64,000 bases of DNA from Ulva prolifera (taxonomy: Eukaryota > Chlorophyta > Ulvophyceae > Ulvales > Ulvaceae), in assembly GCA_023078555.1 (NCBI GenBank), contig CM041197.1, positions 2,390,501 to 2,454,500 on the forward strand, written 5' to 3'. The notes beneath the pieces were generated by a model, which did not search any database, was not told the origin of the DNA, and saw only the letters and a program-made list of their open reading frames with translations. Positions 1 through 64,000 of the stretch are shown in pieces (positions within the stretch are counted from its first letter, which is position 1; each line of letters begins with the position of its first letter). The position numbers and the translations under genes were made by a program.

Positions 1-473
1 CTGCGACACATCCCACGTGCCTGTATGTGTCTCTCCGGATCCGCGCGTCGAAGGCGTGGCGAAGCAGCTTGTCAACGCTGGATGCATATGCCGTCAGCCA
101 ACTCAATGTGCGGCACGCAAAACCGCCTCGTCACGATGGTGCAACGTTTCTGCAGATAGTAGCATGAAGCTGCGTCATGCTTGGACCAGGCTTGGCACTG
201 CGGGACCCGCTGCGATCAAGACTGGTGCCGTAGCAAGCTGTGGACTGCGATAACACGCGTCACCGCATCTTTCACTTCACGGAAGTACGTCATGTCAGCA
301 GGACGTTTCCGTGATAAATTGGCGGTGGTTCGCTCTGTGCGCGAGCAAACCTGCCATGTAACGTCAGCAGAGCTACGGGCTTCCGAAGTCGGGTGAATGT
401 GATCCACTGCCGAGGAGGGCAGTTGCTCGAAGGATGTTGCATGCCCGATATGCGTGGTCAAATCTGAAGTTTG
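1..473. other. No recognisable gene
   Basis: Reading frames here are short and overlap on both strands. I see no protein family, RNA gene or clear repeat. The segment ends at the first 14-bp target duplication of the SINE-like insertion at 488. Confidence 0.5.
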
Positions 474-750
474 CTCGGGGCGGTGTGTGTTACAAGGACA
501 AAGCAAGCGAGGCAGGTAGCACCGCAAGCAAGAACCAGGGGAACCGCACACCACGCCACAAGCCACACGCAGCACACACCAAAACACCCACGCAACGGCG
601 GCACCCGCGCCGGCCACAGCCACACAGCCACACAGCCACACACACGCCAACGCCCACACGTCCACCCCCAACTGAACCCCGCCCACCAGCCAGGCGCACG
701 AGACCCGGAAGCACAAGCAGCCAAGGCCGCCGAGCAAACAAACACTGTGA

Positions 751-774
751 CTGCAACAACATATGTTGTTGCAG
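751..774. repeat. 24-bp perfect palindrome
   Basis: Both strands read CTGCAACAACAT followed by its exact reverse complement, with no spacer. It lies inside retroposon copy 1. Function unknown. Confidence 0.9.
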
Positions 775-956
775 TCTCGCTGGTTTCGCTGGTGTCTTCC
801 CCGTGCACCTGCGGGTGGCCCGCCGTTGGGGCGCGGCCGGGTAGTTTAGGCGGGCTGGGCTGGACTTTGGGGGTTGTGGGTGTGGGTTTGCGGGCCGGCG
901 GGGTGGTGTGCGAGGGCTGGGCTTGGGGGGGGTTGTGCTGGGGGAGGCGGGGGCCT

Positions 957-1000
957 CCCCGGGCCTGGGGTTGCAATGCATTGCAACCCCAGGCCCGGGG
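957..1000. repeat. 44-bp perfect palindrome
   Basis: Two 22-bp arms meet with no spacer at the centre between 978 and 979. The outer sequence is CCCCGGGCCTGGGG and the centre is TTGCAATGCATTGCAA. It lies near the minus-strand 5' end of retroposon copy 1. Confidence 0.9.
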
Positions 1001-1052
1001 ACACTGAGACCGCCGCCACCACAACAAAGCGGACGAAACTCGGGGCGGTGTG

Positions 1053-1568
1053 CATGGATCGAGAGAATGATTATGGTCGTTGAAGACACCTGTGGCGCAT
1101 GACAGCTGCAGCAGTCTGGGGATGCTCAAGCAGAGGTGGCGTTACGAGTTTGAAACAGGCTCATCAGAGACAGGCACCTTTTATGGTGGCCACTAGTCGC
1201 AGCTGCAGCTGCGAAAGCAGCTGCCGAAAGTTCTGAGCACCATGCGGCACCCACAACCACTGACCCCACAATGACGAAAAGGCATGCAAAAACAAATTCA
1301 CTCTGCTCACCAACTGCTAATTATAAGATCATGGTCAGCGTCACGTCAAGGAGCACCTGCATGTTGGCACTGTGGTCCGCAGGACCTGCAGTGCAGGTAA
1401 AGTAAATACCTTTTACGTTAATTTTACAGGACCTGCAGTGCAGGTAGTACACCCTCACAACCTGCGGCATGCACATGTGGGCTCCTGCACGTTTTGATAC
1501 ATTCATTTGACAATTCCGAATCCCCTGCAGGACGTCAGAACGGCGGGCCCCGTGACACGCTCGAGCAC
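1053..1568. other. Non-coding stretch
   Basis: I see no gene or named repeat. A GGACCTGCAGTGCAGGTA motif occurs twice near 1379-1450, separated by an AT-richer segment. Confidence 0.4.
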
Positions 1569-1688
1569 CAGTGTTGGGTCGCCGGGCCCGATCATATGTA
1601 ACAATTTCAAATACTCAGGTACAATTTCTGGGTACCCACCGGCGGCAGCCCTGGAAATGCTGCAAATCGACCCAACACGCTCAAGCAC
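1561..1688 (-). mobile_element. hAT-type MITE copy 1
   Basis: The 112-bp element at 1569-1680 starts CAGTGTTGGGTCG and ends CGACCCAACACGC, so its ends are inverted repeats. It is flanked by TCGAGCAC (1561-1568) and TCAAGCAC (1681-1688), an 8-bp target duplication with one mismatch. The internal signature GGGCCCGATCATATG is inverted relative to copies at 36753 and 16006. Ends of the form CAGTG and 8-bp duplications are hallmarks of the hAT superfamily. It has no coding capacity. Confidence 0.8.
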
Positions 1689-1880
1689 ACTCCCTGCACC
1701 TCACCTTTTGGTATCCAGACAGCTGCACCGCTTACTCAGCCACTCTGGCTCTGCATAATCTGTGCTTCAGGTCGCGGGCCACCGCCCATGCATGCATGGA
1801 CTATGCGTGGCACGCGTGCATGCAGCCCCGTAACAGAGCTCTGCCTGGCCATGGGCTGTACACAGCCCAGACAGAATGAA

Positions 1881-1994
1881 CAGACAGAATGATAGACAGA
1901 ATGAATAGTCTGCCTGAACAGACAGAATGATAGACAGAATGAACAGTCTACCTGAACAGACAGAATGATAGACAGAATGAACAGTCTACCTGAA
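1881..1994. repeat. 38-bp tandem repeat, three units
   Basis: Units at 1881-1918, 1919-1956 and 1957-1994 read CAGACAGAATGATAGACAGA followed by ATGAAYAGTCTRCCTGAA. The second and third units are identical. Confidence 0.9.
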
Positions 1995-2158
1995 TATGTG
2001 TGTCTACCTGAATCTGACTGCAGTTACAAATATGTTTGCATGCATACATGCAGTCGAATGGATGGATGCCTAGGAACGGCCCAGTACCCGGCCTCTCTTC
2101 TTTGTAACTACATGCAGTCAAATACACATGCTCAGGCAGACTGTTCATTCTGTCTATC
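1967..2158. repeat. Long imperfect foldback (inverted repeat)
   Basis: The left arm (about 1967-2030) and right arm (about 2101-2158) are reverse complements apart from small gaps. Shared blocks are GATAGACAGAATGAACAGTCT, CCTGA, ATGTGT, GACTGCA and GTTACAAA. The loop is about 70 bp. The left arm lies partly in the 38-bp tandem array, so the array may have grown from one end of a foldback element. Confidence 0.75.
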
Positions 2159-2301
2159 TACTTAGAAGTTGGACATAGTACTGGTCCGAATCAGTTGCGC
2201 TTCCGGGGGATATCGATGTGGCAGACGGCGTGGCGGGGGCGCAGGTGAGGAGCCCACGGCGGGGGTGGATCGGCGATGCATATGCTGCTGCACGTTCCAG
2301 T

Positions 2302-2509
2302 GTGCTGCGCAGCGGCGCTGCACCCGAAGCCGGGGCATGCCCACTCGCCGCAGTCGGAACGTGTGCTGTGCTGTGCTGCGCTGCTGCACCCGAAGCCGAC
2401 CGGCAGGCCGGCCGGGGCATGCCCACTCGCAGCCGCTGCGCTGGTTTGCGCTGGTTTGTGCTGCCACTCGCTGGTTTGCGCTGCCACTCGCTGGTTTGCG
2501 CTGCCTGCA
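2302..2509. repeat. GC-rich tandem duplications
   Basis: A unit of about 60-75 bp containing CTGCACCCGAAGCCG and GGGGCATGCCCACTCGC occurs twice (about 2302-2360 and 2363-2440). Three 20-bp units GCTGGTTTGYGCTGCCACTC follow at 2450-2469, 2470-2489 and 2490-2509. Open frames here come from the repeats and are not called as genes. Confidence 0.8.
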
Positions 2510-2830
2510 GGCAATCAGCAGTTGTGCATCCTGCAGGGCCTGGGGTGGCCGTAGCGTCGAGACAGCCGTCACTGGGCAGCCAAATGCCGATACATAGGCT
2601 GCCGGCTGGCTTGCCTGAGCACTGGTTCGCATGCATTTTGCCACACCGCTTGCTGAGCAGTACGACTAGTGCATGAATTTGCCATGGCACCAGCCTCTGG
2701 GCGCAAGTGGCTGAGCAAGCTCGAGTGCCCGCCGCTGCATCATGACCATGCATGGTCACGGTGGTGCGCGGTGCGTGCGGCGGCGCATGTGTGCGATTGG
2801 TCGCGCCCAGCCTTAGCTGTGCTGAAAAGC

Positions 2831-2865
2831 GCTGTTCACGAGTTGTGAAATCACTCGTGAACAGC
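2831..2865. repeat. Short inverted repeat
   Basis: Perfect 13-bp arms GCTGTTCACGAGT and ACTCGTGAACAGC are separated by 9 bp. No gene lies next to it. Confidence 0.8.
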
Positions 2866-3679
2866 CCGCACTTTCCATGTGGATGCCAATTGTGAACCCT
2901 GTGAGCTGCATGCACCTTGTACACGCAGCAAAGTAAAGCAGAATCTGGCCAGATTTGCTTTGCTGTAGCCGTAAGTGGACATTGACAGCTCCTTTCCTCA
3001 CATGATTTAATAATTTCGCTAATGTACGGGACCACATCCTGTCCAGTGGCAATTGCCACTGACACTCACTGACAGCTAGTGCTGCAAAATGTGCCCGCCA
3101 TGCATGTCTGCAGACATGTCTAGGCACAGCAGCTGAGCGGCAGATGCCCTGTCCTAGGCCTCACGGAAGTTCTGTAGTGAGCTTCCTTACACACAGACAC
3201 GCTGCAGCCGCGCCGCGCACCCCCCCTGTTTCGTCCGGCGAGACTGAGCAAGACTGAGACCTCTGATCAGGGTGTGACCCGCCGTTATCGCGTTGCATCA
3301 AATACGAGACGGCGCAGTGACGACATGCATGTGCCGAGGCCGCGGGCTCGCACCACGAATTGAAGACAGCTGCAGCGCCGCCGCTGCATGCGCCGCCGTC
3401 GCACCAGCTTCTCGTGACCACTGGTGCACGCCCAATCATAAAAAGGCCGTGCATGGGTCAATCCCGCCAAATGAAAAGCGACCCGACAAACCAGGTCTAC
3501 ACTTCCTCATCTCCATCAGCAGCCCCAGCGGCGGTTCCTTCGGCTCCGGTGTCGGAAGTGAGCATTTTGTCTTGCGTTTTCAAGCTTCCTCGAGCAATCG
3601 ATCGATCATCTGAAGCGACCTCGCCGCGCTAGCTTCACATCTGTGCAGAGCACCCCTCCACGGTAAGAGCTCGTCAGCA

Positions 3680-3904
3680 GTGCGCTCTTTCTTCCGAACT
3701 GCATCAGCGTTCAACTTGCGTCCTGGACACGAGGTAGATATCTACATCGACGCGACGTGGCCGAACCTGCGTTGGAATCTCATGCATGCATACGCGATGT
3801 CGGCAGTTCACACACGTGCCCCGGAGAAGCGCTGGCTCCACTGGATCATGTGGACCAGTGGAAACCGCAATGTCCAGCTGCCGTTTCGTCCTTCCGAGAA
3901 ATAA
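3680..3904 (+). CDS. Possible terminal exon or relic ORF, unidentified
   Basis: This open frame has codon usage like the real exons in the window. It encodes a stretch with HEVDIYIDATWPNLRW and RWLHWIMWTSGNRN and ends in TAA at 3902-3904. It begins with GTG rather than ATG, and AGCAG just upstream could be a splice acceptor, so it may be the last exon of a gene whose other exons I cannot find. No family is recognised. It could also be a decayed transposon ORF or chance. Confidence 0.25.
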   Translation: MRSFFRTASAFNLRPGHEVDIYIDATWPNLRWNLMHAYAMSAVHTRAPEKRWLHWIMWTSGNRNVQLPFRPSEK

Positions 3905-5267
3905 TCAGCTGTCAGCTTCATGAGATTGTCACTTAGCCTCTTGGCGCTCTGGTTCCATCAGCAGCCTTTGTTGCGATGTGGGGTGGAGGTGAGCAGGTGC
4001 ATGGCTTGTGCGTCGATCGCGCCTGCCGCCCGATCGCGCAGATACGCTCCACAGTAACGCATGCGCAGTAACACGCGCTGACGCCGTCATGCCACTTCAT
4101 CGAGGCCAGCCATGCATGCAGGCTGACCAACTATTCACCGGGCTCGGATCTGCAGCAGGACGTCAGCCGCAAACATGAAGGTGTGCCACTAGTGCTCGGA
4201 GCACCAGGAGGTTGCCATGCGAATTTGGTCGAAACTTTCGTGATGTTGCGGGAGCTGTAAGCGCTCCTGATGTGACACAGTTTCATGCAGTCGCCAGATG
4301 GTTCGCTTCTTTGTGCTGCTCGAGCGAACGCCAAGCCTGCCGCACAATCCATGAGCACAGGAATTCTAGCAAGCACTCGCTTATGCAAGATCTGCAAGTC
4401 TATCCTGTCTGCATCATGCTGCTTTGGCTATGAGCGCTGGACCGCACTACATCATGATCAGTACTGTAAATGTTCGTTTATATACTTGGTACTGGCTTAT
4501 ACGTGCAACTGCATGCATGCGCGTACAGAATGGTGCGAGTCATGACACCATCGATATCGCCATGCATGGGGACGCGGGCAGCCCGCCGGCATGCATCACA
4601 AGCCATGCAGTTGCCACAGGCTGACAGCACCTGTATCTCGCCACCTTCTGCATCCCGGCAGAGCATGCGTTTCGAGCTCGTCCACATCATTTCTACCACC
4701 CGTCCACGACCACTCAACCAGGCTCATTTGGCAGACTTGACTGCATGATTATCTCCCATGGTCGAAGCAGTGGGCACTGGAGTGCCGCAAATGAAACAAA
4801 TCACTAGGATCCTGCAGGCCATGTGTATTATATTTACATATATGTAATATTGCATAGCACAACAGAAACGCATACCAACAGACATGCATGGCGACCTAAA
4901 GCAGTGGTCCAAACCAACATAGCATGCTCCAAGGCAAATGTGTTGCAGCACATCCTGCCGCTCTGCCATTATTCGTCCTTCTAGAAGCTGACACATCCGC
5001 CATGAGGCAAGTGCTCAACCCTGAAGTGCAGTGTGCCCAGGCACAGATATTGAATCGAATCCGCAACCGAGGGCAGCAACGGCAGGGGCCGCAGGCAACC
5101 ACTAGTGTACGCTCACAGCGCAGTGTGTATATAGAGATATCTCTCAGACATACATGGCATAGTCGTCCGGAGCATGGTCACCCATTCCGTGGCACCCCGC
5201 GATAGGCAGCATGCTGTGCACAAACACAGATACCTATGCATATCTCAAGTGGTGAGAGGGGGTGCAG
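3905..5267. other. Non-coding stretch
   Basis: No gene recognised. There is an AT-rich patch near 4823-4850 and many ATGCATGC-type words. The first exon or promoter of the gene at 5268 may lie near 5100-5260, where ATG codons exist at 5174 and 5236, but I cannot join either to it with confidence. Confidence 0.4.
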
Positions 5268-8200
5268 GCGCACACACTCGCGATTGCGCTGGCGGTGGCG
5301 GCGGCCGCGCGTGCCGCCGCGCAGGAGGGCCCCTCCGGCACCGACATCCTCAACTTCGCCCTCAACCTTGAGTGCCTCGAGGCCGAGTTCTACTCGTACG
5401 CCGTGTACGGCACCGGCCTCAGCGAGGCGCGACGCGGCGGCGGGCCCCCCGCCGTGGGCGGCCGCAAGGCTAACCTTTCCCCCGAAATTCAGGTACACCT
5501 CCCCCCCATGAAGCAACCTCGACTGTAATGCGTAAGGTTAGTGGTTTGCGTCTTGCATCAGCCCTGATGGTCAGGTTTGCCCCATGACCATTTGAGGGAG
5601 CAAACATATTGTGCATGCCCGATGCATATCGCGACACGCTAGCGCCACGCTGGTGCAGGCAGTCGCAGAGGAGATTGCGGCCGATGAGATCGCGCACGTC
5701 GACTTTCTACGCGCCGCCCTCGGCGACGCCGCTGTGCCATGCCCGGCCATCGACATCGGCGACGCCTTCAAGGCCGCCGCCAACGCCGCCGCCGGCGCCG
5801 AGCTCGACCCCGAGTTTGACCCCTACGCGAACGACGTCTTCTTCCTGCATGGGGCCTTCATCTTTGAGGACGTCGGGGTGACGGCGTACCGAGGCGCCGT
5901 CGAGCCCCTCTCCGGACTCATCGATGGCGGTATGCCCCCGGACCACAGCAATCCCGGCTCGGTGTGTCACATTGTCATGCTGCGCGCTGTGCCAGCTGCA
6001 GCGCAGTTCACATGCATGCTGCCACGTCTCTGCATCGCACACGCCTTGGTCGGCGCAATCATGGCGACCATTCATTCTCCATAGCCCCGCTCACAGCACG
6101 CGTGGTCCTGTAGCCACCCTCTCTGCCGCGGCGGCCATCCTCGCCGTCGAGGCCTACCACGCCGGCGCCATCCGAACGCTCCTCCTCGGCCTTGCCTCCA
6201 AGGGCATCGAGACGCCATTCGGGCCTATCCCAGACGTCGTGCAGCTCATCTCGGACCTCCGAGACGGCGCTGACGGCCCGGACGACCTCGACCAGGGCAT
6301 CCTCACGCCCGGCGGCTACGGCGACCCTGACACCGTCAACATCGTCCCGACCGACGCCAACGGTCTCGTCTACTCGCGCTCCGTCGACCAAGTGCTCGCG
6401 ATCGTCTACCTCGGCGGCGAGGGCTCCGGCGGCTTCCTGCCAGAGGGCGTGACAGGGTTCTTTGGGGCTGGAGCGGCGGAGGTCGCCGCAGCGGCGCCGG
6501 CCGCATGCGAGGGCGTGTGCGAGTACCGTGTGAAGTTTGACATGAGCTGGAGCCCCGAGAACCACCCGACGGACTTCCCAATGGAGCCGATGGGCTTCTT
6601 CGCGCCCTTCTGGACCGTCACCCACGACGACTCGTGCGCCCCCCTGCCTCGTCAGCGGCGCTCCGAAGGGCTGCGTTGTTTGGGTCACCCCGTGTCCTCC
6701 TACTGCAGTGTGTATGCATGTACATGTACGAGTGTCTGTTGCATGCGAAGGAGCACGTTCGCGCTGTGCTGCTGCTGGGTGACGGGAGGGAGCCCCCCTT
6801 ACGTGCATGCTGGCATGTCTGCAAGCTGCACCTGATTGCTGCACCTGATTAGTGCACCTGATTAGTACAGCTGGACCCGGCCCGGCACAGTGTGCATGGT
6901 GCCGAGTGCATGCATGCCCTGCAGGCGCAGCGTCCATGCACGCACTCACATCCCGCCTGGTTTTGTGTGCGCTGCCCGCAACTGTGGCATGGGTGCGCTG
7001 CACCGAATCGGTGGTCGTGTGTGCTCGCGACGCTTGCTGGTTCCGCGGTGCCGCCCACCTCGCCGCCTTCACCCTCGCAACATATGCAGCGCCTGGCGTG
7101 ACAGCGCCTCGCGGTCGCTGCTCCGAGCTGAGTCGCGCCCGTGTGCAGATTCACCCTGTGGCGCCGCGGCGAGACGTCCGCGCCCGGCATCCAGATGATC
7201 GCCGAGACTGGCGCTGGGGATGCCTTCCTGGAGGAGGTCGCGGCCTGCGGCGGCTCCTGCGGCAACCCGTACGAGTTTGTCTGCTCGCCGATGTCCGGTG
7301 TCTGCAGCGGCGAGGGCATGGTGATGGCTGCCCCCGGCTACCCCTACCTCTCCATCGGTGCCATGCTAGCCCCCAGCCCTGACTGGTGCGCCCCCGGACA
7401 GCCATGCAATTCTGCCATGCATTGTATGTAGGCCCCAATATACTTCCGCGCGCGTCTGCGCACAAGGTAGGCATGCGTTTCAGCATGAGCCCATGCAAGC
7501 AGTGACCATGATCACGAATCCACTGAAGTTACACATGCATGCGCCACCGGGGCACCAGTGACCCGTAGCTGGCATCTCCATCAGCACAGGTGTCCTTGTA
7601 TTGTAAGCATGCTTGCATTGTAAGCAGGCGGCATGACACGCCCCGCGTCGTCGGCAGTTTGGACGGCACTGCCACATGCATGCAAACATGTATGTTGACA
7701 GCCCTGAACCAACGACCGAAAGCGTGCTTGTACGGTCGCACGCGAAGCTAACATGTACCGACAGATAGTCTCACAGGCCTGAAGACGGTGTTGTGAGTTC
7801 ATTGGTATGCTGAGTCAGCATTGCTGACGTGGCGGGTCGGGTGCAGGTTCACGGGCGTGGACGCGTGGCCACTGTGCGTGGACGGCGAGTGGGTCAAGGA
7901 GATGTCGCGGCCGGTGGCGGCCTACGATGCCGGCACCGACCTCGGCCCCGGATTCCTCTCGGAGGATATGCCGAACGCCGTCAAATCCGAGATCTTCTCC
8001 TTTGGCGCCGTCGCGCCCCCAGAGGCGTCCGTCTTCTACAACCCCTCCACGTGCGTTGCCCGACCCAGTGCTTCCCGTGTGCAGACCGTCGTTGTGTGCT
8101 GGCCTGGGTCATGACTGCAGGCCACGGCCATCAGTGTGTGCATAGCTGAGTATACCTGCTGTTGTATCGTGGGATGTGATCACCTGCAGGCCAGCAGATT

Positions 8201-8507
8201 TCTGTGTCATGTGCGCGCTTTCAAAGGAGCTGCGGCTGCCGATAGACGGTGCTTAGCTTGACCTATTTTTTGAACGGCAATAGTGTGTGTCTGCCTCATT
8301 GTGGTGAACAGCCAGCTGCAGAGTCTGGCTGTTGTGAGCCTGGTGACTGGCGTGGGAAGATTGGCATGGCGCCGAGGACTGTCGGCCGGGGTTCTATGGC
8401 TGACCAACACATGCACAGGAAGCATGCTGACGCCGCGTGCGGTGTGCTGCAGGGGGGCGATCGCGCCGGTGGGCACCATCTCTGTGGAGCTCGTCGCGTG
8501 CAGTTAA
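5268..8507 (+). CDS. Secreted ferritin-like and Spondin_N fusion protein
   Basis: Six exons join in phase: 5268-5492, 5659-5929, 6114-6633, 7149-7385, 7847-8050 and 8453-8507 (TAA). The N-terminus is a hydrophobic Ala-rich signal peptide ([15 protein letters not shown]). A ferritin-like domain of the desiccation-related PCC13-62 type follows ([53 protein letters not shown]). From exon 3 onward the protein becomes a Spondin_N domain: [67 protein letters not shown] of SPDW and the T before GAIAPVG are each split by introns that restore the frame exactly. Ferritin-like proteins of this class are usually extracellular or vacuolar and stress-linked; Spondin_N is an adhesion-type extracellular domain. 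The initiating ATG is unresolved: the frame opens at a TGCAG acceptor, so a short upstream exon is likely. Confidence 0.85.
7031..7082 (+). mobile_element. SINE-like retroposon 3'-end relic in an intron
   Basis: The segment CGCGGTGCCGCCCACC, continued by TCGCCGCCTTCACCCTCGCAACA, matches the shared 3' end of the retroposon family, closest to the copy at 17004. No target duplication is evident, so this is an old copy. It lies in intron 3 (6634-7148) of the ferritin/spondin gene. Confidence 0.55.
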
Positions 8508-10022
8508 GCGGCAACGCCCGCCTGCACCACTCCTTACGATTCTTTCGTGGAAATAAGTGACCGCGCCATAATCTTCCGGATCTCAAAGTTATGCGGGCGT
8601 GGCCACATGAATGCAGCCGGCTGTTGTGCATTCGATTTCATGTTCATGTGCTGTGCTTAAGTGGCAGTCTTGTGCACAGACCTATATATTGCAGCCTGAT
8701 GGGATGACCCACAGGCAGATTTCATGAGCTGATGGGGACTTGCAAATTTGCCGTATGCAGTTGCTGCTGCACGTGCTACGCTGTGCAGGTTCAGGTTCAG
8801 GGCACCTGCGTGTATTAGATTGCGTGCCTTGGTTTGTGGGGACGTCAAACGGATATGGATGATCATGATGTGTAACAAACTCCATCAACACACGCTGCAG
8901 ACACATTCACCAGATGCAGTGCAACATCGCAGTGTCAGCCTGTTGTGCCAGACGCTGCATTCCATGCAATGTTATGTCAATGTCAACCACACTTCTCATG
9001 TGGATTGTTCGCAGCAGGCTGGCACTTTTTGTGACACCTGCAGCTGTCAAGCAGTGTGAACGGTGTGTGTTGCAAATGGTGGGGACATGAGTTCGAGTGT
9101 CAACCGCTCCTTCTGAGCCTGCAGCTGCAAGATACCCTTTGAAACTCGTGTGCATGTACTGGGCCTCCCGCAGAGATGTACCAAGAACCACTTCAGCAGA
9201 AACCCAGATGTGCTTGATACTTGACACTCCTCCCACTTTACATTTATCAACGAGTATGTACGGAGGTCTGCATCCAATCTGAAAAGCTCGCCAGCACGGC
9301 CTGTGCAACGCGATGTCGTGTCGGTCCACCAGGCACCACACACATGAGCAAGAACGCTTCTCAGCGACTGTACACAGCCCTGCACACTACACATGCTACA
9401 CACGCATGTGATGCTCAAGCACAACGCCCAACCACCCGATCCACGACCCTCCTCTGCCTCAGCTCGCGCAGCATGCACCGCATACACAGCACGATCTACA
9501 TCAGCCTTGCAGGAGCACGGGTATCAAAGAGGCGATGAGCGCAGCGCCTGCCGCAGCTTCTGCGGGGCGAGGGGGCATCGGCGTGGCCTTCACGCTGAAG
9601 GGGCCTGCTCCGCAGCAGCAGAGTGGCCACAGTGGCGCAGGCCTGCCGGCCCTGCCCTCTACGAGCACCAAAAATGAAAGAAACGGAGCAATGGCTCACT
9701 TATTGCGGTTATTATATGGCACAGGGGCCGCAATGTGGCAGCCTGTGTGGAGCGCCAGCTGGAGGCGTCCGGCGGGCGAGCCCAACGCAGACGCACCTGC
9801 ACGACAGCAAGCCACAGTTGGCCACACAATGGGTCACGTTCTAGCAACGGAACGGAAGGGAACGCACAGATACTTCATTGAATAGGCCTAGTCGACTGTC
9901 TACGGCTTCATGACAGCTTCCCTGTCTTCCGAAACTGCGATCAAGAATTTCAACACAACTCGCGGATCGGTATTCACACCTGACACCGGGGGGCCGGGCG
10001 CGGCGAGCGGGGCAGCCGCAGC
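8508..10022. other. Intergenic region between convergent genes
   Basis: It separates the + strand ferritin/spondin gene from the - strand Cys-rich gene. Frames near 9390-9850 are short and lack family features. No terminator or repeat is recognised. Confidence 0.4.
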
Positions 10023-12337
10023 TTACCACCAGCCCTTCTTGATGTTGCCGAAGCGGAAGGTGAAGAACTTGCCGAACTTCTTCTTCTTGCCCTCGTCATC
10101 GTCCTCGTCATCGTCGCCCTCCAGGTCGTCCTCGGGCTCTGGCACCGGCTCGGGCACCGGCTCCGGCTCCGGCTCGGGCATCGGCTCGGGCATCGGGTCC
10201 GGGATGGGGTCCGGGGTGGGGCCCGGCACACAGAAGTCGTTCTTCTCGATCAGGCCCTCACCGCATGGCTCGCCGACTGCACCACGCGTACCATGCGTGA
10301 GGCCTCATGCATGTGAACACACCACGGCGGGTCCCCCACCACAGCAACGCCCGAAGCCGCGGGTGCGCACGTGAAGCTGGCCACAATATCATCTCTGGCG
10401 AGTTTTCCTCGACGTTTGAGGAACCCTAGAGCATAGTAAAGCATCGAAATGTTCAATGTGTGGCTGTGTGTGTTTGCATATGCGGCCTGGCAGGCACGTG
10501 GCGCGCATGCAAGGGTTCCCTCGCTACTTGAAGCTTGACGCATAGCTCGCACGTTGCAACTATCGTGGAGCCTCAGATGTGCTGAGATTGAACACCCCTC
10601 CAGCAGCGGCGAGCGAGTCGCACCGTCGCACGCGGGCTTGCCGTCAATGCCGCACTCCATGCATGTGCCCTCCCAGCAGCCGACCTTGTCGCCCTCGCAG
10701 TCGCCAATGTTGGGGTTGTTCGCGGGGATGTTGCAGCACGGCAGGCCGAGTGTGCCGCACTCCGGCTCCGGCACCGGCTCCGGCACCGGCTCCGGCACCG
10801 GCTCAGGCACCGGCTCAGGCTCCGGCTGAGGCTCTGGCACTGGCTCCGGCTGCGGCTCCGGGTCGGGCACCGGCGCGGAGCAGATGCCGTCGACCTCAGA
10901 CAGGCCCATGTTGCATGGCGACACGCCGGCCTCGGTGCATGCAGGCTGGCCCTCGGCGCCGCAGGGCGTGCAGACAGCGTCGATGCAGGTGAGGGAGTGC
11001 AGCTTGCAGGCGGCGGCGCCTTCGTCGGTGCAGCAGGCGGTGCCGGCGTCACCGCAGGCGGGTGGCGGGGGTGGGGCGGGAGGCGGGGGCTTGACGCAGA
11101 AGGCGCCCTCCTCGACGAGGTTGCGGTCACACTTGTCTCCGGCTGCACCAACGCCACCCCTGCTGTGAGCACTGGCCATTGATGCCTAGCTGAGGACTGA
11201 GCGCCCTGTGAGATCCACGAAAGCCATGTTTTGACAGCGAAAACCGTGATGCTACACCGACCATCACGCCACAAGAGACTATTCGGCCTCATGCATGGAC
11301 TGCTCCGGGCCTGTGTATGAGAAGCGGTGGCGGGCCGCATTCCATCAATTCCGGGGCCGCCGTGCAGGAATAATACCTGAAGAACTGGGTTTGTTCTATG
11401 TGATCGGGCCCGCCAAACCTACACACATAGAAAGGGGAGGGGGGGGCTCGCACTGGGGCAGGTGGGCTTGTCGAGTTCGCCGCAGGCGACGCAGGTTCCC
11501 ATGACACAGAGCAGGTTCTGCGCCTTGCAGCCGTCGTCGCTGCAGCAGACCTCGCCCTGCTGACCGCAGTCCTCCTCGTGCGACTGCGGAATCGCGACGC
11601 AGAAGTGGTCCTTGTTGACCATCAGGTTGTCCTCCAGGCATGGCGGCCCGACTGCACACCCACTCCACATCCTCAGAGCACTGGATCGCATTCATGGGCT
11701 CGATACAGTGCACATCGCTATCAAAATCATATTTCCTAGCTGATGTTCCTCCGCAAACTCTCTCCTACAGTTCCATAAGGTTCTCGCGCTCATCAAAAGT
11801 GACATGGAAGACACCAAGGTGGCATGGAAGACACCAATCGAGCCAGGCCATACCCCTGGTGCTGCACCAGCCGGTTGTACTGGCATCCACACATGTTACT
11901 GTCACGGTCGCGCGGCTCCGCAGCGAGAGCTTGCCGGGGCCATAAAAGCTGCCAGTGATGCTCAATCACCGCGATGAAACATGCACTACTCTCAGGAAGT
12001 AACCCCATGACATGGGCGACTGCCATGCGCACTAGGTCATCAGCGATGGGATACTATTTGGCTGAACATCAGGGAAGAAGTGCTGCGGAGATGCAGGTAC
12101 GGAGGTGCACTAGTGGCGGAAGCGCTGCAGTGTCGCACCGTTGCAGACGGGCTTGCCGTCCTTGCCGCACTCCATGCAAGTGCCTTCCCAGCAAGAGGAC
12201 TTGGCATCGCAGTCGCCGATGTTGGGGTTGTTGTCGGCGATGTTGCAGCACACGATGCCGAGCTTGCCGCAGTCGCCCGTGGCGGCGACGCCGGCTGCCG
12301 ACAGCAGCGCGGCGACAGCGGCCACCTTGAAATCCAT
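10023..12337 (-). CDS. Secreted cysteine-rich modular protein with Pro/Glu linkers
   Basis: Four exons, 389 residues: 12337-12139, 11651-11454, 11142-10624 and 10276-10023 (TAA at 10025-10023). ATG at 12337 starts a signal peptide (AAVAALLSAAGVAA). Four CG-x2-G-x2-CC modules follow: CGKLGIVCC, CGQQGEVCC, CGDAGTACC and CGTLGLPCC. Each continues to a C-x2-CG...P-x-C end. Shorter C-x(n)-FC units alternate with them (VNKDHFC, VEEGAFC, IEKNDFC). Linkers are PEPVPEP-type repeats; the tail is acidic (GDDDEDDDEGKKKK) and ends NIKKGWW. All three introns are phase 1, sit at the same point of the module and begin GTGCGA. This argues for growth by exon duplication. It is probably a cell-wall or extracellular protein. 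Ligand and family name are unknown. Confidence 0.8.
11322..11428 (+). mobile_element. hAT-type MITE copy 2 (old) in an intron
   Basis: The block TTGTTCTATGTGATCGGGCC and upstream text (CAATTCCGGGGCCGCC) align with the MITE copy at 36753. Both ends are degraded (GCGGTGGCGGGC and ACCTACACAC), so the borders and target duplication are approximate. It lies in intron 2 (11143-11453) of the Cys-rich gene, on the strand opposite to the gene. Confidence 0.65.
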
Positions 12338-13980
12338 CTGCAACACACGTTCCCTGTTCAGCGGCTCTGCACCGAGGTGCGACGCGATGTGGGGCCGGTG
12401 GGGCAATCCGTTCTGGTCCGGGGGGGCTCGGATAGCGTCGGTGTCTGGCCGAGGTGGGCATGGAGTAAGGGCCGGCGTTGATTGACACGTCATGCAGGGT
12501 CATGCAACCATGATGAAGACCAGGAGATGTCTCCAGTTTCGGCTGTAACCTGAACAGCAGTGATGACCCTGCGCTGCCTCCTGGTGCAGAGAAGTGGCCA
12601 GCGACTGGGATGGAACGGCATTGTCAGAGGGTTTTCAGTGGTATTCGGGGTGAGGAGGCGGTGATTCGCTGCTGCAATCTCGAGGAGGTGTACAAGTGTA
12701 CAAGTGAAGCTCCTCTGACACGGGAGGATAATTGCATGCTGTCCCAGAGAGACACTCTTGCTTTGGTGAAGGCTTGAACAGGCGCATGCAGGAGCCTGGC
12801 CTGAGCCAGTGATGCACAAGCTTGTGGGGGTGAGCCTCACAGTGGCAGTTGAATTGGCAGGCCCAACAGAGTGCTTGTGAGTACAAGCACCGTGAAGAAA
12901 AGTAGAAAGGTCACAGGGAAAGAATTCTCAGAAGTGACACAATCATGGCACCTGGTGGCACTGGTCCTTGCAATCGCTCTACATGTGCCATGGCAGGTCT
13001 ATGCGTGTGATTGGCGGGACTTTTAGGTACAGCAAAGACACTCAACAGGGCAGCGCTCAGATGCAATGCTCTGTTGTCTGATGTGTGAGAACGAGGCAAT
13101 GCCCGCCCTGCGTGGATGGGAGATCCTTGCTGATGCTTCCTCGCCCTCGACTCAGGTAAAGATCTAGAAGTTCTTGGTGCTCAAGCCATGGTGTATGCCG
13201 GCCTGTTCGGCCAGTGTTGATGTTCTGAATGGGTCAGCTGGCGCTAGAAAGGTATGCAGGCTAAAAGATGACAATATCCACGATTTGATTGATGCAACAC
13301 GTTATCTGAGAGCCTGGCGATGGTCGGATATACCTGCGGGTGGCCTAGAAGCTAAACGCGCAGCTGGTTGCAACGTGGTCTCGAGCGGGTCGCTGCTCGC
13401 AAGCGGCAGGATCATATCCAACGTTGCCATGCTGGGACCTCAAAGCGGAACGTTGTGACCCACAATGTAGGCATGTGCACTGTCTAATCATGCTCTACTT
13501 GCTGCATGAAAGGCATCGCAGACGCTGAATGACGTTCGAGGCAGCCCGATACGACGCAGCCAGGCGATGTGCCATGGCGAGTACTAATTGTGGGCTGACC
13601 ATCAGATCCAGCTATCAGGCTGCTGCATGTATCTCGTGATTTCCAGTGCACTGCGGTGCTAATGCCGACAGGCTTATTCATGGCAACCCCTGCCCCCAGA
13701 TGGAACCAGCCCACCGCATCTGTAGCCACGTCAGTCCGTGATTGGATCCGGACGGTTGCGCGTGTACAAGGTCTGCAACACGTGTGTCTCGGCATGTGCA
13801 CAATAGCCTTGTGTGATTGCATGTATAGAACTCATAATTCCTATGTATACGTCACGCACCGCGTGCGGGGGTGACTCGCGCCCGTGAAGAGCTTGAAATT
13901 TACGACATTGCCTGCGAGATCGGTATCAACTCTGCTGCGCTTCTTTGCCCTGAACGTCGGACAGGGCAGCAAATTTCTTC
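12338..13980. other. Upstream region of the Cys-rich gene, otherwise empty
   Basis: The promoter of the - strand Cys-rich gene should lie just above 12337, but no clear TATA box is seen. The rest holds no recognisable gene or repeat. Confidence 0.4.
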
Positions 13981-14004
13981 AGCTTCACGTTTAAACGTGA
14001 AGCT
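13981..14004. repeat. 24-bp perfect palindrome
   Basis: AGCTTCACGTTT is followed directly by its reverse complement AAACGTGAAGCT. It has an AT-rich centre and no neighbouring gene. Confidence 0.9.
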
Positions 14005-14507
14005 TGTCAGCTGTCCCGGTTGACGTGTTATCCCAAAAGATGCACGATATGCTGCAGCGTATGGATCTACAGCTACAGGCCGGCGCTATGCGTCGAAGGC
14101 GCAATGACAGGTGCACGTGGCGCTTGCATGAACTCGTGAGAGGACCCATGCATGGTGCTCACTCACAGCCAAGAAGGTGCACGCAGCCGCAGCTCTGTCG
14201 CTGCAACCCGGTGATGCCCACAGGTGTGCACTCCAGTTGTCTGGCCCGCGCAGCCTAGGCTCAGCACGCTCTGTTGTCACTGGCACCAGGGACCAACTGC
14301 GCTTGTAGCTGCAGCTGCAGCCTCTGTGCGCGCCTGTGCAACGCATACAATGTGTGACAATTTGAATTCTGATGATAAAGCTACCTCGAGAATGCGTTCG
14401 TCAAATCGCGACGATCGAAAGCCGAGCGCTTCAGCCAGTTCCCAATCCGAACGCCCAGCAAGAATACAGTCGCAGCTCACCATGTATGGCCCACTAGTCT
14501 GGAAACC

Positions 14508-14693
14508 GTGGCCAGGAACCGAGGTACAAGCACAAATGCTGGGCGCGTGTACGCAGAGTCAGTCCGCAACGAAGGCGTGCGGGTCATTAAACTCAGGCTG
14601 GCGGAGGAAAGTCACGCAATCATCAACATGTCGGTGATGGAGGACGGATGGCCGCACCTTTTTGTCTCGTCAGCTACAGAATGGCAGCGTTAA
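14508..14693 (+). CDS. Possible terminal exon, unidentified
   Basis: The frame from about 14560 reads VRVIKLRLAEESHAIINMSV and EDGWPHLFVSSATEWQR, then TAA. Codon use looks coding, and a GTACGCAG acceptor-like site lies at about 14552-14559. I cannot find partner exons or name a family. A chance ORF remains possible. Confidence 0.25.
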   Translation: MARNRGTSTNAGRVYAESVRNEGVRVIKLRLAEESHAIINMSVMEDGWPHLFVSSATEWQR

Positions 14694-14758
14694 CACTGGA
14701 GTAGATAGACTTCCAGGCAGGCACCCCCCCCGCAGCCTATAAGGCCGAGGCCGGTGTG

Positions 14759-14807
14759 GGCCCGACGTCCTGGCTGTGGTTGTTGCATGCAGCTTTGACG
14801 TCGGGCC
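14759..14807. repeat. Short inverted repeat
   Basis: Arms GGCCCGACGTC (14759-14769) and GACGTCGGGCC (14797-14807) are perfect complements around a 27-bp loop. Confidence 0.8.
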
Positions 14808-15252
14808 TGATCGAGCGGCCGGTGCCAGTACTGCGAGGTGCATGCCGTATGTTAATGCAGAGGTGCGCATGCATGAGGGGGTGCGTCTGTGCGTGCCCTC
14901 ATGCAGCTTCGACGCGATGCCATGGAATTGCAATAGCTGTCGGTCATCATCAGTGTTGGATACTGCAGTATCCAGCTGCACCTGTGATACTGGCAGGTAG
15001 AGTCCAGACATTAGCAGCCCTGCAGCTACTAGACAGTAGATATTCTAGGCCGGCCCAGCCAGCCTGTTGTGGGCATGAATGGTGAATGGTCACCTTCGAG
15101 TAGTTACAGGTACATTGTCTCATAATCAGGATCTATTCATGCTTACAACTTGTGTAAACACCCACTTTGCACTGGTGGCATGCACAACATAAGTATTCTT
15201 AACACTCTTCACATGAATGTATACCCAATGTATATACCCAAGCTCAGCTGGG

Positions 15253-15328
15253 CCGGCTGGGATCCCACTGCCAGGCCAGCTCAGCCGGCTGGGATCCCAC
15301 TGCCAGGCCAGCTCAGCCGGCTGAGCTG
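15253..15328. repeat. 32-bp tandem repeat, about 2.3 units
   Basis: CCGGCTGGGATCCCACTGCC plus AGGCCAGCTCAG is repeated exactly at 15253-15284 and 15285-15316, followed by a partial third unit. Confidence 0.9.
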
Positions 15329-15997
15329 CATGACAGTCGACATCCAGACATCATCGCAATGGCATCGCAATGGCGTTAGGTGCTGCCACAACCCGCAGCA
15401 TTGCGCTCACGCCAATTACATTAATCCTACCAGCAAAGTATTCAAAAACTTTTCTGTGTCACATTGAATCATCACAACTCAAACATGCTCACCATGCATG
15501 GCGCTATGACATCACGGCCTCTACCAGCAGGAGACTCTCAGGCGGCTTCCAATCACCTCTCTACAGAATGTCTGTACAGGCCCGGTTTCTGTTGTGGCTT
15601 TCCTCCCTGACGAATACGCCTCCCTGCAGGCTGCATGCACACATGTTCGTCATGCATGGCACACCTGATGCGCCCAGTGCCCCACATACTGCGCACGTCC
15701 GGGTCGCACATGCCGCGGTGCAGGGCACACGCTGAGGCCGCCGTGTGGAGCGCTGCCACGGCGGGGGTTGCCGTCGCTGCAGCCAGAGGTCGCAGACATG
15801 CATGGCATGTCGGCCACTCACCCTGCTGTCGACAGGATCCTGACGTTGGCTGGGCGCTTGGTGCCACTGCGCCAGTGCTGCCCCTGCACCGCGGAGGCTG
15901 GACTGCGGATGTTGGGATCACCGAGCACGCGGCGGCGCGGCTCTTGTGTTCGTGGCCGGGTGTGCGGAACTCCACTTCATCAGGCCTGCTCTTCCCC

Positions 15998-16114
15998 GTC
16001 CAGAGCATGGTGGGTCGCTTTGCAGCATTTTCAGGGCTGCCATCCAGAAATTAGGCGTAAAGGCTTGGAGTGGATCTATGTGATCGGCCCCGACGACCCA
16101 GTACTGCTCCAGAG
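15998..16114 (+). mobile_element. hAT-type MITE copy 3
   Basis: The 101-bp element at 16006-16106 runs from CATGGTGGGTCGC to CGACCCAGTACTG. It is flanked by GTCCAGAG (15998-16005) and CTCCAGAG (16107-16114), a 7-of-8 target duplication. It shares TTTTCAGGGCTGCCATCCAG and CTATGTGATCGG with the other copies. Confidence 0.8.
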
Positions 16115-16324
16115 TGCCAGCTGTGCAGGGCTGCTGCAGCCCTGGCACCGTGTGTTCAATGTTTGCAATGTTCCCGGTGCGAGGGGCCCGGTGAGACAGG
16201 GGACAGCCGCTGACGGGGCGTGCTGCGTGGAGGCTGGCTGCTGCGGCTGCTGCCGCACACATAGCAGGGGACTCCTCGGGGCCTGATGGAGCGCAGAGCT
16301 GCCCCTGCATCTAGTGCAGCAGAT

Positions 16325-16349
16325 GGGGGGGGGGGGGGGGGGGGGGGGG
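16325..16349. repeat. Poly-G tract, 25 nt
   Basis: An uninterrupted run of 25 G. It is one of four long G runs of about the same length in the window. Confidence 0.9.
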
Positions 16350-16989
16350 AAGCGGGGGGGGAGCGGGGGCAGAGCGCAGCGTACTTGCTGTCCATCGCCG
16401 GACCACGCAAGAACGGCAGCGTACGTGGCACGGGGGAGGATGCCTGGGCGCAATGAGAGCCAGGTGGCTCTGCCAGTGGTGTGCCCTGCATGGACTGACT
16501 TGTTGCTGCTGCTGTAGACGGGGTCAAGGAGTCTGCCGTGTGGCACGTGCTGGGAGAGGCCGTCGGACCTTGTGCACCATTGCGAGTGGGCGAGTCGTCC
16601 ACCGGGCTCGTGACTCGCGGTATACCACGGTATACGTGCAGCTGGGCGCGGCGCAGGCACGATATGGGTGCTACACCACTGGATCCTGGAATGTCACGTC
16701 ATGCTGGCTGCGGGACCACATGGCATGGCAGACTGCAGCATGAGCTCCTGCAGCAGCTGGCGATGTGGCGCGACTCCTGCCGGCCTACGTGCGTCCAGGA
16801 CAGCCCCACCCTTGAAGGGCATCAATAATCCCAGCTAATCTTGCATGTCTGGAGCCGCACCGGTGCCAGCATGTGGTCTGGCAGCGGCCCGTGGTGGCAG
16901 CGGCGGCTGCTGATGAACAGGCCGCAGTGAAAGCCCAGTGGCCGATTCACCACAGGGCCTTTGCACGTCACGGCTGTCAGACGCAGCCT

Positions 16990-17123
16990 GATGTCGCTGT
17001 AAGTGTTACATGGATGAAGGCGGTGAGGCGGGCAGCGCCGCGAAACCAGAAAGCAGCTTGAGATCACAACCACCAACCCAGTCCATCACACCTGTGCCCC
17101 AAGATGAACCATGTCGCGGTAAT
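16990..17123 (-). mobile_element. SINE-like retroposon copy with 14-bp duplications
   Basis: The insert at 17004-17109 (106 bp) starts TGTTACATGGATGAAGGCGG on the + strand, which is the family's 3' end read in reverse. Flanks GATGTCGCTGTAAG (16990-17003) and CATGTCGCGGTAAT (17110-17123) match at 11 of 14 positions, as expected for an older copy. Confidence 0.65.
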
Positions 17124-18132
17124 TGTGGCGTGTCACCGCTTCTGCAGGAGCGTTCAGCTGGTGTGCAAGAAGCGAGTGCAGCAATTGCAAACCGTGTGGG
17201 CAGTGCGGGCAATACGGGCAATATGTGTATGACCCTCAACTTGGAAAGACAAACTATTCGATTCCAACAATACCTAGACGTTTTGGCAAACCAGCCTAGG
17301 GGGCAGTCTGTGCTGGAGCACCCCCCCTGGCAGTTCTCGTCGCAGCTGCCTGGTGTCCCATGGCAGTCATGGCTGGGTGGGGATCACAGCGTTCATAGAA
17401 CAAACTGAGCCACACGCCATTGGAACCACAGACAATAACAACAGTACCAACTCCACTACCACTGCCGCCAGCAGATGCAGGCACAGCAGCACAACCCACA
17501 TGCTTATGCGTGTGTTGCTTATGGGCAGTACATGAGTGATCCATGTATACACCTCATCTGCAAACCCTTCGACCACCCAAGTGCAGCATGATTGGGTGGC
17601 CAACGTGCAAGCATCAGTCATTGTACAGGACAGGAACCATCCTGGCCAAGAACATCTTGCGGCAGCTTACCGAACACTGACGAATCGTCAGTATGCCCTC
17701 AGTAAGAGCATCAACAGGCAGCCTTCGCAGTTCACCTCAGCATAATGGGCCTTGGCAGATGGTGCATGTGGGCTGTGATTCTAGCTACTCCTGCGTGGTA
17801 CATGCAGGTACACCTGCATATGTACCACGGAGGGTCACTCTCCACTACCTCTATGAGATACTGCTCTGTGGTTTCGCCAGTTCACTCGTGATTTGGCAAT
17901 GAACCATGCTGGCCATTGCCTAAACACCACAGCCAGGGACAAGGCACCGGGCACACCACACTCAGAGTGCACCCGACAAACATTTTTTTTATGTGTTAAC
18001 AATACACGGTATAACAAGGATGCAGGTTGGAGTAGCAGACGCGCTCATGTGCTGGCACACCGTGTTGAACTTTCCAGGTCATACATGTGACCATGAGAGC
18101 GCTGCATCGCATACCACAACGGTGCAGACAGG

Positions 18133-18264
18133 CACATATCTCCGAGGTAGCACTTTTTATGTGGAGTGCCGGCTTGCGTTTGCGCTGATTCCCTTGTGGT
18201 GTGCATGGCACCAGCGACGCTACCTGCCTCTCCGACATTATCCTGTAAACCACGTATCACCAGC
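18133..18264 (+). mobile_element. Probable old SINE-like retroposon copy
   Basis: The end at 18205-18250 (CGACGCTACCTGCCTCTCCG then ACATTATCCTGTAAAC) matches the family's 3' end, and GATTCCC lies upstream as in other copies. Candidate 14-bp flanks CACATATCTCCGAG and CACGTATCACCAGC match at 9 of 14, so the 5' border is uncertain. Confidence 0.5.
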
Positions 18265-18289
18265 TCCAAAATCGCACGAATGTGTATAA

Positions 18290-18649
18290 GGTATCTCTGA
18301 AATATCAACGAGATAGATGTGGCACGCCCAGGTAGGTAACGTTTGGCCTGCAGATACACCCGTATCTACCGAACAGTTGACATGCAGAGATACTACCCAG
18401 ATATCTCCAAGATACCTTCAGAGCTCTCCTACCAGATCTATCTGCATGTCTGTCTGTCTTGTTCATGAGATTACTCCTGGTTCAGGTCAGGGACTACTTG
18501 ATCGGGCGGAAAGAAATTCAACGGGTGTGTTACGTTCGTATGTGGATCTATGTGCCGCCGGATGCTGTGTTCGGCGCATGTGTTCATGTCCGTGAGCGTG
18601 CTGCTGTGTCGCTGAGATGGCCATATCTCGCAGGTATCTCTGAGATACC
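18290..18649. repeat. Cluster of GGTATCTC/GAGATACC palindromes
   Basis: Related palindromic words occur at 18290-18300, 18400-18416 (GATATCTCCAAGATACC) and 18633-18649 (GGTATCTCTGAGATACC, perfect around its centre). Single half-sites lie between them. No gene is recognised here. Confidence 0.55.
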
Positions 18650-20071
18650 CTCACGAAGCTTCTCGGAGCAGCCGTTCAGCATGCATGGGCAAGCAAGGCT
18701 TACGGATATTTCGATCCGGGCTGGGATTCGTACTCGATACGCCAGCTGTGGTGATCACAATCCCGATGGGCAGACCACACATAACTATCTATCTCAAGTG
18801 GTGCCTTACCTGATCGGCTCAGGCAGAAGTCCTGCCGCAGAACCCGTCGAATGGACAGCGCACTACAGAGTCACGGCAAAGCAGGTGCAGTCTTGTTGCC
18901 TGCGATTTTTTCGATTTTGTCCCTGATGTAGCTGGTGTTTGTTCATCAGTCCCTGACTGATCGCTCATCGCCTCGTGTGTCCAGAATGGGGTGCTTCTAA
19001 AAACAAATTCTTTCCCTCTGTAGATAAGGGCGCTTTCGCTGTCTTCAGTTGTGCCGTCGTTCTACAGGCGTCGCAGTGCAGCTGGTATCTACTGTATCTC
19101 TGGCATCGCAGCTCTTCACGGATATCTCATGCGTCCCAAATTCCCAAGGTAATGTATGCTTGCCTTACTTATGTGTTTTGCGTGCTTTTTCGCGCCCGTT
19201 CTCGGCTGCAGTGGTCTACGTATGAGGATGACTTCTGATAGGGCTGAGGTGGAAGGCAGCCCTCAGCACCTTCAGTTGCGTTCAAGACTGCAAATTCGAC
19301 ACATGCAGCTGAAACTATAATGGTGGTCAAGGGACCGTTCTTGGTCTAGTGCGCCATGCGCTTGCGCTTGCACGTCGTCGAGCGTTGTGTTTGCTGCGGG
19401 CGGTCCCTTTATCCGGCTTTGCGGCCGGACAGCTCGTAATAGACGATAAACTATCTGATATCTCATTGAAAGCGCTATTCTTGGCAGGCTTCGGGCGTAT
19501 TCTTGACTTGGGCGATTTCGGGCTTCAGTCGCACCAATTGATCAGGCCGAAAAGCACGACAGGCCGTCGACTTGAGCATGCAGACCGCGCTTTGCTGCGA
19601 CATGTGTGTGCGTGTAAAGCACGTATGAACGCTCGACGTTGCTCTTCGCGTCTTTGTCCTCGGCCCATTTCGTGGTAATGCTGACCGGACGGGCAGTCGG
19701 GGCACCGAGGGGTCAAACGCCAGACACAGAGGTGGTCATCAGCCAGTTTGCCGTGTACCCGAGAATGTGCATTGCATTATGCAGGCACTTTCTGCACGTG
19801 ACCTGCTGCATTGTAACGGCCGATCCTCTTGCTCAGCTATGTCTCCCAAACCCTTCCGACTGAGCTTTGGCGGGAACAGCAGCCAGACTTCTGATCGACG
19901 TGGCCCCATCTTGCAGGCGTGATGAATCCCGCCGCGCAGTCACAACGTGATGGCGTCCTTCAAGATCGCCCCGCACTGGGACACGCATGTCTACCTCCGG
20001 CGTTCATGCCATGCTCTCCCGTTGCTGTGGGTACTTGGCAGAGCATCGATGTTGCAGCGGCGCAGTCCACG
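18650..20071. other. Non-coding stretch
   Basis: Several frames of 60-110 codons overlap on both strands (for example near 18975 and 19475), but none shows a family signature or a convincing splice pattern. Confidence 0.35.
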
Positions 20072-20233
20072 CTTCTGGACGTTCTGGGACCCGAGACGTT
20101 CAAAAGTCTTCGGTCCATTTTGGTGGCGCAGCAGCTCGAGTACAGATGTCAGCTCCACATCTATCAGTGCCTGTTGCTGCAGCAGTTGGTCCTCGACGTC
20201 GAAGTATCGTCCACAGGTCTGCTCTCCATCTGA
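20072..20233 (+). CDS. Possible terminal exon, helical, unidentified
   Basis: The frame reads TLLDVLGPETFKSLRSILVA, then QQLEYRCQLHIYQCLLLQQL, and stops at TGA 20231-20233. It looks amphipathic and helical with coding-like codon use, and a GGCGCAG acceptor-like site precedes it. It is faintly reminiscent of short helical motifs in plant regulatory proteins, but I do not assign a family. No upstream exons were found. Confidence 0.25.
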   Translation, partial: LLDVLGPETFKSLRSILVAQQLEYRCQLHIYQCLLLQQLVLDVEVSSTGLLSI

Positions 20234-20480
20234 AAATGTCGGCAAAGCTCTCACCTGTGGGGCTTGACTTGTCTTGAGGTCCGCAACCTGCCAACTCTAT
20301 GTGGCACAGCAGGTGGCAGCCAAGGATCCTGTACTCCTGTCGATGCTGCATCCAACATGCGCAAAATTTCAACTTTTGCAGCTTTACGCCCTAGCATCCA
20401 AAAGTGGCTCTGATTCTCCCACTCATCCCACTCATGAGGGGGCCTCACATATGAAACCTGTACGCTTTGCATGCATGCAC

Positions 20481-20571
20481 CATCCACATATGTGTTTTGA
20501 GGACACAGTCGGAGAGGCAGGTCATATAGCAGGAATCGCACAGTGACAACTCACACCCATCCACACATGTG
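20481..20571 (-). mobile_element. Shortest SINE-like retroposon copy, 63 bp, with 14-bp duplications
   Basis: The insert at 20495-20557 carries only the family's 3' end (minus strand: TGCGATTCCTGC, GACCTGCCTCTCCG, GTGTCCTCAAAA). Flanks CATCCACATATGTG (20481-20494) and CATCCACACATGTG (20558-20571) match at 13 of 14. It shows that the 3' end alone is enough to form a copy. Confidence 0.75.
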
Positions 20572-21422
20572 TTTCAACAACAGACACTTCTTGGTGGCAC
20601 CTTCAAAAGTGACGTGTGTGTAAGTGGGCGCAACTGTGAGTCAAATGGGGAGCGGGGGATTGAGGACGGCATAAAAGCTAACTCCTCCTTTAGGCGGTCA
20701 TAGACGTGGTGTTGCGTACTCTTGGAGAATTCTCTTTACCTCCGTACCGTGTCATGCGTGACTGCCTCGCTTAGCACAGGAGGAGGCCCTGTGAGTTGCT
20801 TATGGTTGTCTGGCGGGGATGTCCAGGTGATTTCCACTTCAGCATGGTCAGTTTTGTCGGGGGCATGAAGAATCGCTAAGGTTATGCTCAGCATTTGCCA
20901 ATAACACTTTTCTATAGTCTCATTGCCATTTTTTCTCTCAAGGCCAGTTCTGGCAGTCCGAATTCAGGTACTGAACAGCAAGCAGCTCGTACCAGAACAG
21001 CTTTCATAGACAGTGTCCCGGTATCGGAATCAGTGGTTTCTGATTCTACATGGGGAGCCCTGTTGTCAGCAGCATTGCTAGGCTGCCGGATCGATCACGC
21101 GGTAGCCTTGCACGGAACAAGCTTCTGTCTTCCAGATTCCAAGATTGGTATACAGCAAAGCAGCGCTAGCCGTCCAGCAGTAGCTCACATGTAGGACATG
21201 CTTTCCAGCGCTGTTTGCAAGTTCATCACATGCCATGGTCGGCCACAGCTGAACCACATGTTGCCTAACTCAATTTGTCTCAGCTCAGTGCTGCCAGTGA
21301 GGCATTCAGAGTGTGCAAAGAGTGCATCTCTCAATGCCGCTTCCCCGCTCAATGCACAGGGTGATCTTGTCTTCAACCAATTGCAAAGCTGCTGGTTCTC
21401 ACTCTGTGCAACTATCAACCCA

Positions 21423-21600
21423 CGGTCGCACATATATGTGCACCGCTGGTGGTAATCCTGCCAGACCCCGACACCTCTTCGTTCATAACCGTATGTGCAA
21501 AGGATGCCAAGTACACACCCACTGTCATCCCGCCCAGCATGGCAATTCCAAAATCGACAACATGGCAATCCAAACCCAGCTGTGCGTGCATTTCCACCTG
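21423..21600 (-). CDS. Possible minus-strand exon with a membrane segment
   Basis: Read on the minus strand, an open frame contains LGGMTVGVYLASFAHTVMNE, a plausible single membrane helix, then SGSGRITT. A TTCTCCAG acceptor-like site precedes it. The opposite strand is also open, and I cannot find partner exons. Confidence 0.2.
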
Positions 21601-21763
21601 CCTGGAGAACATCAGGGGACAGGGTCTCAGGTGCATGCACGACTGACACACGCCATGCATGCAGGGAGCCCGGAAGATCAGGCCCAGCAGCCGCCCACTC
21701 TTGACAGAAGGGCTGTCAGCTGCGCCACAGCTGGCGGCCAGCCATCCCGCAGCAGCAGCTGCA

Positions 21764-24700
21764 CTGCATCTATGCTCTCAGAGGGGGAGAGCATGTCTGC
21801 AACGTCGGTCCTGTCTGGCGGCCCCAGCAATCGCGAATACATACCCGAGGGCCGGCCATGGGCCGGGCCGCAGGCCGCCTCAGCGCGCATGACTGCGCCA
21901 GCCGCCCTCCCCTCCTTCTGGGGCGCGCACACACCCCACGGCGACCCACACCGCAAGAGCGTGCTCTCCATGCATGCGCAGCGGCCGGCCTCCGCCCCGG
22001 CGGTGCTGATAGCGAGCGGCGCGGCGGAGACCTGTGCGGTCGACGCAGGCCGTTCTGCGGCCGCGGCGGCGGCTTTGGCGCGGGCCAGGCGTGCCATTGA
22101 AGCTGCGATGGCAATCGGACACGGCACCGGCAGCCCCTGCGGACGCGAGCAAGCAGCGGCGCCGCAACCGCCACCGCCACACCATTGGCCGCGGCGTGCT
22201 GGGCGGGAGCAAGGCAGCACCGTGCACGCTCAGAGCGGCCGCGCCGGCGCTGGCTTCCAGGCGGAATGCGCCGGCGGTGTGCCGGAGGTTGGCCATGGTA
22301 GCGGCGATGGCCGCGCAAGCCGCTCTCGGGCCGGCGGCCAAGAGGTCCGCTGGGCGGCATCAGAAAATTACACAGGGCGCAGGTGCAGCAGCTTCAGGCT
22401 GCGCCCTGCTGGCGAAGGCGCTGCGAGCAGCGTTGAACCAGACGACGCGGTTGAGAATGCTGAGCCAGGTGAGATGCTGCCAGTGGGAGAGGCTCTGGGA
22501 TGCTGTATATGGGCTCTAGTGCAGCCTGTCCTTGTGGCGCAGGTTTCAAACAATGCAGCCGTGTCAACGTGCTAGCACCGTCTTGTAGTAGGATGTTCAC
22601 GAAGTTAGATCAGTGCGGATACACATTGGCAGTCACCAGCTCATACGAACCCGCCGTCAACTTTCGTGTGTGAGGGAGTGCAGGTGTCACTGTCCAACAT
22701 GGCTCCCCGACTCGTCCAGATGGCGAAGCCATCGGCGCGGCTCGGCAGATCACCGCGCCGGCCCCACGCCACCCTCCTACAGCAGGGGCCTGTCCAAACG
22801 TCCGGCGCCCCCGGACCCCGGCCCCTACGGCGCTGCCAATGGCGGATGCTGTCGCTGCGACCGCGCGCCGTCTGCCCCTCCTTCGGCCTCTGCTGAAGCA
22901 CCTGCTTGAGCCTAGTCCAGTCGAGCAGCTGCCATCGGCAGAGGAGGCGCAGGCGTGCGCAACGGCCGCCGCTGCTGATGATCCGGTGGCTGCAGCCTTG
23001 CCCGCGATCGCCACTGTGCCGTCAGATGTTCACACACCTGCTCGTCCAACGGCCGCAGCAGAGCCGGCGGGGACCTCCCCGCCGGCGCGCCCCGCTGGCC
23101 GGAAGCGGGTGTGCGTGGGCGGCGACGGCTCCGCGTTCCGACGGGTGCGGCAGTGCACGCCTGTGGCCACGAGTGCTGTCACCACGCGTGCTGGCGCGTG
23201 GCGCAGCGGGCATGGGAGTGTCGGCGGCGCGATGATCTTCAGAAGCACTGACGGCCCGATTAACATGGCTGCGGCGGCGGGTGTTGGCATTGGGACAACT
23301 GCAGCAACCGGCAGGCCCGAGGGGCAGGGCGCAATAAGGCACGCTTCAGGGCTTCGATGCAACATCCGCAGGCGGGGCGACGGCCAGCCCGAGGTCGATT
23401 TGTGGCGGGATGATGGCATGCATGGCGTGGAGCAGCGGCCGGTGCCCCCTTTGCATGCACTAGATCGCGCCGTGCTAGGCGAGCCGTACATTCCTTCGCT
23501 GCCACCCGCAGCACACAGCATGCAGCTCAAGGCCTGCCACGGCAGCGAGGCCGGCATGCCCGGCATTACTCAGACCCCGCACGGCGGCACCGTCCGCCTC
23601 GACGCGCCGCCTGTTCAAGCCCCGGGCGTGCAGATTGTAGGCGAAGGGGGGCGAGGTAGTGGCGGCAGCGTAGCTGCGGTCGCGGACGGTTCGGCGCTGT
23701 GCCGCAGCAGCAACGGCGGTGCCGGGGGTGACGGGCGCGATCCCTCGGCGGCCACACAGGCGCCCCAGGAGCCGCCTGCTGCGTCCGATGCGCATGTTGC
23801 TGGAGGCCGCGATGCACGGGGAGCCTGCGCGGCAGCCCCGCAGCAACGGGCGATCAGTGCAGTGGAGGGCGGGCTTGCTGCCGATCGTAGCATGCCAGGT
23901 AGCGCAGCGGTCCGCGACCTTGCTGTCGCGGCGGCTCTGGCCGACTGGGGCCTCAACGCGGAGGTGATTCGGTGGCTACAGGTGCATTCCCCCAACACTG
24001 TGTCGCCTGCTAGTCCGCGACTGCGTGTTTCCGCGGCGTTTCGCGGTGAGCGTAGAACATGTCTAACAGTGTCTGACGCTGTGTACTGCCTGCAGGCGCA
24101 GCTGCCGAGGCGCACGGTAGGGGACGGCTGCCAAGAGGAGACAGAGTGGCTACTGGAGGACATGGTCGCGCTGCTAGCAGATCCGCATCTGCTACGCTCT
24201 GGCCACAGCTTCCGCGACGCCTCGCGCGCCAACATTGAGCTCGTCCTCGCTCTCTACCACCAGCACAACCTCCCGGCCGCGGCGATGCCGGCCACGCCGG
24301 CGCAGCCCGCGCTCGCTGCCGCATCTCACGCCGGCAGTGGCGCGCCCAGCTCCGACGGCGATGAGGGGGTCTGCGCCAGTGGCGCCGTTGCGGCGGCCGT
24401 CTCCGCGGCGGACCACATCGTGGCCGCCGCAGCTGCCTGCTCGGTTGCACAGCACGGCCCCGCGCCGCCGATGACCCAGCACGCCCACCGCATGGAGTTC
24501 ATGAAGCAGCTCCACGCAGCGCTCCCGCCCGCACTGCTCATGCGTGCCAGTGCTGAACGGAGGCAAGACAGCGGCGTCGGTGGCGGGCTGCTGTCAGCTG
24601 GCCCCCCGGAGCGCGGCGTTGACGCAGAGGGCAACAGCAACCGTTGTGGTCGGTTTGCGCCCCCACAGCTCGCACAGCACGCCGCCGCGGCTGGAGAGGT

Positions 24701-24845
24701 GGCGGGGCAAGTGACCCCGCAGCTGCCCCGCGATGGTTCGATCGGGCACGGCTCTGGCATCGCGGACACGGGGAGTGGGGTGACGGACGGGAGGGTCAAG
24801 GCGGAGGGGCAGAGTGTGTTGAGCACGTCACCCCGTTTTTCATGA
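21764..24845 (+). CDS. Hypothetical Ala-rich protein, exon structure unresolved
   Basis: The longest open frame in the window (22839-24845, 668 codons, TGA) is here. Upstream coding-like frames begin near ATG 21764 (MLSEGESMSATSVLSGGPSN) and shift frame near 22130, so at least one intron is likely. Within the long frame, a stretch from GTGCAT at 23981 to CTGCAG at 24095 could be an in-frame intron. The part after it (VGDGCQEETEWLLEDMVALL and RANIELVLALYHQHN) looks like a compact helical segment. The rest is low-complexity Ala/Gly/Pro. No family is recognised. In such GC-rich DNA long frames can arise by chance, but the helical block and the lack of stops favour a real gene, perhaps a nuclear regulatory protein (a guess). 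Confidence 0.45.
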
Positions 24846-26510
24846 GGGGTACGTGCAAGTGCCGGGAGGTACATGTGCGCCCTGCTGTTTGCTGACATAC
24901 TGCGGTCCGCGGCAGGGTGCCAGAGTCGGAGCACGGGCTCCACGTCGGTGCAGCACTGGCCTGCATCTGCATCCGAAGTATGGACAATTGCCAGAATGTT
25001 ACCCTGGGCTGTGCCGTCTCGGTGTTGCCAGGGTGGCTGGTCCTTGACCGCACGTGCAGGCCAGGGTGTGAACAGATGAGGTGACGGAAAGAAGAGGAGG
25101 CGTGGCGCTCGGATTGACGCTCCGCGGCGCGCGCGTGGGCACATTGAATGATGCGCACACATGCGTGGATAATCATGGCCGATTGTGGAATGGCGGCACC
25201 ACTGCCGGCCAATGCACGTCCTGAGCCACATCAGAGATCGAAAGTCCTAGAGTCGGGTGGCACAGGAAGCGCCCGGGTGGTTCTTGGCTGTGATGAGTGG
25301 TCGATTGCTTGTTTTCCTTTTGCTCTGTGACTGAGTTGTAGCTTGCGGTGGGGGGGTCCCTCTGCCGTGATGACAGCGGTAGGTGGGCATGGGTGCGGGC
25401 TGCGGTGCTGCAGGCGGGTTACTATGTGACCGCTTTGCATGTCTGATGCCTGACCGCACCCATGCCCGACACCATCAAGTCCACGTTGCGCAGCTGAGTT
25501 GGCAGTTGCCGCAAAGGCCGTTGAAAGGCGCATCCCGATGTTCCGCATTCCACTGCTGAAGAGCCCACCCAGCCACTGTATGGAAATCGCGTGGAATGAG
25601 TGCATGCTGCGGACGTGTGCGGCCTCGGTTCGACGGACCCGGCTTTGCACCTGATGGCTGTGTGCACGTTGATAGGTGAAGGCGATGTGACAGCCAGCAG
25701 CCCCAGACGTCTGTAAGCATGCAGCAGCAGAAACTTGACGCCAGGATGGCGATGTGTGGCGCAGGATAGGGTCAGCAGCCCCAGAATTAACCTGCCAGAA
25801 CTGATCTGCATACATACATGGTGCCATGCATCACCGCTTTCTCGCGCCAAGGATACGTAGGGAAATCATTGTCATGACCACAAAAGTACGACTCAAAAGG
25901 CATTCATAGTATGCACTTCATTTCAGGATCCGCGCACACCAAGCCTGTGCCTATTACCCTGGGTCTGAACGCCCTAGAAAACTGGCACCAGATTGCCACA
26001 GGTCACTCACATACACACAGCCCTCTAGCAGGCGCTCCACGGATTCACGCACGTATTGCACTTTCCCCCAATGCCGCACCAAGCGGACACCGCATGGCTG
26101 CCACAGAACAGAATCCGCTGGCACCAGCACGCAACGTCAGCCACATCCATCAAGAAGAACACCGGGGCTAGCCAGTGCCTGAGCATCTACTGGGGCTTCA
26201 GCTGACAACGCAGAAGCGCTGATCGTCCCGCCCTCGAATGGCATACACTCGCCGCGCCGGGGCACCTGCGGCGGCTGTGGCGCCTGCCAGCCGTTCAGAA
26301 ACGGGCCCCGAGTCACAGAGCACGCCCTGATACTTTCAACACAGGTGTGGGGTCGACCCGGCCTTCGTGCCTCCAGCACACGCCCTCCGCGACTGGCCCA
26401 CAGCGGCGCAGCTGTGTCTAGCACCTACTGCTTCAAGACTCCACCTGGCACTCGAGACCACCAGCCACCACTAGCCTGATTCCAGGCGATTTTATACCGT
26501 GTACCTTACT
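24846..26510. other. Non-coding stretch
   Basis: No gene, RNA gene or named repeat recognised. Minus-strand frames at 25231-25850 are open but overlap each other and lack features. Confidence 0.4.
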
Positions 26511-26705
26511 TCATGCTGCGCCGCCGGCGCAGTTCATGGTGGCGCAGGGCAGCAGCTGCGGGAGGTCCCGGGAGGCATCATTCATGCGGCGCACCATGTC
26601 GCGCAGCAGTTCCACGAGCTCCGGGGTGACGGGGATGCCGTCGGCGGTGTTGCCGATGACGACCAGGCCCTCACGGTATTCGATCGGCTCCTCCAGCTGC
26701 GGCAC
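26511..26705 (-). other. Second copy of the arabinosyltransferase terminal exon
   Basis: The minus-strand frame begins right after a TGGCTGCAG acceptor at VPQLEEPIEYREGL and ends RDMVRRMNDASRDLPQLLP plus a short tail and a stop at 26511. It parallels the terminal exon at 27286-27128 (VPQLELPPEWREGL, HAMIRRMNAASSDLPQLQP). Both start in the same phase after intact acceptors. It could be an alternative last exon of the same gene, 0.4-0.8 kb downstream, or the only surviving exon of a tandem gene duplicate. The open frame and conserved acceptor favour use. Its protein tail is longer by about 12 residues. Confidence 0.7.
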
Positions 26706-27127
26706 CTGCAGCCACAGACCGCCGCTGAGTCATCACTGCAGCGCTGGCGGGTCATGGTTAGTCAACGCACCGTGAACAGGTCATGCTGTGCCGAGGTGTG
26801 CGATCGCAGCGGCATGCGGCTGCGAGATTGCCACATCAGCGCTCGCTCCGCCCCGAGGCCGCCGTGTCCATGTCCAAGTAAACGGCCAGAGCCAAGTCAC
26901 AGCAGAGGTGTCCGAGCCATACACACCACAGCCCCAGCATCCTAGCCCAGCCCGGCACCCAGTATACGCGTTTGTCAATCCGCCGGCCTGACTTTGCCGG
27001 TGCCGCAGCGCAAACTCACTCAAAACGCGGCACACCGCCCTCGATCCCATGTAGGGCTCCAGCCAGCCATGGACTGACGGCGAGCCACGCACCAGTGCAC
27101 CCGCAGTGGCCCGGCCACAGCATGGGG

Positions 27128-30100
27128 TCAGGCTGGCAGGGGCTGCAGCTGCGGCAGGTCGCTGGAGGCGGCGTTCATGCGGCGGATCATCGCGTGCAGC
27201 AGCTGCGCGAGGCCGGCGGTCACCGTGACGTTGTCCTGCAGCGTGAGGCCCTCGCGCCACTCTGGCGGCAGCTCCAGCTGCGGCACCTGAAGCACCCACG
27301 CGCACCATGCTGACAGGAGGCCCCACTGCGCGGCCCTTGTCGGCACACGCCACACCTCTCTGCAGCGACGAGGGGACTGCGCCGCAGAGGGTGCACGAGG
27401 ACCGGGATGATGACAGCCCACAGTTCCGCCAAATCCGGTCGACAGGCTGGGAGCCCGCAAGGTGTCAGAGTCCCAAGTTCATTGCTGGGCTGCCATCGCG
27501 TGGAGCGGTGCCAAGGTGTGGCTCCGACGCGGGCAGTGCTGTAGCACGATTCCAAAACATGGGCCCAACAGTGGCGTGCTGTGCAGCGAGGTCGGGAACG
27601 GCAGATGTGGGGACGTGGCTGCGCAAGGACATGCACCAGGTGCTGTGGTGGTGGCTCGCCGATGCGAAACAAACATGCGATCAGAGCTTGTGCGGTGTGG
27701 CAGGACACGCCCAGTGGGATGGCAAGCACGCCGCAGGGCAGGCACAACATGCGGCAGGCACAACAGCCCGCAATGACGACAGACCACAAGTACTCACATA
27801 CACGAGGTGCCATCACGACTGCGCTCCTGCAAGCCACCCCGACCGATCGCCTGTGCAGGCCGGCGCCCAGGCATGCAGCACCACGGCACGAGCGCCTACG
27901 CTCCCCACATGTGCCACCTGCCATCTCGAGATACGAGCACTGGTTCGCATCGCTCCACCAGAGCGAGAAGAAGCACAATATAGCACAGAATCAAATAGGC
28001 AGATGCAAACAAAGCAGACAAGCGGGACGTTGTCAGGGGTGCCGCGCAGGCTCAGAGTGTGTCCGCTAGCGTGGAGGCGCGTAATTTGCAGGCGGAGGGG
28101 CGGGCGCACCTTGAGGGCGTGGGCGGGGTCGGTGAAGAAGCGCTTGTCAAACTTCCACACCTCTGCACCGCCGGCGTGGGTGTCCTTGAAGATGGAGGCC
28201 CAGGTGTAGTGCAGCAGCGCGGCCACGCCGATGCTGTGGTCCGCTGGCGGCTGCACCATCAGCGGGCTCCGCGGCGGCAGCTTGAGCTGCAGCTCCACCT
28301 TCTGCACCACAGCGCCGCCTGTTGCTGCCTGTGCCCCTCAAGCACCAAGGCGGCACGGGATGCCTGCTACTCTACGAGGCGCTCGTAGTGGAGCTGCATG
28401 TGCGACACTGCAGGCCCCGTGGCAGAGGGGCGGCAGAGGAATCCCCAATGTTGACACTGTGCATTCAATGGTGACCAGAGTCCCGCCATAAGACAGAAGA
28501 CATCGAAGGCCAGGGACACATAAAACAGTTCATATTCGCCGGGGGGGAGGGGGGGGGGGGGGAGTGCAGATGGAGCAGCAGTACCTGTGTCAGTTGCATC
28601 ACAACCAACAGCACCAACAAGCACCAATAACAACAGCGGCTTCAACAAGACGAGCCCACCTATCCCGACCGGCCCGCCCCGCTCCCAAGCACGCATATTC
28701 GGAATGCTTTGCAAGGCATGGCGCGGCCGTCTGGTGGTGGCAGCGGGAGGGTGTGAGGGGCGCACCGCTTTCGCACAGGCGATGCTGAAGGCGTACATCT
28801 CCCGCACCCAGCCGAGCTTGGCCTTGGCGTTCGCGTCGCCCTCGATGCGCGCCGTCAGCGCCTCCCACTCCGGCGTCACCCGTAGCCACTCGCTGACCCG
28901 CATCAGCACCGGCGCTGGACCCGTCGGGGGCACCCGCTGCAGCGGCCCGAGCTCCTCCGGGTACAGCCCCCGCATCACGTCGTTGATGCCTGCACACCAA
29001 CCGCCGACGGGGTGTCTATGAGTGTGCAATCACAGCCGTGAATCGAGTTGATGTTGACCAGTTTTTCACACTCTGCCTGCGGGTGTGCACTTTGTATGCA
29101 CTCACCTCAGCGAGAGGATGGGCGGGTCACGAGCCAGGTGTGTGTGCCTGTGCACATTGTTCATGGCAGCATGGCCATGCGCACATCGACGTTGTTGGTT
29201 TGTATCGCAGCCTTATCTGACTTCATTATAGCACAGAGCACCACAGGCAAAGTGATTGGTCTCCACAAAAAATTTCCGTGCAGGGATTTGCCGTGAAATG
29301 CTATGGTATGGTGGCCTGAGAGTATGTCAGCACGCTGCGTAGAAATTCCACATTAGGCATGAATGAAATTCCCTGCGCCTTGGCTCGGCAATATGTAATT
29401 GTGCTGCTTACTGCCAGCGATTGTTCAAATGGTGTTGATTACTGCAGTGTCGCTTGACCGTTGACTCGAGCCCCCTCAATATAGGAGCGCAGCTGACTGT
29501 ATGAAGTATTCATGCACATGGCACAAGTGAAAACTCTGGGGCTTACCGGGGTACGCGGGCTGGATGTAGCCATATGGAAATGCTAGGCCTGGGTCTGCGC
29601 TCTCAGCTGCTGGGATCTGTTGCAACGGCTTCATCCAGACGTAGTCTGTCTCAATGAGGAGGATCCATGGAGCCTTGATCAGAGATGTATCTGTGGCAGC
29701 TGCAGCTAGAAACTGCTTCACGGCATTGGGTCGATCAGCCACTGGGAATTCGCACCAGTTGTCACATTCTGGATGCAGCGGCTGGACGTGATATGTTGGT
29801 ATCTCCTGCACAAAAGCCGAATGGTTGACAGATGTTATCTGGTGTTGACGTGGGACAATACGTGCCTGCCTGCGAATGCAACCACTCCAGGTGACGTCGC
29901 CATGACTGAAAGCAGCGGACTTTGAAGCTCTGGGCAATTGTGAAAGTCCAGTGAAAGAGCGGTCTTATCACTGGACTTTCACAGCAATCCTACAGCACTG
30001 CACTCGAATGCATGACACGTTAATAAAACAGTAAATGGCTTTCGTAGAGTTTTACGTGCATGCTGTTCTGTTTCGCAGACGGGCTGGACAGCTTATGCAG

Positions 30101-31058
30101 GACTCAGTGTTCGCAGGAATCAATGTACGAGGAGCACATACGCTGTCTCTTTGCCATGGGCAAGATATGACTCAATGATGCATGTACAACATGATGATTT
30201 CCTCTTTACCATTGAATCAATGCTGTCTGGCATCAGTGGGTGCATCTGCGTCTTTGTGGCAGTGATGATCACGCACAGCTGCATGCCTATGTCATTCGGC
30301 ACCACATGTCTGTCCACAAATGTAGACCGAACAGAAGTCACAGCAACTCACAGATCTACGCCATGTTCTTTTATGTAGTCTGGGGGACAGGGTTGAGGAA
30401 TCGTCGCGAACGGCTTCTGTGAAGCTGAGTTAGTGTGGCTGTTTCGAGCAGATGAGGATGGCAAATGGACAAAAATATGACCCAGGTAAGGAGCAGAGCA
30501 CACCTGCATGACCACATCTGGTAGCGTCCTGTGGAGGATACGAGTGAATGCAACCATGTTTTCCCCCCCAGGCATGTTCTTTGCCATCTTGTACGTGCCG
30601 TACATGATCCTGTTTTGAAAGTTCACATAAGGCGAGCCATTTGATGTGCATATCGTATGAAATGTCTTTCCGTTCTCGAGCAACCCGTCCATATGCAACG
30701 CCGGTGCGATACGTGCGCCCTGGGCTGATTGTGCCTGCCGCTGTGCTGCCAAGCTGTCCTTGCCAGGAGCATAAATAGCTTGGTGATGATGAACATGTGT
30801 TTCAACGCCCATCTCGAACAACTGCAAACCATCGTCAGCGTCGTACCAAGAGAGCGTTTGACACGAGCACTGCGCCCTGACACCATCGACGCACAATAAG
30901 CAAAAAGACTTTCGGCCACATACCGCGTGCATGGTTCCCATCATCAGATATCCGAAGATGCAGCCAGTGCATAGGCCCGCGATCCCAACAGCGAGCATGG
31001 CCTGCACTGTGACAGGCTGTTTGGACGTCACGAAGCGCGTCAAGGCTGCGATAGGCAT
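27128..31058 (-). CDS. Hydroxyproline O-arabinosyltransferase-like (HPAT, GT95) type II Golgi protein
   Basis: Six exons, 428 residues: 31058-30924, 30821-30504, 29805-29547, 28989-28766, 28301-28110 and 27286-27128 (TGA). HPATs add the first arabinose to hydroxyproline in extensin-like wall proteins, in the Golgi. Residues about 17-41 form a single membrane anchor (VQAMLAVGIAGLCTG). The catalytic part shows the family landmarks in order: FHTICTSNGSPYVNFQNRIM, MPGGENMVAFTRILHRT, EIPTYHVQPL, WILLIETDYVWMKPL, FPYGYIQP, LGWVREMYAFSIACA, LLHYTW, EVWKFDKRFF and the closing LPPEWREGL...IRRMNAASSDLPQL. All joins are in phase. The start is the first ATG; a TTG nine codons upstream is ignored. The neighbour at 26511 is a second terminal exon. 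Confidence 0.88.
28541..28562. repeat. G-rich tract in an HPAT intron
   Basis: GGGGGGGA followed by an uninterrupted run of about 14 G, in the intron at 28302-28765. Confidence 0.8.
29940..29982. repeat. Strong hairpin in an HPAT intron
   Basis: Perfect 15-bp arms GTGAAAGTCCAGTGA and TCACTGGACTTTCAC surround a 13-nt loop. It lies in the 30503-29806 intron, upstream of exon 3. Confidence 0.85.
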
Positions 31059-31797
31059 CCTTGTCAGCAGCCGACCGAATTTCAAACGTGAATCCAGTCT
31101 GTGCAGCGCTGTCCCGTGCTCCGCTACGCTACATTATGTTCATCAGCTCGATGACGTCGAACGGACGATTGGCCTTTACTGCAATGTGGCAAGAACACGC
31201 TAACTAATATCAGTAATGTACAACGCAATTGGATTTAGCTCTACACGGGTACTGTAAGCTCTTGCTACCAACTGTGCTCTCCGGTAGGTGTGCACAAGCT
31301 GCAACACACATCGTCTGTCTACAGCCACAGAAGAAAAGGGGGCACTGCCTACGGTATATGTAAAATGTTGATCGATGTGCCATGTGTGTTTCGATTGAGT
31401 GACACATGCGGAGCTCAGGAGTATCATCACGAGTGCATGCGCGCTGAGCACTCGTTGATTCCATGTGTGCAAGGCAGCGTGGCGTGGACACTGCGGTGTC
31501 TCGTTGTTGAAAACTGCGAATGAGCGGGTATAACGGCCACACGCTGCTTTCTCAAAAAAAAAAAATGATGATCGGGTCGGGTGGCGTGGCACAGCGTTGC
31601 ACCAACATTTTGTTCAACCGACGAATGAGTGACAGCGAAGAATGTGACTTGACAGATTCGAGACAGTGGCAAATTCGAGACAGTGGCAAGTAGCCGTTTG
31701 GAGATATTTACAGCGCCTTCCAACTTGCAAACATGCTAGTCTTTGCTCGTTTGTGTCTTCTCAAAGTCCGTTCGGGGATCAACCCGGTCCTCTACAT

Positions 31798-32926
31798 CTA
31801 CCAGTAGCCCTGCTTGCGGCCATTGACACCAACCTGTCCAAGGAGCATGGTTGCGAAAAGACCAACGTGCCACGTGATCAAGTAAAGCCAGAAGGGAGAG
31901 TCAAGAGAAGGACCGGTGGGGAAGTGTGCAAGCTCTTTGCCGATTTGGGCATTGAGAAGCCCGAACAGAGAGTTGCCATCGAAAGCGCCGACAGGGATTG
32001 AGGATGGTACGGTCCATCTGCAACAAGAGCTCGGATGGTCAAAGGCTACAAATGTTATGCAAGATGGGTAAATAGGCTACAATTGTGCTGCATGAAGCAG
32101 TCCAGAACACCCCCATAGTACAATTTCTCACATGAGGCATGCGGACGTCGGAGCAGGAACACACCCCATGAATCCGACAGCAGGAACGATGGGGTTCTTG
32201 TTCAACCAATCACGGTCGAAAGCTGGGTCCCTGAACGGCACAGTTGGACTGTTCACCAACAAGCCAATGAAATAGTGGTGACGCCAGTTTGACGTGCATC
32301 GGTGCTCAAGTTCTGCGTTCCAAGAAAATGGCATCATTGCATTGGTGCTGGCCTAGCTCAGTGGAGAGCTGCACTTGACAGGCGTGAAGTCGGCAGAGTC
32401 CAGGTACTCCAGCCTGATACATGATTTTAGAATACGATTTTGCAGCACGCAGGACGGCTGAAGCATGGTCGCATCGCTTGCACCCCTAGTGCTTCAGAAA
32501 CACCCTGTGGACATTCGATTGGCTGCACGAGCAAGGCCAGATACATTTCCACATCACGCAAAGCAGGTCATATGTAACGGAAAGGCTGCGTACGTTGCCT
32601 GCGCGCGGACGCTGCGTGCAGCCGGGGAAGCGGCCATACGGCGAGAGCCTGCAAACAGTGGACGTGATCAGCATCTCCCGCGGGGCCACGAGTATGAAAC
32701 ATTACTACAAGTGTTCCTCAATCTCTTGCAGTGTACAAACCACGGGCGTAAACCCCGCGCATGCCCGATCCAGCTGATTTCATTGCGTAGGTGAATCGAA
32801 TGGTGATTGTGGTCCGGCGCAACAAGGCAGCTGCGAGCAGTACAACGACTCCTTGATAGCCTCAGCTCTGCACAGTTGATACGCACCGAGCGGCTTGACG
32901 CCACGGACGCTGACGGTGGAGATCAT
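31798..32926 (-). CDS. PSAO: Photosystem I subunit O precursor
   Basis: Four exons, 132 residues: 32926-32887, 32648-32594, 32248-32165 and 32017-31798 (TAG). PsaO is a two-helix thylakoid subunit of photosystem I near PsaA/PsaL, involved in balancing excitation between photosystems. The first ~33 residues are a chloroplast transit peptide (SRRMAASPAARSVRAQA). The mature protein starts near TPTVPFRDPAFDRDWL. The family signature follows: GFMGWTVPSSIPVGAFDGNS, LFGLLNAQIGKELAHFPTGP, then WLYLITWHVGLFATMLLGQ and VGVNGRKQGYW at the C-terminus. Every intron restores frame inside a conserved motif, notably G|WTVPSS. Length fits the family. It is transcribed in the same direction as the HPAT gene, 740 bp away. 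No light-responsive element is claimed. Confidence 0.92.
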
Positions 32927-34118
32927 CTTGAAAGTGTTGTTGGACGGACTCGAAAGATCTGCCTTGGGATTTGCGAAGTATGTGGCGCTGGTATGTATGG
33001 TCTGCTGGAGGAATTATTTGTACTGGCCAGGGGGTTGGAAAGTCATGCTGGATCACTTGCATCTTCTCGCTTCACCTGTGCGGATTTTGTTCAGGTTCCT
33101 TCTGTGCGATTCGATCAGATTTCGGCATACCGAGGTTTCGAGGAAGTTTTGGTTGCGATCGCACGTACGACACATTCCTCTATGGTTCGCAGCAGAAAAC
33201 CGTCATTGCGTCCATTCAGCGTCCATAGATTTGCCTGCCGCTTGCATGCAAAACCTGTTGTTCCTGCCTTGGCCAATGATGCAGCTGCTGCCCTCATCCA
33301 GCGCCACATCTGTTTTCGCCCTGGTGTGAAGCAATGGCCAGGTGCTTCCTTCCACACGCACCTACAGTAAATGCAAACGGTGGTCTTAAGATCCGAAATT
33401 CATGATTATAGCGTGCGTTTGCATTACTGCTGTGAGTGTCTGATGTGCCGTAGGACGGCGTGTCCTGATAGCAGAGCTGTGGCCGTCTTGGCTTTTGGCG
33501 GTCACATCTAACATGGCATGAGTGAATCGTGCCATGCTACGTGATGATTTTATATGATACTCCTGCTGCTATGGGATGTCGGAAACGCGCTGAACGTGGA
33601 TGATGCCTGTAATGACACCAGCACGCATCACCAGCGTGTAGTTTCCTGCCGTTTCGAATGTAAACAAAGTACACCATTGAGTGCATCAGCTTCTGGCATT
33701 AAGCTTGATGCTAATCCTTTTACGCTGTATGCTCGCGCAGTAAGCTGCGATCCGTCGCGTGCCCGAGCGGCTACTCGGTGGTTCATGCTGCACACAGCAT
33801 AACCGTCTATGCACGTGGAAAAAGGGGCTGCTGATGGTAAATACATCTATCGACCCCTGTCGTGCTTGCGTTTGCCAGCATCCTGCCGGCACGGGGACTG
33901 CCCGGTAACATCCGCCCAACACGAGCGCAAGTGTGACGTCCAGGTGTACATTCTCAGTGCAGTTCCTCACGCACGCCTGCAGTATAATACAGGTGCTTTT
34001 GGTAGCTTCGCATGTCCTACAATGCCAGCAACGCGAGGGTTTCTCTGGTTTTCTCACGCGACATCATGCTGACTAGGAGCGATCATCGGGCTGTGGTGAG
34101 TGGGATTCAAACACACGA
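32927..34118. other. Divergent intergenic region
   Basis: It lies between the - strand PSAO start and the + strand F-box gene, so it probably holds both promoters. I see no clear TATA box. Frames at 32895-33370 overlap on both strands and are not called. Confidence 0.4.
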
Positions 34119-37100
34119 TTGTCATGCAGGACTTCCAGGTCAACGCGCGGGCAGTGGGGCGCCCTCGATGGAGACGTTCTTCACCATGTGTTCGAACATC
34201 TGCAGTCTTTCCCAGGCCAGCTTGCGCATTGCAGGCTCGTGTGTTCCTCCTGGAGGCATGCAGCACAAACATTCCACGGAGCTGAGGCCCGCATTACAGT
34301 CGCAGGCATGCAACTCGAACCTTTAGAGCACCTCCAGTGCCCAGCTGCTGTTATGTTGACCTGCTGACCTTACTTGCCCTGCAGGCGATCTGCTTCAACA
34401 GGCAGTGTCAGACAGGGCCAAGGCATTCCATGATGCCACCTGTGCCATCCTCGATGAAGCTCACCCATCAGGCCTCATGCACAGCCACACATTACAGCCA
34501 AGCAGCTCATCCACGCGACTTCCTGGCCACACGGACACAGCTGATGTGCTCGAGCCGGTGCTGCACTTCCCGTTGCACTGGCCCCCGGTCCCTCCCCAAC
34601 AGCAGCCCGTCAGCATGCCCACAGCCAGTGAGGCTGCCAGGGCTGCCCACACCAGCGCAGACTCCAGCCCTGCATCACTGCTGCAGCAACAGCGGGACCT
34701 GGCGCTGTGGTACAGCTCGCTCGTGGCGCTTGCACCCAGTGAGAGTGCTCGACCACCAGTCTCTCTCAAGACACCGTTGCAGCTGGCAACGCCAGTCTGC
34801 GAAGCCTCGACGAGCCACGCCACGCTGCCCGCGCCTGGCAGGTATGCAGCTGTGGATCAGGCCATCGCGTTTGAGGCCTGCATGCGCAAGGGCACGGCCG
34901 TGGAGCTCGAGGAGGCCCTGCAGCTCCTCGACGTCTCCAAGGCAGACCCAGCCGAGGCAGCTGCACTCCACGCGCTGCAGGTGCGAGCCCACAGCATTAC
35001 TACTTTCCACTCTTCACACTACTGCACCGCTTCTTGCTTCTTCCGCGGTGATGCCCGCCTCGCCACCTCTATCCTTGTAGCTATAGATAGATCTATAGAC
35101 ACACTTCTGCACCGCCGGGCGTCCGCAGCGCTCTGCCTGGGCCTAGCTCAGCTGTGGCGCTGCTCAGGCTGGCGATGCCCTGGTCCACGGGTCCCGGGGT
35201 TTCATCGCAATGTTTGTATTGATGTCAGCGTAATAACGCCATGACCAATTTGCCGTGGTCAGACCTGGGAACCAGAACCAGAATGTGATGTCTGCCAGTC
35301 AGTCAGTCTCGTTGGCCTTGCTGTGCTCATCATCAGCTAGTGACCAGGGATGTCACCAGGACAGTGTCCTGTGAGAAAAGTGTTGTTGACCAGGGCAATA
35401 CTGGCGCTGCCTGGAGGGACACTGTCTGTCCCCCCACATCATCGGAGCAGCAGCCTCACTGTGCCATGCTCGTGCATGCGTGTGGAGCGACACATTGACT
35501 GCATGCGAACGCATGGCATGCATGCGCCGATCGCTGCACAACACTGACAAGATGTGGCCTGCAGGTCGCGATCTCGGCGGCACTGACAGAGTACTCTGCT
35601 GCTGCACAGCTCCCGGCTGCAAAGCGCCGGCGCATGCCCCGCCGGGGGGCGCAGTTTGCGCGCGGCTGCGACGGCGTTCACGCGGCCGCGCCACACGTGC
35701 CGCCGCCTCGTACGCGCTCTACGCCCGGCCGCCGCCGCTCTGCAGCGGACTCACAGCCAGGCACACATGGTGCCGGCACATCCGCCGCTGCCGCCGGCGC
35801 GTCCAGCTCAAAGAAGCGCCGCCGCGCTGGGGGCGGCGGCACGAGTGCGGGCCTGCCTGCCATGGAACCCGGCCGAGCAGACGGGACGGCATCGGCCGTG
35901 AAGGTTCAAGCAGCGATGTGTCCGCCAGGGGAAGTCTTTCCAGATGGGCTGATGTGGGATCCTGAGGAGTACTACAATGCAGACGGGCCGGTGTTCCGGG
36001 CCGCGCGAGGGGGCTCCTTGGCGGGAGCAGGGCCGGGGCCGAGCGGGCGAGCCGGGACGGCCGTCCCGGTGTCGCTGGTCGGGGCTCTCCCGGACGCCGG
36101 AGCGGTGGAGTGCCGGGACGCCGTGCTGCGGGTGGAGTGCAGCCTCGAGGGGCTGGTGCTCGCGGCGCGTGCGATCATGCATGCGCCGATCAGCCGGGCC
36201 GCGCTGCCGCGGCTGAAGAGGGCGTCGAGCGGGAAGGGGGTGGCGAAGGGCCGGGGCGGCGCGGCGAAGGCGGGCGCGGGAGCGCGGGCGGCTCTGCCGG
36301 GTGGCGCGGCGCGCGCGTTGGTCTTCCAGGTGCTGTGCACGCTGCGCGTGATGGGGCGGCTGCAGGAGGCGGTGCGGTGCGCGGTCGGAGGGTCACACAC
36401 CGTGGACATGTCGAGCAGCAGCTCCCTTGGTGCGCAGCTCCCCGCCCACTTGCAATTCTTTGTGGGCGTGCGGAACCGTATTGCTGGTGGCCAGTTACCC
36501 AGTCGCACGATGGACATGCATTTTCCTGGCAGGAGGGGGCTGGAGCAATTGCGCCCACCCCCCATCCCGCTCTGCTGTTTGGCGCCAAGAGGGGGTATTA
36601 CTCGGTGGTGCTCACACGTCCGCGCAGTGAAAACAGTGTCGCAGTGGCTGATTCAACTGCTGGGTCGCGCAAGCGAAGCACTGCTGGTCATTCACACATG
36701 TGCCGCAATCTGAGGCAGCTTGCGTTGAGCCACCGCACCATGCTCCTCGCAGCAGTGTTGGGTTGCTTTGTGGCAATTTCAGGGCTGCCACTCAACAAAA
36801 TTAGACCTGGATATTAGGAATTGTTCTATGTGATCGGGCCCGGTGACCCAACACTGCCTCGCAGTGCCACGCCCCACCTGCAAGCGCTGCAACAACAGCA
36901 CTGTCGACCGATGTCTGACACCGCGTGCACGCCGTGCAGACCCACTGCTCGTTGCGTCCATGCCGGAGCTGCCAGCTGTGCGTGCCCTCACCCTTGGCCA
37001 CATCCGCCTCGTCGACCGCACACCCGTGATCCCCCTCTCGCCCGCGGACCCCCTTTTACAGCCCGGCGCGACCACAGCAACCGCCGCCACGCTCGCGCGC

Positions 37101-40100
37101 CTCCTCTCGCGCTTCCCGGCCGCCGAACACGTTGAGCTTGCGGTCGAGTTCCCGCGCACGACCACGCGCGTCGCGCTCGAGCTTCCGCTCCCGCCCCCGC
37201 CGCTGCGCTCCCTCGATCTCGCCGCGCTGCCGGACCCGTACGCCCCGTCGCGGGTACCCCCTCTCCTCCCCGCAGCGCCGGCGCTGACAGCGCTGACGGC
37301 CCTCCGCCTGACGTTCGGCCTGCCGCACACGGAGCTTGACAGCCACTTTGGCGGCGCGCACGCGGCCGCGTTCGCCGCACTGCCCGCCCTTGAGCACCTC
37401 TCCCTGACGTTTGTGAACCACACGTTTGAGGACGCGGCGGCGAGCGCGCTCGCGGGGGCGACCGGCCTCACAGCGCTCGAGCTGCTGCGATGCGTGCCCG
37501 CCGTGCCGATGAACTTTTTCGACTTCCACAGTGGGGTCGCCTTCGTGGAGGGCATGCGGCGGCTGCGGCGGCTGAAGCTCAATGACGCCCGCTTCGTCTG
37601 CCGCGGCGCCGGCAACTCGTGGGAGCCGCTCGGCGAGCTCACCACCCTAGACACCCTGGTTATGTCAGGTTCGGACCCCCAAGGATTGTCATGACTGCGC
37701 TCCGCAGGCTGCCTGTAGAGTTGCTCGAGCGACTCGTGGATACCCGCATGATCAATACATTGTCCGCACCGCTGAGGTCCGCACCGCTGATGAGTTTCTG
37801 GTTGGCTACAGGGGCCCACTTGAATTGGGCGGACTACAGCCCGCTGTCGCGCCTCACGGGCCTGACGGACCTGCAGCTCGCGCACTGCAGCGGCGCGCTG
37901 CCGATGCACTGGCTCGCGGCCGCCCCGGGCCTCGTGCGGCTGTACATCAAGGGCAACGGCGCCGCGGCGGGCCAGACGGTCGCACTAGCCGGCGGCGCTG
38001 CCGCGCTCTCGCTTCTCGACAACCTGGAGGATCTGTACCTTGGGCTTTGCGAGTTCACGGAGGCCGACGGTGTGTTACCGGGGCGTGTGGTTTGCCGACC
38101 CGTGGTGGCATTCGCCACGGCATGGTTTGCTCCCAGCGTGCGGTTGGGGGCCACTGCGCTGGGAGGAGGCGAGGCTACACACCTGCAAGCGCCACAGCGC
38201 CGGCAGAGTTTGCAGCCGTTCTCATGTCGGGAAATCAGACTATGCATAGCTATCATAGCTGACGTGTCCTGTGTCCGCATCGCATGCATGATCGTGGCCG
38301 CGATCAGACGCAGGGCTCGCCCGTACTCTCATCTCACCGTCATGCACGTGCCCATGCTCTCTGCCACCTGATCACGGTGTGCGGAGCCTGCAGGCCACAC
38401 CCGAGTCTGCCCGGCCCCCTGCTTCTCTCACCTCTCCACGCTCCTCAGCCTCCGCGCTCTCACCATTGTGGACTGCCCCTTCTCCAACGAGCCCCCCGCC
38501 GGCGCCGCTGCGGGCCCGGCTTCCCCGGTCGCCGCAACACTTGGCGCCCTGCCCTGCCTCACGAAGCTGCGCATCGGACACTCCGGCCGCGTCAGCGCCC
38601 TGCGCGGCCTGAGCCAGAACGACGTGGATGCTCAGGAGGCGCGTGCTGTGCATGCTTTGTATGCTGCGGTCGGGCAGCTCGACCTCCAGGACCTGACGCT
38701 GGACTGCCACCCCCTCTTCGACACGAGGGACCTGCAGGCTGCCGTTGCTGGTGCGGCCGCTTCTGTCACTCGAGCGGATGGCTGCTTCTTGAGGCAGTGC
38801 GAGCTGTGGACGCAAGGGCCTTCTGTCCATGCCGGTCCTCCGTGTTCCGGCAGCTGCGACGGCGCGGACCTGGCCGCGCCCGGCGGCGCCCCCGTCTCCT
38901 GGCGTTGCGCGTATAGCAGAGTCTGTGCTGGGCTGCAGACTCTGTATGGATGTCGTGAGAGTGTCGTGAATGCGTGCAGCCGTGCGGGCCACCGCGAAAC
39001 AGAGCGGCTGTATGTTGTGGAAATGCAGGGCACACGTGCAGGTAACACCGGCCTCCTGCAGCTGCGCCTGTTCGGCTACTCCGGCTGCACACAGCGCAGC
39101 ATGCTGCCGCTCGCGGCGCTGCGCCACATGACCCGCCTCGTCATCGGCGCCAAGTTTTTCCCCAGCGGGCGCACGCCCGCCGCGGCGACCACGCTCGACA
39201 GCACGTTCAAGCGCATGCTCGCCGGCCTCATGCCGCAGGTGCAGGGCGCGCTGCGCGTGCTGGCCCTGCTGGGCCCGCTCGAGGCCGTGCTGCGGCAGGA
39301 GGTCTCCCAGTCGGCGCGCTTCCGGGGCCTGCTCGTGGGGCTCGAGCGCTGGAGCCATGTCCGCGCCGCGGCGGCGGCGGCGGCTCCGCCGGCGCCCGAC
39401 CCGGCCGCGGACGGCGCGGCCGCGGACGTCGTGCACCCGGTGCTGCCGCAGCCGTTTGGAAGGGCGCCGGTGAACCCGACGCAGTGGGATACGTGGCCGT
39501 ACGACTGCCCCTCGGATGACGATGAGTACGGCGCCAACGTGCCGGCGTGGCTCGACATCACCGCGCAGCCGCTCGCGACGCTCTCAGACGACTGGGAGGT
39601 GTTGAGCGACGGCGAAGGTAGCGTTGGGGCTGGCGGCGGGGGCGGAGAGGATGGCGGAGGCGAGGCCGGTGATGCCGCCGCCGCCGCCGCCGCCGCGGGT
39701 GATGACGAGGATGAGGATGACGAGGAGTACCACTTTGGCGACTTCTACGACCCGTTCACCGGGCGCATGGTGCGCGTTCTACCGCATCGTATGTTATGGC
39801 GAGAAGGCTGTTTGTGTTGGTTGGGGCAGGTGTGTTGTGTGTGAGCTTTGTGGATGTGAAGTGTCCGAGTGGCGCGTTTTTGCTGTACTATCCTGGCTGC
39901 GGCTCTGGTGTTGGCGGACAGGCATTGTCGTGGGACGTCGAAGGTGCTGCCGGTCCGGAGCTGAGCATCTGGAGGCGGCGCGGAGCGTGGCAATGTTTCA
40001 TTCTGTGGGCGTATGCTACCATGGCTGACTGCGGCGTGGCGGGATGCAGTATGTCAACGGCGACAGCGAGAGTGACGTGAACGAGGAAGACGAGGAGGCC

Positions 40101-40562
40101 CCCGCCGCAGCAGGTGACGATGACGAAGAGGCCGCGGGTGGCGCGGAGGCCGGCGGCGACGGCGGCGCTGGTGATGCGGACGATGATGATGAGCCGGACG
40201 ATGAGGACGCTGACGGTGACGGTGACGGGCCGGCGGGTGATGACGAGGACGCTGACGTTGAGGATGCAGAGGTGGATGGGGGTAATGATGGAGATGAGGG
40301 CTCCGGTGATGATGGCGACAATGGTGATGGTGAGGAGACTATGGAGGGGACAATGGAGGCGGGCGGGGGCAGCTCCGCGCAGGTGGGCCGCAGCTCTCTT
40401 CGCAGCGAGCACGGCGCGGAGGCATCGGTGCAGATGCATGGGGATGCTGAGTATGAGGGACACGATGATGACGACGCAGTCACTGCTGAAGGGAATTCGG
40501 AGGAGGCAGCCGAGGAGGAGGGGGAGGGCGATTCGGAGGATTCAGAGGATGCGGGACAATGA
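34119..40562 (+). CDS. F-box / leucine-rich-repeat protein with acidic tail
   Basis: Exons: F-box exon about 34119-34349, then 34402 (or 34385)-34980, 35565-36429, 36940-37668, 37812-38069, 38394-38750, 39042-39769 and 40050-40562 (TGA). From 35565 on all joins are phase-consistent and give 1,149 residues; the total is about 1,400. The F-box reads DVLHHVFEHLQSFPGQLAHC and RLVCSSWRHAA, the motif that docks SKP1 in SCF ubiquitin ligases. A Ser/Pro-rich linker follows with basic runs (KRRRMPRR, SSKKRRRAGGG). Leucine-rich repeats run from about 36960 to 39180 (LPALEHLSLTF, LTGLTDLQLAHCSG, LLSLRALTIVDC, LLQLRLFGYSG). The tail is nearly all Asp/Glu/Gly/Ala. The first ATG and the F-box exon's donor are unresolved, so the F-box could belong to a separate small gene. 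Intron 36430-36939 holds a MITE. Confidence 0.7.
36745..36864 (+). mobile_element. hAT-type MITE copy 4, best preserved
   Basis: The 104-bp element at 36753-36856 has CAGTGTTGGGTTGC at its left end and GTGACCCAACACTG at its right. A perfect 8-bp target duplication CCTCGCAG lies at 36745-36752 and 36857-36864. The internal mark TTCTATGTGATCGGGCCCGG is shared with other copies. It sits in an intron of the F-box/LRR gene, in the same direction. It has no coding capacity, so it must depend on a transposase elsewhere. Confidence 0.92.
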
Positions 40563-40627
40563 AAGTATGTCTGAGACGATGACATCTCTTGGACGATGAA
40601 GGTATCGCTGAGGTTGTGGCAGAGAGA

Positions 40628-40652
40628 GGGGGGGGGGGGGGGGGGGGGGGGG
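40628..40652. repeat. Poly-G tract, 25 nt
   Basis: An uninterrupted run of 25 G about 65 bp after the F-box/LRR stop codon, possibly within its 3' untranslated region. Confidence 0.9.
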
Positions 40653-41760
40653 CTTGCGTGTTTGAATGGCAGTTGGGCTGTGCTTGCGTGAATGCCATTA
40701 CTCATTTGAGCATGTTCCAGCCGCTTGTTTTGGAGCGCCGCACACGCAGCTGTGAGCGCGTGGAAGAAGCACCCGCGTGGGAACGATCAGTCTTTTTTCT
40801 TGGTGGGGTGCAGCATTTCATGTGAGCGTCTATGCCCCGCCTGCTGAGGGCTCGCCAGCCTGAGCGAGATGATTTTGAGTGTGAGCCAGAGGCTGGTATT
40901 AACCTGTCAGGTCCGTGGTCATCTTTGCACAAGATCGTGCGAATTGGTGGGGTGATGAGCAGCCGTGTATGAGGGGTTGGGCAGGAGCTTGCAGTCCTGT
41001 ATGTCATGCGGTGGCGTGGAGATGGTAGGGCGTGGCCCTCCTCACAGCTGCGTACACGAATTCCACTGGTGAACTCAACGTAGTGGTGGATTATAGTTAG
41101 CCTGCCTTGAGTTCGAGTGCGATTGTGGCACCTCCGAACCAAGTGGCTGAGTCGTCATCAGTGGTGTTACAGCTGAGGCATTAGAATGCACACAAGATGC
41201 GCTGGCATTGTGCCTCCTCGGTGCAGTCGGCTTGAGGCACGCAGAGCTGGTCCCGCTTGAGCTGCTGCCATGGCCACTTCCCAAGCACAACATTTCCTGG
41301 TTGCCGCTAGGTACTGTTTTCCAGTTTGTAGTTCGTGAAGATTGAAACAGCGAATCCTCATTCTGAATCAAGCTGCAAGAACGCTACACGACACGCGTGC
41401 GATTCCAAGCTGTGTGCGGATTTCAATCGGAGTGGTGACGGCAGTGCCAGCGCCACTGCATGAACAAGAGATGCTTGTCGCATATCCATCTGGCATGGAG
41501 ATGCCAGTGTCAACTGCTCAAATATAGCAGTTCTAGGCAATTGCAGATCAAGGTGGAACATGCTTCTGCTGTGATCCGGATGCGTGCTGCCGGCCTGGCG
41601 CTTGGAGCATCGTTGGTGACTCACGCGATCACGCACTGCATGTCAAATCACATTTCCACACATTGCTGCTGGTCTGAATAAGTATTGATTGCTGCTACTT
41701 CCTCGTATCCATTCTTTTACCTGAATTGCACAGCTGCAGCCGTTCCTGCTTGAACTCAGC
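40653..41760. other. Intergenic region
   Basis: It lies between two + strand genes. Overlapping short frames at 41342-41681 show no family features. It should hold the promoter of the gene at 41761. Confidence 0.4.
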
Positions 41761-46109
<4,349 letters not shown>

Positions 46110-46144
46110 ATCTCCAGCGGAGAAAAAGTATTGAGTGCATCGAA

Positions 46145-46428
46145 TCAGTGCCTCCTCAACATGTCCATGCGAGCATGCAGGACTGCCACGGCGGGTATAC
46201 TGTAGAGGCGCACAATCGCGAGACCCTCGGCCAGTACGGCATTGTTCAACACCCGCAGGCCTATCTCGAGATATGCATAGAAGCCCAAGGAGTGTGTGTT
46301 CAGTATTATGTAGAAGTCGTAGTTCGCATCTCCGGTAAGGCGCGCAAGCAAATGCCTGTTCAGAGCATCGAGTTTGCTGTTGGAGGTCGATCCATTATTG
46401 CCACAGAAGCGTGCATCTACTTGCTGCC
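46145..46428 (-). CDS. Possible terminal exon of a convergent gene
   Basis: On the minus strand a frame is open from a GAAGGCAG acceptor-like site (about 46429) through NNGSTSNSKLDALNRHLLAR, LTGDANYDFYIILNTHSLGF and LNNAVLAEGLAIV to RRH and a stop at 46145. It would end 35 bp from the YgfZ stop, tail to tail. The plus strand is also open across the same DNA (to 46474), so the strand is uncertain. No family is recognised. Possible further minus-strand exons lie at 47230-47340 and 47350-47575. Confidence 0.35.
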
Positions 46429-47997
46429 TTCATACCAAGGTCAGTCAAACGAGGTCCAGTGTTTTGTGCTTTGAGGTAGAGTGTGAAGGCAGTCCCCAGT
46501 GGCCATCGATCCACCTCGCACGGCACAAAAGCCAGTGCCAAGACCTAGCAAGCCCTCCTGGGCGTGATGGCCCATCACTGATGGGTCATCACTGACTCGT
46601 CAGAAGCATCTATCATAGCTCCACGCTTCTAGCATCCAGCGCAGGAGCCTGTCCACTGGACAGTGTGCAGCCCTGAAATCAAGGTGGCCAGTGTTACAGA
46701 TCTGTGGGCTGTGGTCCATTCACATGCGCTCTTTGCATACGCAACCACCTTGTCCACCCACCTATACGCGCACGTTTGAGAATCTTTGATTGTGCGACAC
46801 ACGGATCTTTGCCGGAAACGGCTGTAAGCTGTTGTGGGCGTACATAGATCATCAGATGGAGCGATATCCATACCAGATCAGGGGGATCGCTTACGGAGGG
46901 ATCCGTGAAGTGATTGACCCCGCGCGCTCATGTTTCGGGTGAGCCATCAGACCGCACGGACGTGCTCTTGGACACGGCGAGGCTTCGCCGCGTCGTGAGG
47001 CGCAGGAGGCCACAGACCTATGACAGGTCTCTGCTCGATTGTATCTCCGAGGCGGCCGCTGCAGCACCCCGTGGCTGAGAATACGCAAGAAGCATGATAC
47101 GAGAATGCCTCTACATGTGCCCTGCTCTGCTTGGGCGATCCTCTGGCTGTGCTGCCACATCTCTTGAACAAGTGCCATGTGTCGCGACGACATCGACACC
47201 GGTGGCCAGCCAGCACTCAGCACGGTGCAGCGCCTGGCGGCCTAGGAAGAACTGACGGTGGTACCAGCAGGAGCGGGTTTGTCCTCTCCAAAAACCCGGA
47301 TGTTCGGAAACGAGGACGTGGCATTTAGTATGTAGCATGCGCCGGCCTTCTAGATCTTGTGGGCATCAACGGTCGACCTCGATGGCATCGAGTCGATGCA
47401 CTTGCGCAGCAATCTGCGTGTGCACGGGCAGTACAACCTCCGAAGGTATCTGGAGCACTTCATCATCAAGAGCTGCTCCGGTGTCCATTTCCACCCGCAA
47501 AAGGAGAACCTGCCACCTGGATTCAACGAGCTTTCGGCTTGGAAGTCTTGCTTCAAGCGCTCAAGGTGTGGTGCAGCTTGTTACCTACACATGGCTCGGG
47601 CAGGCAGCACCGCAGCGCGCAGGGGGGCGAGTTCGTTGTGGTGCGGCACACCACTCGACATATCGAAGGATCCCGCGTCCCTGGTGTGAGCTCTCACTAT
47701 CATGACGTTGTCCTCATCGTGTGAAGCCAATGCTAGCAAATGTTAAATTCTTGTGACACAGGTACCGCACTGCACACATAAACAAGAGCGAGGGCGGTGG
47801 GGTATCACCGCTGACGCTATTGATAGGCTATCCTGTTGAATCGGTACCATCGCCTGCACCTCTCGTATTGGTGGCCGTACAGATCACATCACGTCAGCAA
47901 TACCGCACACACTGTAGAAGCACTGTAAAGAGCATATCTTTCATGTACGTGTGACTAGAATAGAATACAGCTTACGCGCACATCGTCGAGGGGATCA
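46429..47997. other. Unresolved region
   Basis: Coding-like frames occur on both strands. One is minus 47350-47575 with GGRFSFCGWKWTPEQLLMMK; another is plus 47357-47570 with NLRVHGQYNLRRYLEHFIIK. I cannot choose a strand or join them. The promoter of the gene at 47998 should lie near the right end. Confidence 0.3.
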
Positions 47998-49809
47998 TGG
48001 TTTGTCCGCTGCGCTTCGTGCTCGCGGGCCTGTCGGCGGCAATCGTGCTTTTCCTTGCCGTCGACATGTTATGGCTACAATCCAAGGAAGACATTCACGG
48101 CATCGAGGTGCGAAACCTGTACCACCTCCGTGGATCTGCTGTGTCATGTTTCCGCCCATGCTCATTCTCAACAGGATGCGCTCCATCGGGCACTTCCAAA
48201 TCGTATTTTTCGGCTCTTTTTACACTGAATTTAGGCAAGCACGTGTTTGCAACGTTGTAACGGCTTTCTTGTGCGGGGCGCGTTGGGGGGTGCACAACCG
48301 GTGATCGTCTTGATCTCGGTGAGTACCAATGTCAATGTATCCTCGCGGAACCACTATAACAGGCCATGTACTCCCGCTTTCTCTCACCACGTGCGCCCGT
48401 GATGGCTAATTTGTACAGAGCGTGCAGGATGAAGATGACGTGCCTGACAGCAAAGACAGTCCCGACGGGAAGCAACGGCGGACGAAGCTTCCCATGCCGA
48501 AATCGATACTGGACTGCTTCACAGGCAGATACCTCTTCCAAGTGTATGGAATGTGGAGGCAGGAGGCATCGAGGCAACATGCCATTGCTCAGCAGCATGA
48601 ACACAGCTCGTGAGGGAAACGTAGCCCCTTCAGGCATGACCCACCCAACAGTCTTCCGCAAAGGTGTCGGCCTTTCTTCAAGAACTTGGGGTGATGAGGC
48701 ATACAATGATGCATGCTGGAACTTTCATGGCCAGAATGCGGGTGACCTTCGAAGCGGAATTCCGCTGCAGAACTCTGTACCCCATGGTATGTTTTTTTAA
48801 AGTATGAGGAGCGGGATAGTGGCAGATCTGACAGAGCACTGAGAAATTGCAGTCCATGACGTGCGCTGTTCCATGCGTGATGCAGCTGTAGTGTACCGGA
48901 TGTTCAGACCGGGTATTTTCTAGATAGGCTTTGCCACAGTACATTGCAAAGGTGTTTTCGAGCGGGCTGTTCACTGCCATCGTTTGTAAGTCACAGCCCC
49001 CTCATTCTCGGATTGCCATGGATGCTCAAGAAAACTGTGCGCCACGCACTATGCTCGTGTTTGGATGAAACTGGCCCAATGTCACGACCTCGCATGGTTG
49101 TGCTGACACTGAGGGTCAACATCATGCTGGACAGCACCCTCGCACACACTCTGACGAAACCAACGTCTGGTAGACCTTGCCTGCCGTGCCGACTCACACT
49201 GTCCTCTGCTAAGACGCGATTAGATCGCCACAGCCTTGTGTAGCTGCATGTACTCTTCAGATGCATGCCCATGCATGTACTGGCGTGTGCGTGTGTTACA
49301 AGGACAAAGCAAGAAAGGCAGGTAGCACCGCGAGCAACAACCAGGGGAATCGTACAACACGCAACAAGTCACGCGCAGAACACATCAGCATACCCACGGA
49401 ACGTCAGCACTGGCGCTCACCACAGCCACCCAGCCACACACAAGCCCCCCACACCCCAGCCCCCAAACGGTGTGTATGTGTGCATCATCCTATAGCCGTA
49501 CCAATTGGGACAGTAACAAACCCGGACACTGGGAACAAACAAGGCACTGTAGCCACGTTCTACCGCACAGCTGGCATCACAGAATGCGACAACCTAGACA
49601 TGGCTATGCTGATACAGTACACATTCATACAACCATTCTTTGGCACACAGACAAGTAGGACCAAACGTGCATCTATGCCACCCAAGCTCAATTTTAAACA
49701 CCTGAGGCTCTGGCATGCTGCTGTGGACGTGATACCGACCTTGCGGCCTTTCGGCATGTTTTGTCCGGAAACCGTTAATGAAAAACATGGAACCTCGTGC
49801 ATTCTGTGA
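47998..49809 (+). CDS. Unidentified type II membrane protein, partial exon set
   Basis: ATG 47998 opens PLRFVLAGLSAAIVLFLAVD, a clear signal anchor, then a lumenal-type stretch ending at a GAG|GTGCGA donor (exon 47998-48108). A second exon from about 48428 (DEDDVPDSKDSPDGKQRR) follows in phase after GTGCAG. Later candidates are a frame ending at CATG|GTATGT (about 48787), a segment of about 48997-49169 with LTLRVNIMLDSTLAHTL, and the last exon 49514-49809 with FYRTAGITECDNLDMAMLIQ, FKHLRLWHAAVDVIPTLRPF and a TGA. The last two join in phase (TS|V). The architecture resembles Golgi glycosyl- or sulfotransferases, but I recognise no catalytic motif. The middle exons are unresolved. The last intron carries a retroposon. 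Confidence 0.45.
49280..49480 (-). mobile_element. SINE-like retroposon copy in an intron
   Basis: The insert at 49294-49466 (173 bp) begins TGTTACAAGGACAAAGCAAG on the + strand. It shares its 3' ~100 bp with copy 1, including a box-B-like TGTACGATTCC on the minus strand. Flanks CTGGCGTGTGCGTG (49280-49293) and ACGGTGTGTATGTG (49467-49480) match at 9 of 14, the central differences being transitions. It lies in intron 49170-49513 of the type II membrane protein gene. Confidence 0.7.
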
Positions 49810-50505
49810 GTCACCGTCGGGGACACGACGCAGCAATTCCACATCAACACTGTGAAATCCTGCCCGCCAACAGAAAATGGAGGTGGGTGGGAGGCGAGGG
49901 GCAACCCGTCGCTGAGGCGACACAGCGTATTATCAGTGAGGCACCTGCTGACAGGACCGTGAGTCTGAGAGGGCTGCGTGAGTAATAGGACCGTGTGTCT
50001 ATTATCAAGCCTGCCCAGTCCGCGCGGCTTGCCAGCAGCGTGGCGGTGACACAGACTTACCTGGCGGGCGCGTGGCAGAACGTCAAGGCGAATTCGCACA
50101 CAACATTCAAGAACAGCAGTCCCCCAGAGGCTGTGTCAAACCATGCCATCACATAAGCATCGCTAGCGCAGCCGGGCAAGGCCACCCGTGCGTTTCGTGT
50201 GCAGGAGTGTCAAGCGCGAAGTGGACTCCAGCTGCGCCTCGACGTGGCGTGATGCGCGGAGTCAAAATGATCGGCAGTGGACATGATTGCACGCTTGCAT
50301 GCGTGCCGCGGGGTGCTTGCATGCACAGCAGCGACACCACTGTGGCTCTGTCAGGGTGGAGAGGCAGGCGAGCGCTATCAGGAGCGGCCCAAGGGATCAC
50401 CCTGCCGAACGGCAGTCTCACTCTGAACTGGCGCTATCCAAATGGCCTGCTGTCCGGGGGCTCCCATGGCTGTGCGCTGTACAGAACGGTGCGAGTAGCC
50501 GGGGC

Positions 50506-50531
50506 GGGGGGGGGGGGGGGGGGGGGGGGGG
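50506..50531. repeat. Poly-G tract, 26 nt
   Basis: An uninterrupted run of 26 G, the longest in the window. Confidence 0.9.
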
Positions 50532-50836
50532 CGGCTGCTGTCGGCTGCATGGCGCGGTGTCTGCGTTCGACTTGCATGTGCGACAGTCCGACAATGTGTG
50601 CCCCATGCCGTTTGCAGGTGGGGACGCTAGCTGCCCTGGCGCTAGCGGTGACTACAGGGCCACACGCGCCTCTGCATGCATGTGTGTGCGCCGTGCGGCA
50701 GGCAGCGATGCGTCCGTGTGTCGGCCAAAGCCAGTGCCGCGCTCGCCAGTCGACCTGTAGCTACAGTCGCAGCCAATGGCGCCAACCAGAGGAGTATTTT
50801 CGCCCATGCGCATGAGGATTGGCAAGGCGCACTTGG

Positions 50837-50957
50837 ATTGGCAACAGTTTTGGGTCGCCTCGCAGATTTTCCAGGGCTGTCATCCAGACATGAGACCAGA
50901 AACCTGTGTGAAACTGTGCTCTGTGATCGGGCCCGCCGTCCTAACGCTAATTGAAAA
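50837..50957 (+). mobile_element. hAT-type MITE copy 5
   Basis: The 105-bp element at 50845-50949 starts CAGTTTTGGGTCGC and ends CCTAACGCTA. Flanks ATTGGCAA (50837-50844) and ATTGAAAA (50950-50957) match at 6 of 8. It shares CCAGGGCTGTCATCCAGA and CTGTGATCGGGCCCG with the family. Confidence 0.7.
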
Positions 50958-51192
50958 GGCCCCAGGGGGCGGGTGCAGGCCAGCAGATGTAGGCTGCTCG
51001 AGATAAGCATGGTCTGAGGGCAGTTCGGTGTCGGCTAGCCACAGCGATGCGCCGAAGGACATATGCGTCCACGCTGCAGCAGTGTACTGTCTGTGCTCTG
51101 CGTGCAGCGACGCACATGTTTGTATGGCTCTTTCAATTGTGTGCATGTGCAGGGAAGGGCATGCCACAGAACATGCACGCACTCCCTTTTGT

Positions 51193-51240
51193 CCTGGTAG
51201 ACCACACACTGACGACCTTCCTGGTAGACCACACACTGAC
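51193..51240. repeat. Short direct repeat
   Basis: CCTGGTAGACCACACACTGA occurs twice with a 27-bp period. Confidence 0.8.
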
Positions 51241-51955
51241 TCTCCAGCTGTGATCTTGTAGCACACGTTTGTCCTTGTGACACAATCACCTTGGGCTTGA
51301 TTCCTCGGTCTAGCCTGAATTGCAGCTGATCAGCATACACACCTCCTGCTGGCTCGTGTATTTCCTGCATTTACACCTTACTTTTCGACCTTGAAACCTT
51401 TCGCGCCTCTACTTCGCTGTGTCACGCGGTGCTGGCTGCGATGTGGGCTCAACCGGGAACGTGCCGGTACGCAAAGCCACCGCGGCAGCATGTTCGATTC
51501 AACAGCCATGGTCATCACGCTCAACGGAGCCGCACCTAACAGGTGTAGGTTTAGGTTGCACTATCAGAGCCAGAAGAAAATATATGTGGGCTTGAAGTGA
51601 GGCGATTGTTGCGAACACTGAGTGTACGCAACGCCTAGATCGCTATGCGTCTCCGGGATGCATGCTCCGGGAGAGAGCTGGTGACAGTTTGCAGCACCTG
51701 AACGCGAGCATGCGGAGCGTCTCTGGCGCAAGGGCAGGCTTAATGATTCACCGGATCCAATCGTGAGTTGTCAGGCCACCAGGCAGGTTGCTGTCACACA
51801 GACTGTAGTGTTCGCCACTCTGCGTTCGTTCTGGTCTGCGATCTGGACGGCGCCATCGTAGAGCTCAATGCCAACGTAAAAACGTGCCTGTAGATAGCAG
51901 TGATATGTAGGAATATCGTTCGTGTACAAGTTTGTGGCAGCCCAAATCAGGAAGC

Positions 51956-54900
51956 ATGGAGCATACAGCGGGGCATGACTTCACGTACAAGCAATACCCG
52001 CAGCGCTGGCGGATGCTTGCAACCGTCTTTTTCGTAAACCTCGTTGTGCAAAATATCTTCATTACTTTTGCTCCTATTGCGACTGCTGCTTCGCAGTATT
52101 ACGGCGTAGACCTGACTGCGATCAACTGGCTAGCACTCGTCTGGCCTGCCATCTTCATCCCAGCAAGCTTTCTATCATCATGGTCGTACCACAAGTACAG
52201 CCTGCGAGCGAATATGCTCGTGGCTGGCATCTTGATGGCCGTGGGAACATGCTTCCGCTTGTTATCACTTGCAGTGCCCGTCGTCGGATTAGACGACCTG
52301 TCGCAGAAGAAGAACCGCGGTGCATACACCCTGGTTATTATTGGGACAATGCTCGTTGCTCTCGTGCAGCCTGTGGTTCTATCCTCTACAACACAAGTCG
52401 CCGCGGCATGGTTCTCAGAGTCACAACGAGGACTCGCGAACACGCTGGTGCGTCCACCTTTCCTCACTCACGCTTTGGCCTGTATGGATGCATGTTGTTA
52501 GAGCGAACGAAGACATTCGTTTGGCAGTCATGTCGTGTCGGCAAAGTCCGCGTCTCTCGTTGACATCGCCGGATGAGCATCCTCAACCTGCATGATCGGG
52601 TCCGTCCAATCGATTCGAGCAGGCCAGTTCTGCTGGACTCTATGTCAAGGAGAGTGATTGTGCCATCTCGCTTCTCCAGTGGATGTGAGCCCTCCACGGT
52701 CATGACTGGTGCAGATTGGGTGTGTGCTATATATATGCTTAAGCACTCACATCAACCAGCTTTGTCGAGCTGGGAAGGTAGGCGCTACCTGCCGCCTGAT
52801 CAAAACATCATTTAAGCTTTGTTCATAAAATCTTGTCACCGCATAGACCTGTTCCGCCAATGTGTTCTCCCGGTGGTAACATGGTAGCCCAACGTTGACA
52901 TGTGATGTGCGCCACAGATGCTGATTGCATACCCTCTCGGATTGGCGACCGGCGCCTTGATCCCTCCAGAGATGGTCAACCACGTGGACGGTCAGGGCAT
53001 CGATGGGCTCCTGCTGCTACAGTTTGCTTTGGCTGCATTTGCAGCCATCATCTGCTTCGGGCTGCAGTCCGCCCCCCCGTCTGCACCTAGCGCAACAGCT
53101 CCATACCGCCGAGGCAATGACAACCTCGGCCGCGACCTCAAATCACTCCGCCGCAACTTTGGCTTCATGACTCTGTGCAACATCTGGGGCCTGTCAGTCG
53201 GCGCCATCCAGGTGCCTTCCCCGCCGCCTCAAGTTACGCTGAGCACAGCATTCACATACCCCAGCACGGACACTGTGACAACATCCAACTGCCTTGCACG
53301 TGCTATGCTCTATCCCACTGCACCGCCAACCCGTCGACATAGCCGACACTCCAGCCCGGCTCGGTGCCCCGCGCCCGAGCTCGTCTGGTGGACATGCCCC
53401 GCAGCAGGAGTTGCAACGCCTCCGTCTCCAGCAGCCTCCCAGGTCTAGGCGGCATCGGGCTCTGCCTGTTACATGCTCTCAGCTCTTGGTGATGTGCAGG
53501 CGCTGCTGGTGCTGCTGCAGCAGATCCTGCACCGCAAGGGCTACTCTCCGCGCGACGCGGGCACGATGGCGGCCCTGCTCATCCTCTGTGGCGTCGTCGG
53601 CGCGAGTGCGCCCCCCCCCCCCTCCCTCCCCCCCTCCACGGCATCCACACAGGCTCAACAGCACCGCCGCTCCCTTATGTTCAACAGACGTGTAAATTTG
53701 GCAGATGTAGCGCTCCAGAGCATCATCCTGGCTTGTCTAACTCATCACGATTCAGCTGCATCGCGATGCATCATTGCTTTCGCAGCCACTCAGAATTGCC
53801 TACATGAACTGCAATCCACACGTGCATCACTCCCTCCCCCTTCCGCCCGTGGGGGCTATGGTAACGGCAGGGTGGTGTATGCAGTGATCGCGGGGCCGCT
53901 GGTGGATCACACGCGGAAGTACAAGCTCATCCTCGCGACGTGCCTCACCCTCGCGCTGCCCTTCATGGTGCTCACCGCGATCGCCTCGCAGCGCAGCGAC
54001 CGCCTCGGCGTGCTGTACACCTGCGGCTCGCTGCTCGGCCTGCTCGCGCTGCCCGTGCTGCCCGTCGCCCTCGACATGTCCGTCGAGATCTCGTACCCTA
54101 TCCCCGCCGGCCTCACCAGCACGATCCTCTGGTTCTGCTCGCATGTGCGCCCACCCCCGCCCTCGCCCGCACCGTTGCTGCGTGACATCAACTCACGTAT
54201 GTTATCCAATTGAACAGAAGCACATTTAGAGATCAGACACCACCTGGCATGGTTGTGCTTCTGCGGGGTCTGCCATAACGCGGGCGCCTGCCTCCCCGTT
54301 CTCGATGGACTGCTGCATGATGCGTAAACGACGGTGGGGTCGGCATCGCCGCCATGCATGCGAGAGCCACGAGTGCAACCTCAGCAGCGCCGTGGGTCGC
54401 GGTCTGTGTCCTGGCGGACACAGGTGTCCATGCATCTGCACATGTGTGCTGTGTATCTGATGAGAGTAGGGACTCCTGTTGTACGTCTGAGGGTTCTAAT
54501 TCAGAAGGTGCACGGCACCGATGCCGCTTCAGAGGCAGAGCCATGGTGGTGCAGGTGACGGCGCTGGTGCTGGTGATTCTGATCGACGGCCCCCTCGCGG
54601 TTGACGATGGGGTCGGGCCTGACAGCCTGCAGGTCGGCACCTGGCTACTCGTTGGCTGCATCGCTGCTGCGACCTTCCTCTCGTGGCTCTGGTCTGGCCG
54701 GTGCGGCCCGACCTCAACCCTGCTGCGGCGGGCATGCATGTAGACACCCCGCAGCCACGTCCGTGCCAGCTTGCGCGTGGAGGTGCGTGTGCAGCGCAGC
54801 TGCCATGCGACTGCATGCCCTGGTGAAGACCACTGCGGGCCGGGCAAGCACTGCCGGCGCGCACAACAAGCGACGCAATGACTGTGGCGATGTGAATCTA

Positions 54901-55395
54901 TGTTACGCTGTTTTACTTGCAATGACCGGGGGCGCTGGGCGGGTGGCGTCCACGACTGTGCGCGACTATCTTCCCTTGTATCTCTTGGGAATGAACGCCC
55001 GTGCGGTTACGGTGGATGGACCGCAGCAGCAATACACCGGCGGGATGCGAGTGCAGCACAGGAGGTGTGGCGCGTGACAGCTAGGTTTTGTTGCCAGCGC
55101 AGTGTTTTGCAGGTACGTGCGGCATGAAGCGGAGGGCACCGTCGACAGGCTGCGGCAAGCCCAGCGGCGTGACCTCGGGGTGCCGTTCGTCGCAACCGTC
55201 ATCGACCACCCGGGGGATACGCCCGCGCAGGGACTGCCTGGTGCCGACAGTGCGGCGCCGCACAGCCCCATGGACAGCGTGCCGGGCGGTGGGGACCTTG
55301 GGAACGCTGCTGCAGTAGCTGCGTATGTGGCCGCAAGTCAGGCGGTGGCTGACGGAGATGAGAGCCCCAAGGCGAACGTGTTTGACCCACAATAA
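51956..55395 (+). CDS. FLVCR-like major facilitator superfamily transporter
   Basis: Six exons, 523 residues: 51956-52447, 52918-53211, 53500-53605, 53885-54144, 54555-54691 and 55113-55395 (TAA). All joins are in phase. The sequence follows the FLVCR/SLC49 pattern: QYPQRWRMLATVFFVN, FAPIATAASQYYGVDLTAIN, WLALVWPAIFIPASFLSSW, LSSTTQVAAAWFSESQRGLA, YPLGLATGALIPPEMV, then IAGPLVDHTRKYKLILA and DMSVEISYPIPAGLTSTIL. Animal relatives move haem, choline or related solutes across membranes; the algal substrate is unknown. About twelve membrane helices are expected, and the C-terminus is hydrophilic (VRHEAEGTVDRLRQAQRRD). The start is the ATG at 51956; an in-frame TTG lies upstream. The fifth donor (GTCTGG) is weak. 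AATAAA overlaps the stop codon, but its use as a poly(A) signal is uncertain. Confidence 0.88.
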
Positions 55396-56350
55396 AGAGC
55401 GCTCGCCCAAGGCCATGCTGTCCAGGTCTGGGGGAGTTGAGAGTCTGGTGTGGTGACAGGGGGACTTTGTGTGTCAAGAGGTCACGCGTGCAATTCTTGA
55501 CCGCCCCCGGGACCTGCCATTGCCATCAATTGAAGCGACAGAAGCTTAGCTGTAGCGATGGTGCAGCACATTTCTCATAACGCTGTTCCGCAAGCCAGGC
55601 ATGTGACCTGAGCATCACCTGCAGTGTCATGGGTGAGGCATGTGACCTGTTTGTAAAACTACAGCTTGCCTGTCTTGCTTCGCCGAGACCCTGCAAGTGC
55701 GGCTTCTGTGCGACAGAGACACAGACTCTGGCAGTGCACGTGCAGGTTCCTGTCCAAGTGACCACCGGAGCTCGCCATGCTGCTTACACAACCAGATGTC
55801 GTCATCTGCACCAGATTGTACCACCTGATCGATGTCAAACACCCCAATGTCAATACAATCGGGCTTCAAAGGCATAGGCACATGCGAATGTTTCCCGGTG
55901 CAATACCTGCGATTCTGATTTCCCCAAGAAAAATGATTCAGTGACCCTCGAGATGAAGTGGGACGTATCGGAAGCAGTGTTGATAGCTGAGAAATTCACA
56001 ATGCCTTTCAAACCACAGATGCTTTCTGAACAGGTCATTTACTTGACTGCATCCCTGATGTGCAACGCAAGTCCACCTGAGATACTGGCCATTGTCTAGC
56101 CATTACCTCAACATATGTGAATCGGGGCCTTGAGCACCCCAACAGTCACGTTGCAGATGTCCAGTTGACACATGATTGATGTCCCTCACAGCAGCTTCTA
56201 TGCACGACGCACACCGTTAACATATTTTCAAGATTACATTGCGTTACTATGTGCACGTCCCTAATGTGTTCCAGCCATGAAAATGGCACAGAAGCTGCTC
56301 ACCGCCGCCATGCATGCCTAGCTCCTGTCATGATGATCACCATGGCTGTC
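55396..56350. other. Intergenic region between convergent genes
   Basis: Nothing recognisable: short overlapping frames only. It separates the + strand transporter from the - strand Ala/Cys-rich gene. Confidence 0.45.
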
Positions 56351-58079
56351 CTAGTCTCTGCAGGTCGAATGTACATGAATCTCGCTGCTTATCTCTGTCA
56401 GAGCAATAATGCCAGCAGATGCTGCCTTGCAGGATCCACTCGCGATGGCCGATGCTGTAGCCTGCAATGTAAAAGAAGTCATCTCTGACACGGTGGCACA
56501 GCACACAAACGTGATTGCGCCAAGACCATGGCGACGCCATTGCAACACCAAGACAACTATAATGGCAGACTGTGGCTGTGGTAGGCGCACCCTGGCAAAT
56601 AGCTCTGCAGAGACAGCCTCGGTGCAAGAATCATATGCAGAGTCTGCCTTTGTACCGTCACCTGCACACTGATATCCAGTTGAGCCGCCAGGCAACTGTG
56701 CCTAAAGGCTACAAAAATAACCATAGAGCGGTGAACATAGACCCATCTCAGCAGCGAGGGCGCTGACAAGGAGTCAAAGACATGTTGCTCACCTTTGAGA
56801 CAGACTTCAACATCGACACTGGCAGTGGCTGAGGTGCTTAGCTCTACAAACACACTGCTGCTTGCATACCCAGCTGCCCATGTCGACACAGATTCTTCCT
56901 CACAATTGCAATGCTCAACTGCAGCCTTAGCAACGGCTTCAACATGCAGATGCATTGAAGACTTGGCGAATGCAGTGGTGCTCGTCTCGACTGCAAAGCA
57001 TTCCTCCCGGGTATTGTATGGGTTTGCGCTCCTCCTTTCACATTCAATGCTAGCTTGTGCCACTGCCTGCAAAAATCTGGGAGCAATTGTACTGTGATTC
57101 CAGTGATGGCCAGTGTTAGTGCTGTGTGTTACAAGGACAAAGGCAGCAAGTCGGGCAGCACCGCGAAAGGAGCAAGCAGACGAAGCAAACACCAAGACAC
57201 CCACGAACATCTCACCCATCACCGGCGCAGCAAGCGACACAGACCCGCAGACCGCCAAGCACACACCCACACACCAGCACACACACGCACAGACCCACAC
57301 ACCCACAAACCCAAACCCACACACGCGCACGCACAAACCCCACGGCCGACACACAACACCACAACCACCAGCACCACAACGCCCGCCGCCGTACGACAGG
57401 GCCAAACCCAACACACTGCTGCCTGAGGCCGCCCATCATGGCCGCCCGATTGCCGGGGGCCGCCCTGTGTTAGTGCTGTGTACGGTGGAGAATATGAGCA
57501 CATCAAGCAGTCCCAGGAAAGTGAGCGCTTGCCTCGGAAACAGCATACAGGCTGCCACCACTGTAGTACTGTGAAATAGAAGTGAGGTCTGGAGAGGCAT
57601 CCTTGCAGGCGTACTTTACTGCGTCCGCAACTGCAGTCCAGATTTTGGTTCAGCTTGCTGGCACATTTACCGAGTACAGGCACATCGCAGCTAGCTCCAA
57701 TGCAGTCGATAGCCACTGGTGCTGGGTGGGACCAGTTTTCAGGAGTAGCGTGTCCTGAGTCGGCTGATGCAGTGATATGAAAAGGCCGCAGTGTGTGAGA
57801 GTATGGCACACCAGCTTTGAGGTACACCGGTGGAGGGTCAACCCACTGTCCTAAGCTTTCTCCATACACTGTTTTTGTGCATGTCACAATTGATGTGTCC
57901 TCGATGGGCGACAGCACCAATTCCCATGCCTGCTGCTCGAGTGGGTCCCTGTCCTCTCGGAATTTGCCCATTTGCACAGGTACGAAGAAGTCATTAATGT
58001 TGAAGGCGGCCACTGTTGCCAGCTGCAACAGCATGCAGGCCACACTCCCAGAGAGGACTTTGCTCTTGAGAGGAGTCAT
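56351..58079 (-). CDS. Secreted Ala/Cys-rich repeat protein
   Basis: Five exons, 317 residues: 58079-57671, 57630-57542, 57066-56793, 56661-56591 and 56461-56351 (stop). ATG 58079 opens a signal peptide (VLSGSVACMLLQLATVAAF). The first exon is a globular part with HATPENWSHPAPVAIDCIGA. The later exons encode Ala-rich helical units punctuated by Cys: VADAVKYACKDAS, AVAQASIECERRS, VEAVAKAAVEHCNCEE and [15 protein letters not shown], between Ser/Thr/Ala spacers. Such A-x-A-x-A/Cys repeats occur in secreted proteins of some green algae; their function is unknown to me. Splice phases agree throughout, but the first intron would be only 40 nt and the second donor (GTTTCC) is weak. A 340-bp retroposon lies in intron 2 (57067-57541). 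Confidence 0.65.
57113..57480 (-). mobile_element. SINE-like retroposon copy with perfect 14-bp duplications
   Basis: The insert at 57127-57466 (340 bp) begins TGTTACAAGGACAAAGGCAG on the + strand and is CA-rich inside. The perfect direct repeat GTGTTAGTGCTGTG flanks it at 57113-57126 and 57467-57480. It sits in an intron of the Ala/Cys-rich gene, in the same transcriptional direction as that gene. Confidence 0.8.
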
Positions 58080-59309
58080 GCTGCAGACACAACCTCATTT
58101 GAGAAGCCCAAACATGCACATGCATTCTCCAGTGGTGTTGCTACTGACTGTGAACGCTGCCTCCATGTATCACATGCATACTCCAGTCCATTCGATGCTT
58201 TTGCCAGGAGCACATCAATCCCTAGCACGGATGCTTCCTTCACGCCATGCTTATCTCCAGTCTATGCACGTGATCAAGGTGCGGAACACCATTCTGCCCA
58301 TCTTGTCGCTTCTCTTGTCACGACCAAAAGCTTGTGGGTGTCACGGCTGGGAATGGGCCAACCATGTTGTGCAGCTCACACCACGTGCGATCCATGATTT
58401 CAAGATCCAATTCCACATTCCTTGGGACTGCTCTGGTGCCGCTTAGAACAAGGCCGACATCCCGCCAGGCTGCAACGCAAGCTGCGGGACCACGCAGCAC
58501 TACCTCTTGCTTGGTCTCTGCTGTGATAGAGGTTGCAGGGCCAACACAAAGACCACAACAACCATCACAGGGAAGCCAACATATAACGATTCGGAGGGCT
58601 GAAGAATGTATTCAACGGTTGCAGTGCGGGCGGGGCGAGGTTCCAGTACGGAAGCACACGCATTCGAACAGCTCTGAATAGCGTTTCATTCAAGCATGGT
58701 ACATATTTCCGTGCAGCAGTCGCACCTTACCTGGCGCGGCCTGTGGCGGTCCACCTGCGATTTAACCTGCACCCAGGCAGCGCTTCACATCTTCAACAAT
58801 TAATGGGCATTGGGTGGGGTGTTCCGGAGGGCATGGATGACGTCGACAGTACATTATCTCGAGATAGTTGCATACTTGAACAAAAGATCCTTGTGTAGGT
58901 GGAGATGTGAGCTCAAGACGGCAAGCACGGCGGGCTGGTGTACACGCACCGAAAAGAAGCACAGGCGACAAGATACTGGTGCTGTTCCCAACAAATGAGC
59001 CAGCATTTATACAAACGGGATCGGCGTGCCCATGATGGCGCCTGCGGGCTGAGATGAGTGTAACATCGATGTTCGGGCTGATGTCAAATGCATGAGACCC
59101 TGCGCGCAGAGTGCTGCAGCGTGACCCAACTTCACGCTAGGACGCAGGGCAGCACGAAGGTGCCATGTTACCCGCAGGATCCTGCAGGGGCATGCCATGT
59201 CGTGAGGAATTTCACACGTATCGGAAAGGAGCGGAGTCCGCTCAGTGGACTGCAGCCCTGCAAGTCCGCATGGCTCAAAGCGGAACATCACCTCCTGCGC
59301 CACGCCGCG
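58080..59309. other. Non-coding stretch
   Basis: Upstream region of the - strand gene at 58079. No other gene or repeat recognised. Confidence 0.4.
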
Positions 59310-59640
59310 TTCCGGTTTGTTCCGTTTGCAGCCGAATCGTGTGGCTTCATGGGCAAGGCTGCCGTGAGGTTCGTCGGTCAGTTGGGGGATGTGGCCGCTG
59401 CCAGTGGGCGCATCCCCAAAGGCGCGTTTGTCCAGTGGGCGCTGCGGGTGTTGTCAGTGTCATTGCAGCGTGGCAATGCGGATATGTATCGGAAGTCTGG
59501 GCTTGTCATCTCTCGGGAGCAGGGGTTGCGGTATGATGCGGGCCTGGAGGACGTGATCCTGCCGGGCTGAGGTGTGAGTGCGGTTGTAGTGTTCGTGTGT
59601 GTGTGAGTGTTGATGTTGGTTCGGATGAGATTCGGTTTCA
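59310..59640 (+). mobile_element. 5'-truncated LINE relic: C-terminal end of the reverse-transcriptase ORF
   Basis: The frame encodes FRFVPFAAESCGFMGKAAVR, then AFVQWALRVLSVSLQRGNA and GLVISREQGLRYDAG, ending in TGA at 59568-59570. The string VPF...E..GFMG followed by LSV.LQRGNA is typical of the very end of non-LTR reverse-transcriptase polyproteins. A GT-rich stretch after the stop looks like a 3' untranslated region. Everything upstream of about 59310 looks unrelated, so the copy is 5'-truncated as LINEs often are. Exact borders and target duplication were not found. Confidence 0.6.
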
Positions 59641-60394
59641 GTATTTGCTTTCTCCCGTTCACTCTTTTGTAAACAACCTCCTGCGGCTGCCTGGGGTCAT
59701 GCGTGGCACCTGGGACTGCTTCACGATTCTACCGTCTTATGTGTGCAAGCGGAAGGACATAATCTTTTCATGGCAAGGTAATGAACAGGCCTCTGAAATT
59801 CTCGATCAGTGAACGTGCACCCATGTTCCAGAGTGCCAACCATTGCCATGTGCCAGCGCCAGACTGCCCCAGTCGAACGGCGATGCTGCGCCACGCCTTG
59901 TCCCGACCGAAGTTTTGTGTGACAATTTATGCCCGGCTTGTGACATGGCCGATGCGGCACCAGAGCAGGACGGACCACTCAGACCAACTTTGTTTCCACG
60001 TGGCAACGCTAGCTTCTGTCGGGGGAGCTGCGAGCATAGGCAAGGAAGGGAATCTTGACGGTGTTACGCCGCCTGCGATCAACTCAAGATCCAGCCAGGT
60101 GCACGTGTATGAGTGGTACCTGAGTGATGTCCTGGCAGACCTGAGGTCTAGGAGATTGTGGTATGGATGCTATGTGGATGGATGCCTGCGTCTCTGCAGC
60201 GATTGATTTGACCTTCAACTTGAAGGGCTGCCGGCCAAGTCTTGTTGCACTGCCATGAACCCAGGCCCTGTGAGTCCGGCCGCGCACTTTCTGCATGCAA
60301 CATATAACAGGACGTGGAAATATCTGACGCACGTGCATCATCTATGAGGGCCTGCAAATCGCATGCAGTCTTGGTGCACATGCTGCATATAGCT

Positions 60395-63300
60395 TCAGCG
60401 GCGCTTGGCTCGGACAAACCGCTCCTGCAATCCCACTCCCAGCAGGCCCAGTCTTGTTGCAACATGCAAGTCCTCTCTTGCTGATCCACTCGCGGCTGAC
60501 TGTTGTATATGCCCTGGTGGAGCTGCTGCTGTCCGTCCCACACCATCTGACCGGATCGTCTGTTCTTGGAACTGCAATGACGCCACACGCAGCGGGTACA
60601 CTACTGCTTGAGGCTGCATGCCATCCGCAGTGGTATCCCCTTGAACTTGTGCCATGAAGGCCGCAGTGCGGTCTTCTGGCGTGACGTCCTTGCTGTCCAG
60701 CACCTGCGCCACATCAAAATTGCCCCTTCGGTTGTGCTTTTTGCTTCGGGCATGTTCAGCACCTGGAGAGCCCACTTGTGGACTCCCTGCCACTTGAGGT
60801 TCAGTCAGTACGGCGCAAATTTGACGATGTCTGAGCACACCTGTAGGTGGTCCAGGCGCATGAGAACAGCAGTCCGGTACCCCGGCTTGCGAGACACAGG
60901 GCAACCTGCCAGGGATAAATCAACCACAGATGTTGCCTCGGCCAGCTTCAAGACTTCAGCCATGTCCAGCACGCGATTTCCACCAAGCTGTAGGCACCTG
61001 AGAGCTGGCAGCATTGACAGATGGCTCAGACGGCGGATGCCATTGTCTTCCATGCGCAGCTCACGCAGGGCTGTGAGTCCGTTGAAGCTGTCAGCCTCCA
61101 AGGACTTGATGCGGTTCCGGTCCAAGACCTGCAGGACACAACTGAAGCTGGCAGCAACCCAGTTGCACAGTCTGCAGCATTCTGGTGTACAGGAGCAGTG
61201 TACAGGACCAGGACCAGACGGGTAGTTTCATTGCAGCGATCCGAAGCCACATGGTCGTTCGAACAACTCATACACCCGATGACATCATGCACGAGTCGAT
61301 GATTCATCACAGATCTATACGTTGAAGTGTGCTCTGGACTCTCTGAAGAGCGCCACCTGTGATTTTTGATGCCAAAAATGATGCCAAAAGTGCCCAAGCG
61401 TCCATTGGTCGCTAGCAGTGCTGCCGGCCATACAGGAACATGGCCGCAGTTTGCGGAGCACACCAGCTCCTCCAGGAAAGAGAGCGCTGCCAGGCCCTCC
61501 ACTTTGACGATTAGATTATTCTGGAGGAAAAGACTGCGCAAGGCAGTGAGACGTGACACCCCCAGCATGTCGATGCTCAGCAGGCGGTTGTCGCCGAGCT
61601 GCAGTACCTGCAGTGTCGGTAGCACAACATCCTCCATGACACCATCTGCAGCCTCCCTGGTGGCTGCTGTATTCGGGATCGCCGCAGTGTTGCCACTGTC
61701 AAGTGCACTTGTACTTGCTCGACCGTCCGTGGCGGGATCGCCATTGCTCAACGCAGCCAGATTGTCTCCAGCAGCAGCTATCATTGTACCATGCAAGGCA
61801 GGATGTGGGCTAAACAGCGGTGCATTGCCGCTGCCAAGACGGTTGCCATCAGCATTCAGGGCTGTCAGTCGCGGCAAGGCAATGAGCCCATGGAGAGACG
61901 TCAGCAAGTTTTGTGCAATCCTCAGATCCGTCAGGCTCGGGAAGTTGTCCGGTGATAGCGCAGTCCCGATATCGCGAATGCGCAGGTCACTAATCTCCAG
62001 ATCCAGCACCCTGCACAGACTCTGTCACTCACAAATGGTGTCATGTGAGCACAGCCAGAACCAGCGGGGTGTGACCCCGGTGGCACATTATGTGCACTGC
62101 ATACAGTCGATGCTGCAGACATACCATGAGCTTGATCAAGATGTCGCACGTATGCAGCACAGAGCATGGTGACCATTTGATGACCTGAGCAGTGACAGGT
62201 GAGGATGCGCACGAGCTCCACCGGGTGCCAGGTGCACGCTCCTCCAGAAACTCCATTGTCAGCCGCCCAACAAACTTGCTGCGTGCGGCAGCCTGCTGCG
62301 CAGCAGAAACTGTCTCGCCATCCAATACACAGAGGCGCCGCAAGCGGAACACAGCATACTGGTGGTAGTCCTCCACCATTGCCATGCCATTGCCACGGAA
62401 GTCAACAACAAAGAGCTTGGGAAGCTCCGAGATGGCCACGAAAGCAGTCATTGATGAGAGTGTGTTGTGGGCAGCATAGAGCTCCATGAGGCCAGAAAGC
62501 CCAGATAGCGCAGTCAGATCTCCAATGCGATTGCTGTCAACACACAGTTGCTCAAGCCCAACGAGGGATGTTAATGGTGTGAGGGTCGTCAGCAGATTGT
62601 TTGACATGTCCACATGTCGCAGCTTCGCCATTCCAGACACTGCTGCCACGGACGACACCAGGTTGTGCTGCAGCAACGATCTGTCAGTCATGTGGCGCCT
62701 CGATGCAGTGCAGTTGACTGTTAGCATTTGCGCCTAGGCTGTTGTGCATCGCAGCCACAGCCATATTGATCGATACGAAATTCTGAAATGATGTGAATGA
62801 GCTGAAATGGATAAAGCGTGGCATGCAACCAAGGTGGGTGGCAGACACTCGGCTGAGTCATACCGAGAGGTCGATCGAAGTCAGATTAGAGAGCTCGGCC
62901 AGTCCGTCTATGTTGGACAGTTCGTTGTCAGCCAAATTCACAGATTGCAAGCCTGTCAGGCTGGAGAGCCCTTCAAGCCGCCGCAGGTGCATTGATTGCA
63001 GCACCGCGCCCGTCGCCATGCTCAAAGGTGGCTCCTGTTTCGCAGGAGCCGACCCCGCTGCCGCCTGTGGGCCGGGCATGGGCTGCAGATGCTCAGCAGA
63101 GGAATCGGGGCCCTGCAGTGCGACAGAGCGGCCCTGGAGCTTGTCAGGAAAGGTGCATGCCGCACGCAGGACTGGCACAGGCAGCGAAGCGCCGTTAGTG
63201 TTCGCGATGTGGCGATCCCGGTGCGACACTGGGGCGCCGTCCAGGCTGACCAACGCTGGCAGGCGGCGGATCGCGAGCGCCTGGTAAGTCTTGGCTGCCG

Positions 63301-63950
63301 TAACGGGACACATCCGCAGGTCGAGGCAACGCAGACGGGAGTTGTGTCTCCGCAAGAAGTTCATCTCATCCAGTTCAGAGATGGCGTTGTGTGAGGCGTC
63401 CAGGAACGTGAGTGCCGAGAGCCGCTCGAGACCTCTGAGGGCACTCACATGGTTGTGCGAGACGTCGAGAGTGGAGATGCGCTGCAGCGCACTGATTCCT
63501 GTGAGGGAGAGGATCTCATTGAAGGCCAGGGAGAGTGCAGTCAGCCGCGTCAGAGGGGCTATGCCATCGCAGCGCTTCAAGCAGCTGCCAGACAGATCTG
63601 CAGCGACTGTGTCGAGTCCAAGGGGTCCACAGGCAACCTTGAGGGCGGCATCGTTGATCACATAGTGCTTTGGGCGGTCCACAGCCACCTGCAGCAGGGC
63701 GAAGGCGTGACTGGTAATCCGAAGTCTTGCGTTCTGGGCATCTATGTGCGCTGTCCTTGAGCAAGTGGCACACCAGCTTCGTGAGCATCGAGATGGTCAA
63801 TAGTGATCTTTATGCATGGCCTGTCTCGGTGACGATGTTGTAGCAGGTGGCAGCAGCGCACCTCAGGTGGCAGGGCCAAAGCAGCTGCTGCCTGATCTTG
63901 CATGCTCTCTGGCAGTGGCTGCAGAGCCGGGTTCTTGTTGTCTCCGCCAG
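60395..63950 (-). CDS. LRRC9-like leucine-rich-repeat protein, 5' end beyond the window
   Basis: Exons: 63950-63862, 63688-62864, 62667-62222, 62010-61464, 61128-60841 and 60703 to about 60395. The first starts at a GATGTAG acceptor, so earlier exons lie past 64000. All joins are in phase and give at least 833 residues. Repeats are of the SDS22/LRRC9 type: LTALSLAFNEILSLTGISAL, LDVSHNHVSALRGL, LRHVDMSNNLLTTLTPL, LQVLQLGDNRLLSID and LEELVLDRNRIKSLE. LRR blocks close with caps such as FRLRRLCVLDGETVS and LDHLQVLDSKDVTPEDR, as in LRRC9. Introns often cut inside repeats (DLS|HNL, EEL|VLDRN), a sign that the joins are right. LRRC9 relatives are linked to cilia and flagella, so a flagellar role is likely. 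The last exon's end is uncertain; the stop at 60395 applies if no further intron exists. Confidence 0.8.
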
Positions 63951-64000
63951 CTACATCAGCACACGCAAGAAATGAATTCAGACCACGCAGCAAATGTGAG

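Follow-up and report, generated by a model that had tools for sequence, protein, structure and literature searches.

The short repeats scattered over the 64,000-nucleotide stretch of the Ulva prolifera genome analysed here (the window, C2:2390501-2454500) are very probably 3' fragments of a LINE of the R2 type, spread by target-primed reverse transcription next to CA dinucleotides. A preliminary description had presented them as a SINE-like family with a shared 3' end. This shared end is real and far above chance. Within the assembly searched (88.9 Mb in 44 contigs), a 36-mer end motif with up to 3 mismatches was found at 812 places (418 and 394 by strand), and the last 16 bases recur exactly in 1377 copies (704 and 673); the reversed control of the motif and the control of the 16-mer both gave 0. 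The assembly also has 38 matches to PF00504, the chlorophyll a/b-binding proteins, as befits an alga or plant. Identity among copies is high over the last 36-40 bases, and 18 diverse ends could be aligned on GCGGTGCTACC...TCCTTGTAACA. Judging from these alignments, the conservation is at the level of the letters. RNAalifold predicted zero base pairs on the 18 ends, and three hand-drawn RNA structures were not clearly better than shuffles, a slid control (-3) scoring higher every time, so that neither approach supported covariation or a hairpin conserved among the ends.

If a partner LINE had spread the repeats, as was proposed at the outset, a LINE with the same 3' sequence was to be expected, and one was found (L075). 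The route to it went through the first eight copies (L001-L008), which have a common 3' end and differing lengths, two of them (L004 and L006) extending past 600 bp. L006 carries a coding tail with its stop upstream of a UTR of ~560 bp, and a genome search with this tail retrieved open frames of up to 1531-1556 aa among the best 150 of 1476 candidates. L075 is a whole element of about 5.4 kb, with a single ORF of 1535 aa (L075:1589-6193) and a 3' UTR of ~560 bp that carries the same end as the short repeats, ...CTTTGTCCTTGTAACT. Its flanks hold a 14/14 duplication spaced 5442 bp, the exact duplication being 21 bp. A sister element, L074, has a frame of 1531 aa and a very long CA tract after its end; the UTRs of the two are alignable only over the last 41 columns, where they are 83% identical (E 1e-5 or better). 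As far as our searches show, L075 represents a new family of a known kind of element. A literature search, covering the accessible parts of the sources, did not turn up this LINE, which does not prove that it is undescribed. Within the same limits, two features appear to be new: the preference for CA in an R2-type LINE of an alga, and the conservation of the end in two subfamilies that have otherwise diverged in their 3' UTRs.

The short repeats are 5' truncations of this LINE and not SINEs, because their 5' ends scatter and the inserts are LINE sequence. We have focussed on 28 exact-end copies (L001-L008 and L076-L095), the first 28 listed of the 812, the window's own excepted. All 28 align with the 3' end of the LINE; a duplication was obtained for 24 of them and none for the other 4. 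The inserts of 23 of these 24 are 88-100% collinear with the LINE (at least 95% in 21, 90% in L078 and 88% in L086), the exception being L079, with a pseudo-duplication inside CA repeats. Two of the 24 duplications (L004 and L083) are supported by 9 exact bases only. Insert lengths vary between 69 and 982 bp, with starting points that do not coincide and a median of about 168 bp (24 copies). The variable 5' parts that had suggested a SINE are explained as truncation points in one LINE, in part as inversions (488-1038 and L064) and in part as older subfamilies.

The tRNA ancestry suggested earlier found no support. ARAGORN and Rfam gave zero tRNAs and zero other known RNAs in the window, Rfam gave zero families on the LINE 3' UTR, and the scattered 5' ends likewise do not reveal a 5' head from a Pol III gene. 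The box-B-like word that had been the hint of this ancestry (GTGTGCGGTTCCCC or GTGTGCGTTTCCCC in L004, L006 and L075) is part of the 3' UTR of the LINE itself and lies some 60 bp before its end. We therefore consider it improbable that a true SINE family has been mobilised in trans by the LINE. The shortness of most copies would fit such a family, as would the subfamily of the copy at 17004, in which 11 of 33 non-self matches begin at query base 18-19, a possible common 5' end; however, this cluster may be an alignment edge, as 4 of the 11 also end at 92-93, where the query leaves the family end. The copies do have a 3' tail in common with the LINE, being themselves pieces of it. There are precedents among other organisms: the parts of PMC3747384 available to us list SINE/LINE pairs in Chlamydomonas, where SINEX goes with RandI or L1, and in Entamoeba SINE-like elements that accompany RLE-type LINEs.

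All six places originally listed in the window were read again, and the LINE end was confirmed at three of them, the younger copies, which share more than the end: they match the UTR over 272, 181 and 201 columns, contrary to the statement that the copies had little else in common. The first, at 488-1038 (minus strand), is a 5'-truncated and internally inverted LINE 3' end without mismatches to the scan motif. Its sense part corresponds to the last 273 bp of the LINE (90% identity to L075 over 272 columns). In front of this part stands an inverted segment, from -458 to -270 of the LINE, which is bounded by palindromes and 92% identical over 191 columns in inverse orientation. It lies between the two copies of a perfect target duplication, CTCGGGGCGGTGTG, at 474-487 and 1039-1052 (14/14). 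The second, at 49294-49466 (minus strand), again has an end with 0 mismatches and is a 5'-truncated LINE 3' end, 78% identical to L075 over 181 columns, with CA-rich flanks matching at 9/14. The third, at 57127-57466 (minus strand), is a 5'-truncated copy that, from its similarities, probably derives from another subfamily: it is 68% identical to the L075 UTR over 201 columns and has blastn matches both to L075 (E 1e-6) and to the copy at 17004 (E 2e-7). The duplication GTGTTAGTGCTGTG at 57113-57126 is repeated perfectly (14/14) at 57467-57480.

The remaining three places did not match the LINE by blastn and are linked to it through the end motif only. At 17004-17109 (minus strand) there is an old copy of a diverged subfamily with 33 further genomic matches (75-91% identity), the flanks of which (16990-17003 and 17110-17123) agree at 11/14; a LINE matching this subfamily was not identified. 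The other two are weak, old end-like sequences, one at 18147-18250 (plus strand), with one other genomic match and flanks agreeing at 9/14, a size common among decoys, and one at 20495-20557 (minus strand), with flanks (20481-20494 and 20558-20571) agreeing at 13/14. Over 43 ungapped bases the repeat finder gave 70% identity for 17004-17109 and 63% for 20495-20557. Two places absent from the original list can be added: an old copy at 6983-7082 (plus strand), 72% identical to the one at 17004 over 100 columns and without a convincing duplication (best 9/14), and an old 3' end at 35046-35082 (plus strand), with 7 mismatches to the scan motif and no duplication found (best 7/14). There is also a relic of the LINE RT region at 50337-50422 (minus strand), with 76-77% DNA identity to L075 and L074 over 69-72 columns.

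The duplications had been reported as exactly 14 bp in every case, a length that turned out to be imposed. For the statistics, 61 ends were reduced to 56 by removing identical ones; 35 of them passed our rule (9 exact bases or 12 of 14), and setting aside 2 copies in pure CA repeats left 33 (L044 and L050 were dropped because their positions coincide with those of L006 and L075). Read forward from the end, the exact duplication measures 9-30 bp in 32 of the 33 copies, 12-14 bp in 16 of them, the lower bound being imposed by the selection rule; in the remaining copy it is only 3 bp, with an early mismatch. That the duplications are genuine is illustrated by a decoy test, in which a 14-mer match of at least 12 was reached by 19 of 28 real copies versus 18 of 756 decoys. 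Among those proposed in the window, the perfect ones at 488-1038 and 57127-57466 and the 13/14 one at 20495-20557 stand, and the one of 11/14 at 17004 can be considered plausible. At 18147 and 49294 the match is 9/14, a size reached in 614 of the 756 decoys by free search in 700 bases of unrelated DNA.

It had also been noticed that most of the duplications begin with CAC. The CA pattern is real and reflects a target preference: CA directly follows the end in all 28 sampled copies and, genome-wide, in 1126 of the 1377 exact ends (other letters in 251), with a CA background of ~9% of the dinucleotides in the window. At the pre-insertion site, positions 0 and +1 are C in 33/33 and A in 31/33 copies, the preference fading rightward, and positions -2 and -1 of the left copy are C in 26/33 and A in 27/33. 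When the left flank is TG (e.g., at 488-1038 and in L075) the end is still AACA or AACT; therefore, the last bases come from the RNA of the element. With CA on the left, the boundary can be placed only to within 2-3 bases. At the 5' junctions, at least 3 matching bases were found in 6 of 19 usable cases and none in 8, a microhomology that is inseparable from the duplication length and is suggestive only.

A preference of this kind might be taken for strict specificity for (CA)n microsatellites, as in the fish LINE Togen. L074 does sit in a very long CA tract, and L047, L053 and L054 lie within CA repeats. However, six or more CA units follow only 22 of the 1377 exact ends, and among the 28 copies 13 continue as CACA and 15 as CA plus other letters, so that the dinucleotide preference remains and strict microsatellite specificity is very unlikely. 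As for a conserved exon or RNA gene as the source of the shared end, the high identity of the last bases would suit this idea, but we find it hardly credible, as the copies lie on both strands at many places (listed ones on C1-C5), finish at the same base, are flanked by duplications that contradict it, and belong to a LINE UTR without an Rfam match.

Inversions were seen in two copies, the one at 488-1038 and L064, in which -1373 to -166 of the LINE is inverted and followed by -70 to -2 in sense. Twin priming during target-primed reverse transcription is known for L1 and yields inverted 5' parts. By analogy, the inversions in both copies would be the product expected from it, although the palindromic junctions of 488-1038 are unexplained by simple twin priming. 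For two pairs of neighbouring matches (C4:359610:- and C4:360186:+; C4:412408:- and C4:412984:+), the coordinates alone suggest two further inversions.

The protein of L075 points to the R2 group. A PDB search with the whole frame returned 3 sequences at E up to 1, all of them R2 retrotransposon proteins (best E 2e-5); the RT part alone gave 3 matches in the same range, all R2 (best E 7e-6), and L074 gave 2, both R2 (best E 9e-4). In Pfam, RVT_1 was below cut-off in L075 and L074, the zinc-finger matches were also sub-threshold, and no AP-type endonuclease was listed to E 1. A motif scan of both proteins revealed a pair of C2H2-like fingers near the N-terminus, CHDD in the active site of the RT, a C-terminal CCHC and RHN; the zinc-finger and CCHC calls are by motif alone, with zero curated domains above cut-off. 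Near the C-terminus, after a long Pro/Ala-rich linker, the scan found the motif-like letters RGDI, GDV and KRDKY, which may be the catalytic residues of a nuclease. Restriction-like nucleases usually have PD where the L075-type sequence has RGD. A restriction-like nuclease in this region is putative, probable on its motifs but unconfirmed: the C-terminus had zero matches in Pfam and PDB, and a profile of protein alignment A2, with 12 rows from the same genome, had zero in PDB. AlphaFold models built on 12 such rows were unusable, both for the C-terminus (453 aa, mean pLDDT 37) and for RT plus C-terminus (996 aa, mean pLDDT 31). Rows L047, L065 and L068 of protein alignment A1 were omitted from A2 and A3, being partly non-LINE protein. 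Altogether, L075 appears to be a LINE of the R2 group (restriction-like-endonuclease type), an assignment made from PDB matches and motif layout rather than by comparison with clade references.

Like the LINEs of the R2 group (R2, R4, NeSL/Utopia, HERO and CRE clades), L075 has a single ORF, N-terminal zinc fingers and a central RT. Utopia elements are described, in the part of PMC4640811 at hand, with zinc fingers, RT, and a C-terminal zinc knuckle and nuclease region, a layout that the C-terminal zinc knuckle and putative nuclease region of L075, identified by motif, would resemble. What sets L075 apart from the group is the CA-dinucleotide preference and the long Pro/Ala-rich linker. Loose targeting alone is not new, because the available sections of PMC3636483 already describe group members without a specific target (HEROFr, HEROTn, HERODr, EhRLE3 and YURECi). 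A preference for CA/TG targets is also shared, as far as these partial sources go, with Togen, which is (TG)n-specific (PMC4640811), and with Dong and HERO families, which insert in microsatellites (PMC3636483 and PMC4640811, respectively). However, for the Ulva LINE, unlike these, CA or CACA is enough, and insertion into longer CA arrays is the minority situation (22/1377).

Dualen/RandI and L1/Zepp are LINEs of green algae and thus of algae, as is L075, from which they differ in that L075 has no AP-type endonuclease listed, another 3' end and no poly(A). The combination of AP-type and restriction-like nucleases that marks Dualen/RandI was not found, since Pfam listed no AP-type enzyme to E 1. 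RTEX is defined by its position in the RT tree and by an AP-type nuclease. The accessible text of PMC3636483 describes the second nuclease of Dualen as similar to PD-(D/E)XK enzymes, and that of PMC3747384 and PMC8226300 reports LINE/SINE pairs with common ends in Chlamydomonas. In the table seen of PMC3747384, algal RTEX families are given with (CTTGTAA)n and with (CA)n as repeats at the 3' end, which recall the ...CTTGTAACA(CA) of the Ulva LINE, a likeness by description and a lead only.

A possible sequence of events is as follows. The LINE protein, translated from one long frame, would bind its own RNA at the final ~40 nt and nick one strand at a CA-containing site (TG on the bottom strand). 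The terminal ...AACA of the RNA may then be placed beside, or paired with, the nicked TG end, and the RNA would be copied into the chromosome starting from its 3' end. Copying would usually halt early, leaving most copies with 3' UTR only; an occasional second priming on the other strand would produce an inverted 5' part, and staggered nicks the duplications of about 9-30 bp. It is conceivable, and we put it forward tentatively, that this algal R2-type LINE has swapped gene-specific targeting for a homology-guided landing on almost any CA, keeping no more than the terminal ~40 nt of its RNA constant while the rest of the 3' UTR turns over between subfamilies. Were the CA pairing true, it would provide a concrete and testable mode of action for an R2-type protein without a fixed gene target. 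What began as a claim of a SINE has become a well-supported LINE, which is also a caution that strongly truncated LINEs can be mistaken for SINEs. The 1377 exact ends are in addition a large natural set of insertions with which to examine the start of reverse transcription by an R2-type element of low specificity.

Some other reverse transcriptases were met along the way. A search with PF00078 (best 150 of 452 candidates) led to five loci, and the two of them that were scanned (three proteins) were both Ty3-type LTR elements. One scan of viral contigs gave no relatives of the LINE protein. The search with the RT of the LINE listed 121 matches. Some of these form groups that are about 40-43% identical and have frames of, for the most part, about 1197-1208 aa, and several of the matches at this identity were same-strand pairs about 4.1-4.3 kb apart.

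A search of the genome by reverse transcriptase (RT) found relatives of the R2-type LINE, with 42% RT identity to it, that are paired on the same strand at a spacing of about 4.1-4.3 kb, with frames of about 1193-1202 aa in the paired cases. Three pairs lie on contig C1 (4493038/4497294, 9394746/9399034 and 11189232/11193502), one on C2 (10601433/10605624) and one on C3 (1731096/1735232). This same-strand spacing suggests head-to-tail LINE arrays.

The 3' ends of the LINE are also found close together. Four exact ends lie on one strand at C1:1803768-1803900 with a spacing of 39 bp, where the end itself seems to have turned into a small tandem repeat. At another genomic locus (L005, about 1467-2174), four ends of differing kinds, on both strands and within a span of about 700 bp, are an insertion cluster; here each insertion would leave a new CACA target, perhaps inviting further ones. 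For the diverged subfamily represented by the old copy at 17004-17109, 11 of 33 genomic matches start at query base 18-19, which may mark a 5' boundary that the copies share or be where the alignment happens to break off.

The window also contains a repeat of ca. 104 bp (36753-36856) that looks like a MITE of the hAT type: its terminal inverted repeats read CAGTGTTGGG...CCCAACACTG, and the copy at these coordinates is flanked by an 8-bp duplication without mismatch, CCTCGCAG. Further places are near 1569-1682, 11328-11425, 16008-16105 and 50847-50948, and the genome-wide search (677 first-look candidates) gave at least 41 matches, self counted. A 38-bp tandem repeat is present in three copies at 1877-2158, with an inverted partner at 2112-2158. 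Elsewhere in the genome, two loci (L039:952-6035 and L042:2616-6686) hold LTR elements of the Ty3 type whose open frames are long; in the L042 element a PHD finger separates RNase H from integrase.
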